This document shows positions 1 through 64,000 of a DNA stretch of 64,000 nt, in pieces (the first letter of the stretch is position 1; each line of letters opens with the position of its first letter). The notes beneath the pieces were generated by a model. It was given only the letters and a program-made list of their open reading frames with translations, was not told where the DNA came from and did not search any database. Position numbers and translations under genes: made by a program. This DNA comes from Arenicola marina (taxonomy: Eukaryota > Annelida > Polychaeta > Arenicolidae), in the NCBI GenBank assembly GCA_964019135.1, contig OZ025263.1:34698133-34762132 (forward strand). Direction: 5' to 3'.

Positions 1-1110
1 TTACAGGATTAGACTGTAATTACAGATACACCATGTTACAAGATCAGACTGTAGCTACAGATACACCATGTTACAGGATCAGACTGTAGCTACAGATGCA
101 CCATGTTACAGGATCAGAATGTAGCTACAGATACACCACGTTACAGGATCAGACTGTAGCCACAGATACACCATGTTACAGGATCAGACTGTAGCTACAG
201 ATACACCATGTCACAGGATCAGACTGTAGCTGCAGATACACCATGTTACAGGATCAGACTGTAACTACAGATACACCATGTTACAGAATCAGGCTGTAAT
301 TACAGATACACCATGTTACAGGATCAGACTGTAGCTACAGATACACCATGCTACAGGATCAGACTAGCTACAGATACACCATGTTACAGGATCAGACTGT
401 AGCTACAGATACACCATGTTACAGGATCAGACTGTAGCTACAGATACACCATGTTACAGGATCAGACTGTAGCTACAGATACACCATGTTACAGGATCAG
501 ACTATAGCTACAGATACACCATGTTACAGGATCAGACTGTAGCTACAGATACACCATGTTACAGGATCAGACTGTAGCTACAGATACACCATGTTACAGG
601 ATCAGACCGTAGCTACAGATACACCATGTTACAAGATCAGTAGCTACAGATACACCATGTTACAAGATCAGTAGCTACAGATACACCATGTTACAGGATC
701 AGACTGTAGCTACAGATACACCATGTTACAGGATCAGACTGTAGCTACAGATACATCATGCTACAGGATCAGACTGCAGCTACAGATACACCACGTTACA
801 GGATCAGACGGTAGCTACAGATACACCATGTTACAGGATCAGACTGTAGCTACAGATACACCACGTTACACGATCAGACCGTAGCTACAGATACACCATG
901 TTACAGGATCAGACTGTAGCTACAGATACACCATGTTACAGGATCAGACTGTAGCTACAGATACACCATGTTACAGGATCAGACTGTAGCTACAGATACA
1001 CCATGTTACAGGATCAGACTGTAGCTTCAGATACACCATGTTACAGGATCAGACCGTAGCTACAGATACACCATGTTACAGGATCAGACTGTGGCTACGG
1101 ATACACCATG
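1..1110. repeat. 35-bp minisatellite, about 31 units
   Basis: Head-to-tail units of about 35 bp, recognisable by GTTACAGGATCAGACTGTAG followed by a CTACAGATACACCAT-type segment. Most units differ by single substitutions; a few are shorter, for example around 362-366 and 640-660. The array is cut by the window edge, so its true length is unknown. No coding sense is seen. Confidence 0.95.
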
Positions 1111-2530
1111 TGGTTGTAATATGTGCTGGCTACTGGTGTGTAGCCATCAGTGCGTGACCCCGACTTGACCTTCTGGCGACATCCGGTTGATTAATTCCAT
1201 AAAGTGATAGGTATCGTTCCATCATGTATACGCCACTCTGCTCTAGGGACACGAAACGAAAGGCCAACAAACAAATTTTTCACACAACATCTTTTTAAAG
1301 GGACATTTGTTGTCGTGGTCCGCGAAGACGTTTGTCACCGTTTTGACACGTGCTTTCCAGATTCAATATATCATTTATTTGAGCAGGAAGCGATGCTTAT
1401 GTAAGGTGAGGCGCCCGTCAGAGATCGATCAACACGGTCTGCGGTCCTAAACCCCTCATGGCTTACACATGGGACTTGATCAGACAGCTACTGGCGTCCT
1501 GGCCAGTGTACAGACATTGCTGTGGGCTGGGGGGTTCCGCGGTAAAGTGCCCCATCTCCTTTTCACCGCCAAAATCCCCCAAAATCCGTTCGAGGGATAT
1601 TTTTTCTCGGCAACCCGCTCAATGAACGCACATTTTAAGAGCCCCCACCCCCCGGTCGCAATTTTTAAATATCCGTTCTATAGGGGTATCTCTTTCATCA
1701 TAAATGTCCGCTCCCTCAGGCATCAAGGGGCACCTACGGAACCCCCCAACCAGATTCGTATAACAGTGCACCTCCCCCCCCCGGTACAAACATTAGACAG
1801 TGAATTACTCCGATCTGTATACCAAGTGGACTCGACGGGCCATTAACGTAAGTCATGGTGACCCACCCCACATTATATTAAACCATTGTTGGTTCCATGT
1901 ACAACTCAGTAAGACTACAAATAGAGAACGGTTGCTCCCAGCCATGTCGCTAATTGATCATGTGATCGCCAGACCTAGCGTGGAGTTTACTATCTAATAT
2001 GTGTTCCTGTCGTATCTATTGCTACTACCGTCATTATATCGACTAGGAATGGCGCGTGAACCGCAGTTCGAGTGTCGGTCCCTAAGTTTTAATTGCGGAA
2101 AACACATTGGCTATCCATGCTGGGGTACCGAGACATGGTTTCCTACATCTCCTATGTATAACCTCTCTTATTGCACTCAATATTCGATGGAAGTTTTACA
2201 TACTTTGGCTCCACTTGCAGTGAAATATGTACTTTTTTACAATTAAAACATATTATTTTTATTAATATTACCGTAACGCATTTTAAAATCTTGCCACCAT
2301 GCATTACCTCCGCCCCCACCCCCAATGCATGGCTTATATATAGATCGGCAAGTATATGTGGATTATATGACTATACGACATAGCTACGTCCGCGAATTGT
2401 GTAAAGTATAAGGTCATATTGCGACAGTTGGGGGTCAGGGGAGTAAGAGGCCACGTGTCTGGGAGTAGCCCCCGACTTTTTTGATAACTATATAAAACGC
2501 ACCTTCGAAATTATTATTTTATAGAGGACA
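1111..2530. other. Non-coding stretch with an old interspersed repeat
   Basis: No gene is recognised; open frames are short and lack family resemblance. About 1541-1745 resembles 26180-26375: both share ACCCGCTC, a C-rich block followed by GGTCGCAA plus an A/T stretch, and a TAAATGTCCGCTC-like block in the same order. This suggests two diverged copies of one transposable-element family. Confidence 0.5.
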
Positions 2531-2537
2531 ATGTGCA

Positions 2538-2612
2538 GGGGTACGGCTCGCAACAGCCTCTGAGCTGCAATCGTCGACACAAGTCAAACGTTCTACCAAC
2601 TGACCCACAGGG
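2538..2612 (-). repeat. Decayed tRNA-like sequence (SINE head or tRNA relic)
   Basis: The minus strand at 2589-2604 reads GTCAGTTGGTAGAACG, a good pol III A-box match. A weak B-box-like segment (GTTGCGAGCC) lies about 45 bases further on. There is no clean cloverleaf, so a SINE remnant is more likely than a working tRNA gene. Confidence 0.45.
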
Positions 2613-2625
2613 GTGACCCGCAAAG

Positions 2626-3479
2626 CTGCGGGTAAGTCGTAGATCTCTGACTCATTGACGCAAACACAATAGGCAGAACCGTTTTCCATTGTTCAGAGTA
2701 CTGTGCTCCCCCCCCCCCCCTCCCGTTATCACCCCTACCACGCTCCTCCCCCGCACACAGGGTTCCATCCCAACCGGTTTGCCTGTCCAAAGACCGCCGT
2801 GAAATGGCCGCCGTCGCCAGGCTAACCATGCAGAGGCCAGAAACAACGGTCCTACCGACAAAGATAAAGACACGAAAGGTTTTTATTATAAAAACTAACG
2901 AGCGGCTGTCCCGAATAGCAGCCGGTGAGCCACTCTCTCCCTTCGACTCACTCCGCTAGGGCCTCATTATATAAAAGCAGAGCTTGCGTAGCGCCACCGT
3001 GCGGAGGAGCTTGCCCCTGAGCCTTCTATTCTCTCGGGCGACCAGCCTCCACACTCTGGCCACCGGACACGGGGAAGAGGAACGGCTAAGTGGGGGGGGG
3101 GGGGGGGGGGATCTGGCAACAGTCGCCCAAGGATATACTAGCTGCAGGGCTCTGACGTACTGGGTCGTCTGACGTCAGAAATAGCGCCGAGATTCTTGGC
3201 GGTGCACCAGTGAAAGCAATCCCCTTGGCATCGCCTAAAAATATGCCTCTAATCTTTTCTTCCTTATTCAATGTCCTGTTCCCTTTCGGCCTCCATCCCA
3301 CACCCATTTGCCTCGATTTCTTCCTGTGCTCTTACTCTCTTCATCTACTTCATTAATTCTTAGTCCGCATTTCTACCTTGTAGTCGTTCCGTCTTTTTTC
3401 TCTTCGCCCCTTGTAGTCTTTCCTCCTGTATCTCATTCTATCTTGTAATCGTTCCTTCGCATTTCGCCTCGTGTTTTTT
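2626..3479. other. Non-coding, with long poly-C and poly-G runs
   Basis: No gene seen. The stretch contains a C run near 2707-2720 and a 19-base G run at 3092-3110. T/C-rich sequence from about 3350 looks like degraded outer units of the following array. Confidence 0.5.
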
Positions 3480-5880
3480 TCCTCCTGTAACTCCCATCGC
3501 CCCTTGTAGTCTATCCTCTTGTAACTCTCGTCGCCCCTTGTAGTCTTTCCTCTTGTAACTCTCATCGCCCCTTGTAGTCTTTCCTCTTGTAACTCTCATC
3601 GCCCCTTGTAGTCTTTCCTCTTGTAACTCCCATCGCCCCTTGTAGTCTTTCCTCTTGTAACTCCCATCGCCCCTTGTAGTCTTTCCTCTTGTAACTCCCA
3701 TCGCCCCTTGTAGTCTTTCCTCTTGTAACTCTCATCGCCCCTTGTAGTCTTTCCTCTTGTAACTCCCATCGCCCCTTGTAGTCTTTCCTCTTGTAACTCT
3801 CATCGCCCCTTGTAGTCTTTCCTCTTGTAACTCTCATCGCCCCTTGTAGTCTTTCCTCTTGTAACTCTCATCGCCCCTTGTAGTCTTTCCTCTTGTAACT
3901 CCCATCGCTCCTTGTAGTCTTTCCTCTTGTAACTCTCATCGCCCCTTGTAGTCTTTCCTCTTGTAACTCTCATCGCCCCTTGTAGTCTTTCCTCTTGTAA
4001 CTCCCATCGCCCCTTGTAGTCTTTCCTCTTGTAACTCTCATCGCCCCTTGTAGTCTTTCCTCTTGTAACTCTCATCGCCCCTTGTAGTCTTTCCTCTTGT
4101 AACTCCCATCGCCCCTTGTAGTCTTTCCTCTTGTAACTCCCATCGCCCCTTGTCGTCTTTCCTCTTGTAACTCTCATCGCCCCTTGTAGTCTTTCCTCTT
4201 GTAACTCTCATCGCCCCTTGTAGTCTTTCCTCTTGTAACTCCCATCGCCCCTTGTAGTCTTTCCTCTTGTAACTCTCATCGCCCCTTGTAGTCTTTCCTC
4301 TTGTAGCTCTCATCGCCCCTTGTAGTCTTTCCTCTTGTAACTCTCATCGCCCCTTGTAGTCTTTCCTCTTGTAACTCCCATCGCCCCTTGTAGTCTTTCC
4401 TCTTGTAACTCTCATCGCCCCTTGTAGTCTTTCCTCTTGTAACTCCCATCGCCCCTTGTAGTCTTTCCTCTTGTAACTCTCATCGCCCCTTGTAGTCTTT
4501 CCTCTTGTAACTCTCATCGCCCCTTGTAGTCTTTCCTCTTGTAACTCTCATCGCCCCTTGTAGTCTTTCCTCTTGTAACTCTCATCGCCCCTTGTAGTCT
4601 TTCCTCTTGTAACTCTCATCGCCCCTTGTAGTCTTTCCTCTTGTAACTCTCATCGCCCCTTGTAGTCTTTCCTCTTGTAACTCTCATCGCCCCTTGTAGT
4701 CTTTCCTCTTGTAACTCGCATCGCCCCTTGTAGTCTTTCCTCTTGTAACTCTCATCGCCCCTTGTAGTCTTTCCTCTTGTAACTCCCATCGCCCATTGTA
4801 GTCTTTCCTCTTGTAACTCTCATCGCCCCTTGTAGTCTTTCCTCTTGTAACTCTCATCGCCCCTTGTAGTCTTTCCTCTTGTAACTCTCATCGTCCCTTG
4901 TAGTCTTTTCTCTTGTAACTCCCATCGCCCCTTGTAGTCTTTCCTCTTGTAACTCCCATCGCCCATTGTAGTCTTTCCTCTTGTAACTCCCATCGCCCCT
5001 TGTAGTCTTTCCTCTTGTAACTCTCATCGCCCCTTGTAGTCTTTCCCCTTGTAACTCTCATCGTCCCTTGTAGTCTTTCCTCTTGTAACTCTCATCGCCC
5101 CTTGTAGTCTTTCCTCTTGTAACTCTCATCGCCCCTTGTAGTCTTTCCTCTTGTAACTCTCATCGCCCCTTGTAGTCTTTCCTCTTGTAACTCCCATCGC
5201 CCCTTGTAGTCTTTCCTCTTGTAACCCTCATCGCCCCTTGTAGTCCATCCTCTTGTAACTCTCATCGCCCCTTGTAGTCTTTCCTCTTGTAACTCCCATC
5301 GCCCCTTGTAGTCTTTCCTCTTGTAACTCCCATCGCCCCTTGTAGTCTTTCCTCTTGTAACTCCCATCGCCCATTGTAGTCTTTCCTCTTGTAACTCTCA
5401 TCGCCCCTTGTAGTCTTTCCTCTTGTAACTCTCATCGCCCCTTGTAGTCTTTCCTCTTGTAACTCCCATCGCCCCTTGTAGTCTTTCCTCTTGTAACTCT
5501 CATCGCCCCTTGTAGTCTTTCCTCTTGTAACTCTCATCGCCCCTTGTAGTCTTTCCTCTTGTGACTCCCATCGCCCATTGTAGTCTTTCCTCTTGTAACT
5601 CTCATCGCCCCTTGTAGTCTTTCCTCTTGTAACTCTCATCGCCCCTTGTAGTCTTTCCTCTTGTAACTCCCATCGCCCCTTGTAGTCTTTCCTCTTGTAA
5701 CTCTCATCGCCCCTTGTAGTCTTTCCTCTTGTAACTCTCATCGCCCCTTGTAGTCTTTCCTCTTGTAACTCCCATCGCCCCTTGTAGTCTTTCCTCTTGT
5801 AACTCCCATCGCCCCTTGTAGTCTTTCCTCTTGTAACTCCCATCGCCCCTTGTAGTCTTTCCTCTTGTAACTTATCGTCC
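3480..5880. repeat. 34-bp minisatellite, about 70 units
   Basis: Highly homogeneous units built on CCCCTTGTAGTCTTTCCTCT followed by TGTAACTCTCATCG or its CCCATCG variant. The variants differ mainly at one T/C site. The minus strand is open in several frames because the unit lacks stops there. Since 34 is not a multiple of three, the frames merely rotate and these frames are not taken as genes. Degenerate units reach out to about 3353. Confidence 0.97.
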
Positions 5881-8621
5881 CTTGTAACATTTCTTTATGT
5901 TATTGTTTTCATTCCACCTTGTAGTCTGTACCTTCCCCTTCGTTCCCTGACACTAGACTGCAGACGCTGCTATATCCTTCGAGTCTAAGTCTGTGGGACC
6001 CGTTTAAACCGGTTAACACTTTTGGGGCTCGGCGCCCGGCAGGATCGATACCTGGAGGCACCATGACAGCCCCCTACCTTAATGCCCCCCCCCCCCCACC
6101 CCCAACCCTTCACCACCCTCTACCCCTCACCAAGCCATCCCATCACGGCCGCCGGCCACCACCACACGGACTTCGCCATCATTCATCAAAACACCCTCAT
6201 CCATTCCCCCACTCTACTTTCCACCCTCTCCCCTCATCACTGACTCACCCGCTCACCATCACGCCGCCCCCCGTCGCCCATCCCTCACCAAGCCATACCA
6301 TCACGACGTCAGGCCCACCACCACCCGGACCTCGAAATCCCTCACTCCACCCCCTCCTCCCCATCGTCAGGAGCCTCGGACCCACCAACCAATAAAGACC
6401 TAAGAGACGCCAGCTTCAAGCCCCCCCCCCCACCCCGCTCCCTCCCTCCATCCCACGTGCTCCAGCCGGCTCAGCGGCCCGCTAAACCGGATTGCTCTAC
6501 ACGGATTACACGGATTCTCAATAAAAATAAACTTGACGATCTGAGTAGGCCGTTTGTTACGTTCTGCGCAATATCGGTTTCAACTCTTGAACTGGCTTTG
6601 AATGGAAAATGCTGGGCGTTTAAGAACTTTCGTTTCTCGATAAAACTACTTGGTTTTTCGTGATTGGCGCCCGTATTGTCACCAAAGGCTATACATTATT
6701 TTCAAATCTTTGTTATTACCAGGACGTATCTAAGATCTTACGCGACCAACCATATTTCACTATTTGACAGTGTCTGTTATAGCCAACAGTGTTACGTGCT
6801 TACCCATGGCAGACTATTTAACAAGGCTTAGATCCTTTCAACAAAGTCTGTCTGAAGTGCAAATAGCATTTTGATGTGATTAGGACATCAAAATGCTATT
6901 TTAATGCTATGCTGAAGTTCTATATCGCACAAGACATTAAAAGAGACGAAATCAGTGTTTACCAGAATAGATACTTCTCGACGGCGGTGCACATTGATAT
7001 GTCGCCAAAATGCGGAGTTGCTTTGTCATTTAAAAGAAAAAACTGGTTTTGCCTCTTGGACGCCATCTTGTAACTTGTGTTATGGCGACTGGGCTGCACA
7101 GTCCTCGCGGATTCGGCTTCGGGTGATGAAGCCATGGAGACCATAAGCGGTGGCTGTGTTTGGACGACTGGCGCCCTCTCCCGCCCACGAGGTGTGCGCT
7201 GCTGGCAGTCCGCGCTGAGATACCGGGAACACGCCCGAGGCGAGGGTTTTGACTTGAGGGATACAATGGGTGTTATCTCGCCACTCTTTCAAACACAATT
7301 ATGTTACCATAAACGAAGAAGTGTTTGAGAATGTATTTAGTCTGGTTCGATCAGCCCCTCGTGGAAGCGTCGAATAGTCAGACATGTGTACATTTGTGTG
7401 CCAAGGGAAGAAAAACGTGCTGACAAACTCTTCATTTCGTCTTTGGATTGTGTTTTCGTGCAATCATGGATCGTGGGGCTCCGGGGCTTGGCGTTCGGAT
7501 CGCTCTGCTTGCGGTCTGCCTGGGTCGAATGGGAAAGCCACCTGCTCACCTGATACTCATATACTACCCAATGGAGATAAGTCAAAAACAGCCAACATCT
7601 TTTCATTCAAACAGATATATGTGCATAACAATTGTTCGTGTTTCTTTTCGCATCTAGTAAAATATATCGTAGAGTTGTTTATCCAAAGCGAGTGAGTCAC
7701 TCACTGTTCCTCGGAACTACGCAGTACAGACATCAGATATAAATAGCATCGACATTGAGCATAAGTGTGGCTGTCTCGTGGCATCTTAATTGCCCTTGGC
7801 GCCCGCATGGCCTTGGATCCCTCAAACCTAGGTCGCCACGGGTGTCGCTGGGTGGGGTGGATCTGGCGTGGGGAGGGGTGGGGGAGGGGTGGGGGTGCGT
7901 GTGTTTCGTGCCCTGACCTTCAAGCTAACCGGTCGGTCACTCGTGCCGCGGATTAGTGGACCACGTGACCAGATACATATCCACACGCGTCCGCCAAGGT
8001 CGACGAGCGTCAGTGCACCTCTCATGGCAGCTTCATCACTCATCACATCAACTCGTGGTCATATCAAGGCTCTTCCAGCCCCTCTGGCGCCTTGTGGTGG
8101 AGCAGGTGGCGGGGAGCTTCAGATATCAAGATACATACCACTTTAACATAGGAAAAAAAGAAGGGGCGACTTCAATTGCAGAATAGACTGGCTCTCCCAC
8201 TGTGCAAAATGTATAGTTCGAAAACAAAAGCCCCAACAATATACCTTGTTTTCTAGAATTACAACAAAATAAAATTGTTTTCTGTTGTTTTAGGTTCATA
8301 CGCCACAAATAACAGTGTCTCATGGTTTAAATACATCTATCATCACTTCTCTGTCGCCTTCACCTCGCAGGCTTCCATCAGGTCTGACGGCTACTCGAGC
8401 GGTTCTAATGGTACACCTCTGACCAAGGGTTACAAATACACACCCCGGACAATCCAGTGATAACGTGTGGTGGATGGGCAGTCGGGCAGTCCGAGGTCAC
8501 TGGGGGGGGGGGGGGGGGGGCGATCGGTTCATACTCGCGGGCAGGCAGAGCCAGCCCCCTGCCAATCCGTCCCTTCACGCTTGCACAATGGGTGGGGGTG
8601 GGGGGGAGGAGGTGCAGGAGA
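5881..8621. other. Non-coding; C-rich block, short hairpin, poly-G run
   Basis: No gene recognised. 6083-6440 is strongly C-rich. 6861-6877 and 6885-6901 form a perfect 17-bp inverted repeat with a 7-base loop. A 19-base G run lies at 8502-8520. Confidence 0.5.
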
Positions 8622-9010
8622 GGGCGCCAGCGTGCTCCAGAGAGGGGTGGGGAGAGGGACAACAGCGTGTTCCAGAGAGGGGTGGGGAGAGGGACGCCAG
8701 CGTGCTCCAGAGAGGGGTGGAGAGAGGGAGGCCCGCGTGCTCCAGAGAGGGGTGGGGAGAGGGACGCCAGAGTGCTCCAGAGAGGGGTGGAGAGAGGGAG
8801 GCTAGCGTGCTCCAGAGAGGGGTGGGGAGAGGGACGCCAGCGTGCTCCAGAGAGGGGTGGAGAGAGGGAGGCCCGCGTGCTCGAGAGAGGGTTGGGGAGA
8901 GGGACGCCAGCGTGCTGCAGATAGGGGTGTGGAAAGGGAAGCCAGAGTGCTTCAGATAGGGGTGGGGAGAGGGACACCATTGTGTCCCACACAGGGGTGG
9001 AGTGACCTAA
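8622..9010. repeat. 35-bp G-rich minisatellite, about 11 units
   Basis: Units carry GTGCTCCAGAGAGGGGTGG followed by a GGGAGAGGGA-like stretch. Outer units at the 3' side (from about 8915) are more diverged. The array is purine-rich on one strand and so has triplex potential. Open frames across it are by-products of composition. Confidence 0.93.
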
Positions 9011-10234
9011 TTGTCAGGGTGTCTTGTCCACTGAGATCTCCAAAGATGACACACCTGCCTTCCGCCAACAAATGATCGCCAAGGAGGCTTATCTGTCTGT
9101 GCGTCGACGCTCCACTTGATCTACACTCTGCAAGGTGTGTAGCGTGTCATTGGCCAGCACACGGCTTCAAGCCAGTGAACCCGACGACCATGTCCATCTC
9201 GCGGCTTGTAAGTGGCTTTCTTATACGGCCCATTAAAGGTCGTTTGCGTTGCGTCAGGCCGCACGATTTCCAGATATGGGTGCGTGGCACGATGGGCGGA
9301 AGCCCGGATGTTTAACGCCGGGTGAGTCACGTGTCTTGAGGTTGTTGCGTGGCGCCTAACATGCCATGCTCTAATCACTCTGTTATCGAACCGTGCTTGC
9401 GGTGCATGCAGCTTGTTCCAGTCATTGCCCCACTTAAACCACCCATGCATTTGGGTCATTGATTGAAGCAAAAAGGAGACACGAAGTCTTTCGGCATCGA
9501 TTGGAATTGAAAATATTCATTTCCTTACCATAAACGCAATGGCGGCGAAACGAATCGGCCTAAATCACAGCAAAAGCTGCAAATCCATCGCCTTACGCAG
9601 ACGGGTGGATGCCAAGAACAGTAAAACAACGAGTCGTTTTTTACTCTCACAGCAATATTTTTCTGAAGAAACTCTTTTTATTCTCAGCATGAAGCTAAAT
9701 GTGGTTGTGACTTGTTCTAAAGCTCAGTTATTGCTCATGATTGGTATTCACTACGATTGTCGATTTCGTAACATTTAAATTACTATTCTGACGCCAGTCT
9801 ATTGTATAAACTGTAGATTATTTTTTTAAACGTAGTTTTAGCGAGCTAAGAAATTGAGATTGACTCAACGAGACCAAACTGCATATTTCATTTGAACAAT
9901 CTTTTATGTTACGAAATCGACAATCAAACTGGTTTGATCGCTTGGTGAGCGCTGGTGAGCGCTGGTGAGCGCTGGTGAGCGTCCCTGGTGCATACTATGA
10001 TTACTGTATACTGTGGTGTAACTGAGGTCAAAGGTCAACGTTCAGACCCTTGAATGGCGCCGACGCGACCTGACACGTGGCTCCATGCCCTCCCCCACCC
10101 CTCCCCCCACTCCTCCTCCACTTCTAACCAGAACGACTCCTGGCTGGATCATCGGTCACCAGAGGTCGTCAGAGACACCGAGCTGGTTATATATAGCTGG
10201 TCGCCTCGCCAAAGCGCCTTCCGCCCCGTCAACT
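9011..10234. other. Non-coding with a 20-bp perfect inverted repeat
   Basis: No gene recognised. 9755-9774 and 9906-9925 are perfect reverse complements (GATTGTCGATTTCGTAACAT), spaced by about 130 bases. A short GCTGGTGAGC tandem, about four copies, lies at 9943-9982. A TATATATAG motif lies at about 10187, just before the 21-bp array. Confidence 0.5.
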
Positions 10235-13200
10235 CCAAAAAAGCGGCCACCTCTGTACGTAAGGCGGCCACCTCTGTACGAAAGCCCGCCACATCTGTAC
10301 GTAAGGCGGCCATCTCTGTACGTAAGGCGACCACCTCTGTACGTAAGGCGACCACCTCTGTATGAAACGCAGCCACCTCTGTACGTAAGGCGACCACCTC
10401 TGTACGTAAGGCGGCCACATCTGTACGTAAGGCGACCGCCTCTGTAAGTAAGGCGGCCACCTCTGTACGTAAGGCGGCCACCTCTGTACGTAAGGCGACC
10501 ACCTCTGTAAGTAAGGCGACCATCTCTGTATAAAACGCGGCCACCTCTGTACGTAAGGCGACCGCCTCTGTGCGTAAGGCGGCCACCTCTGTACGTAAGG
10601 CGGCCACCTCTGTACGTAAGGCGACCATCTCTGTAAGTAAGGCGACCATCTCTGTATAAAACGCGGCCACCTCTGTGCGTAAGGCGACCGCCTCTGTAAG
10701 TAAGGCGGCCACCTCTGTACGTAAGGCGGCCACCTCTGTACGTAAGGCGACCACCTCTGTAAGTAAGGCGACCATCTCTGTATAAAACGCGGCCACCTCT
10801 GTACGTAAGGCGACCACCTCTGTACGTAAGGCGGCCACCTCTGTACGTAAGGCGGCCACCTCTGTACGTAAGGCGGCCACCTCTGTACGTAAGGCGGCCA
10901 CCTCTGTACGTAAGGCGACCACCTCTGTACGTAAGGCGGCCACCTCTGTACGTAAGGCGACCACCTCTGTACGTAAGGCGGCCACCTCTGTACGTAAGGC
11001 GACCACCTCTGTAAGTAAGGCGACCATCTCTGTATAAAACGCGGCCACCTCTGTACGTAAGGCGACCACCTCTGTAAGTAAGGCGGCCACCTCTGTACGT
11101 AAGGCGACCACCTCTGTAAGTAAGGCGGCCACCTCTGTACGTAAGGCGGCCACCTCTGTACGTAAGGCGACCACCTCTGTAAGTAAGGCGACCATCTCTG
11201 TATAAAACGCGGCCACCTCTGTACGTAAGGCGACCACCTCTGTAAGTAAGGCGGCCACCTCTGTACGTAAGGCGACCACCTCTGTAAGTAAGGCGGCCAC
11301 CTCTGTACGTAAGGCGGCCACCTCTGTACGTAAGGCGACCACCTCTGTAAGTAAGGCGACCATCTCTGTATAAAACGCGGCCACCTCTGTACGTAAGGCG
11401 ACCGCCTCTGTGCGTAAGGCGGCCACCTCTGTACGTAAGGCGGCCACCTCTGTACGTAAGGCGACCACCTCTGTAAGTAAGGCGACCATCTCTGTATAAA
11501 ACGCGGCCACCTCTGTACGTAAGGCGACCACCTCTGTACGTAAGGCGGCCACCGCTGTACGTAAGGCGGCCACCTCTGTACGTAAGGCGGCCACCTCTGT
11601 ACGTAACGCGGCCACCTCTGCACGTAAGGCGACCACCTCTGTACATAAGGCGGCCACCTCTGTATGAAACGCAGCCACCTCTGTACGTAAGGCGGCCACC
11701 TCTGTACGTAAGGCGACCACCTCTGTATGAAACGCAGCCACCTCTGTACGTAAGGCGGCCACCTCTGTACGTAAGGCGACCACCTCTGTATGAAACGCAG
11801 CCACCTCTGTACGTAAGGCGGCCACCTCTGTACGTAAGGCGACCACCTCTGTACGTAAGGCGACCACCTCTGTACGTAAGGCGACCACCTCTGTATGAAA
11901 CGCAGCCACCTCTGTACGTAAGGCGACCACCTCTGTACGTAAGGCGACCACCTCTGTATGAAACGCAGCCACCTCTGTACGTAAGGCGACCACCTCTGTA
12001 CGTAAGGCGACCACCTCTGTAAGTAAGGCGGCCACCTCTGTACGTAAGGCGACCACCTCTGTACGTAAGGCGACCACCTCTGTATGAAACGCAGCCACCT
12101 CTGTACGTAAGGCGACCACCTCTGTACGTAAGGCGACCACCTCTGTAAGTAAGGCGGCCACCTCTGTACATAAGGCGACCACCTCTGTATGAAACGCAGC
12201 CACCTTGGCACGTAAGGCGTCCACCGCTGTACGTAAGGCGGCCACCTCTGTACGTAAGGCGACCACCTCTGTACGTAAGGCGACCACCTCTGTACGTAAG
12301 GCGGCCACCTCTGTACGTAAGGCGGCCACCTCTGTACGTAAGGCGGCCACCTCTGTACGTAAGGCGGCCATCTCTGTACGTAAGGCGACCACCTCTGTAA
12401 GTAAGGCGACCATCTCTGTATAAAACGCGGCCACCTCTGTACGTAAGGCGACCGCCTCTGTAAGTAAGGCGGCCACCTCTGTACGTAAGGCGGCCACCTC
12501 TGTAAGTAAGGCGGCCATCTCTGTATAAGACGCGGCCACCTCTGTACGTAAGGCGACCACCTCTGTACGTAAGGCGGCCACCTCTGTACGTAAGGCGGCC
12601 ACCTCTGTACGTAAGGCGGCCACCTCTGTACGTAACGCGGCCACCTCTGTACGTAAGGCGACCACCTCTGTAAGTAAGGCGACCATCTCTGTATAAAACG
12701 CGGCCACCTCTGTACGTAAGGCGACCACCTCTGTACGTAAGGCGACCACCTCTGTACGTAGGGCGGCCACCTCTGTACGTAACGCGGCCACCTCTGTACG
12801 TAAGGCGGCCACCTCTGTACGTAAGGCGGCCACCTCTGTACGTAAGGCGACCACCTCTGTACGTAAGGCGGCCACCTCTGCATGAAACGCGGCCACCTCT
12901 GTACGTAAGGCGACCGCCTCTGTGCGTAAGGCGGCCACCTCTGTACGTAAGGCGGCCACCTCTGTACGTAAGGCGACCACCTCTGTACGTAAGGCGGCCA
13001 CCTCTGTACGTAAGGCGACCGCCTCTGTAAGTAAGGCGGCCACCTCTGTACGTAAGGCGACCACCTCTGTACGTAAGGCGACCACCTCTGTACGTCAGGC
13101 GACCACCTATGTAAGTAAGGCGACCGCCTCTGTAAGAAAGGCGACCGCCTCTGTAAGAAAGGCGGCCACCTCTGTACGTAAGGCGACCACCTCTGTACGT

Positions 13201-13240
13201 AAGGCGACCACCTCTGTATGAAACGCGGCCACCTCTACGT
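10235..13240. repeat. 21-bp minisatellite with higher-order structure, about 140 units
   Basis: The unit is CTCTGTACGTAAGGCGGCCA plus one base. Because 21 is a multiple of three and the minus strand lacks stops, the minus strand is open in all three frames (up to 978 codons, one frame giving heptads of the type VAALRTE). Variant units form higher-order repeats. TATAAAAC-bearing units start at 10529, 10655, 10781, 11033, 11201, 11369 and 11495, always multiples of 21 apart (126, 126, 252, 168, 168, 126). TATGAAAC-bearing units recur every 63 bp near 11663-11789. Non-coding is preferred, because the common variants change residues rather than silent sites. Confidence 0.95.
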
Positions 13241-13506
13241 CACGTTATATAAGAGGTTGAGGCACATAGCATGGTACAGGTAACAACCGCTTGGAGTGAG
13301 GACGTAACCGATGGCAACAGAGGCATGCCAACCCCTCCAGCGTCCGCTCCCCCCCCCCCACCCATTCCCTTTCTCCAACATGCATACAATCGACGACCCG
13401 GCGACATGTTGTGAAGGCTATCACGGCCAGGTAGGTGGAGGGAGTAGGGGGTAAGGGGCGATAGCCCTAGATCCGTGAGTGGGAGGGGTGTGGGGCAGGG
13501 GTGTTA

Positions 13507-14079
13507 GTGCTGACGCCCACTGGACGCGTCAGCGGGACGGCGCCGGCGCGACATTTCAGCCAATCAGAAAAAAGAATAAAATTCAGCGCAATGAATGAAT
13601 GAATGAATGAATGAATCTCCTTTATTCCACCACTTCCTGGTGAGCATTAGAACATGTCAAAAAACAGAACAAATAACAAAAACACACCAGATCCAGCAAC
13701 TCCTGAAACTGCACTGGTGTCAATCTGAAGTAAACATAGGTCCGAAACCTCTCATTGTTTGCAATGTTTAGCTCCTGTATGAGCCTGTGGTATTCTCCCA
13801 ATACATGAATCCAATACCTCGTTTTTTGCGACGTCTTCACATTGCTAACAGCATGATTGCGTTCTCATCAGAAGAATCTATCTTTCATTTGTTTCGAAAT
13901 ACCGCCAATATCTAAAAAATAGCCAAACCGTTAATTCAGACAGCTGCTATACGGGCACTCACCGCGCGACCACCGCGTGCAGTGGGCTATAGCCACCGCG
14001 ACCGAACCGCGCCGCCTCGGTTCCGTCGCCGCGTCAGTTCCGTCACCGCGCCGCGAACGCGTCCAGTGGGCGTCAGCAC
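13507..14079 (-). mobile_element. Short PIF/Harbinger-type DNA transposon
   Basis: A 23-bp terminal inverted repeat beginning GTGCTGACGCCCACTGGACG sits at 13507-13529 and, reversed, at 14057-14079. It is flanked by TTA on the left and TAA on the right, so a TA or TWA target duplication is possible. Inside, on the minus strand, is a remnant resembling the N-terminal part of a Harbinger transposase, followed by an (ATGA)n stretch at about 13588-13618. At 573 bp it is far too short to be autonomous. Confidence 0.75.
13622..13882 (-). pseudogene. Harbinger transposase N-terminal fragment
   Basis: The minus-strand frame reads through a TRYWIHVLGEYH block and an FRLTPVQFQELLDLV block. This is the usual opening of PIF/Harbinger (HARBI1-like) transposases, in which an RxYWVH segment is followed by an FRMS...F..LL motif. 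The frame then runs into unrelated sequence, and the DDE nuclease domain is absent. It lies inside the 573-bp TIR element and is a relic of the element's own gene, not a host HARBI1. No ATG-led start is convincing; upstream in-frame sequence reads AVSNVKTSQK. Confidence 0.65.
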
Positions 14080-14084
14080 TAATG

Positions 14085-14775
14085 GATATAGGGTATGGGG
14101 CATAGGGTATGAGATATGGGGTGTAACGTATAGCGTACGGGGTATGGCGTATAGGGCATGGGCTATGGGGTATGGGGTATGGCGTATAGGGCATGGGGTA
14201 TGGGGTATGGGGTATATGGTATAGAGTATAAGGTATAGGGTATAGAGTATAGGACATAGGGCATAGGGTATGGGACATAGGGTATAGGGTATAGGGTATA
14301 GAGTATAGGGTATAGGGTATGGGATACAGGGTATGGGGTATAGGGTATGGGGTATAAGACATAGAGCATAGGGCATAGGACATAGAGCATAGTGCATAGG
14401 GTGTGGGACATAGGGTATAGAGTATAGGGTATAGAGTATAGGGTATAGGGGTATAGAGTATAGGGTATGGGGTAAAGGGTATAGGGCTTAGGGCATATGG
14501 TATGGGGTACAGGGTATAGGGTATGGGATACAGGGTATGGGATATAGAGTATAGGGTATAGGGTATAGGGTATGGGATACAGGGTATGGGGTATGGGGTA
14601 TGGGATACAGGGTATGGGGTATGGGGTATAGGGTATGGAGTATAGGGTCTAGGGTATAGTGTATAGGGTATAGTGTATAGGGTATAAGGTATGGGGTATA
14701 GGGTATAGGATATGGGATATAGGGTATGGGGTATAGGGTATAGGGTATGGGGTATAGGCATATGGTATGGGGGTA
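14085..14775. repeat. Degenerate heptamer array (GGTATAG family)
   Basis: About 690 bp of interleaved GGTATAG, GGTATGG and GGCATAG heptamers with occasional GATACAG. Strand bias is strong: purine plus T on the plus strand, with YTAYACC on the minus strand. The array starts right after the Harbinger-type element. Open frames on both strands follow from the repeat. Confidence 0.93.
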
Positions 14776-17700
14776 TAGCCCTAGTTCTATGGCTGTAGCA
14801 CGGGCAAAATTCGGATATGACGGTAAAAAAAATTGGACATGGCCCAGCCAGGGCTAAAATCTAAGACAGGAGAGATGTTTGCCGAGGGCTGTGACTGGTG
14901 AAGCTGTGATGAGCGTGATCGTGGCGTGTAAAGGTGACCTGTATAGGGAGTGGGGGGGGGGGGGGGTGTATATGAAGGGGATGAGTGGAGGGGGGGGGGG
15001 GGGTGAGGGGAGTGGTTCGTATAACAAGACGTAATAATGAAAACACCGGAGTTCCTATGTTTTCTTTCTTATCAGCATTTCCGGTTATCAGATAATCAGT
15101 GTCACCCTGTGAGGTAACCCGCACCCACTTCCCATTAACTACACATCAATGGGCAGACGCGATGACCTGCTGTCAGAGCTCACGAATCAAGATTAACCTA
15201 CTATCAGCCCTGTTGTAGTAAGTCAATATTAGGCCGGAGTCCAGTTAGTCGGCCATGAAGCCAGTTAGCTTGGCAGTGCCGTGTCGTATTCACCCTCACA
15301 CCACGTGGAGGTAAGTTAAACAATACAACATTTAAAGTCTAAGAGCATAGATCATCAAACATCCGGGTTCCCATGAGTATTGATTCACAAAAGCAGTCAG
15401 CGCGTGGATACTTTAATCATATTAGTGTTGTGCAATTGCCCCTGGAAAACCTTTTAACCCTTTAATTAGTGCATTAAATAGATCCTAGGGCGTAGTATAA
15501 AAAGTGCGCGTATAATAACAAATAAATAAAACAAATTAAAGGGACAGTTTGTTTTCAAAATGGCGTATCTCAGACGGGACAGTATGGCTTTACTACGTCA
15601 TCAACATTTGGACATAGCTACCGTTTTCGGCGCTTTAGCCCATATTATGGATTTAATAACGCCGACGCATCTTATATTTTTATGATCACCAATATTAGAT
15701 CATTTGTCCAGTAAAGTTCGATGATATATTTCGCATAATCATAAAGGTGGGAAATGATGTCTGGTCGCCATTCTCCGTGTGTTGACGAACACGTCACTTT
15801 CTGGTGTGTTGTCTCTGTCACTTTGACTGACACAGTTGCCCGCCATCTTGAATATTGTGATTGATTCTGTGAACCAGCGTCCACCGATGGTGAAGCAACA
15901 ACCTGGCAAGCCGTCCCCCCAGGATAGCAATGAGTCACTGTAGTTTGCCAGCATACTCTGGTCCGGCCAGCCAGGGTTGCCATGGTTTGTGATACGGATG
16001 TGCGTCATGCAGGCGTTAGTGACGACATAGGAACTATACCTTCCGACCCCATATTATTGTAGGCCCGGAATTATTGTTTACACCGAAGCCGCCATTACTG
16101 GGTTGTTTACAAGCATTGCAAGGCCGTTGGGACGTCAGAGGAGCTTAATTGGCCTTCCATTATCTATGAGAATACGAAAGCAGGGCTTGATAGGGGGGTG
16201 GGGGGTCAATGGGGGGGGGGTCATGTTCCGAGATTACCAGTTCACGACGAATTAAAACATATAATACAAAACAAGAGCTGATCCCAGAAATAAATTGATA
16301 ATTTCCCGATTCATGGTTATTTAATATTACACCTCCTAGTTCACAATTACTAAAAAAATCCTTGATCCCGGCGGTCGGCTAATGCCCCATTAATTTTTTT
16401 TATATTAACTTTATTTATTTTACGACGTTTACAACAGCGAATTCCCATATTAATGTTCTTTTTGCTACTTCCCAGTTTACGGTGAAATGAAAAGCCGGAA
16501 ATACCCCCATGGACCCCTCCCTTCATAGTGTCCCAAAGGTTCAATACGCTTGACTGATTTATGCCAATCATATTTAAGGCCGTGTCTCGTGTTTAAGACG
16601 TCACACGTGTCGTGGTCAGGTGGGGTGGGGACATCGATGGACAGCACGTGACTAGCACGTGATCGTAACGAAGGTTACCAATGTCCTGGCCATGATGGCA
16701 AATTACACTGAAATGGTATGTGCTTCAGTCTACGGGCCACCCCACTAGCTACGTGCCACCCCCCCCCCCCCCCCCCCTAGTTACGTGCCACCCCCTAGCT
16801 ACGTGCCACCCCACTAGCTCCCTTTTTGGTGCGAACCATAAGTGCTGCATTCAGTGATGTTCGGCGTCGCAGGCTGGCGGGGCAGACCCCCGGCAGAGCT
16901 GGGCTGGCCCATAGTCCTCGCTCCATATACGGTAGCTATTATTGGGGTACGCAGGTGTGAGTGTTGGGTAGTGACTTTTAATAAATATAATGGAAAACAA
17001 TTAGTGTTCACTGCTGCTTCACATACCACGTAATACATACGGAACCGGAGGCACGAGAAGTACACTTGTCACACCCTCCGGACCTAGATCTACCCATTAA
17101 AACAATATTTATTGCGATATTAGGAAGGTATGAAACAAATCTGGGAAAATATTTATTCTTTGATTATCGTGTTGTGCTTGGACAAAAATCGGCGTCTAAC
17201 TGTGCATTAAGTTATAGGTGTGAAAGTCATGATCCTGGCCAGTTTTGGGCAGTCGGACGTTTTGGGTTCTGACACACGTCTATGGATCTCCATGGGGGCT
17301 AAGGTGACAATATGCCAAGTACAGTGTCAGTGTATAGAAGCTTTTTTAAAGGTGAAAAATGGCGTAATACTGCGCACCTATTCTTAAATCTTGTATGGGA
17401 AATTATAATTTTTTTATAACTAAGTCACAAAATGTCGACATTCTTTCGTGTTGGTCCGTGGCCATGAAGACAAATACGATAAAACATAAACTTCTCCATA
17501 TCCGATGACATATCCAGTAATTGTGTTAAACAAATACGTCTTCTGCAAAAGAAATGACATTAGGCCTACGTTACATCACGGTGTTTTTTTCCACCTTTTA
17601 ACATGTGATGACACGTCTATTTCGCATCGAGTTAACATATTGACACAGTCCGACAGTGTGTCAGTGAACAGTTTTCCAAAGATAAACAAATAAGCTTACG

Positions 17701-18385
17701 AGTGTGATTCAATAACAAGTTACAGCTTTTATTCCATGAATCACTAAAGACATGCCACCGTCGCAGTTGCCGCTAAACCTGAGGTCCGGTCTGTTTATTT
17801 CTGTTAGCATTACGTATGAGCGATATTTAGAAATTATTTGATAACCAAAGCCCTCGCGCGTGGGCGAGGCGGAAGCCGTCGGTCGATATGCATCATCGAC
17901 CCCTCACACACCCTCCCACCCCGCCTTCACATGTATGCTGCGGGCCGGCTCACATTGTATTCCTCCGCGATCGTCAACTGGCGCAATGTCACACCACACA
18001 CAGAAAGCACCCTTCACACTCTCGTCACCCACAGTACGTCGTCCAGAGGTACACACTACCGCACATAAACAGAGGGCTGGTTCAAACCCTCAGCCAGGTC
18101 TTGGAATTACCTATGTCTTTTTGAGCACACCGTGACCAAGTCAAGTCGGGTTACGACATATAGCTGTGTGGTTGCAGCAGATGACTGTAGACAATGTCAA
18201 TGTCAGTGTCAAGTGTCCTTCCAGCGACCTTCCCTCTGCGTACGCCATCGATCGTCGGGTGTTGCGTCATTCCAGGGTATACTGTGGCGTCGCGTAGCGT
18301 TCCCCTGCGTTGGGAAGGCGGGGGTGGTAAGGGTGGGGGGGGGGGGTGGCCACAGAAGTATATCAAGAATGGCCCAACAGGACCA
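14776..18385. other. Non-coding, no gene recognised
   Basis: Unique sequence with G/C homopolymers: G15 at 14952-14966, another G run near 14992, and C19 at 16759-16777. A short tandem of CTAGCTACGTGCCACCCC occurs around 16740-16815. No open frame shows a recognisable protein family. Confidence 0.5.
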
Positions 18386-18532
18386 GGGAGGGTGGTGGCG
18401 TGGGGGGTAGTGGCGTGGGGGGTAGTGGCGTGGGGGGTAGTGGCGTGGGGGGTAGTGGCGTGGGGGGTAGTGGCGTGGGGGGTAGTGGCGTGGGGGGTAG
18501 TGGCGTGGGGGGTAGTGGCGTGGGGGGTAGAA
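18386..18532. repeat. 15-bp G-rich minisatellite, about 9-10 units
   Basis: Nearly identical units of GTGGCGTGGGGGGTA. The array is G-quadruplex-prone on the plus strand. Open frames such as VGGSG repeats arise only because 15 is a multiple of three. Confidence 0.95.
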
Positions 18533-19555
18533 GACATGTACCAAAACAGACATGTGAAGGGTACGCGGTAGCCTAACGGTATGGAAATAAAACGTTGTTT
18601 TCTGCCACTTATGTGCCCACAATGGCCCTAACCTGGGCCGGGTACCCGGGATTCACACAGGTGATGCCTGTTCCCATGACTCGACGGCAATTCCCGCATT
18701 GGCGCCTTGCCATATACCGCGTATCTAATAGTTATATTAATAATAATAGGTATATTTCCGTTTTTCCTGGCGCGTTCTTACGATAATAGCCGGTGATTTG
18801 GAAGTGTGGAAACGGAACAGTTATTATTTTGAATCATCAGTATCGAGAAAGGGGGAAAAGAGACCACTGACTAAGACACGATTTCCTCTTCCACCAATAC
18901 AGGAAGGCTTCGTTTTCTTCACAACTCACTGTAGTATATAGTTATGTCAACGTAACATAGGTTCAAGGTCGCCCTGCAGGAGCCATCCGTTAATACAAGG
19001 AAATGTGACAACACTGCTTTTGGCGCCACTTTTCAAATTGTGCCGGTGAAGAACTTTCCTCGGTGGCTGAGAACCACATAAGTGCTGTCACACTGGCGAA
19101 CCACTTTTGCGTGTGTACCACTTTCGGTTTGTCACAACAGAGGACGCTACGATTGTCACCTCTTCACCATCACCTCTTCCACACTTTATCTAGCACCCCT
19201 CCCACACTTTATCCAACACCCCTCCCACAATTATCACACTCTTTGTCAGCCGCCCCTTCTAATATATACAAAGATCAAGTATCGCTTCCAATTTTACATA
19301 TCTGGTAAAAAATGCGTTTCACCAAGCCCGGGAGAGCTCCCCCCTTCCCGTGCAAGGCTAATAGTCAGGCTGTGTACCCTCTGTGGGCCGATCCTAACCC
19401 AGTTGGCGGACACTTGACCTTCGTAACGTGTGTGTACGTAAAACCACCTTATTATCATAGTACACTTTGGCGCCAATTTTCAAAAGCAGCCGGATCTGAA
19501 TGCGGCGGCTTGCCACAACGCAGGATATCACCGACTGTCCAATCTTACTCAGAAA
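18533..19555. other. Non-coding, no gene recognised
   Basis: Nothing beyond short C/A-rich repeats (CACCCCTCCCACA-like) around 19193-19250 is seen. Confidence 0.45.
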
Positions 19556-19890
19556 CGTAGCTTGCTACCCACCCAGTAAGCCTGTGGACATTGCCTGCTA
19601 CCCACCCAGTAAGCCTGTGGACATCGCCTGCTACCCACCCAGTAAGCCTGTGGACATCGCCTGCTACCCACCCAGTAAGCCTGTGGACATCGCCTGCTAC
19701 CCACCCAGTAAGCCTGTGGAAATCGCCTGCTACCCACCCAGTAAGCCTGTGGACATCGCCTGCTACCCACCTAGTAAGCCTGTGGACATCGCCTGCTACC
19801 CACCCAGTAAGCCTGTGGAAATCGCCTGCTACCCACCCAGTAAGCCTGTGGACATCGTCTGCTACCCACCCAGTAAGCCTGCGATCAGTG
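19556..19890. repeat. 33-bp minisatellite, about 10 units
   Basis: Units carry CTACCCACCCAGTAAGCCTG followed by a TGGACATCGCCTG-like segment. The length is a multiple of three, so an 11-residue CYPPSKPVDIA repeat stays open on the plus strand within 19500-19931. Flanks show no splice or start support, so it is treated as non-coding. Confidence 0.93.
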
Positions 19891-22800
19891 GCGTCCCCAG
19901 CAAATCGAATGTGGGCCTACCAGCCAGCTAATATCAAACCGGCAGAAACTGTTGGTTTGTTTTGAACCCGTTGGGTCGGCATTAATATGGTTCTGAAGCC
20001 TAGGTCTCTTTGGGTCACACCGATGGCACAGTCGGTAAGACAGCCGAGGCGCGAAGACTCTACTCCGGTAAGTGGCAGTTACATCATATGTTTGGGGTGG
20101 CACGATAGCACGGGGGGGGGGTGGATTATTCTATTATTCTACAAAGCGAGGGTAGGGGGGGGGGGGGGGTGGCTAGATATACATGTATTCATAAAGTTAC
20201 CCGACAGAATTGATATTTCACATGTAAACCAACACTAAATTTGTAAAGGGCACGGTAGCAAAGCTGCATGACAGCGTGGAGAACATTAAAGCAATATATT
20301 ATATCAGTTTATATCACGACAATTATATTATGATATCAAATTTCTAAATGTAAACAGTGTAATTCATGAATCCGGAAGTGTGTGTCACATTTGGAACGTT
20401 AAAATTCTGTCAACGCAGGATGCAAGGACCCTTTTAAAGGATGGCTGAACCGTCATATTCTATACATAGAATCTGACTTGACAAAAAGATCCTAGATAGC
20501 TAGAAAAACCAGAAAACCAGAGTTAGTGTGCAGGCTATATATGTAGTGCATGAAGTCCCTTAATTAGGTCGCCACGTGTTCGGTGGAGCGAGCGTCAAAG
20601 GGGTCACCCAGACCGAGCTTCATCTAGTCATAAGTCCTCTTTTCTATCGCCTTTACACTACACTACAGAATATACTTATTTGACATGGAGAAGAGATTGC
20701 TAGTGTTAAAATTACGGAACATATTGCTTTAAGTCTAGTCGAAGGCCGAGTTGTTATAGATCGGGATACCCCTACCGGCGAAATTGATTCGATTTTGACT
20801 AATTAGAAACCATGTTTCTTTCGAACTATGTTTTCGAGTTCGATCGAGGTCGTATGCATGGAGCGCTTTGAACTTTGCCCCCGCGTTATTTTGAAATATT
20901 TTTTCGCTTAACCCTTGTATCGTGTTCGTGCAACATCGGAATGTCTATATTTTTCAAATTCTGTGTCGACAATACAAAATTCAACCCCCAAAACCATTCG
21001 TGACCCCAGCACCGTTGACCTTAAGGTCAACTGCGAGGTTGGCGGTTGTACGTGGGGCAGAGGTGATGCGAGGAACGTGCTCCCTGTGCTGGCAGAGTGT
21101 AGGTAGGCCTCCGATACGCTTCCTCAATCTCCCTACAGCGGTAGTCTAACGAAGCGGCCGCATTATCGGTCTGCAGCCCTTGCACCCCCCCCCCCCCCCC
21201 CTGCCACTCTCTACCCACCTTTCGTCTCTACCCCACCACCCAACCCTCCCCCGCCAGCGCTCGTAACGAGCGGTCGGTAAGTTGCACGATCCGTCCCTGT
21301 GTAAAATCTGCCCTCACACCTCCGCCTGTGCATGGAGCCGCAGGGCTTGGCTGCGAGTTTCAGGTGAATACCACTGACGTCACATTTTAGCTGGTGACGA
21401 CATGCCAGATTTCTGGATCACGTTCTCCGGCCAAAATCATCGCCTGGAAGGAAGGCCAGGCACGGATCGGACGGACTCCCTCGCTGGCCGTATCGGACTC
21501 ACAGGCCGTGCACTCCTTGTTGCCTGCCCGTCAGTGGATATACACAGCCTACATGCTGGCTAGCTGTAACCCCAGTTCGGACGGGCAATAATCCGATCCT
21601 ACCGGCTAGCTGTAGCTGGAGCCGCTGCTATGTAAATATAGATCCTCGTTCACGCTTAATGAACAGACGCTGGGTCTGCGGGTTGTTGCAGAGGAAACGG
21701 AAGTTGTGCACTAAGTCACGGTGGCACTGACTCACAGTGGAGGCTATAGGTCATAAGGGGGTCCCAGTGGAGGTCATGGGGTCCCACTGGAGGTCATGGG
21801 GGCCCAAGTTATCCAAAATAGAAAGGTACATACAGGCAATTTGGACCTAACCATCCACCTTTCGGGGCTATGACTGAATCCGGTGTTACAAACAACGTAA
21901 TTAAACATCGAGCCTAAACTAGATTATGACGTAAACTGCAGGAAATTAGGGCCATAAATCTACAATCACGGCAAACCTCAGTCAGAGACTGAAGATAAAC
22001 AGGGAGGTGAGGTGGAGAGATCGAGCGGGCACAGGAGGGACCCCCCCCCCACACACACACACACAAACAACTGGCAAAGTTGATAACGGCGATTGACTAG
22101 AAGTGGGGGTCTTTACGAAGAAAACCTCTGTAATGCAGGGAAACCGAACGTCAACATCAACAACAACAGAACCAACTGTATGGTAGCGATCCGTCATGTT
22201 GGGTACTTGTTATTGCATGTGATGATGGTCATGCACGCTACAAAACCGGATCGAAGATCCGGGGCCCGCCCCGAGTTGTCATTAGCAGCGGTCAGGATTG
22301 CGGCGGATGCGACGTCACACACCGGTGACCTCATACCTATTTTTATCGCACGCGCGCGGATCCAGAAGGTACGGGCAAACAAACGGCTTGAAGCTGAGAC
22401 GCGCATGGGAGTATGGCGGCCGCTCGTCTCATGGCTTTGATAAGACTCTCGCAGGACGACGTTCCTGAAACGAAATATACTGGTGTTGAGACAATACTTA
22501 ACAACACTCATATACCGGTTATTGTGTTCACGCTATGAATGGAAAAAACATTTCATACATATCCATTAACAACAATAGTTCCGAAATGTACCATAGGAGC
22601 AAGTATAATATTCTGAACACTGGAATTAAAACGCGCAATGCTCTGTACCCCACCTCCACTTTCTTTTGATGTACGGTTATATACAGGGGCAGAAATTATG
22701 AAATCTCCTTGTTCTGGTGTATGATATACACGTTCTCTTGTGGGGTAAAGATGCTATTGTAGCCTACCCCCTTAACAAATATATTCCACTCAATACTTTG

Positions 22801-23515
22801 AGTAAATTTGGCAAATGCCAATCCTAGATACTGACCTAGGAATGAGAGAAAACAGGTTTGACTACTATTGGAATTTGTTTTGGGTAAATCCCCAAGTAGC
22901 CTGGATTATAATGTGCACGCTACGTGCGCATGTGATTTGTGTTTACCAAAAGTGTGCCCGTCAATTCCGGTCGGAAACGGCACATGCGCATTGCGTGACT
23001 GCATCCTGATCTAAAACTAGCCTAACCCGTTAATCCAGACAGCTGCTCATCGGATTTCAATTTTGCGGATTTAAAACCTAAATGTATTACAAGTATACGC
23101 GATTGGCATGTTTAAAGCATGGATCTGGTTGCGATTCCCGGGTTAATATGGTGTCTGTGATCCGTTGATAACGATTGGCGATTGGCGGGTTGAAGAGAAA
23201 TGCGGTTGTTCAAAACTAAACATAATATTCTTATGAAACTTTCCAGCCAACATGCTCTATACAAAAGTTCAGTCCACCGTTTGTAAATGAGCAGTTTTGC
23301 TCATTTGGTTAGAAGAGGGGGCCCCCCTTACAACTGACTGTGTACTAGTAATGATTATGCAACTAACAGGGAAAAATTAAGCTAAACCAAACCATAAGAA
23401 TGTTCTCAAACTTTGCAATGTCTTAAAACAACAAGTTTACTACATTTCCAGTAACACATACGTCACCGCTATTTCTAACGAACTGTCTGTCATCATATCT
23501 CGTACCCGATAGAGA
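19891..23515. other. Non-coding, no gene recognised
   Basis: Unique sequence with G/C runs (about 20112, 20155-20169, and C17 at 21185-21201). A short 22-bp-type tandem around GTGGAGGTCATGGGG lies at about 21735-21805. At 23027-23047 a 21-base segment matches 13928-13948 inside the Harbinger-type element at 20 of 21 positions. Confidence 0.45.
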
Positions 23516-23850
23516 AAATTGTTTAAGAGGCTTATTATTACAATGGTTAATTATTAGTTACGGTGCTTATTATTACAATGGTTAATTATTAGTTACGATG
23601 CTTATCATTACAATGGTTAATTACGTGACTATAGTTACGATCCCAATCATTACAATGGTTAATTAGTAGTTACGATCCTTAACATTACAATGGTTAATTA
23701 TTAGTGAGGATCTTTAACATTACAACGGGTAATTATTAGTTGCGATGGTTATTAGAATGGGTAATTATTAGTTGCGATGGTTATTACAATGGTTAATTAT
23801 TAGTTACGATCCTTAACATGTGCCATGCTTATCATTAGAGTGGTTAATTA
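23516..23850. repeat. AT-rich diverged tandem repeat, about 35 bp units
   Basis: About nine degenerate units contain ATTACAATGGTTAATTA followed by TTAGTTACGATG-like sequence. Related fragments recur near 23965-24005. Divergence among units is much higher than in the other arrays, so this one looks old. Confidence 0.8.
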
Positions 23851-26820
23851 GGATTTACGATGCTAAAGGTATTCATACAGCCAATATTGTTCTTCAAAAA
23901 CGTTTAAAATTTCTGGACAGTAAATTTTGTATTTATATTCTTATCATATAAGTACACGTATATTGCTAATTATTAGTTACGATGCTTATCATGACAGTGG
24001 TTACTATGAGGCTAACAACCATTATAAGGCCTTTTTTAGGTTTACCGCTAGGCGGCGCCGTTGTGAACTGCCGCATTTCTCTTTAAAGGTGTGGTGATTG
24101 TGATCCGTGGGTCAGGTTAACCAAACACCACTTGCCACTCATCATTAATATCTTCACTCGTGATTGTTATTCCGGCGCTGTACACGGCCAGAAGTGAACA
24201 CTCAGGGTAAACAAGCACCCTCAGTTACCACCCCTTCAGTGCTATCACTGAGTGGCATTGGGCGATCTCTTGACGAGGGCTTTTACCTTTTCCTAAGTGA
24301 TGAAGAGATAACGGGAAAAAATCGTGTCAAGATGTTTTGTGTCCTTCCGATGAATTGCACGCATTGAGTGTCCTTCCTAGTACATCATTCCCCGAACGCT
24401 TAAGATATAAGCCCGCGGTGTACCATAAATCTAGCTCTGAAGTTTATCATACACCTACACATGTGGCTATGTGCGGCGTCATCAATCTAAGGCGTATCCT
24501 GGTCAGGGATCGTTGAGATGCCCCAGGGTCGAACGTAGGCCCTACTGGTCGACGTCACAAGTTGATATAATATATATATACAGAGAACGGGGGTGGGGGG
24601 CTAAATCGTGTCCGCCCAAGAGCACTTGTCTTGGAGACACGTTGCCATCATCTAAATCCTATGCAAAACCTTGTCCTAGCCAAAAAGAAACCCATGTACG
24701 TCACGTGAAATAAATCAATATATAAGCTTATATATATAAGGGTGGGTGAGATCTGGCCGGCCTGAGACAAGTAGTGCAACATGCCAGTTGAATGACAACA
24801 CTTTGCATTGGTTACCGCGTTGATGGCGTGGAGGCTAATACATAACTATAAAGCGTAACACGGGGCATTTGTCCAAGACAAGTATTTAATGCACGTATCC
24901 GCCCAGGTTTTATGTTCATTTGTAAATCTAATAATGCATTTTATATTCATGATTTACTGTATAACCATAAAACCTCTTCAAGCGTTTGTTGTTACATCGA
25001 CTGCGGTAACCAGCCAAGCTAGCTACCTCGCTCTACCTAGCGGGCCCAAGCTATTCCCCAATTCCGAGCGCGGAATAAATTCGTTAAACGGAGCCGAATG
25101 CAACATTATAACACCAAGCACAGCAGTACCAAGCCGAGCATTGGTGCCCCGGAACCCACAACTACCACAACGGTCTTTTTCCCTTAAATAAAAGAGGTAA
25201 AATTAGACATAAAATCTGCAGCGAGCTGTAGATGGCTTAGTCTGTATCATTGGATATTCGGCCATTTCACAGATTCTGAATTATTTACTTTCGCGGATCT
25301 TCCCTGAATCATGTAGGCCTACTGCCTGGACCATCGCATGTTCAGGTGTTTCCGGTTGACGCACAGAGCAACCCATCATACCGACGTGAAAAAAACGTGA
25401 TCCTATCTCATCAAGCTTGCCCGGATACATAGTTACGGAAGTGGTACACTGAGGTTTGGGTGATTGCTTCCTCTCACTCGGTAGCTCAAAACTAGCATCC
25501 CCCCTGGGGGAGGGAGGGGGGGGGGGCATTACATTTCTACAATGGTGTGGGGTGCGCCGCCCATAGCCGGGCCCATGTCATAGCCGGCAGAGAAATACGT
25601 GGTACTTTGGTCAAATAATTTTTTGTTACAAAAGGCATTTATAATAGACACTGACACTCATGGCAAGGTATATAGAGGTACATTTTTTTAACACATTCGA
25701 GTTCAACTGGAATATGTAGTGAAGAGTTGCAATTTTGAAAAAAAACTTCATTCTCAGGTGGGCAATGAAAAACAATTCGGGAATGGAGAAAAAAAGCGAA
25801 AAATGGGGTCATTTGTGATGCTCCCTCCACCCCCCCCCCCCTCCCTGGAGGGATGAAGGCCTTCTGAGCCTAATACAGGACCGCAATGTTATAAATAATA
25901 CTATATTTAAAATATAGTGAGCCCCCCTCCCCCCCTTCCCTCCCGGAGGGGTGTAGGCCTACTTAGCCTAATATAGTGTTGGTCCCCCCCCCCCTTCCCC
26001 GGGGGACCAAATTAACTTTTTTTTGTGCTTTGTTTTTTTTTAATTACACCATTAGAAGCTGAATATACATGTGATACAATATTAGAAATAATAATATATT
26101 TAAGATACCGGTACATCGGAGGAGTGTTGGGCCTACTTAACCTAATACTGTGACAGTGCTGGGTTTGCAAGGGTTCCGCCGTATGCCCCGTTCCCATTTT
26201 TCACGTCAAAATCCTCTCGGAAGGGGTAGATGCTCTAGGCCTATCTTTTTTTACAAACAGACCCGCTCGATTTTTTTTTCCAGGCAAGCATGCATAATTT
26301 TAGAGTCTCCCCCACCCCCTGGGTCGCAAGTTTTAAAATATTTTCTTTATCAGAAATGTCCGCTCTAGCGTAGTAGGCCTGTAAAAGTAATGGGATCAGT
26401 GATTGCGCGGGTACCAGTGATCTTTTGCACCACAACTGTCCGCTCTCACAGACATCTCCGCCATTCAATATCCAACCTTCAATGTCGGGCGGATATGTAC
26501 CCTATACGCCTAACCAATGTATCGATTTGCTTCCCGCCGGGAGGCTAAGATGGCAAGAGCCGTTGGCGTTCATGTGGCAGCAGCGATCACTCGTGCTTCA
26601 CTCTCCGCTCATGAATATGCTAATGACGTACGTGCAAGAAAAGTAGTTCCTTCATGTTTCCGATTCATTATACGGTTAACTCGTATAAAATATGCCTTTA
26701 GTAGTATAAAGTTAAATATCTAACTTCAGAGAGAATAATGTATCTTGCTAAGCAAGTAGCATAAACATGCTTCAGAGAGGGTAATTATCATTGCCAAGGG
26801 GATTTGAGCGCCAGACCACG
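23851..26820. other. Gene-free upstream region with diverged transposon copies
   Basis: No gene is seen. About 25630-25815 is homologous to 28085-28275 inside the SLC34 gene: both share a GTATATAGAGGT block, an AACTGGAATA(T/C)(G/T)TAGT block, a GCAATTTTGAA block and an AGGTCATTT-like end. 26180-26375 matches 1541-1745. Short inserts with GGCCTACTTAGCCTAATA recur near 25955 and 26130. Confidence 0.5.
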
Positions 26821-26854
26821 CGTACACTGCGCGACTCACCCAGTGATGCGGTTG

Positions 26855-26891
26855 TATAAAAGTGAACCGGCTCGAACCGGGCGAGTCAGTC
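26855..26891 (+). promoter_or_regulatory. TATA box and initiator of the SLC34 gene
   Basis: TATAAA at 26855-26860 is followed 33 bases later by a TCAGTCT initiator with its A at 26888. That puts transcription start about 23 bases before the chosen ATG at 26911. Spacing and both motifs fit a focused pol II promoter. Confidence 0.7.
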
Positions 26892-26893
26892 TA

Positions 26894-26914
26894 ATGGTGG
26901 AAGAGCAAGGATGA
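26894..26914 (+). CDS. Possible 6-codon upstream ORF overlapping the SLC34 start
   Basis: ATG at 26894 opens MVEEQG and its TGA at 26912-26914 overlaps the main ATG at 26911 as ATGA. With the predicted cap site at 26888 the uORF start is only about 6 bases from the cap, so leaky scanning may bypass it. If transcription starts further upstream it could tune translation of the transporter. Confidence 0.35.
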   Translation: MVEEQG

Positions 26915-29900
26915 AAATCCAATCGCAGCTATCGGTCGAAAAGGTTGTGGGCAAGGCCGACTTGGATTGCCCGGAAATAAAGGTAAGTAATTTAGATCCT
27001 TTGTGTCATCCCCTTTTAATAAGTAATGGAGGGGTCGACTGTGTGGGGATCTGACCGCTCTTTACTCGATGCCAGGTGGATACTCAGTCTGCGGCCTTCA
27101 ATGTGGACTGCAAGGTGCCGCTGTCGTGGGATGACGGCGAACTGTCGGATTCTGACTCTGACTTCGCGGACATGTCCCGGTGCTCCTCTCCCTATCCCAA
27201 ATGCGACAAGGATGATGAGGAGGAAGATGTCTCAGAACTTAGCGCAGAAAAGCCGTGGAGTGGTGGGTAGAAATTGATCAGTACATCCCCGGTTTCATGA
27301 TTTTGACATTGCGATTCGAGCCGGCATATTGCGGTACACGTGGGTTGGCAGGATGCCAGCAAAAGGACCGCCCGTCTGCCCTCTGCTCTGTCACTCTGTC
27401 AGCATGGTGGGCTGGGTATACCAATTTCATGGAAATCTGAGCGTTTATGGTCGTTACAGTGGTACTATATTGCATGTTACTAACTATTATGCAAACTTAG
27501 TGGCCCTTGGTTTGATATCACAGTCTTATCTTGAGCGTTTGTATTTGAAATTGAAACCCGGATGGCGGTATGCGGCGGTTGTCGCTTTCGCGCCATTTTG
27601 GAAGTTTCGTTCACCACGTCTGATAACCAGAGTTCCAGAGATCTAGACTAGATAATGAAAATCCGTATTGCGTCGAGGATAATCTAATCATTCTGTCTTT
27701 CTAGTCAACCTTTTTTTCAACGACTTTTCAATATTAAGGCTTAGATTAAGATTTGTTCCCAACAAACAATGGAAACCTCCCGACCTAAGTAACATTAACA
27801 TTTTTATTTTATTCTAAATGCTGTATTAGACCTACATGAAGTTTATATTCCTGAGTTGGCTCGTCATGGATAAAGAGCATGAAGATGGTGGGGGTTTAAG
27901 TTGAATTGTTTAGTTAGGACAAGGTATTCAAAGGTTATGACCTTGTTTAAAAAAAACATGAGACCGGGTGGGTGGGACCACTAAATTACTACAATGGATT
28001 GGAGGGCATATGTAGAACAAGAGAAAATTGCATGATTTTGTGGTCATTGAGAGCGAAAGTTTTGTTTTAAAAAAAGGCATGTATGCAAAATACTTGAGTC
28101 TCCGCAAAGTATATAGAGGTTAATTCGAATACTTTCAACAATCAACTGGAATACTTAGTCCAGAGCAGCAATTTTGAAGAAAAAAACCTTAAGAACTCTA
28201 GTCTCTGGCTGGCACGTCCAGAAGAATTGCAGATTTCTGCTCTGGGAATTTAGAGAAAAAAAGGTCATTTAGGTGGCACATGTCTAGACTAAATTATGTG
28301 TAGATCTAGAAGTATATGGAGTAAAAAATATTCTGTGACCTACCATGCAATTTTATGAAATTCATAGAATGATTAAATCTGTCCTTTATTTGGGGTATTT
28401 TTGCGCCTAGTTTGGCAATTTTTATACCAATTTTTATATATAATTGATAGCTGAAGTTCTGTAGAATGTTTAGCCTTGCAAGACCAGATGTTCGGTCTCC
28501 CAAGGCTGCCAAAAGTGACTAATCATTCACCATGCTGATTCTTTTTCAGATTTCTTTCAGATATATATATATATTCATTTACAAGGTAAGTTTATACTTT
28601 AATACTTTTTAACAAATTCATGAACTGTTGTTTCATTGACTTTTTTACATCTTTTTCTCAGAGTTGACATGCAAGGAAAGGATCATTCAAGTATTCCTGA
28701 TATGGCTTCTGAAGCCATTGGTGGTGATTACGCTCCTGTTCATCTTTATATGCTCCTTGGATCTCCTGAGCTCTGCATTCCGTCTACTTGGAGGAAAGGC
28801 TGCGGGTGAGTGGTAGTGGAATTATGGCTCTATTTTGACCTGAGGAGCACAACAAGTACAAATACTTTGGATTCCTTTTGACTTTTGAAGTGACCAAATT
28901 GAAAGCATAAACAGGTGTCAAATCTTAACTTTTAAAATATACTTTTGTCAGCTTGGCTAGAAACAAGTTAATCCCAAGACCACTGGATGGATCAGTTTTT
29001 AAATCATGTGTAATATGTATCTCCAAAAGAAAATCATAAGTAGAATTCAGTGCTACAAACATCTTGTAATATATGTTGATATCTTTCCAGGTGAGGCGTT
29101 CTCTTCCAATGTGCTGATGCAGAACCCTGTGGCTGGGTTGATGATTGGAATCTTGTCCACAGTCTTGGTCCAGAGCTCCAGTACCTCGACTTCCATTGTG
29201 GTAACGATGGTTGCCAGTGGCAGTAAGTAAAGTTTTGTACTGGTAGTTTCAGTCCACAAATTATAATGTAGTGTTCTATGCAAGCGGGCCCCTGCATGGC
29301 TTGTATTCACCTGCACAAATGTCTTAGGTTATCCGCATTCTACACAAACATGAGAATTTTGTTTTCTCAAATGGTTGAGAGATAACTGCTAGAGACATCC
29401 CGCCTCTCTACCTTTGAACAAGCATCGTACGTATGCCAGCAAACTAATAGTTTTCATGACAGATAAACTCTAGTGACTACAAACTGCAAAGAAAACAGAT
29501 TTGACATTTATGATATTTCCTTGTTCCCCAAGTAATCAAATAATAACACTCCTGACAGGAATTGGAAATGATCAAAACCCTTGGTATGTGTTATTAGGAT
29601 GGCAAAACTAATGGGAGTGATTGACCAATTATGCAAAATTCTGTTTGAGAACTTTGTAATATTGCCCTATAATTAAATGAATGATGTTTTCTAATTTCAG
29701 TTTTGGAAGTGCGGCCCGCTATTCCAATTGTGATGGGTGCAAACATTGGCACATCTGTCACAAACACTATTGTATCACTGGCACAGTCTTCCGACAGAGG
29801 TCAATTTGAACTGGCCTTTGCTGGAGCCACTGTTCATGATATGTTCAATTGGCTTGCTGTCCTGGTATTTCTGCCGTTGGAAGTGGCTTCGGGTAAGCCT

Positions 29901-32212
29901 AATATAGACCAATATGCACAGTAATTTGTTACTATTTAAATTAGAATCTAGTAAGTTTGCTTACATAGCACCAAATTTTTCTCTTATACCAAGTGGCTTG
30001 TATGTTTTATTTTCCTTAAACACATTTGGTATTTTGGTGTTTTTCTGAAAGTCACAAAACTATGTAAATACATGTATCTGAATATTTTCTGATATTTCTT
30101 ATAGGCTATTTGTACTTCTTGACTGGGGCGATTGTGGACAATGTCAACTTGGAAACTACTGAGATGACGAAGCATGATATGCTGAAGGCGCTGACTAAGC
30201 CGGTGACCAGTCAGATTGTCCAGGTGCGGCTCAAATATTCATGTTCTGTCTGAATGCTATGACTTTGTTATCTGGCATATATGTTTATGCCTTTTTTTTG
30301 CCTTTTTTTTTTTAGTTCTACAGTTTTTGTTGACAACTGTCAGTCTGGATAACTAATCATGGGTGACAGTAAATGTAGATCTTAATTACTTGGGGTGTCA
30401 TCATGTATTGGTCCTCAATTGTTTGGCTCTAAGCTAAAGTGCATTTTGTCTTTCAGCTGGATAAAAAGGTGATTGAAAAGATTGCGCTTGGGCATGAGGA
30501 ATATCTCAACAAAAGTCTTCTCAAGGTGAGTGTTGTCAATTCAATTTTAGCCTTCATGTCCATGAAAGTAAAACTACTACAAATTCACTAATTTTTTACT
30601 GAAATTGCATTTGCATTGTCACACATTTGCATAGCTAGTCTTTTTGATGTCCTTCTTCATAGGAATGGTGTGGCTACGAGACGATGCTGGTTCCTTTACA
30701 ACCCATCAATGCAACTGAAAATGGGACCCAACTGGACATAACAAGCAATGAAACAATATATGAACTGGTGAAGAAACCTATCGAGCAATGTAAGTTCTGG
30801 CTATTTTCGACAATATGTAGAGACATTTTCTTACCTTGTACATGATTTAAATATTTACAGTATAGCTTGAATTAGATTATTAAAATGGATAAAACACCGG
30901 ATGGTCAGTACAGTACTTAAATGTTAGGCTCACTGTTCCTTGGTGTGGTAGGTTATATATAGTGGGTGTGCTCTTGTTGATTATAGGTTCCTACCTGTTC
31001 CACGACACCGGTCTCAGTGACACGCTGGTGGGTATCATACTGCTGGCCGTCTCCCTCACCATCCTCTGCACGTGTCTCGTCATGATCGTCAAGGTGCTCA
31101 ACTCTGCCCTGAAGGGTAAGTTGGCGGGCGCCGCCCAGCGCCTCATCAACAAGGATCTGCCGGGGCGGTGCGGCTACTTCACCGGCTACCTGGCCCTGGT
31201 GGCCGGGGCCGGCATGACCATCCTGGTGCAGAGCAGCTCTGTCTTCACCTCCACGCTGACCCCGCTGGTGGGCATGGGCGTGATCAGCTTGGAGCGCATG
31301 TACCCGCTCACCCTGGGCTCCAACATCGGCACGACGACCACCGGTCTGCTGGCCGCCATGGCTGCCTCTGGCGACAAGCTCCGGCCCGCCCTGCAGATCG
31401 CGCTCGTCCACCTGTTCTTCAACATCAGCGGCATCCTGCTGTTCTTCCCCGTCCCCTACATGCGCTGGCCCATCGGGCTGGCGCGTCTCATGGGCCGCAC
31501 CACGGCTAAGTATCGCTGGTTCGCCATCCTCTACCTGGTCCTCATGTTCTTCATCCTCCCCAGCAGCCTGTTCGCCCTCTCCATGACGGGCACTATCATC
31601 TTCTTCACGGTCCTCTCCGTGGTCTGCGGCTTCTTCATCTTCCTGGGCGTCCTCAACGTCCTTAAGAAGCGCTACCGCGAGCGGCTCTCCCCGCGAGGCC
31701 GCCGCGTCGTCGACAGCTTTCCCCGCTGCTTCTACTCCCTGGAGCCGCTCGACGCCAAGATCCAGTGGCTCTGCGCCAAGGTGAAGGCCGCCGCTGGCTG
31801 GGTCCGCCGCACCTGCTGCCCCTGCATTCCCCGGAGGTCGGCGGGCTGCTGCTGCCGCCGCGGTCGGTGTAAAGAGGACGAGGAGGCCAAGCCAGGCGGC
31901 CACCCCCACGAGGAGGCCGACCTCGCCCTCAACGACTCCAACACCCCCATGCTGCTCATGGGCAGCAAAGACTCTAGCCAAAACAGCTCTCTCCTGGCCG
32001 CTGACGAGGGCCTGGGAGGGGAGGAGCCGCCACCAAAGGGGAGTGGGGACCAGACTGAGGGGCTGGTGACCCAGGTACAGAGCATATTCCGTGCAGTGGA
32101 CGGCGCGCTACCCACTCCGGTGATCCACGTGGGTGACAGCGCCTACGCCTCCAAAGACAATAGCCCCAACCTGTCTAAATGCCCCTCCACCGAGAAGGTG
32201 TCGCCGGTATGA
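26911..32212 (+). CDS. Sodium-dependent phosphate cotransporter, SLC34 (NaPi-II) family
   Basis: The product imports inorganic phosphate with Na+ across the plasma membrane. Exons: 26911-26982, 27076-27262, 28662-28805, 29091-29222, 29701-29892, 30105-30223, 30457-30525, 30663-30789, 30987-32212; 2268 nt, 755 aa, all introns GT-AG. Junctions restore family sequence, such as WSEL at 85-88 across exons 2/3. The two inverted-repeat QSSS motifs lie at 162-165 and 429-432. AGATVHD at 219-225 keeps the A-x-A-x-x-x-D set that marks electrogenic members. The large outer loop (about 283-347) has four N-glycosylation sequons (N300, N321, N325, N334). A cysteine cluster at about 620-642 resembles NaPi-IIb (SLC34A2) tails. 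Exon 9 alone encodes the second half and is much more GC-rich than exons 1-8. SLC34A2-like is likely, but an invertebrate gene may predate the vertebrate A1/A2/A3 split. Confidence 0.93.
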
Positions 32213-33095
32213 CCCCGACTGTCTCATTAGGCCTATGTATCATATCATTTAAGTCGTTAAATCATTATCAAGTGTCGTTAGTATTGTCATTTGTCGTGCA
32301 ATGTTCAGCATTGCTTCACTCCCAAACGCGTTTTATTGTAGGCTTCAATTTACACGTTTATCATTCATTTACGCGATTCACTGTGTTGATCAAGACTGCT
32401 GGTGTTCGTGCCTCATCGTTGTGGCCAGATCTATAGAAATTCATCCAATCAATTGTAAAAGAAGATTTTATTTTGTATTCAAAGTCTAGTTATATAGTAC
32501 TTGATAGTACATTATTAAGTTTACTTTACAGGATTGGTTTATGTTGAGATTTTAAACTGCACATAGCGTGGCCATGTTTAAATGCATGTGTCTTCCAATA
32601 TTTCAATTCTATTAAAATACTTACAGGTCCTTAAGTTGGGACTGCTCAAATGTTGATGATTAAAATACCTATAGTCTAAGCACCGCGCTTACCTGTTGTG
32701 CCCTCCAGTGTGATGGCTTGCTACGTAACGGTAACAGACTCCTCCTTGGCGTATCTCGTGTTATGTTTGATTAAATTGGTTTTATTCTCTTTGTATCCGG
32801 CAGCTAGACTTCATGACTTGTAAGGTGTAATCTCGCGCCAAGTTCGCATTTCAAACTTCTGTTTAGTTACGCAGCTAGGAAACATTTGCTCAGTGTTTAC
32901 AAGTTTTATAAAAGTAATTTATTGATGAACAAAACAAGAACAAAGTACGGTGATGTAAAAATGAAGCAAAGAGCTATAAGAGAACTACCGATGTGAGAAG
33001 AGTGAATGTAGCATATTAAACAATGTTGCTTGGTGACGGCTTTGCATATTGTCCATTGATGTCTGAATGAAATAAAACATTCTTGTGCATTTATT
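32213..33095 (+). other. 3' untranslated region of the SLC34 gene
   Basis: AT-rich sequence after the stop. The best poly(A) signal is AATAAA at 33071-33076, followed by a GT-rich stretch, giving a 3' UTR of about 870-880 nt. An ATTAAA near 32612 could give a shorter form. Confidence 0.6.
33071..33076 (+). terminator. Poly(A) signal AATAAA for the SLC34 gene
   Basis: Canonical hexamer with downstream TTCTTGTGCATTTATTTCTT, a GU/U-rich element at the usual distance. Confidence 0.6.
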
Positions 33096-33949
33096 TCTTG
33101 TATTTTTTCTGGCTATGGATCTGAAACCCGTTTTTATTTTCGGGTGATTGAAACTTCTATATCCGACATGAAAGCTTCTATATCAGACATAGTGAATCAT
33201 TATGGCAGTAATCTGAATCTGCACACGCGCAGAGGATTTAATATTAAAGCTGCTTGTCTAGCTTTTTCCGCCGAATCTAGGCTCAGGCGCCATGCCAGCT
33301 TTGATATGGCAAACTTTTCTATCCCGGGACCACTGCTACTTCTAACGAAGCATCGCGAAGCACAAAAACTGAATTGAAAACGAAGTTAAAAACCTGTGGT
33401 TAATTGGTATCACGGGCAAGGCGAAGAGACTGCATTTGGCCGTCTGGCATGCGTGGAATATAGACCAGAAATGTTGGAGGATTCAAGGACTGATCCTTAT
33501 TTGTATTTTGACCTAGTTCTGGTAGGAAAATAGCTCGATATGCAAATTTAATATTCCTACTAAACTGTGATCGCATAATAAAAACCGATTAAATGCGCGC
33601 ATACCCAGACGTATTTAAAAGGCTGCAAAGTCAGCATGTCTCAGATCAACAAAATAAACCCGCTTTGAACAAATGTGACTAGTAATTTTGTTGTTAATCC
33701 TACACTTCCACTTTAACCGGAGCTGCTGGGTGACGTCACTCTTGTTTGCGCAAGACAGTTTTCAGTGTAACTTTCATAGGGAAAACTACATTATCGGATA
33801 ACAATTTTGAAGGAAATTCTCGACGTCGTCAACAAGACTGAAAATGAAGCGCAAGTGGATTAATCTCCACTTGCGAATAATAATAATGGCACTTCATGAT
33901 TATGTTATATTGTTCCAGGCCAGATGATTAGTAATTTGTAGACGGCTTC
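33096..33949. other. Intergenic, no gene recognised
   Basis: Unique sequence between the SLC34 3' end and the 27-bp array. Nothing convincing is seen. A short inverted pair AAGTGGATTAATCTCCACTT at about 33853 can form a hairpin. Confidence 0.4.
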
Positions 33950-36900
33950 TGCATGCATCACTATCGTCAGTCCAACGGCAAACATTACTATCGTCTATCC
34001 AACGGCATACAGTACCACGGCAAACATTATCATCGACTGTCCAACGGCAAACATTACCATCGTTTGTCCAACGGCAAAAAATACCATCGTCTGTCCGACG
34101 GCAAACATTACCATCGTCTGTCTAACGGTAAACATTACTATCGTCTGTCCAACGGCAACAGTACCATCGTCTGTCCAACGGCAAACATTACTATCGTCTG
34201 TCCAACGGCAACAGTACCATCGTCTGTCTAACGATAAACATTACTATCGTCTGTCCAACGGCAACATTACCATCGTCTGTCCAACGGCATACAGTACCAC
34301 GGCAAACATTACCATCGTCTGTCCAACGGCAAACATTACCATCGTCTGTCCAACGGCAAACATTATCATCGTCTGTCTAACGGCAAACATTACCATCGCC
34401 TGTCCAACGGCAAACATTACCATCGTCTCTCCAACGGCAAACATTACCATCGACTGTCCAACGGCATACAGTACCACGGCAAATATTACCATCGTCTGTC
34501 CAACGGCAAACATTACCATCGTCTGTCCAACCGCAAACATTACCATCGTCTGTCCGACGGCAAACATTACCATCGTCTGTCCAACGGCATACAGTACCAC
34601 GGCAAACATTATCATCGATTGTCCAACGGCAAACATTACCATCGTCTGTCCAACGGCAAACATTACCATCGTCTGTCCAGTGGCATACAGTACCACGGCA
34701 AACATTATCATCGATTGTCCAACGGCAAACATTACCATCGTTTGTCCAACGGCAAAAAATACCATCGTCTGTCCGACGGCAAACATTACCATCGTCTGTC
34801 TAACGGTAAACATTACTATCGTCTGTCCAAAGGCAACAGTACCATCGTCTGTCCAACGGCAAACATTACTATCGTCTGTCCAACGGCAACAGTACCATCA
34901 TCTGTCTCACGGTAAACATTACTATCGTCTGTCCAACGGCAACATTACCATCGTCTGTCCAACGGCATACAGTACCACGGCAAACATTACCATCGTCTGT
35001 CCAACGGCAAACATTACCATCGTCTGTCCAACGGCAAACATTATCATCGTCTGTCTAACGGCAAACATTACCATCGCCTGTCCAACGGCAAACATTACCA
35101 TCGACTGTCCAACGGCAAACATTACCATCGTCTGTCCAACCGCAAACATTACCATCGTCTGTCCGACGGCAAACATTACCATCGTCTGTCCAACGGCATA
35201 CAGTACCACGGCAAACATTATCATCGATTGTCCAACGGCAAACATTACCATCGTCTGTCCAACGGCAAACATTACCATCGTCTGTCCAGTGGCATACAGT
35301 ACCACGGCAAACATTATCATCGATTGTCCAACGGCAAACATTACCATCGTCTGTCCAACGGCAACAGTACCATCGTCTGTCCAACGGCATACAGTACCAC
35401 GGCAAACATTATCATCGACTGTCCAACGGCAAACATTACCATCGTTTGTCCAACGGCAAAAAATACCATCGTCTGTCCGACGGCAAACATTACCATCGTC
35501 TGTCTAACGGTAAACATTACTATCGTCTGTCCAACGGCAACAGTACCATCGTCTGTCCAACGGCAAACATTACTATCGTCTGTTCAACGGCAACAGTACC
35601 ATCGTCTGTCTAACGGTAAACATTACTATCGTCTGTCCAACGGCAACATTACCATCGTCTGTCCAACGGCATACAGTACCACGGCAAACATTACCATCGT
35701 CTGTCCAACGGCAAACATTACCATCGTCTGTCCAACGGCAAACATTATCATCGTCTGTCTAACGGCAAACATTACCATCGCCTGTCCAACGGCAAACATT
35801 ATCATCGACTGTCCAACGGCAAACATTACCATCGTCTGTCCAACCGCAAACATTACCATCGTCTGTCCGACGGCAAACATTACCATCGTCTGTCCAACGG
35901 CATACAGTACCACGGCAAACATTATCATCGATTGTCCAACGGCAAACATTACCATCGTCTGTCCAACGGCAAACATTACCATCGTCTGTCCAGTGGCATA
36001 CAGTACCACGGCAAACATTATCATCGATTGTCCAACGGCAAACATTACCATCGTCTGTCCAACGGCAACAGTACCATCGTCTGTCCAACGGCATACAGTA
36101 CCACGGCAAACATTATCATCGACTGTCCAACGGCAAACATTACCATCGTTTGTCCAACGGCAAAAAATACCATCGTCTGTCCGACGGCAAACATTACCAT
36201 CGTCTGTCTAACGGTAAACATTACTATCGTCTGTCCAACGGCAACAGTACCATCGTCTGTCCAACGGCAAACATTACTATCGTCTGTTCAACGGCAACAG
36301 TACCATCGTCTGTCTAACGGTAAACATTACTATCGTCTGTCCAACGGCAACATTACCATCGTCTGTCCAACGGCATACAGTACCACGGCAAACATTACCA
36401 TCGTCTGTCCAACGGCAAACATTACCATCGTCTGTCCAACGGCAAACATTATCATCGTCTAACGGCAAACATTACCATCGCCTGTCCAACGGCAAACATT
36501 TCCATCGTCTCTCCAACGGCAAACATTACCATCGACTGTCCAACGGCATACAGTACCACGGCAAACATTACCATCGTCTGTCCAACGGCAAACATTACCA
36601 TCGTCTGTCCAACCGCAAACATTAACATCGTCTGTCCGACGGCAAACATTACCATCGTCTGTCCAACGGCATACAGTACCACGGCAAACATTATCATCGA
36701 TTGTCCAACGGCAAACATTACCATCGTCTGTCCAACGGCAACAGTACCATCGTCTGTCCAACGGCAAACATTACTATCGTCTGTCCAACGGCAACAGTAC
36801 CATCGTCTGTCCAACGGCATACAGTACCACGGCAAACATTACCATCGTCTGTCCAACGGCAAACATTACCATCGTCTGTCCAACCGCAAACATTACTATC

Positions 36901-37765
36901 GTCTGTCCAACGGCAACAGTACCATCGTCTGTCCAACGGCATACAGTACCACGGCAAACATTATCATCGATTGTCCAACGGTAAACATTACTATCGTCTG
37001 TCCAACGGCAACAGTACCATCGTCTGTCCAACGGCAAACATTACTATCGTCTGTCCAACGGCAACAGTACCATCGTCTGTCTAACGGTAAACATTACTAT
37101 CGTCTGTCCAACGGCAACATTACCATCGTCTGTCCAAAGGCATACAGTACCACGGCAAACATTACCATCGTCTGTCCAACGGCAAACATTACCATCGTCT
37201 GTCCAACGGCAAACATTATCATCGTCTGTCTAACGGCAAACATTAACATCGCCTGTCCAACGGCAAACATTACCATCGTCTCTCCAACGGCAAACATTAC
37301 CATCGACTGTCCAACGGCATACAGTACCACGGCAAACATTACCATCGTCTGTCCAACGGCAAACATTACCATCGTCTGTCCAACCGCAAACATTACCATC
37401 GTCTGTCCGACGGCAAACATTGCCATCGTCTGTCCAACGGCATACAGTACCACGGCAAACATTATCATCGATTGTCCAACGGCAAACATTACCATCGTCT
37501 GTCCAACGGCAACAGTACCATCGTCTGTCCAACGGCATACAGTACCACGGCAAACATTATCATCGACTGTCCAACGGCAAACATTACCATCGTCTGTCCA
37601 ACGGCAAAAAATACCATCGTCTGTCCAACCGCAAACATTACCATCGTCTGTCCGACGGCAAACATTACCATCGTCTGTCCAACGGCATACAGTACCACGG
37701 CAAACATTATCATCGACTGTCCAACGGCAAACATTACCATCGTCTGTCCAACGGCAACAGTACCA
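33950..37765. repeat. 27-bp minisatellite with about 704-bp higher-order duplication
   Basis: The basic unit is CAACGGCAAACATTACCATC plus GTCTGTC. It is mixed with a longer variant carrying CATACAGTACCACGG and a shorter one carrying CAACAGTACC. Blocks are repeated at higher order: the pattern beginning near 34922 recurs at 35626, and the one at 35228 recurs at 35932, both 704 bp apart; a related shift of 609 bp links 34619 to 35228. Open frames on both strands, up to 327 codons, follow from the 27-bp length and are not taken as genes. The array ends directly at a SINE tail. Confidence 0.95.
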
Positions 37766-38570
37766 TAGTTTGTCCCCAGGGTTGACCCCCTACTCTTTGC
37801 GAAGAAAGACATGGGATTGTAGGGAACTCAGAATTTAGTGTAGAGACCCCAGTGTAGCATACAGTTTAGTTAACCACAACAAGTAAGTCACCCTAGGGGC
37901 GTAGGGCCAGAGTGGATGGGTGGGGAGATATCCCAAGGGAGGCATGCAGCTACTGGCCGAGAGAGTTTACGACCGCTGACCAGCGGGGGGTTACCTGTTT
38001 AAGTGCAGGCGATCGGGATCCAGAGATGCGGGCCGCGTATGTTTAGCGCTAGATTAGGCTAGGCGGGGGCGGTCAAGCTGTAGTTTATTTAGGAGTGGGG
38101 GGGGGGGGTGGGGTGGTTAAAAGATAGATTGGACGAACACGTTGCACGTGCTGGGAGTAGTATGGCAGTGGGGGTAGACGGGGAGAGCTTTTTAGGGATA
38201 TATAAAGGGGTGCGGGAATGCAGAGAGAGAAAAGAACTTGAGCGGGAGACAACAGATACAGATAGATTATAGCAGAGGCCACCAAAATATATACGGACTA
38301 TGAAATAAACCTAAAGAAACAGAAACAACTTGTGTTGTGGACTTATGCGGAATAACTGTACAACTGGTGTCAGAACTAGCGAAAGGATTTTATATAAAGG
38401 GTTTGCGATAACCCGATAAAACCGAGAACACTACAGGATCTTTATCCTGCGACCACACAGACATGGCCACAGCGGGGCTCGACTTGTCAATCCACGTGCC
38501 GTTAGGCTCTCAGGTGGCCAGAGCACTCGATGCGAGCTCTCTAACCCACTGAGCTACCGGGCCGGCCCCC
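37766..38570 (-). mobile_element. tRNA-derived SINE (family C), split by an LTR insertion
   Basis: The minus-strand head carries GGTAGCTCAGTGGGTTAGAG, an A-box. The body matches the second copy at 39791-40477, including CTACTCTTTGCGAAGAA and CATGGCCACAGCGG. The two halves, 37766-37817 and 38436-38570, are separated by the LTR insert. The tail of this copy abuts the 27-bp array. Confidence 0.8.
37818..38435 (+). mobile_element. Solo LTR of an LTR retrotransposon inserted in a SINE
   Basis: A 618-bp insert begins TGTAG and ends CTACA, a 5-bp terminal inverted repeat, and is flanked by GGAT on both sides (37814-37817 and 38436-38439). The uninterrupted SINE copy at 39.8 kb shows the empty site. 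A TATA-like motif near 38199 and an AATAAA near 38303 fit a U3-R-U5 layout. No internal region remains, so it is a fossil left by LTR-LTR recombination. Family undetermined; Gypsy-like is possible. Confidence 0.75.
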
Positions 38571-39283
38571 TGCCCAACCTGGACAGGCGATGGCAATCTT
38601 TGACATATTTCAACAGCATGGTATGAAAATGATTGTCTACAAACACACAAATATAGGAATGCTGGGGGGCTCCTTAAGTTTCAGTTTCAATGAAAAACCA
38701 TTCATCTGGTCTGAGCTTTCCCTCTAAGCTTTACTCAGATCAGTCTTAGGCTTCGAGAGGACGTGAGCAGCCTTGGCATCAGCTGCCAGGGGAATGTGTG
38801 CTTCTCACATAACGCCTCTTGTACCCTAGTCATTACTTCCAGCCCAGTAATCATTATTTATGTGAAACATTAAAGAAAGTCGAGATCTAACTTTGCATAT
38901 GTATATGTGTACTTAGATTTATTGAAGACATTGCACGGTACATGTTCGGTCTTGTCACGCCTCCTCGCCGGACTGGCAATAATAAATAAACCCACGCAGC
39001 ACTAGTGGCTCATGAACCCTTACTTTGAACACCAAGTGTGGTTCCACATTCACACCAATCTGTTTGCATTGTTTCAAACCTACTGCAGAGTATATATCTC
39101 ATGTTTGGCGGGGATCGAATCAACAGAAGACACGTTCATACCGCCTGTCTGATATCACTTGAGGTTCCAATCCTAGTTTCAGTGTCTTATCCCAGCGTGG
39201 GTCTGGACCAAGAGGAGGCCGACTGTGTGGCGGACGGTGACAGTTCAAGTGGGCGCTCAGGTCATTGCCACTCACTGCTGTGG
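38571..39283 (-). other. FMC1 3' untranslated region and flank
   Basis: Downstream of the FMC1 stop on the minus strand. AATAAA on the minus strand at 38918-38923 would give a 3' UTR of about 360 nt. The remainder up to the SINE is unique sequence. Confidence 0.5.
38918..38923 (-). terminator. Candidate FMC1 poly(A) signal
   Basis: AATAAA on the minus strand, followed by a T/G-containing stretch. It is the first canonical hexamer I found after the FMC1 stop. Confidence 0.5.
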
Positions 39284-42200
39284 TCAGTCCTCGGGCAGCT
39301 TTGGCATGGTCAGACCAACTAGGTTGGCACTGGCTTCAGTCGTCTTTTCCCCACTTCCTTTGTACTGTATGCTCAGCTCCTAAAATGCATCGGTGTAAGT
39401 ATAATATTTAAACCCAATTAAGCACTGACATTGTACTCAATTAAACACTTAAATTAAACTCTATTAAGCATCTAAATTAAACACCTAAATGAAACTAAAA
39501 TAAAAACTTCAATTTAAAAAAATTAAGCACTTAAACTTAAAAAAATGAATTAAAAAAATGTAACTGACATTTAAAAAATTAAACAAAACTAACATGGGAT
39601 TGATGGACACACACAGAATCAAGAGTATGAATACTTGGCCTCTGAGCCAGAAATCATCGGACGCTCATCATTATTGCATACAGGTGGCCTGGAATAGATG
39701 CTCCATCTGACTATCTTAAAGTTATTCTAGAGGTGAAGACTACATCGCAGTCATAACATCACCTTCTAGCGCGAGATGTTACAGGCCCGTGGTTGGTTGG
39801 TTGTATATTCAGGACGCTTTAACCACTTTTGGTCATATCGCGTCAATGGATCGAAGAAGGAAGGGAGAGTGGAGCCATGTCCCTGGGTGTAAGCCCCTAC
39901 TCTTTGCGAAGAAGGGCATGAGATCTTTATCCTGTGACCACAAAGACATGGCCACAGCGGTGCTCGAAACACAGATCCACGTTCCGTTAAGCCCGGTTCC
40001 CACGATGAAACTTTTCCATGAAACTCGCAGTCCTGAACATACCTGGTGAAAATGTGTCTGCTGAAATTCTCCGTTCACACGAGGAGATTTGTCCAGGAGA
40101 TTTTAGCTTGACGTTCAAATTGGCCATCTGTTCTTTGGGGTAGGCCTACCTTCTGCAGTATTATCAACGGGCACATGCTAAGGGAATCACGCAGTCCCTT
40201 GACACCAACCAGACCCGGGACCAGACCCGGCTGCGGCTCTCTGATCTTGTCGCCTGGATATAGAGCATGTCCTATTTCTGTGCGACATCGCCTGGGTCGT
40301 TAGAGCGTCTTAAATCGTGTCTTGAGCGCCGTTCACACGGCGAGATTTTCGGCAAAACCTGTCGCCTGCCTCGAGTTTCGTGGAAAAGTTTCATCGTGGG
40401 AACCGGGCTTTAGGCTCTCAGGTGGCCAGAACACTCAAGGTGAGCGCTCTAACCCACTGAGCTACCGGGCAGGCCCCGTTACAGGCACGTAGACTGACCG
40501 GTGGACCACACAGGAAGTACTACAGGAGGCAGCACCATCGCAACCGACAGCATAGTGGACATTGCCAGGTACACGCGATCATTCACAATGTAGGTGAGGA
40601 TATAGATACCAAGAATCCCTAAACTTGCCAATTTTTTAGTCATTACACATGATGCTATGCTTGAGAACTGGACGAGACAAATTTCAAGCTCTCGATTGGT
40701 ACTTACTTTATATTTACGTGAGCTTTTGAGATAACAGAGGTAAGTTTCCGCTAAGTGTTGCATTTCCTGCTCGCTGCGACACACCTTCCTACTGGTAACT
40801 TGATGCTGGCGGAACAGGTCACTCACAAAGTTGTACAGCGGTTGTTCCTTGATTGGCACCTATAAGAAGTCAACAATACAAGATTGACATAGAGGGCAAT
40901 CCTAATCCTGCTAACCCAGTGGGTTATCATGTTAGGAGTATACTATTGGAGTCCTTGAGGCCCAGACAGAGCCCACAAGTGATGTGCACTGCAAATGAAA
41001 TGAATTCATGTTTTCTGCCCCTTTTGCACACACAAGGGCAAAACGGGGGCCAAGGAACCTCCCCGGACGATGAAAGATGAATGGATGAGCATGCCCCGGA
41101 TGACAACCCAGAACCCATTGAAATGTGGTCCAGTGTGCTAACCACTACACCAGAGAGGCCCCCAGGATCTATTGATCTGCGGTCTAGTGCGCTAACCACT
41201 ACATCAGGGAGGCCCCCAGGATCTATTGATCTGCGGTCTAGTGCGCTAACCACTACACCAGGGAGGCCCCCAGGATCTACTGAACTGCGGGCTAGTGCGC
41301 TAACCACTACACCAGGGAGGCCCGCAGGATCTATTGATCTGCGGTCTAGTGCACTAACCACTACACCAGGGAGGCCCCCAGGATCTAGTGATCTGCGGTC
41401 TAGTGCGCTAACCACTACACCAGAGAGGCCCCCAGGATCTACTGATCTGCAGTCTAGTGCGTTAACCACTACACCAGGGAGGGCCCCAGGATCTATTGAT
41501 CTGCGGTCTAGTGCGCTAACCTCTACACCAGGAAGGCACCCAGGATCTATTGATCTGCGGTCTAGAGTGCTAACCACCACACCAGGAAGGCCCCCAGGAC
41601 ATAATGCATCTCCGGACCAACTCCAGTGCTTCAGCATCCCCATGACTGGATAGTTCAATGGGCACTCCCGGTAAACATCCTTCCATATCCGCACCAGCTC
41701 CAGTGCCTCAGCGTCCGCAAGGCTGGATAATTCTGTGGACATTCCCGGTGAACATCCTTCCATATCCGCACCAGCTCCAGTGCCTCAGCATCCGCAAGGC
41801 TGGATAGTTCAGTAGACATTCCCAGTGAAGATCCTTCCATATCAATACCAGCTCCAGTGTCTCAGCATCCCCAAGGCTGGATAGTTCAGTAGACATTCCC
41901 AGTGAAGATCCTTCCATATCCAGAACAGTTCCAGTGCCTCAGCATCCTGATGGCTGGATAGTTCAGTGGACACTTCTGGTGAACATCTTTCCATATCCGA
42001 ACCAGCTCCAGTGTTCCAGCGTCCCCATGGCTGGATAGTTCAGTGGGCACCCCTAGTAAACATCCTTCAACATCCGGAAACATCCTTCAATACACTTCCA
42101 GTGCCCCAGCATCCTTATCGAACGCTGCCAAGCAGTCTGTAATATGTATGCTGCTGTCAGGTACTCTCATATTAAAAGGGAACTTTAGGGTGGTGGAAGA

Positions 42201-43502
42201 GAGAACCCAAGTGTGACTGCTGTGTCATCCGTTTCCTTCACCAAATGGCAGTGCATACATTGGGGCAATGGGGGGATGTATGTGATGCAACATTGTAAGG
42301 ACAAATGCTGCATGGCTCATAACAGGGTGTATGCCCACATTGACCACTGCCCACTTTGACCCCTGATCAAGGGGTGGTGGTGGAGAGGACTTTTCCACAG
42401 CTGCTCAACCACCCAGTGCCCCCCACTCCCGTTGCCAGCACCAGCTGCTATGTCGTGTGTATATATGTGTAAATAGAATAACAGATGAATTTGTATCTTA
42501 AACTGGTATCTGCGATGATATTTAAACTGATTTATGAATGATAAACAGTCATGTCAATCCCATGTCACCTGGGCATCCCTCTATCCCCTCAAACATTGAC
42601 CTTAGGTCAGATTGCTGGTATTGATAATTGAGTCCCACAAGCCAATTAACAGTTTATATCACCCACAAGACCATAGCTGCTTTTTATCCTTACTTTTGGG
42701 TTTAAATATCTCATTTCTGCCCCCCCCTCCAACCCCCTGTTCCAAGCCTTGCTGAGACAAATCTGATAAAGATTGATACTGAAGGATTTTCCGATTTACC
42801 TGATACAAAGGAAAATGAAACCATTTTTGAAACCACTTTCAATGGTATACCTACCTAAAGGATGAACATATAAGTCTAGTTCCATTTGTTTACACATTCG
42901 TCATTTATATTGGCAATGGCTATGCGCTTATAAAATGATGCCAGTATAAACATGCTGTCTATTTCAATTTCTACCCGCTATTGGACTATTCATCAATAAA
43001 TTAGTATCTCGATTTTGGTTTTATGTAAATGGAACATACCCAAACTGGGCACATTTCTTTAGTAGATTGGTACATCCCTGCCGAATACGCGTCCATTTGG
43101 TATGCTGCTGTGCCCCATTCAAAACAGTGTGTATGAAAACAAAACAGAATGGTGTGTGCATTTCATTGGAATAGGCATATCCCTATCGGCACACCCCTTC
43201 CCCCCAGAAGGTCTCTGTCACGGGTTGCGGGTCCCGGGCGGGATACCGAACCTGGCCCACTGACAGCCAGCAATCAGCATGGCAAGGGATTTTCATTTTG
43301 GATGACATTGACAGTTGACGGGCAACATTGACTGGAAATCAAGTAGATTGCTGTTATTTATCATTGAGTACCATGAGCTAATTTACAGCTTGCGTCACCC
43401 ACAAGACCTTATGGCTGCTTTTATGCTTACTTTTGGGTTTAAATGTCTTATTTCTTCACTTAACCTTCGAAAAAGTTGTAAGTTGCTTGTTTTCGTCGCC
43501 AT
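39284..43502 (-). CDS. FMC1: FMC1 homologue, mitochondrial ATP synthase assembly factor
   Basis: A small matrix protein needed for assembly or stability of the F1 part of ATP synthase. Three exons on the minus strand: 43502-43431 (24 codons), 40859-40707 (51 codons), 39379-39284 (31 codons plus stop), giving 106 aa against about 113 in human. All introns are GT-AG, phase 0. Family landmarks: an N-terminal helix with LFRRL at 10-14 (LYR-like position), HQVTSRKVCRSEQEM and ETYLCYLKSSRKY in exon 2, and a GSGEK...EASANLVGLTMPKLP tail in exon 3, matching the human GKGER...EESAGLVGLKLP end. The start context AAACATGG is good. Both introns are filled with repeats (SINEs, MITE, two minisatellites). 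IGBP1 diverges from it with 1.4 kb between starts, so a shared promoter region is possible. Confidence 0.9.
39791..40477 (-). mobile_element. tRNA-derived SINE (family C) with 13-bp target duplication
   Basis: The minus-strand head (near 40445-40477) has GGTAGCTCAGTGGGTTAGAG, and the tail on the minus strand ends in (AACC)n. Target duplications GTTACAGGC(C/A)CGT lie at 39778-39790 and 40478-40490, with one mismatch. The element sits in FMC1 intron 2 and is itself interrupted by a 420-bp MITE. Confidence 0.85.
39990..40409. mobile_element. Harbinger-like MITE, 420 bp, inside the SINE
   Basis: Perfect 29-bp terminal inverted repeats beginning AGCCCGGTTCCCACGATGAA lie at 39990-40018 and 40381-40409. 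They are flanked by TTA target duplications (39987-39989, 40410-40412). The other SINE copy at 38.5 kb carries the empty site CCGTTAGGCTC, confirming insertion and duplication. No coding content. Confidence 0.9.
41000..41160 (-). mobile_element. tRNA-derived SINE (family A), head expanded into an array
   Basis: The minus strand reads CTGGTGTAGTGGTTAGCAC and then the family tail (GGGGAGGTTCCTTGGCCCCC, then TGTGTGTGCAAAAGG). It is related to the copies at 49884 and 50929. The head runs directly into the 54-bp tandem array. It lies in FMC1 intron 1. Confidence 0.75.
41140..41610 (-). repeat. 54-bp minisatellite derived from a SINE tRNA-like head, about 8-9 units
   Basis: On the minus strand every unit contains CCTGGTGTAGTGGTTAGCGC, the A-box segment of the family A SINE, followed by an AGACCGCAGATCAATAGATC-like segment also present in the dispersed copy at 50929. 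The array therefore amplifies about 54 bp of SINE head next to the parent SINE. Open frames on both strands follow from 54 being a multiple of three. Confidence 0.9.
41627..42110. repeat. 78-bp minisatellite, about 6 units
   Basis: Units carry CAGCATCC...AAGGCTGGATAGTTCAGT and CATTCC...AACATCCTTCCATATC segments. It abuts the SINE-derived array in FMC1 intron 1. Divergence between units is moderate. Confidence 0.9.
42604..42725 (-). repeat. Diverged duplicate of the FMC1 exon 1 end and splice donor
   Basis: 42604-42725 aligns with 43340-43455. On the minus strand it keeps a readable AEMRYLNPK next to a GTAAGG donor, against EEIRHLNPK next to GTAAGC in the real exon 1. Similarity continues about 100 bases into the intron but stops upstream of this exon end, so no start codon came with it. 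It is a pseudo-exon or a possible alternative exon in FMC1 intron 1. Confidence 0.7.
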
Positions 43503-43664
43503 GTTTGATATTTCGGTATTTCATAGTGTCCCGGGTCAGGACGAATACATTGAAGTAACCGACAAGTTTTGCGTCCCTCAAATCGTCGCTCTCTCAACTC
43601 TTCATTTATTATGGTCACGATGGGCTGCGGGGATATCGGAGGAAAAACAGGCCGTCTCTATAGG

Positions 43665-43990
43665 GAACGGCCTGAGAGACGCCGGCGTCGTGGGGGACGG
43701 CGGCAGCGTGGGTGACGGCTTGGGGGATGGCGGCGGCCTGGGGGACGGCGGCGTCATGGGAGATGGGGTGTAAGAAGGGGTGTAAAAAATGATATAAAGG
43801 ATGAATGAAATGGATAATTAAATAATTCAAGAATTAAATTGCTAATTACATAATTCAAGAATGAAATTGATAATTAAATATAGAATTAAATTGATAATTA
43901 AATAAAGAATTAAATTGATGATCAAATAAAAAATTAAATTGATAATTAAATAAAGAATGAAATAAAGCATTAAATCGTGAATTAAATTAA
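43665..43990. repeat. GC-rich then AT-rich simple repeats upstream of FMC1
   Basis: 43665-43775 holds degenerate GGGGGACGGCGGC-like units of about 15 bp. 43820-43985 holds ATAATTAAATAAAGAATTAA-type units. Both lie in the 1.4-kb region between the divergent FMC1 and IGBP1 starts. Confidence 0.75.
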
Positions 43991-44346
43991 TCCGATTGGC
44001 ATAAATATGTATTTCAGTATATATGCGTTTGGCCGGGCCGATAAATATCGAACATGTGATCATGTTGACTGTCAAATAATTAAGATCACTGATGTTAGTT
44101 AGAATTTTCTATTCTGGTAACACATTCCTGGAAGCAACGTCGATGAGTGACAGCGGACTCTCAGTCGCTTCGGATATATGAAAGTAACGTATTCGCCTTC
44201 CAACTTATCGGTTACTTTAATTCGGTCGGAGAACGTCGAGCGACAGATATCAAAGCTAGCTCGCAATTTCAGCCCGTAAATTCAAGGCCGATTTGTCATT
44301 TTGGTCATACCTCATAGTTTGTTGTGCATATTTGAAGGCTTGTAGT

Positions 44347-44507
44347 CGGGAAACACAGGCACAGTAAATCGACTGACACAGTGGGAGGGTCCTCACCGCC
44401 TACTAATAAACTTGTTTATTAGAACTTGTTTATTGGTAGACGGTGCGGACCCCCTCCCCCCCCTCTCTGTGTCAGTCGATTTACTGTGCCTGTGTCGGGA
44501 AGCGTGA
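44347..44507. mobile_element. hAT-like foldback MITE, about 150 bp
   Basis: A nearly complete palindrome: CACAGGCACAGTAAATCGAC on the left (from 44353) is matched in reverse at 44473-44492, and the arms continue inward to a TTGTTTATTAGAACTT loop. A 7-8 bp direct repeat (G)TCGGGAA flanks both ends, fitting hAT target duplications. It lies between FMC1 and IGBP1. Confidence 0.75.
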
Positions 44508-44896
44508 ATTAAGCGTCTGAGAAGGGTTGCTACTGGGGCTCTAATCAAATTCCCCAAAGTGTAAGCAAATATAATCAAGACAAGCGAACCAGAAAAACCC
44601 AGAAGGAATGCCGGATGAGATTAGATAGGCCGGATAAGATAAGATTTATAAAGTTTTATTTGGCCGGCTTCCGTATATAAAATCAACACAACACATTTGC
44701 ACAAGCCGCGAGTATATATATCTCACTGGATCCGCGCCTCGAGCGCACACTTGCCAGGTTTGGTGGTAATCGACGCTAAATTTGTTGATTAAAGAGCATC
44801 GTTTTTTTAGGTATGTCCAAAATAAAAATACGGCCGACCTTGAATTTGCGGGCCGAAAGTGCGGGATCAATTTACGGGCTAGTTTGATTGTAAACA

Positions 44897-47800
44897 ATGG
44901 CGGCCAGCGAGGACGTAAAGTTGCCAGAACTATTTGACAAGATATGGAAATCTTACCAATATTTGGACAAAACTGATGAACCAACCATTGCGGACAACGT
45001 TCAGGTGATTGCCCGATCTGCTGAGGGCTTGTACTTGAACGGCTCGTTAGCGATATCTACATCTTGACTTTACAGAACTGTCACTTCGTCTTCCATGTGA
45101 CCTGCTAGGGGGGGTGGGGGGCAGGGTGACCTGTCTTCGGTCTTCGCGATGTTATCATATCTGCATTTCCATGGCATGGGGGGCATTTCCGCATGGGATT
45201 TCGGCAGCACTGCCCCCCCCCCAGACCACCCTGTTTATGTCGTCCAGACTTGTCTGCCAGCTAAGACCTTAGGAGGCAGTTGCCACATTAACAGCCATGA
45301 ACAGGGCTGACCCCCCCTATACCACCACCTAGCAGCCAGGCTGGTACGATTACTGGTTTATCAGTGGCAGTTGCCAATAAGGGGACTAACCAATAGGGGC
45401 CTACATGCGATAGAGTTAGGCACACATGACTATGATATAAAACAAGCAGTGCAAGGTTATACCAGCAAGAACATATAAGTAATTTGGCGCAATTACCCCC
45501 AGGCAAGTCCGCTTTCTAGGGGCACAACAGTGTCTATGCAAAGTTTTTAGATGCCAGTCGGGAATCGACTGTAGCTTTTATTATAATATATGTGCATACA
45601 ATTATAGTGCTTTACATATTTTATACATCTTGATCTATCTTCTGACATCAAAAAAGTATTCAACACTAGGTTGTTTCAGTTCTATTTTGAAGAAATGTTG
45701 GAGCACTTGACTTTTCCTGACTAAGCATCTGCCATATTTGTTTTTGGCGAATGCCGGTACCTGTGAATGCAACTTGATTTCCCGCTCTGTTAGCATTAGA
45801 TTCTCCACTAGAGGGCATTGTCAGTTGCTCACTTTGAACTTAAGGACAACAGCAATACCCTCTGTCACAGGTAATTCATGGTTACAAAGTTTGAGACCCA
45901 GGCTACAAATGGTTCAAATGATGGCAGGCGCTCGTGCTGCTTTTGCATGGTGGATGGTTGGGAAAAGACTGCTCCAACATTTCTTTGTGAAAATATAACC
46001 AATACTACCTAGTTTTGATACACTTTCTTGATGTCAGAAGATAGAACAAGGTATATAGAATACGTAAACACTATAATTGTACGCGTACACATTATGATAC
46101 AAGATACAGTCAATTCCCAACTGGCATCTAGAGAACTTTGCATGGACACTGTTGTGCTCCTAGAAAGCAGGCTTGCCTGGGGTCACTTGTGCCAAATATG
46201 TACTGTGCAAAGTGTTCTGAACTGTTATGGTGGACAGATATTTCTGGGATGAATTTTTGAAGATAAATATGAATTCTTGGCATAAACAAAATGAATCATG
46301 ATACCTTGCATATCATTAACAAGGGTGAATTAGATGTTCTTGCCGGTTTAGTACTGGATTGATTGGTACGCAGCATAATTAATACTGAGGATGCTTGCAG
46401 GATTACCACTTACGTAGTTGGAATGGGTTGATATATATAACAAAGTACCCATACCATGGTGTGGATAGGATTGACACATAACCTGGGTATCTATGGAGAG
46501 GGGAGGGTGTATGTTCAGTAAGCTACTCCTTAGAGTAAGCCACCATTTATCTTTTGAGTCTGAGAGATTAGATCATCAATATGCTGCATATAGCTCAATA
46601 TCAGAGTGGACAGTGACTCCACTATACAGTATCAGAAGTATCCCAGGTAGGTTCACTCTTGTCTTCCCAGCAGGAAGGTGTCTTAATATATGAGAGATAA
46701 CTACACTTTGTGATTATACATTTAGTGATCAATTCTCTTTCTAAATCAGATTTAATCGCTTTCTTTGTAGCCTTGAACCAACACAGCAGTTCTCCCTATC
46801 ATATAGAGATGAATATCTTTACCTTCACAAAAACAAACAAATTTTGCCAATGGAATAAAGGCTTTACTAGCTACTATGATAGATAGATTAATAAAGTTAG
46901 TCAAATGAAAGCAAATATACATAGGTATACCTGTATCACCTTTTTTTTTACAGGGACATGTTAAAGAAGCTACAAATGACGCTGAAAGAGCTATCTTTAT
47001 GATCAACAAGCTGAGGCTATTCAGCACCAATGAAGAGATTGATGAAGTTGCAACAAATGAAATCAAGTATGTTTTGTCATTTACTGCTACTTGCAGGTAT
47101 CATATTTTGTATATTCCGATACAATTTACATTATTTATTAGTCAACATATTTAAGTACTTATAAGCTGTGATTGAATGGATTTAAGTTCTGTAACATGAA
47201 GACTTCATTCAGATCGCTGTATCATTATGTCATTGAACCTTTATTATAATCTAAATATGTATGGACATTATCATTGCAGGTACATGCTGCTTTCTGCCCT
47301 GATGGGGTATTTACTCCTGAAGGATGTGAAACCAGAAAGAATTAAAGTCGTCCAACAAGCTCAGGTTTTATGTCAAACTGTTCAGATCCTTTCAAACTCA
47401 ATGCAGAAAACTCACATTGTTTTTGCACTAGGGTTCTTGTTTATTGTGAAGCATTAGTTCATGCAAATGAACAGTATTTGAGTCTGGTCGAATGTGCTAT
47501 ATATTATAATGTTATGCAAATTTATATGCTATAGTGATTTGAACAGAGGTATAATTGATAGGTGTGTTATATATGCATTAGAAGATAATATACACAATAT
47601 ATATCTGATACTGAATATTTGTCATTCAGGTAACAGTAATTTGTCAACCTTTAATGATTGACATATCCTGCCGAAAAATTACTGCCCGTACTTGTCAATA
47701 CCATTATTATCATCTTTTTTTACAGGTACATTTTGTTGACTTTCTGAGACTTTGCAAAGATTATGGTCTTACTCATATCGACCTTGCCTCGTACACTGCA

Positions 47801-50800
47801 ACAGAGGACAGCACTGACGCATGTGACAGTGGAACAAACCCAGGAACACCTCAAATCTCCAGGTAATTATGTTTTGGTCTTAATTGGAGCGAAAATAATG
47901 CTGTAATCTTTGTACCGGTACATATAAGACTATTGGGGCATGAATCAACCGTATCAGCTCGGTGATGATTTATCAACAATTTACATATTTGTCAGATGAT
48001 TCCTGCAGTGACCAATAACAGTTGTGACACCTAAATTTTTAAATTCCAGCTTTTATCCTTTATTAATTTTATTAGATTAATTTTACCCAGAGGCTAAACA
48101 TCAAACTTGCTTTACTAATAGCTGTATGGGTGTTGAAGTGGCTCTCAGGAGGGGGTGATGGCGCTGGCGAAGCGACGGCAGCACAAGATACAACGCTTCA
48201 GACAACAGAAGGAAGTCGAGGCAAAGTTGGCTGAGTTATATCCGCTCGTGGAGAGGGAGCATGTCGACGACGAATTGAAGGTGAGTCACAGGCTGATAGC
48301 ATGGAAGTAAAGGTGATTCACAGGCTGACAACATGGAAGTAAAGGTGAGTCACAGGCTGACAGCATGGAAGTAACGGTGAGTCACAGGCTGACAGCATGG
48401 AAGTAACGGTGAGTCACAGGCTGACAGCATGGAAGTAAAGGTGAGTCACAGGCTGACAGCATGGAAGTAAAGGTGATTCACAGGCTGACAGCATGGAAGT
48501 AAAGGTGAGTCACAGGCTGACAGCATGGAAGTAACGGTGAGTCACAGGCTGACAGCATGGAAGTAACGGTGAGTCACAGGCTGACAGCATGGAAGTAAAG
48601 GTGAGTTACAGGCTGACAGCATGGAAGTAAAGGTGATTCACAGGCTGACAGCATGGAAGTAACGGTGAGTCACAGGCTGACAGCATGGAAGTAAAGGTGA
48701 GTCACAGGCTGACAGCATGGAAGTAAAGGTGATTCACAGGCTGACAGCATGGAAGTAAAGGTGAGTCACAGGCTGACAGCATGGAAGTAACGGTGAGTCA
48801 CAGGCTGACAGCATGGAATTAACGGTGAGTCACAGGCTGACAGCATGGAAGTAAAGGTGAGTCACAGGCTGACAGCATGGAAGTAACGGTGAGTCATAGG
48901 CTGACAGCATGGAAGTAAAGGTGAGTCACAGGCTGACAGCATGGAAGTAACGGTGAGTCACAGGCTGACAGCATGGAAGTAAAGGTGATTCACAGGCTGA
49001 CAGCATGGAAGTAAAGGTGAGTCACAGGCTGACAGCATGGAAGTAACGGTGAGTCACAGGCTGACAGCATGGAAGTAACGGTGAGTCACAGGCTGACAGC
49101 ATGGAAGTAAAGGTGAGTCACAGGCTGACAGCATGGAAGTAACGGTGAGTCACAGGCTGACAGCATGGAAGTAACGGTGAGTCACAGGCTGACAGCATGG
49201 AAGTAACGGTGGATCACAGGCTGACAGCATGGAAATAAAGGTGAGTCACAGGCTGACAGCATGGAAGTAACGGTGAGTCACAGGCTGACAGCATGGAAGT
49301 AACGGTGAGTCACAGGCTGACAGCATGGAAGTAAAGGTGAGTCACAGGCTGACAGCATGGAAGTAAAGGTGAGTCACAGGCTGACAGCATAGAAGTAACG
49401 GTGAGTCACAGGCTGACAACATTAAAGTACAGGTGAGTCACAGGCTGACACCATTGAAGTGAAGAAAGTGACAGGCTGACACCATTGAAGTGAAGAAAGT
49501 GACAGGTTGACAAAATTTTAAGTAAAGGAGAGTCACAGATATTGCAATATGAGAGCAGGTTGTGGAAAGACTTTAAAAAAAATCCTATTGAACGTTATGT
49601 TTGAACATACTGATTCAATGTGCATACAGATAACAAAAAGGTGTGAAGGGAGTTACACCAACAGTTTTCTGACTTGAGTTGACTTGTGCCTGTCATGATA
49701 ACCACGTGTGCTCTGCTTACAGCGGGAGTATTACTTCACGCTGCTCAAGCGGTGGATTAACATGTCGGTCGAAGAGCTGGACGCCATACGAGGTACGCTG
49801 ACGTCACGCTGACGTCACACTGACGTCAGGCGCAACAACGAGGCTCGTAGCCCTACAGAACAGACACAACTGTTGTCCTTGGGGGAGGCCCCCTGGTGTA
49901 GTGGTTAGCGCACTAAACCGCAGAGCAATAACTCATGGGTTCGATTCCGGGGCCGGGCACCTAATCTTCGACATGTTTCATTCTCTCATTCGAAAGATAA
50001 AACTTTGCAATGTATTAACTGCATTAGATGTATTATATAATCTGCTGTGATCTTACATGCTTCCAATCGCTACTTCAGATGAAATTCCGCTCCTCGAACA
50101 AATGGCAAGAATGAGAGCTTCTGGGAAGGGTGACGTCACGAGTTCGAAGCCGCCAGCCCGGAGTGCGCAATCTTCACAAGTGAGTCCCTGTCACGTGCCA
50201 CGTGTCGCGCTCTGATTGGCTCAGCCAGAGAGCCGCGTTGGCTGTGATGAGTGAGTGTAGTAGGGCGCGTTGGGTCGCGAGGTTTGTCCTCTAGATTGTA
50301 CCACGAACATCCTATAGCGCCAAGAGACACAGTTCCATCCCATGCCGAGTAGTCATTGCGAGAGAGAAGCCTCCGTGGCCGAGTGGAAGAACGCTCGCCT
50401 GCAGGTCCCTGGTTCGAAACCCGGTGTGGGCGAGGTAATCCAGGGCATATTGCCACTGAACCATTCATTGTCCCCCGAGGTTTCTTGGCCTAAGTCAGCC
50501 CTCGTGTGCACAAGACAAGCCGAAAACAACGATCGCTTCATTGCCGTACTGCGAGGGGCTTGAGTGGTGGGCAAGCGGCACTGTTTGTAACTGTCATGCC
50601 AGTCATATGTACGTTAATTACAGTAAAGAGGTTCTTAAAACCCACCAATCGGGATCGATGTAACATTCGAGTATTCCACTGTGCGGCGCCACTGCATGTG
50701 CAATGCATTCTGACTAATGTTTGGTCTTTATGCAATGTCTTGGAATGAAGACATATTCTGTAGACAGTAGAATAAGATATATTGTCTGTAAAGGAAAATA

Positions 50801-53594
50801 TATATCTTGTGGATATACCCGTAACATAGACGTAGTAAGGGCGGCCCATTAACCAAACTGACACGTGTCCTGCTTGCAATGTAATATCTGACGTCTGGGC
50901 TTTACTAATTGAGCTTTATTCCACGCCCGGGGGCCTCCCTGGTGTAGTGGTTAGCGTACCAGACGGCAGATCAATAGGTCCTGGGTTCGAATCCGGGCCC
51001 GGGTACCTAATATGGGGCATGTTTCATCCTCTCTTCCTTCATTGTCCTGGGAGGTTCCTTGACCCCGTTGTGTGCACAAAAGCGGCCTAAAATACCAAAT
51101 AATTTCATGTCGTTACCCCCCCCCCCCCTCTCAGCTGCGGCCGTTTATCATCACGAAGAATGACCTGCAGAAGAAGGTGCTAGGGCTGGGCTACCCCAGC
51201 ATGCCCACCTACACCGTGGAGGAGTTCTTCGACCAGCAGCTGCAGCAAGGCCGACTGCCGGACCAGGGGTGAGTGACGTCACAGAGAGGTCACGCTCAGC
51301 ATGCTCAGCCAGCAGCCCCCCGGCCTGTATGGGGGACCACAGTGGTTATCTCTACTTACATACCCTGTGCGGGGTATACACGTACAGCTGACCTTGTTAA
51401 TCTGACCTCCGATAATCGCCACGGCTTTGCTGCAACGAAGCTACCCATCTCTCTCATTATTCAGACCAGTTAACCGTGAATCCACGCCGTGGCAACTGCT
51501 TAACTTGTCGGATTAAGGAGGTCTAACTTGATGTTGTTGTACCTTGTAAATTGTGTTGTTATTGTAAATAAGTATTGTGTGACTAATCTTATATAACTTC
51601 TCGTTTTAAGAGTTGTGTAACAACTCTAGTGACTGGTTCCTTGACCGCCTGGTAGACGGTAGTAGAATCATTTATAATTTGAACTTCCGCAGATAATTTG
51701 CATAACATAGTTAATGAGCTCCCATGTTGTTGGGCTGATGGGAGGACGATTAACGCTGTACACTTGTCGGGTACGGGTACGTACTGACGTAATGACGGGT
51801 AGCGCAGTTTGTTCCTGCTATTGACGGCCTTCACCTTGCCCCCATCAGCCCCTCCAGACTGCAGGGCTCGGGGGGTCCGGACGCCGAGGCGGCGGCTCAG
51901 GAGCAGCGTGCGGTGGAGGCCGAGGACCAGGTGGACCGGGATGACCCCGAGGCGCTCCAGAAGGCCAGGGACTGGGACGACTGGAAGGATGGTAGGCTGC
52001 GACCGGAGCGGATTGCGACCGGAGCGGGTAGCTGGTGGCTTGGCTCCAGGCAGGCTCCAGGGAGGCTCCAGGGAGGGTCCATAGAGACTTCAGGGAGGCT
52101 CCAGGGAGACTCCAGGGAGGCTCCAGAGAGACTCCAGGGAGGCTCCAGAGAGACTCCAGGGAGGCTCCAGAGAGACTCCAGGGAGGCTCCAGAGAGACTC
52201 CATGAAGGCTCCAGGGAGGTTTCAGAGAGGCTCCAGGGAGGCTCCATAGACTCCAGAGAGGCTCTATAGAGACTCCATGAAGGCTCCATAGAGACTCCAG
52301 GAAGGCTCGAGAGTCTCCAGGGAGACTCCAGAGACTCCAGAGAGGTTTGGTGCAGGATGTCCTCTCAGTGTCCCAGGGGTTCCGGGGTCTGGTTTAGCCA
52401 ATGTGTGCACGAAGATGGCATAAAACACCGATGTTTGGGTTTGCGAAACTTGATTTTGCGTCTTGTGGTTTTATAATTATGGTCTCTGAAGGAAGGTGAA
52501 TGTTTTTGATTAAATTTGGTTAAATATGTGACACCAAAATGAGTGTGAAAGCTTTCGAAAATTCAAAGTTAGCCCACACTTCGGGGCCCAGTAGTAGCGA
52601 GTTCGGCTGTTGTCGAGTGTGCTCTGCTGGGTAACTCAAGCGGTGGGTGTGTGGTTCGAACCCCCAGAGTAGGGGATTACTTACTCCAGGAGACATGGTT
52701 GCTCATTATCATGTTCGCGATATGATCTTTTGTGGTTGAAGCGTTCAAATCAACTTTCAACATACGTTAACAGACGAAAGGCGTTATTTACGGCCTTTTA
52801 TAGCGTTACGTATCTACAACCGTTCCAAAAGGGTCCCCTTCGCAGTCCTCTGTGAGGGTGAGGTAAATCGCGTATTAAAGTCCTCGGTGAGTGTGTGTGT
52901 GTTTGGGGGGTGGGGGGGGGGGGCTAAAGTTTTTTCCCCGATTGCCACCAGACATGCCTCAGATTGCACCTCCTGGCCCTTAACTTCTTAACTGTTCTTG
53001 TCGTTGACCCCCCCCCCCCCCACCTAACCTAAAGCCTAGCTCACACTGGGCTGGTGTTGGCTACGGTTTACCCCGGTCCTTCCCGGTCTATATGCCGGGA
53101 CGAACCGGAGCCATCTCGCATGTTGGCGCGAAAACAGTAGGCCACGATGTTACTACGGTGCTACGGTGCACCCCCGGTCATTTTGAACAGTTCAAAACCA
53201 CCGGAGCGACCTACGGTTTACCGCTGTACGCCCTGGATCACCCCGGATTGAATACGGACTACGATTGCCCAGGGTTATCCAAGGTTGTCCCTGGTTTTAA
53301 GGACCGGGGTAAACCGAGCCAATAAACACACAGTGTGAGCTAGCCTTTAACCCCGATCCAAACCGGTTGCTCATTAGTGCCTTCCGCACTTCAAACAAAC
53401 TATTTTCGGGTTTCTTCTCTGATAACACTTTACTTTTTATCCTTTCTATTCCCCAAATCACATACTATTATGATGTCAGTCGCAGATAACATTCATTTTT
53501 ATTTTATCCTGCTTACAAACGTTATATTTAGGACGACTTTGTGTTATTTGCAGACCATCGTCGCGGCTGGGGCAACACACAGAACAAAGGATGA
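44897..53594 (+). CDS. IGBP1: IGBP1 / TAP42 (alpha4) PP2A regulatory protein
   Basis: Binds and stabilises catalytic subunits of PP2A-type phosphatases in the cytosol. Exons: 44897-45004, 46954-47066, 47280-47364, 47726-47862, 48139-48280, 49723-49792, 50079-50179, 51135-51268, 51849-51991, 53554-53594; 966 nt, 321 aa (human about 339). Landmarks: MAASEDVKLPELFD start; LRLFSTNEEIDEVAT; RRQHKIQRFRQQKE at about 124-137, where R125 and K128 align with the mammalian alpha4 pair reported to contact PP2A; PFIITKNDLQKKVLG and GYPSMPTYTVEEF near 218-246; DWDDWKD and HRRGWGNTQNKG at the end, typical of TAP42 C-termini. The exon 5 acceptor is the uncertain one: 48138 keeps the frame, whereas the better pyrimidine-context AG at about 48148 does not. 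Intron 3 has a weak donor (GTTTTA). Introns carry a foldback element, a 32-bp array and several SINEs. Confidence 0.93.
45482..46197. mobile_element. Foldback element with about 236-bp inverted arms
   Basis: 45482-45717 and 45961-46197 are inverted copies at roughly 80% identity by eye, with a spacer of about 243 bp. Matching blocks include CAGGCAAG, GCACAACAGTGTC, ATGCAAAGTT, TCTTCTGACATCAA and GAAATGTTGGAGCA. It lies in IGBP1 intron 1, has no coding capacity, and the superfamily is undetermined. In pre-mRNA it would form a long hairpin. Confidence 0.85.
48281..49515 (+). repeat. 32-bp minisatellite starting at the IGBP1 exon 5 splice donor, about 36 units
   Basis: The first unit begins exactly at the exon 5 donor, and each following unit repeats AAGTAAAGGTGAGTCACAGG or a close variant. 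The array therefore multiplies an AAG/GTGAGT donor match. GTGAGTCA also contains a perfect AP-1 site (TGAGTCA). Variants are GTGATTCA, GTGAGTTA and AACGGTGAGT. The last units, from about 49415, decay. It fills most of intron 5. Confidence 0.96.
49884..49992 (+). mobile_element. tRNA-derived SINE (family A), 3' truncated
   Basis: CCTGGTGTAGTGGTTAGCGC forms the A-box segment and GGTTCGATTCC the B-box. A family body follows up to CATGTTTCATTCTCTC, after which the copy breaks off. It lies in IGBP1 intron 6. Confidence 0.85.
50368..50550 (+). mobile_element. tRNA-derived SINE (family B)
   Basis: The head reads TCCGTGGCCGAGTGGAAGAA, resembling class II tRNA (Ser/Leu), with B-box GGTTCGAAACC. The tail TTCATTGTCCCCCGAGGTTT then TTGGCC and GTGTGCACAAG is shared with family A. 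It lies in IGBP1 intron 7. Confidence 0.8.
50929..51105 (+). mobile_element. tRNA-derived SINE (family A), longest copy
   Basis: The head carries CCTGGTGTAGTGGTTAGCGT and B-box GGTTCGAATCC. The body contains GGGGCATGTTTCATCCTCTC and a tail with TTCATTGTCCTGGGAGGTTC and GTGTGCACAAAAG. It ends about 30 bases before the IGBP1 exon 8 acceptor. Confidence 0.85.
52040..52345 (+). repeat. Short tandem repeat near the IGBP1 exon 9 donor
   Basis: Degenerate 20-bp-class units of GACTCCAGGGAGGCTCCAGA begin about 50 bases after the exon 9 donor (51991). A shorter duplicated segment, GCGACCGGAGCGG, lies right behind the donor. The array is in intron 9. Confidence 0.85.
52600..52675 (+). repeat. Possible tRNA-like fragment
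   Basis: GGTTCGAACCC at 52653-52663 is a perfect B-box, with a GGTAACTCAAGCGGT stretch upstream that only loosely fits an A-box. It lies in IGBP1 intron 9 and could be a third SINE type or chance. Confidence 0.3.
53030..53350. mobile_element. Harbinger-like MITE, about 320 bp
   Basis: TAAAGCCTAGCTCACACTG at 53030-53048 is matched in reverse by CAGTGTGAGCTAGCCTTTA at 53331-53349. The arms extend inward (GGTTTACCCCGGTCCTT on both sides). A TAA/TWA target duplication is plausible but not clean. It lies in IGBP1 intron 9. Confidence 0.8.
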
Positions 53595-54270
53595 CGTCAG
53601 ACATCACGTGATCAACCCGTTAATGATTGTTATGACACGTTATCATGGTGTGCTGAGCATGGACGTCGCGTGACGTCAGTCGGAGTCAGACTGAAACGAC
53701 AGAAGCGATTTCCTGACACGGACACTGTCGACGGCTGGCACGTCAGATGGCGTCTGTGACCTTGCCTGACCTCTGACGTTAACCTGCTGCCAATCAGAAG
53801 TAAGGGAACGCTGACCTCGGTTGAATCGTCCTACACTGCATTCCGGCTGAACTCACGGCGACAGACTTGTGGTCTAACTGACCTTGGCGCTGTGACCTTG
53901 ACGCCGCAAACCAAAGAACCCGGTTTATCCAGTCTGACAGTTTACCCTCATGAAAACATCCGTTCCCCACTGTCCACCTTGCACCGAGGAACCATTGTTT
54001 CAGTATTGTTCACGTAGTACTCACGCCGCGCATGCACGAGAAGGCGTCTGTCCCATGGCGCGTGTCATGGCTGTGTGGGACGCGGTCTGGTCAGGACAAA
54101 GACAAGGTCGTGTCGAAGGGGAATACTCTGCGATCTATTCTCTTGCCACAATATGTGATGAGCTCTATTCTATTTCTGGTGTCGCGTACACTGTGTGGTG
54201 ACGTCTATGCTAGTTGTGATGTCATCTTCACCATCACGTAGCGCCAATAAATTAAAGAAGAGGACGAAAG
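53595..54270 (+). other. IGBP1 3' untranslated region
   Basis: Sequence from the stop to AATAAA at 54246-54251, followed by a GTTGTTATTCC stretch, predicts a 3' UTR of about 670 nt. Confidence 0.55.
54246..54251 (+). terminator. Candidate IGBP1 poly(A) signal
   Basis: AATAAA followed by a U/GU-rich segment. It is the first good hexamer after the stop. Confidence 0.5.
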
Positions 54271-57200
54271 CGGTAATATTGTTGTTATTCCAGACTGCTT
54301 CTCTCTTGGATACGGTTCGACTCTTTTAACTTTCTCCTATTAAAGATTTACTGGCGCTGTTAAGGTGGATAAGGATATGGCATTGGTTCGCGTGAGAGTT
54401 GAATTCTTTCACCACAAGTGTCCTACAGAAGAGCAAAGAAAATTGGTACGCAGAAACCCATCTTACACGAGAAGCAATGCCCTTTCCATATTCTGGCACA
54501 AACATTTGTCGATTTCACTCGATGACAGGCGCAAAAAGACATCCAGCCACCCGTCACAATATGCGGGATGGGTGACGTGTGCAGACGTGTCGTCACAAAT
54601 GACGACAAACACACGAGCACGCGACGACAAGAAGTCCCAGAGTACCCCCCCCCCCCTCATTTATGAACAACTAACAATCACCGGGGTGTCAATGTATTGT
54701 GATTTATTAGCTAGCAGGCTGTTAATAAGCACTTCAACATCCATGACCAACAAAAAAATGCATGCATACACATATATAGTACATGCGTACACCTAATATA
54801 TTCCAAGTGTTATATCTTGGCGTAATATCATGAATGGCTCAAGCCCAGTCCTTGTGAGTGAGGGTGTTTACACTGGGCACCGCACGGCCAGGAACACCGG
54901 ACCTTATATAGTATAGAAGTATATTCACACACGCACAAAGACAGGCATACAGACACGGAAAGCTAAGCCTAGGACGAACACATCGGGAGCTTGGAGCTCT
55001 AAACAATGATCATTTAATCACATAAGCAGCTGAAGCCTGCTAGCCACAGAGCACTGAAGCACACTTCGAGTCAACAACTGAACAAAGAGCAGCTTAAAAG
55101 CCATATATAAAATCGAGAAAAAAGCTCGATATTTCTCAGACAAAAAAGTCATCATATAGTTTGTTTGTTTATGTGTATGTATATTTACACGCGCATGTCC
55201 ACGAAGCAGTTAGACTGTCGGTTTGCACATTGTCATATCGTTATTCTACATACAATAGCACTCCTCCCAGGATTACATCCAAGGGTGCGACTCTCTAATC
55301 CACGTTTCCCTCGCTCCACATCTCAGACACACAGCTCCTATATACAATCACGGCGTCACCAAAGCTTCGTGGAAACGACACCAGAGGCGCTAACGGCTCA
55401 AAGGGCAACTCGGAGAAACAGTGACGTCACAGCGGAACAATGACGTCACAGAGGACAATGAACATTGCAGTGTAGCGACTGTCACGAGGCCTGACTGGGG
55501 AGGGAGGGAGGGTGACGGTGGGGGTAGAGGGCTACAGCGTCACTGAAGATAATCACCATGGGAACCGTATCCAGGCTGAATACGATCGGCAAGCAACATT
55601 TTCATTCCTTAAGCTACCGTTCAGCTAACAAAGCCAGCATTTCGCACGTAAGCCGATGAATAATTAAGCTTCAGCAAATAAAGGAATCTTTTGTTCTCAC
55701 GGCTTCACTGCGACTCAGTTCTAACACAAGAAGCAGGGCGTCCAACAGACAACCGTAAGTAACCAGCAATTCACATTGTGACCAGCAATCTATAAGTTAT
55801 GAGGTAAACATAAACCCAGAGTTGAATGCGTCACGGGCTGGAGTGGAGGCTGGCGGGTTGAGGGAGGGGGGAGGGGGGGGGTCTTGAACAGGGACACACG
55901 GGGGGGGGGGGGTCTTTAACAGGGACACACGGGGGGGTGGGGGTCTTTAACAGGGACACACGGGGCCCGAGCACTTTATCGACGCTGTACGTCACTCCTC
56001 TTAATACTATACTGTATACTATACTGCTGCTGGGAACAGAGACCCGACCCGGCCGTCCATGTTTCCGGTACGCTCGCGTTTTAATCGCTCCAAACATTCC
56101 CTAATGTTGATTACCGTGAGGAGAATGTTAAGCCGTTCGCTATGGACCAGTGGGTCAAGGCGTGGGTCATCACGGGGCACGGGGATACCGCACATGGTAG
56201 GGCTCTGTGAGGCCAGGGGGTGGGGGGATGGTTCTATGCGAGGAGCCTTGAAACCCCCCCCTCCCATCCCATAATTATAGCGGTGTCTGTAATGCCACTG
56301 ATTAAAGTTACTATTTCAACAAATTTTGCGGCGGGGGTGTTCCGTCAGATCACGTGAGGCGCCGCGGCTGTTGGAACAGCTGTAAACACTGTGTAACACT
56401 CTGCCTCAAGAAGGCGCTGCCAGTCGCGAATCCTGGCCAATAACGTCTAGTTTATATATGGTTGGTACCAGTGACTTCCGGAAAGTTAGTCGTTGGCGCT
56501 CGCCCTGGCGGAGATTACTTCATGCGTGTTACGTCACCAGCACATCAACGTCACTGTACACACGTTTTTTCTCCGCCAGATTTGGATCACAATGAATGTT
56601 TACTTTTTGTTGTAATAGTAACTTTAACATATATCACATAATGGAATATCTATAGCAAATGACTTCACGTCCTGCAGTGAGCCAGACCTCCATCGCCCCC
56701 TCTCCCCTCCGGTCGTTGATTCGGCAAAACATAAACTCAGTAAACACAATGAACTAATGCCCCTTTAAACAGACCAAGACGTAGGGCCGTCTCAACCCGA
56801 CCGTTCTCTCTGACAACACAGATACACTCACCCCTATCGCCCAGGCAGTCAGCCGTCACCCCCGGGCTCACACCCCAGGGCTCACAGCCCCGGGGGGCCA
56901 CACCCCCGGGCCCACACCCTCGGGCCTACACCCCCGGACAAAAAACACTTAGCGATGACCAAGTCAAATACATGTAGCAGACGTGGGGTTAAAATTAAAC
57001 CCATCAAAATCCAGGGATTGCGTTTATCCGGCGACAATGAGCAAATGAGAAATAGGTTCAAAGGTGCCACGTGTAGACACTATGCTACAGGTACATGATA
57101 CATTGCGCCACCTTAAGACCAGCCACAGACCCCAGGAAAGTAGTCAGCCCTCCTCACGCCAAGCTATGTGGCTTTGGTGGCGACAGGAAGGATTACTAAT

Positions 57201-57663
57201 CTCAACACACACGTTCAGGTTACTGATTCACCTACAAAATCGGACAAATTAAATCTCAAGATTATCAAGTCAACTAAGAAAGACGAATCACACATCGACA
57301 TCACAACACACTTCAGCAATAGACGCGGAATGGTGTTTGTCGGGGGGGTGGGGGGTAAGGCAAGTACATTAACTGGGGGTCTGATGGGGAGGTGACGGAG
57401 CGGGGGGGAGGGCGGACTGTACGTCACCCGAGGGGGCGGGGTGAGGAGAGGGGGACTGGCACCGCGCGAAGGGTCAGGTCTGGGGGGACTAAGTTCCAGG
57501 GGTCAGAGGGAACTGTAAATGAATGAGCAATACGTATTTGACGCGGATAGGTCAGCGAGGGTTACGGGGGGCACTTCAGAGCTGGGCAAACACAGGTAAT
57601 CTGGGTTTTCCATATTGAGGGGGCTGGGGCGGGCGGGCTGGGGGGGGGGGGGGGGTAAACAGA
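54271..57663. other. Intergenic, short GC-rich repeats, no gene recognised
   Basis: About 55875-55965 has three units of GGGTCTTTAACAGGGACACA plus G runs. About 56850-56935 has CACACCCCCGGGC-like units. G16 lies at 57640-57655, just past the stop of the minus-strand gene. The 3' UTR of that gene should lie here, but I see no canonical minus-strand AATAAA. Confidence 0.45.
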
Positions 57664-59954
57664 TTAGCACCTACAATCACTTGCGCGCAGAGACTCAAGT
57701 TTGTCGGCCGTGGACTGGGAGCTAGCGAACTGCTGGAGCGAGATGCTGGACTGGGCCTTGGCGGCGGGCTTCAGACTGCCCGCCCCCGCCCCCGACCCCG
57801 CCTCCCGGGGCCCCACGCTCTCGCGGTTGTCGCCGCACCACGAGTAGCGGTCGTGGGGACTAGCGCCCTCTGGCGAGGAGCAGGGCTGGCTGTCGCCGGC
57901 CGGTTTGTTGTAGGCCGTGGCGGCCCCTTTCGTCCCATCCTGGCGGGGTCTGGCCGCCTCACGTCCCCCCTTGGCACCGCTGGCGGCAGGGGCGGGGCCG
58001 GGGCCGGGCCCGGGGCCGGGGGCACCGCTGGGGGCGCAGCCAGCGGGCGTCCTGGGGCGCGAGTCCGCCGCGCCCAGCCCGCCCGCGTCGTCCGATCCGT
58101 GAAGCGACGCCTCCAGAGAGCTCTCCGCAGAGTCGCTGCCGCTGGATCCGGAGAGTCCCGCTCCGGGGCCGGCGCGTCCGGCGGCGGCGGCTGAGGCGGA
58201 GGCGGAGGCGCCCAGGAACAGGTCTGCCTGGCGCGAGTAGAAGTGTCCGTGTCCGGTGGGGCGGGGGGCGGTGCCGTTGGGGACCCGGCTGACGGCCGTG
58301 TCCGTGGCCATGTTATCGCCGTACCGGGCCAGCAGAGCAGGGTCCACGGCCCCCGGCCGGCCCTCCTCCGACCCCCGGCTGCTCCCGTCCGAGGGCCACC
58401 CGTCCCCGCCTGCTATGTGCCAGTTGGGGCCCTGAGGCCGGGTCGCTCCCCCGGTCTCCACTCCCGCCCCCGCCCCCGCCGCGCTGGGGCCCCGGGCGGC
58501 CAGGGGCAGCGAGGTGGGTCGTACCACGGGAGAGCCGTTGAGAAGCAAGACTTCGGTCTCCATGACTGGACTGCCTCCTCCCCCTCCCACGTTGGCGGCC
58601 AGGCTTAGCCGTGCCGCCGCCATCTGACTATTGTCCATTCTGTCCCCCTCCCCGGGGTAAGGGCCGTCCCCGGGGGGAGGGCCCGGGGGTCCGCCGACCA
58701 GCGTCGGAATGGGCGGCCGGTGCGGCGCCAACAGGTACTGTGTCTCCCCGGGCAACCGGCCGATGACGTCATGCTCGGCCCGGCGGTCGCCGCCTTTCCG
58801 CTTCCCAAAGAACGGCAGTCCACGCTTGGCGCCCGCGGTGCCGACGTTTACGTTCTTGTCGCCCCAGCCGCGCGCCTTCTTGAATTTGCCGAACCAGTTT
58901 TTCGGTTTCACGTCACCGCCGCCAGAGTTGATGTCAATGTGCGCATGCGCGCTGCCGTTGCCGGGAACGTTGGGCTGCTTCGGGCGGACAATCATTGGCT
59001 GGTGGTGGGGGTGACCGCCCACGTGGTTCTGGTGGAAGCCAATGGGCGCCTGGGTCAGTGATGACGTCATGGGAGGCTGGTGCCGCTGCTGCTGCTGCTG
59101 CTGGGGCTGGGGCTGGTGCTGGGGCTGGTGCTGGGGCTGACGAGGCTGGTGCCGCTGCTGACCCAACATGTCGTTGTCCACTAGCGAGCTCTCCAGGTTA
59201 TCGGCGATGGCGTCCAGCATCTCGTCCGTGAGCGCCGTGTCTGTGGACCCCGTAGGGGCGGGGGCCGCGCCGCCGGACCGGGGCGTCCACACAGCCGACC
59301 CGGCCCCGGGGTGAGCGCCACCCCCGACTCGCACCCCGACACCGTGCGCCTGCTGCGGGCGCCCGCCCCCGCGCCCGCCCCCGCGCCCCTCCTCCGCCGC
59401 GCGGCTGGTCCCAGCGCGGCCCGACGGTCCCGCCGCCGCAGCAGCAGCAGCAGCAGCAGCCGCCGCCGCCGCAGCCTCCGACTTGCTGACGAGTGTGTTG
59501 CCCAGGATGGCCAGCTCCTCGTCGCTGTGTTTGTGGGTGTTGCGCTCCACCGTGGGGTTCTGGCCCTGGTGGGGCTGCAGGGGCCGCCCGGCTCGCGCCG
59601 CCAGCAGGTTGCAGTTGGCCTTGGTGGGCTGCTGCGGGGGTTGCGGGGGCTGCGGGGGCGGGTCGAGGTCGAGGGGGTCCCCGGGGTCCGTGGGGGACAG
59701 CGTCGTCTCGACGGTGGAGGCGGCCGACACGCTGGCGTCCGTGTAGGACTGCCGCTGGCTGCGCCGCGCCGCCATGCCGCCCGCCGCGTCCATGGCGTCA
59801 TCGCTCATGTACCCCGGCTTTCCGTGCACGGCGACGGTCACGTGGTCCGCGCGGGGGCCCTCGGCCGGCGGTTGACTAGAAGTGACGTTGCGTTGAATGT
59901 TGGCTTTATCCTCCAAGTCGATCAGACCGGAACTCAACACGGTCGGGGTCACAC
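57664..59954 (-). CDS. Terminal exon of an unrecognised large protein
   Basis: I do not recognise the family. The minus-strand acceptor TTCTGTCCGCCAG ends at 59955, and the exon starts in a phase needing one base from upstream. Predicted sequence begins (G)VTPTVLSSGLIDLEDKAN and ends LRASDCRC-stop. It is about 763 residues, largely disordered, with very GC-rich codons. It contains poly-Ala, poly-Gln/His-Gln-Pro and Pro/Gly tracts. More structured-looking islands are GYMSDDAMDAA, DEMLDAIADNLESSLVDNDML, a basic KNWFGKFKKARGWGDK / FFGKRKGGDRR patch, and SSISLQQFASSQSTADKLES at the C-terminus. The preceding exon, judged by its tandem copies at 61.5-64 kb, ends ERVLDMVSVWDNRYK and supplies the missing G. 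That could be the end of a coiled-coil or helical region. The gene continues beyond the window. Confidence 0.7.
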
Positions 59955-59979
59955 CTGGCGGACAGAAGCAGAACCAAGC

Positions 59980-61211
59980 ATCAAGGTCGATACACCTGGC
60001 CACCTCACTGTCACTGACCTACTCTATAACATACATCACATCGCCACAGTGTCAAGGTCAAGGTCGATACACCTGGCCACCTCACTGTCACTGACCTACT
60101 CTATCACATACATCACATCGCCACAGTTTCAAGGTCAAGGTCGATACACCTGGCCACCTCAGTCACTGACCTACTCTATAACATACATCACATCGCCACA
60201 GTGTCAAGGTCAAGGTCGATACACCGGGCCACCTCACTGTCACTGACCTACTCTATCACATACATCACATCGCCACAGTGTCAAGGTCAAGGTCGATACA
60301 CCTGGCCACCTCACTGTCACTGACCTACTCTATAACATACATCACATCGCCACAGTGTCAAGGTCAAGGTCGATACACCGGGCCACCTCACTGTCACTGA
60401 CCTACTCTATCACATACATCACATCGCCACAGTGTCAAGGTCAAGGTCGATACACCTGGCCACCTCACTGTCACTGACCTACTCTATAACATACATCACA
60501 TCGCCACAGTGTCAAGGTCAAGGTCGATACACCTGGCCACCTCACTGTCACAGACCTACTCTATCACATACATCACATCGCCACAGTGTCAAGGTCAAGG
60601 TCGATACACCTGGCCACCTCACTGTCACTGACCTACTCTATAACATACATCACATCGCCACAGTGTCAAGGTCAAGGTCGATACACCGGGCCACCTCACT
60701 GTCACTGACCTACTCTATCACATACATCACATCGCCACAGTGTCAAGGTCAAGGTCGATACACCTGGCCACCTCACTGTCACTGACGTACTCTATAACAT
60801 ACATCATATCGCCACAGTGCCAAGGTCAAGGTCGATACACCTGGCCCCCTCACTGTCACTGACCTACTCTATAACATACATCACATCGCCACAGTGTCAA
60901 GGTCAAGGTCGATACACCTGGCCACCTCACTGTCACTGACCTACTCTATAACATACATCACATCGCCACAGTGTCAAGGTCAATACACCTGGCCACCTCA
61001 CTGTCACTGACCTACTCTATCACATACATCACATCGCCACAGTGTCAAGGTCAAGGTCGATACACCTGGCCACCTCACTGTCACTGACCTACTCTATAAT
61101 ATACATCACATCGCCACAATGTCAAGGTCAAGGTCGATACACCTGGCCACCTCACTCTCACTGACCTACTCTATAATATACATCACATCGCCACAATGTC
61201 AAGGTCAAGGT
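59980..61211. repeat. 77-bp minisatellite next to the terminal-exon acceptor, about 16 units
   Basis: Units carry GTCAAGGTCAAGGTCGATAC, then CACCTGGCCACCTCACTGTC, then a GACCTACTCTATAACATACA-like part. The GTCGA landmarks at 59986, 60063 and 60140 give the 77-bp period. Each full unit has TCAAGGTCA, a perfect ERR/SF-1-type half-site extension. The array starts about 25 bases upstream (in the gene's sense) of the terminal exon's acceptor. Confidence 0.95.
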
Positions 61212-61494
61212 GAAAAGGACAGGAATGGAAGATCCACTGAGCGATAAAAGTTGTTTCTACATATAGATAAATTATATATACTGCTTAATAACAGTGAATT
61301 TGTAAACGAAAAACAGGCATGGCATCCAGTGTTCATAGCTTGAATTGAATAACACAAGAATTGAACACGTATATAAACATACAAGGCTTAATCACGCATG
61401 AAAATTGTAACGCATATTATATCTCTTATGTTAGATACAATGAGGAAAAACATGGGACGTGGCAAGCTGAAATGAGAACTGAACCCAAATACTG
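61212..61494. other. Unique intron sequence between two arrays
   Basis: AT-rich single-copy intron sequence of the minus-strand gene. Nothing else is seen. Confidence 0.5.
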
Positions 61495-64000
61495 GCCGCT
61501 GGCCTCACCTTTGTACCGGTTGTCCCACACAGACACCATGTCTAGGACACGCTCCTCCACACACAGTGACGTCAGTCTGGCCTCACCTTTGTATCGGTTG
61601 TCCCACAGAGACACCATGTCTAGGACACGCTCCTCCACACACAGTGACGTCAGTCTGGCCTCACCTTTGTACCAGTTGTCCCACAGAGACACCATCTCTA
61701 GAACACGCCCCTCCACACACAGTGACGTCAGTCTGGCCTCACCTTTGTACCGGTTGTCCCACAGACACCATGTCTAGGACACGCTCCTCCACACACAGTG
61801 ACGTCAGTCTGGCCTCACCTTTGTACCGGTTGTCCCACACAGACACCATGTCTAGGACACGCCCCTCCACACACAGTGACGTCAGTCTGGCCTCACCTTT
61901 GTACCGGTTGTCCCACAGACACCATGTCTAGGACACGCTCCTCCACACACAGTGACGTCAGTCTGGCCTCACCTTTGTACCAGTTGTCCCACACAGACAC
62001 CATGTCTAGGACACGCCCCTCCACGCACAGTGACGTCAGTCTGGCCTCACCTTTGTATCGGTTGTCCCACAGAGACACCATGTCTAGGACACGCCCCTCC
62101 ACACACAGTGACGTCAGTCTGGCCTCACCTTTGTACCAGTTGTCCCACAGAGACACCATGTCTAGGACACGCCCCTCCACACACAGTGACGTCAGTCTGG
62201 CCTCACCTTTGTACCGGTTGTCCCACAGAGACACCATGTCTAGAACACGCCCCTCCACACACAGTGACGTCAGTCTGGCCTCACCTTTTGTACCGGTTGT
62301 CCCACAGACACCATGCCTAGGACACGCTCCTCCACGCAGTGACGTCAGTCTGGCCTCACCTTTGTATCGGTTGTCCCACACAGACACCATGTCTAGGACA
62401 CGCTCCTCCACGCAGTGACGTCAGTCTGGCCTCACCTTTGTACCGGTTGTCCCACACAGACACCATGTCTAGGACACGCTCCTCCACGCAGTGACGTCAG
62501 TCTGGCCTCACCTTTGTATCGGTTGTCCCACACAGACACCATGTCTAGGACACGCTCCTTCACGCACAGTGACGTCAGTCTGGCCTCACCTTTTGTACCA
62601 GTTGTCCCACAGAGACACCATGTCTAGGACACGCTCCTCCACGCAGTGACGTCAGTCTGGCCTCACCGTTGTATCGGTTGTCCCACACAGACACCATGTC
62701 TAGGACACGCTCCTCCACACACAGTGACGTCAGTCTGGCCTCACTTTTGTACCGGTTGTCCCACACAGACACCATGTCTAGGACACGCCCCTCCACGCAC
62801 AGTGACGTCAGTCTGGCCTCACCGTTGTATCGGTTGTCCCACAGAGACACCATGTCTAGGACACGCCCCTCCACACACAGTGACGTCAGTCTGGCCTCAC
62901 CTTTGTACCAGTTGTCCCACAGAGACACCATGTCTAGGACACGCCCCTCCACACACAGTGACGTCAGTCTGGCCTCACCTTTGTACCGGTTGTCCCACAC
63001 AGACACCATGTCTAGGACACGCTCCTTCACGCACAGTGACGTCAGTCTGGCCTCACCTTTGTACCGGTTGTCCCACACAGACACCATGTCTAGGACACGC
63101 CCCTCCACACACAGTGACGTCAGTCTGGCCTCACCTTTGTACCGGTTGTCCCACAGACACCATGTCTAGGACACGCTCCTCCACACACAGTGACGTCAGT
63201 CTGGCCTCACCTTTGTACCAGTTGTCCCACACAGACACCATGTCTAGGACACGCCCCTCCACACACAGTGACGTCAGTCTGGCCTCACCTTTGTACCAGT
63301 TGTCCAGAAGAGACACCATGTCTAGGACACGCCCCTCCACACACAGTGACGTCAGTCTGGCCTCACCTTTGTACCGGTTGTCCCACAGACACCATGTCTA
63401 GGACACGCTCCTCCACGCACAGTGACGTCAGTCTGGCCTCACCTTTGTATCGGTTGTCCCACAGAGACACCATGTCTAGGACACGCCCCTCCACACACAG
63501 TGACGTCAGTCTGGCCTCACCTTTGTACCAGTTGTCCAGAAGAGACACCATGTCTAGGACACGCCCCTCCACACACAGTGACGTCAGTCTGGCCTCACCT
63601 TTGTACCGGTTGTCCCACAGAGACACCATGTCTAGAACACGCTCCTCCACACACAGTGACGTCAGTCTGGCCTCACCTTTGTACCAGTTGTCCCACAGAG
63701 ACACCATGTCTAGGACACGCCCCTCCACACACAGTGACGTCAGTCTGGCCTCACCTTTTGTACCGGTTGTCCCACAGACACCATGCCTAGGACACGCTCC
63801 TCCACGCAGTGACGTCAGTCTGGCCTCACCTTTGTATCGGTTGTCCCACACAGACACCATGTCTAGGACACGCTCCTCCACGCAGTGACGTCAGTCTGGC
63901 CTCACCTTTGTACCGGTTGTCCCACACAGACACCATGTCTAGGACACGCTCCTCCACGCAGTGACGTCAGTCTGGCCTCACCTTTGTATCGGTTGTCCCA
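61495..64000 (-). repeat. 77-78 bp minisatellite containing an exon end and splice donor, at least 32 units
   Basis: On the minus strand each unit encodes an ERVLDMVS(V/L)WDNRYK stretch followed by a donor AAAG/GTGAGG, then an intron-like part with TGACGTCA. The full unit is 78 bp (26 codons) and stays open; shorter variants shift the frame. The donor phase fits the terminal exon at 59954. The final unit ends just after its donor near 61500. TGACGTCA is a perfect CRE palindrome present once per unit. The true exon is expected at the upstream end, beyond 64000. The array is cut by the window edge. Confidence 0.95.

Follow-up and report, generated by a model that had tools for sequence, protein, structure and literature searches.

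Minisatellites that repeat 5′ splice sites in IGBP1 and BMPR2 of the annelid Arenicola marina

Tandem duplications of exon–intron boundaries, termed mirages, have been published for the amphioxus Adh3, globin, PGBD5 and TnC (troponin C) genes (PMC3087553, PMC3902484). The cases treated in the relevant sections of these two papers are all cephalochordate, and their splicing is reported to be normal. In Adh3 (Canestro et al. 2002, cited in both papers), boundary-repeating tandem units of 10–72 bp (as quoted in PMC3087553) show length polymorphism and somatic instability. In the globin genes BflGb6 and BflGb9, the 5′ or 3′ boundary is duplicated together with an exonic part in units of 150–160 bp (3 or 6 of them in BflGb6), with concerted evolution that leaves the boundary units out of homogenisation (PMC3087553). 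In lancelet PGBD5, repeats of 60 and 108 bp, present in 2–7 copies, adjoin splice sites and coding sequence or overlap them (PMC3902484).

An earlier note had likened duplicated donors in the window (the whole 64,000-nt stretch analysed here) to these mirages, and the likeness is right in kind. IGBP1 and BMPR2 each contain an intragenic array whose unit holds an exon–intron boundary, which in BMPR2 is the unit junction; most units retain the splice signal (37/40 and 29/32, respectively); and a homogenised interior borders a diverged edge, as judged in BMPR2 from one edge and a 1,470-bp block repeat. Tandem units repeat the boundary as in Adh3, in different genes and as seen in one sequence only. 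The boundary duplication with an exonic part and the exclusion of boundary units from homogenisation recall BflGb6 and BflGb9, whereas the units here are 32 and 78 bp long and number 40 and at least 32. As in PGBD5, the repeats touch or take in splice sites and coding sequence, but the BMPR2 unit is coding by homology and has its donor at the junction. Donor-copying minisatellites are already known from amphioxus, and IGBP1 and BMPR2 extend the short list of published genes with splice-site minisatellites, the latter with a repeated unit that is in frame and coding by homology.

We consider it probable that both arrays are intragenic mirage-type minisatellites produced by ordinary expansion and tolerated at donors, without targeting. 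A short tandem duplication would arise across or up to the 5′ splice site and be expanded by unequal exchange or slippage. Such arrays would be tolerated because the exon-proximal donor remains intact and in use, so that additional copies land in the intron. One array edge would be held at the exon end by purifying selection acting on the exon, leaving the intron side to drift. The normal splicing reported for known mirages counts in favour of this explanation. The features of the first gene are as follows.

44897..53594, plus strand: IGBP1 gene, 10 coding exons, continuous frame with stop
44897-45004, 46954-47066, 47280-47364, 47726-47862, 48139-48280, plus strand: IGBP1 exons 1–5
49723-49792, 50079-50179, 51135-51268, 51849-51991, 53554-53594, plus strand: IGBP1 exons 6–10
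48278..49538, plus strand: 32-bp minisatellite in IGBP1 intron 5, 40 units, most with AAG|GTGAGT or a weakened form
49795..49828, plus strand: mini-array (11 bp × 3.1) in IGBP1 intron 6, starting at intron base +3 (donor GT at 49793)

The complete IGBP1 reading frame was assembled from 10 exons (357 aa); the Pfam TAP42 family (PF04177) matches a 345-residue version of it with an E value of 1.2e-82, and a PDB search matched the predicted protein to a solved IGBP1 structure at 6e-37. The authentic donor of exon 5 (GT at 48281) forms unit 1 of the array, whose edge sits at this donor. The unit consists of the donor plus 29 nt of intron; the exonic part of the repeat is 3 nt by TRF and 9 nt by local alignment. 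The claim that about 36 units repeating the splice site open intron 5 was borne out, with 40 units counted in register and GT kept at the donor position in all but three. The loss of GT in units 38–40 is edge decay, the interior being homogenised and the edge (units 37–40) diverged; together with block-wise expansion in BMPR2, such decay argues for the explanation we prefer.

The same holds for the homology across the exon 5/6 junction (DDELK|REYY), which is ungapped in the alignment to the solved IGBP1 if the first donor is used. All six of the inner donors tested (units 2–7) lead to a stop after residue 204, and the outermost donor is probably the one used. Donor strength alone cannot explain this choice, because predicted U1 pairing is as strong in 13 downstream copies as at the authentic donor (−10.2 kcal/mol) and stronger in one (−11.7 kcal/mol); these inner donors count against ordinary tolerated expansion. 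Among units 2–37, 22 of the 36 downstream donors are weaker in predicted U1 pairing. We do not claim that selection weakened them, since few independent mutations have been multiplied by the array. Genes of this kind offer natural tests of how the spliceosome chooses the outermost among dozens of near-equal donors.

The second array lies in the terminal gene of the minus strand.

57664..59954, minus strand: BMPR2 cytoplasmic-tail exon, the last coding one within the window, open frame, acceptor CCGCCAG|GTGTG
59981..61211, minus strand: second minisatellite in the same BMPR2 intron, 77-bp unit, ending 26 bp short of the acceptor
61499..64000, minus strand: 78-bp minisatellite built from coding sequence for the end of the BMPR2 kinase, 32 complete unit starts, AAAG|GTGAGG where units meet

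This gene is BMPR2 by PDB match (E 0.001; another query gave only E 1.5), and a PDB match spans the join to the tail exon, weakly with one of the queries. The tail-exon acceptor is in phase 1, the phase of the unit donor. The 78-bp unit translates as EARLTSLCVEERVLDMVSLWDNRYK, with which the kinase domain ends; 25 residues of its 26-aa frame align to human BMPR2 with one gap, so that exon-like sequence (EAR) continues directly 3′ of each donor. Nearly the whole unit thus appears exonic by homology, which makes the donor AAAG|GTGAGG the head-to-tail junction of units. The earlier description of at least 32 units, each an exon end plus donor, stands for the array, the repeated donors (AAG|GTGAGG at all but three of the unit starts) and the 32 full starts; it fails for the unit itself, which by homology is not exon end plus intron. 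The unit count is a lower bound, as the array continues past the window end. The authentic exon and the array start lie beyond base 64000, with one array edge inside the window, and their position counts against our explanation.

Could the array instead be a coding repeat region, with inner donors used to make proteins carrying several copies of the kinase-end helix? None of the 21 units of 78 nt has an in-frame stop, and, read from one unit, the frame passes up to six more donors until it meets a stop. However, the length of 9 of the 32 units breaks the reading frame, and two others, 75 nt long, are out of frame internally; within the 21 units of 78 nt, synonymous changes make up 4 of the 13 distinct substitutions, no excess over the expected 28%; and one copy suffices for the human alignment. 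We rejected this reading on the frames and the substitution pattern, and regard it as highly improbable. The copies look unconstrained, and the frame shifts and the lack of a synonymous excess count in favour of tolerated expansion. Among the shifts tested (1,300–1,599 bp), the array matches itself best at 1,470 bp (93% over 1,032 bp), which suggests block-wise expansion. In terms of the preferred mechanism, a 78-bp in-frame piece of exon would have been duplicated, its head-to-tail junction being a strong donor.

That junction raises a further possibility, which we judge unlikely: the repeat made its own donor, the 78-bp duplication joining AAAG to GTGAGGCC, and an intron was thereby created or moved. 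BMPR2 would then be a visible intermediate of intron birth from a coding minisatellite, the single copy lacking a strong 5′ splice site, and such genes would also test whether introns can arise from coding tandem duplications. Intron gain through tandem duplication of an AGGT-bearing exon segment has been proposed (Rogers 1989; Hellsten 2011; both as described in PMC4974935). As in that model, an exon segment that is coding by homology is duplicated in tandem, with AGGT at the unit junction (AAAG|GTGAGG). In contrast to it, the acceptor at 59955 lies outside the array, about 1.5 kb further on, and does not derive from the duplicated segment. The residue of the human BMPR2 exon 11/12 boundary was not found in the parts of the literature that the search returned. 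We also considered and rejected an acceptor-side mirage: the 77-bp unit contains CCAG|GTGT, yet this array stops 26 bp before the true acceptor, and the best spanning duplicate at the BMPR2 acceptor, with a score of 20, is no better than background (control fraction 0.70).

A simpler duplication is found in a third gene.

43431..43502, minus strand: FMC1 exon 1 (MATKTSNLQLFRRLSEEIRHLNPK), donor GTAAGC at 43430
42592..42718, minus strand: single diverged copy of the end of FMC1 exon 1 with a donor (42693) and some 100 nt of intron
40707..40859, minus strand: FMC1 exon 2, with a donor at 40706 predicted by eye

The Complex1_LYR_2 match of exon 1 (E 0.0034) is under the family cut-off and weakly suggests the FMC1 identity. 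The diverged extra copy of the exon 1 end plus donor reported earlier is real. It takes in the last 25 exon nt and intron beyond, and the two copies, about 735 bp apart, share 79% identity across 133 bp (E 2e-26; 421 versus 1,124 bp compared). With two copies only, it forms no tandem array and would be one old duplicate. The statement that in all three genes the duplicated piece spans the junction into the intron holds for IGBP1 and FMC1, not for BMPR2.

Gene content was scanned with Pfam in part, over the stretches and frames listed here and with stops read as X. There were no matches above cut-off in six frames of 1112-3480, 5887-10244 and 14779-19565 or in the three minus frames of 13237-14138; GLTT and DUF832 appeared there below their own cut-offs. 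The three plus frames of 19881-29881 gave Na_Pi_cotrans only, below cut-off, and two minus frames of 40501-55501 gave no match. Rfam at gathering scores and a tRNA scan each returned zero hits, as did exact-pattern scans of viral_contigs.

The three genes with duplicated donors lie within about 21 kb; were the DNA from amphioxus, they would support the suggestion already in print that mirages are general in that group. Tandem repeats make up 31% of the window. Most arrays lie away from donors, those of the left half not being placeable relative to exons given the partial gene scan. In a comparison of arrays and donors within the window, an array edge falls within 5 bp of 2/16 donors, against 0.21 expected (p ~0.02), and of 0/16 acceptors, with no excess at 50 bp (3/16 donors, p 0.21). 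Duplicates spanning the junction occur at 3/17 donors and 0/16 acceptors, compared with 3% among 400 positions drawn at random outside large arrays. The 5-bp edge counts and these duplicates are what would be expected if tandem duplications were made preferentially at donors, for example if 5′ splice sites bound by U1 or prone to R-loops suffered breaks or template switching, and the small edge excess counts against our explanation because targeting predicts it likewise. We nevertheless hold a donor-directed process to be quite unlikely: one of the two edges belongs to the 34-bp mini-array, the edge excess is gone at 50 bp, spanning duplicates (score ≥40) turn up at 28% of 400 random positions once arrays are included, 13 of the 15 large arrays (≥150 bp) lack AGGTRAG, and acceptor-side mirages are also described (PMC3087553). 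The counts do not demand targeting, which was set aside as the main reading; a targeted mechanism at donors is unproven. For a common mechanism expanding sequence across donors, the window gives no support, as the edge excess is weak and the anatomy differs among the three cases; that the phenomenon is widespread is a weak generalisation, given the repeat density and the large arrays without AGGTRAG. Overall, what the note observed is partly confirmed and what it made of it partly supported.

Chance would require only that minisatellites are dense enough for some to fall at donors, density being the sole link. The repeat content speaks for this, and random positions match donors in spanning duplicates once arrays are included. 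It too seems rather improbable, as the IGBP1 array edge coincides with the exon end and no large array carries AGGTRAG except the pair located at donors. The confinement of this motif to IGBP1 (15 copies) and BMPR2 (30 copies), in each case on the strand of its own gene, counts in favour of ordinary expansion tolerated at donors.

The junctions considered here belong to four genes.

28662-32212, plus strand: SLC34-type sodium-phosphate cotransporter gene (Pfam Na_Pi_cotrans, 5.2e-12)
43502-43431: FMC1 exon 1, with exon 2 beginning at 40859
48280, plus strand: end of IGBP1 exon 5, with the 32-bp array starting at 48278, at the exon 5/6 junction
59954, minus strand: start of the last exon of BMPR2, whose frame is open down to 57664

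IGBP1, rebuilt on the plus strand, comprises ten exons with an uninterrupted 357-residue frame and a terminal stop. A 345-residue version, with the protein end left out, matched Pfam TAP42 (1.2e-82) and aligned with a solved IGBP1 chain (6e-37) with no gap at the exon 5/6 junction. In agreement with the earlier note, which had claimed that intron 5 begins with repeats of the 5′ splice site (donor), the array edge lies at the exon 5 donor, and GT at the donor position is kept in units 1–37 and lost in units 38–40 of the 40 units in register (copy numbers of this and all other arrays are assembly-dependent). The 37 sites read AAG|GTGAGT (14), ACG|GTGAGT (16), AAG|GTGATT (5), ACG|GTGGAT (1) and CAG|GTGAGT (1). 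Splicing from any of the next six donors (units 2–7 examined) leads to a stop after residue 204. In predicted U1 pairing, 13 inner donors equal the first site and one exceeds it, so strength cannot be the whole reason for the presumed use of the first donor; exon definition and position are likely reasons. Within 51992–52331, intron 9 of the same gene starts, by eye, with a short two-copy repeat, TGCGACCGGAGCGG, and from base +51 carries about 27 tandem copies of an 11-bp unit.

The gene at the window's end was identified as BMPR2 through its repeat. A Pfam search with the last exon gave no match, and a 74-residue query (one unit from TSLC plus the last exon) matched BMPR2 in the PDB only weakly (E 1.5). 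A 35-residue query that added the five preceding repeat residues (GEARL) found BMPR2 at E 0.001 (6unp) and 0.0025 (3g2f), aligned over EARLTSLCVEERVLDMVSLWDNRYKGVTPTV; the next PDB matches were unrelated, from E 0.32. Given this match, all but the first of the 26 residues read from the 78-bp unit are predicted to belong to kinase-end coding sequence (the first has no counterpart in the alignment), and the aligned frame includes EAR, encoded directly after the 'donor'. The earlier note had described at least 32 units here, each with an exon end plus donor. The repeated donors stand: 32 unit starts were counted in the part of the array inside the window (the authentic exon and the other array edge lie beyond it), with AAG|GTGAGG at 29 of the 32 and an additional donor after the last unit, at 61508. 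A division of each unit into exon end and intron is unlikely, because the unit frame, EAR included, reads as kinase-end coding; AAAG|GTGAGG would instead be the head-to-tail junction of units. The unit and the last exon share phase 1.

On human numbering, anchored on E489 and R491, the BMPR2 intron lies where residues 512/513 would be, and the frame continues unbroken past the place of residue 529 (by counting residues), near which the human exon 11/12 boundary lies; the intron position therefore appears to differ from that in human, the species compared. Published accounts of the human gene place E489 in exon 11 and assign the tail to exons 12 and 13. Judged from sequence, the repeat provides the donor. 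That the repeat itself made this donor, thereby creating or moving the intron, is nevertheless improbable, as the acceptor does not lie within the repeat and the last copy is followed by 10 nt of unit and then unique sequence.

The units look like copies of a coding segment that are free of constraint. Whereas 21 of the 32 are 78 nt long, nine shift the frame by length (eight of 76 nt, one of 77) and two others, of 75 nt, lose the frame internally. Among the 21 units of 78 nt there is no in-frame stop, and 4 of 13 distinct substitutions are synonymous, versus 28% expected; a frame starting in one unit reaches no more than six additional donors before a stop. The array matches itself best at a shift of 1470 bp (93% over 1032 bp; shifts of 1300–1599 bp), which is a mark of block-wise expansion. 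A second minisatellite (59981–61211; 77-bp unit, 16 copies) lies near the 3′ end of the intron, so that the portion of the intron within the window consists almost entirely of tandem repeats.

The diverged extra copy of the exon 1 end and donor claimed for FMC1 intron 1 was found at 42592–42718. It carries the final 25 nt of exon 1 together with the donor and some 100 nt of intron, and is 79% identical to the original over 133 bp. No other match to the original stretch, and none to the spacer 42730–43300, was detected in the window at E 1e-4; this is a duplication, not an array. The joined N-terminus matches Complex1_LYR_2 weakly (E 0.0034, below the family cut-off) and a PDB chain only at E 0.03; the name FMC1, given on that weak match and on the human sequence, is therefore tentative. 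A 54-bp array in the same intron (41127–41599) resembles the head of a tRNA-like dispersed repeat that also occurs as single copies on the opposite strand, at 49880–49990 and 50929–51033; a SINE-like element apparently seeded this minisatellite.

A duplication across a donor would leave the exon and the outermost donor intact, with all extra copies falling into the intron. Donors may therefore be among the rare sites at which a coding-containing repeat can grow freely, and exon constraint would fix one array edge. Arrays at splice donors belong to a kind already described, as the earlier note had suggested, and broader surveys may exist. PMC3087553, in excerpt, describes mirages as tandem repeats over exon–intron boundaries in amphioxus Adh3 (units of 10–72 bp) and, in globin genes, 150–160-bp units on either boundary; it suggests regular splicing, describes length and somatic instability, and offers an intron gain model, its references 69 and 70 concerning retinol dehydrogenase and presenilin genes. 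Excerpts of PMC3902484 add PGBD5 and TnC, and those of PMC4974935 cover intron gain by tandem duplication, including a case in fission yeast where the exonic repeat carrying AGGT is 24 bp long. Among the matches listed on this theme was also a paper on amphioxus VCBP (PMC2632668).

The earlier note's common mechanism expanding sequence across donors is not required by these data. Tandem Repeats Finder (score ≥50) gave 38 merged arrays, 15 of them ≥150 bp, covering 19,699 of 64,000 bases (31% of the window). The donor set (n = 16: nine IGBP1, five SLC34-like, two FMC1) left out BMPR2 because that junction was picked from an array; the acceptor (3′ splice site) set (n = 16) held nine IGBP1, five SLC34-like, one FMC1 and one BMPR2. 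In this small sample, and against a crude rotation null, array edges lay within 5 bp of 2/16 donors (0.21 expected, p 0.02), within 10 bp of 2/16 (p 0.05) and within 50 bp of 3/16 (p 0.21); for acceptors the counts were 0, 0 and 1. One of the two close edges belongs to a 34-bp mini-array in IGBP1 intron 6. Junctions that an array covers or approaches to within 5 bp were rarer than by rotation (donors 2/16, acceptors 0/16, each against 5.0 expected), as would be the case where exons keep arrays away. For the SLC34-type gene, upstream exons were looked for and not found, and no array of score ≥50 lay within 2.6 kb of any of the five donors placed. Junction-spanning duplicates (score ≥40) occurred at 3 of 17 donors, where BMPR2 was represented by its 3′-most unit copy, and at none of the 16 acceptors. 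Among positions drawn at random from 28600–62000, 28% (n = 400) had such a duplicate when arrays were included and 3% (n = 400) when large arrays were avoided. AGGTRAG is present in only 2 of the 15 large arrays, those of IGBP1 and BMPR2, each on its own gene's strand. The IGBP1 array holds 15 of the 25 such motifs on the plus strand of the window, and the BMPR2 array 30 of the 33 on the minus strand. These two arrays have thus captured a donor-like site, and nothing in the data requires machinery aimed at donors.

Elsewhere in the window, a 21-bp array at 10243–13236 keeps all three minus-strand frames open for about 1000 codons, one of them a heptad-like (LRTEVAA) repeat; the open frames are probably a consequence of the stop-free 21-bp unit.
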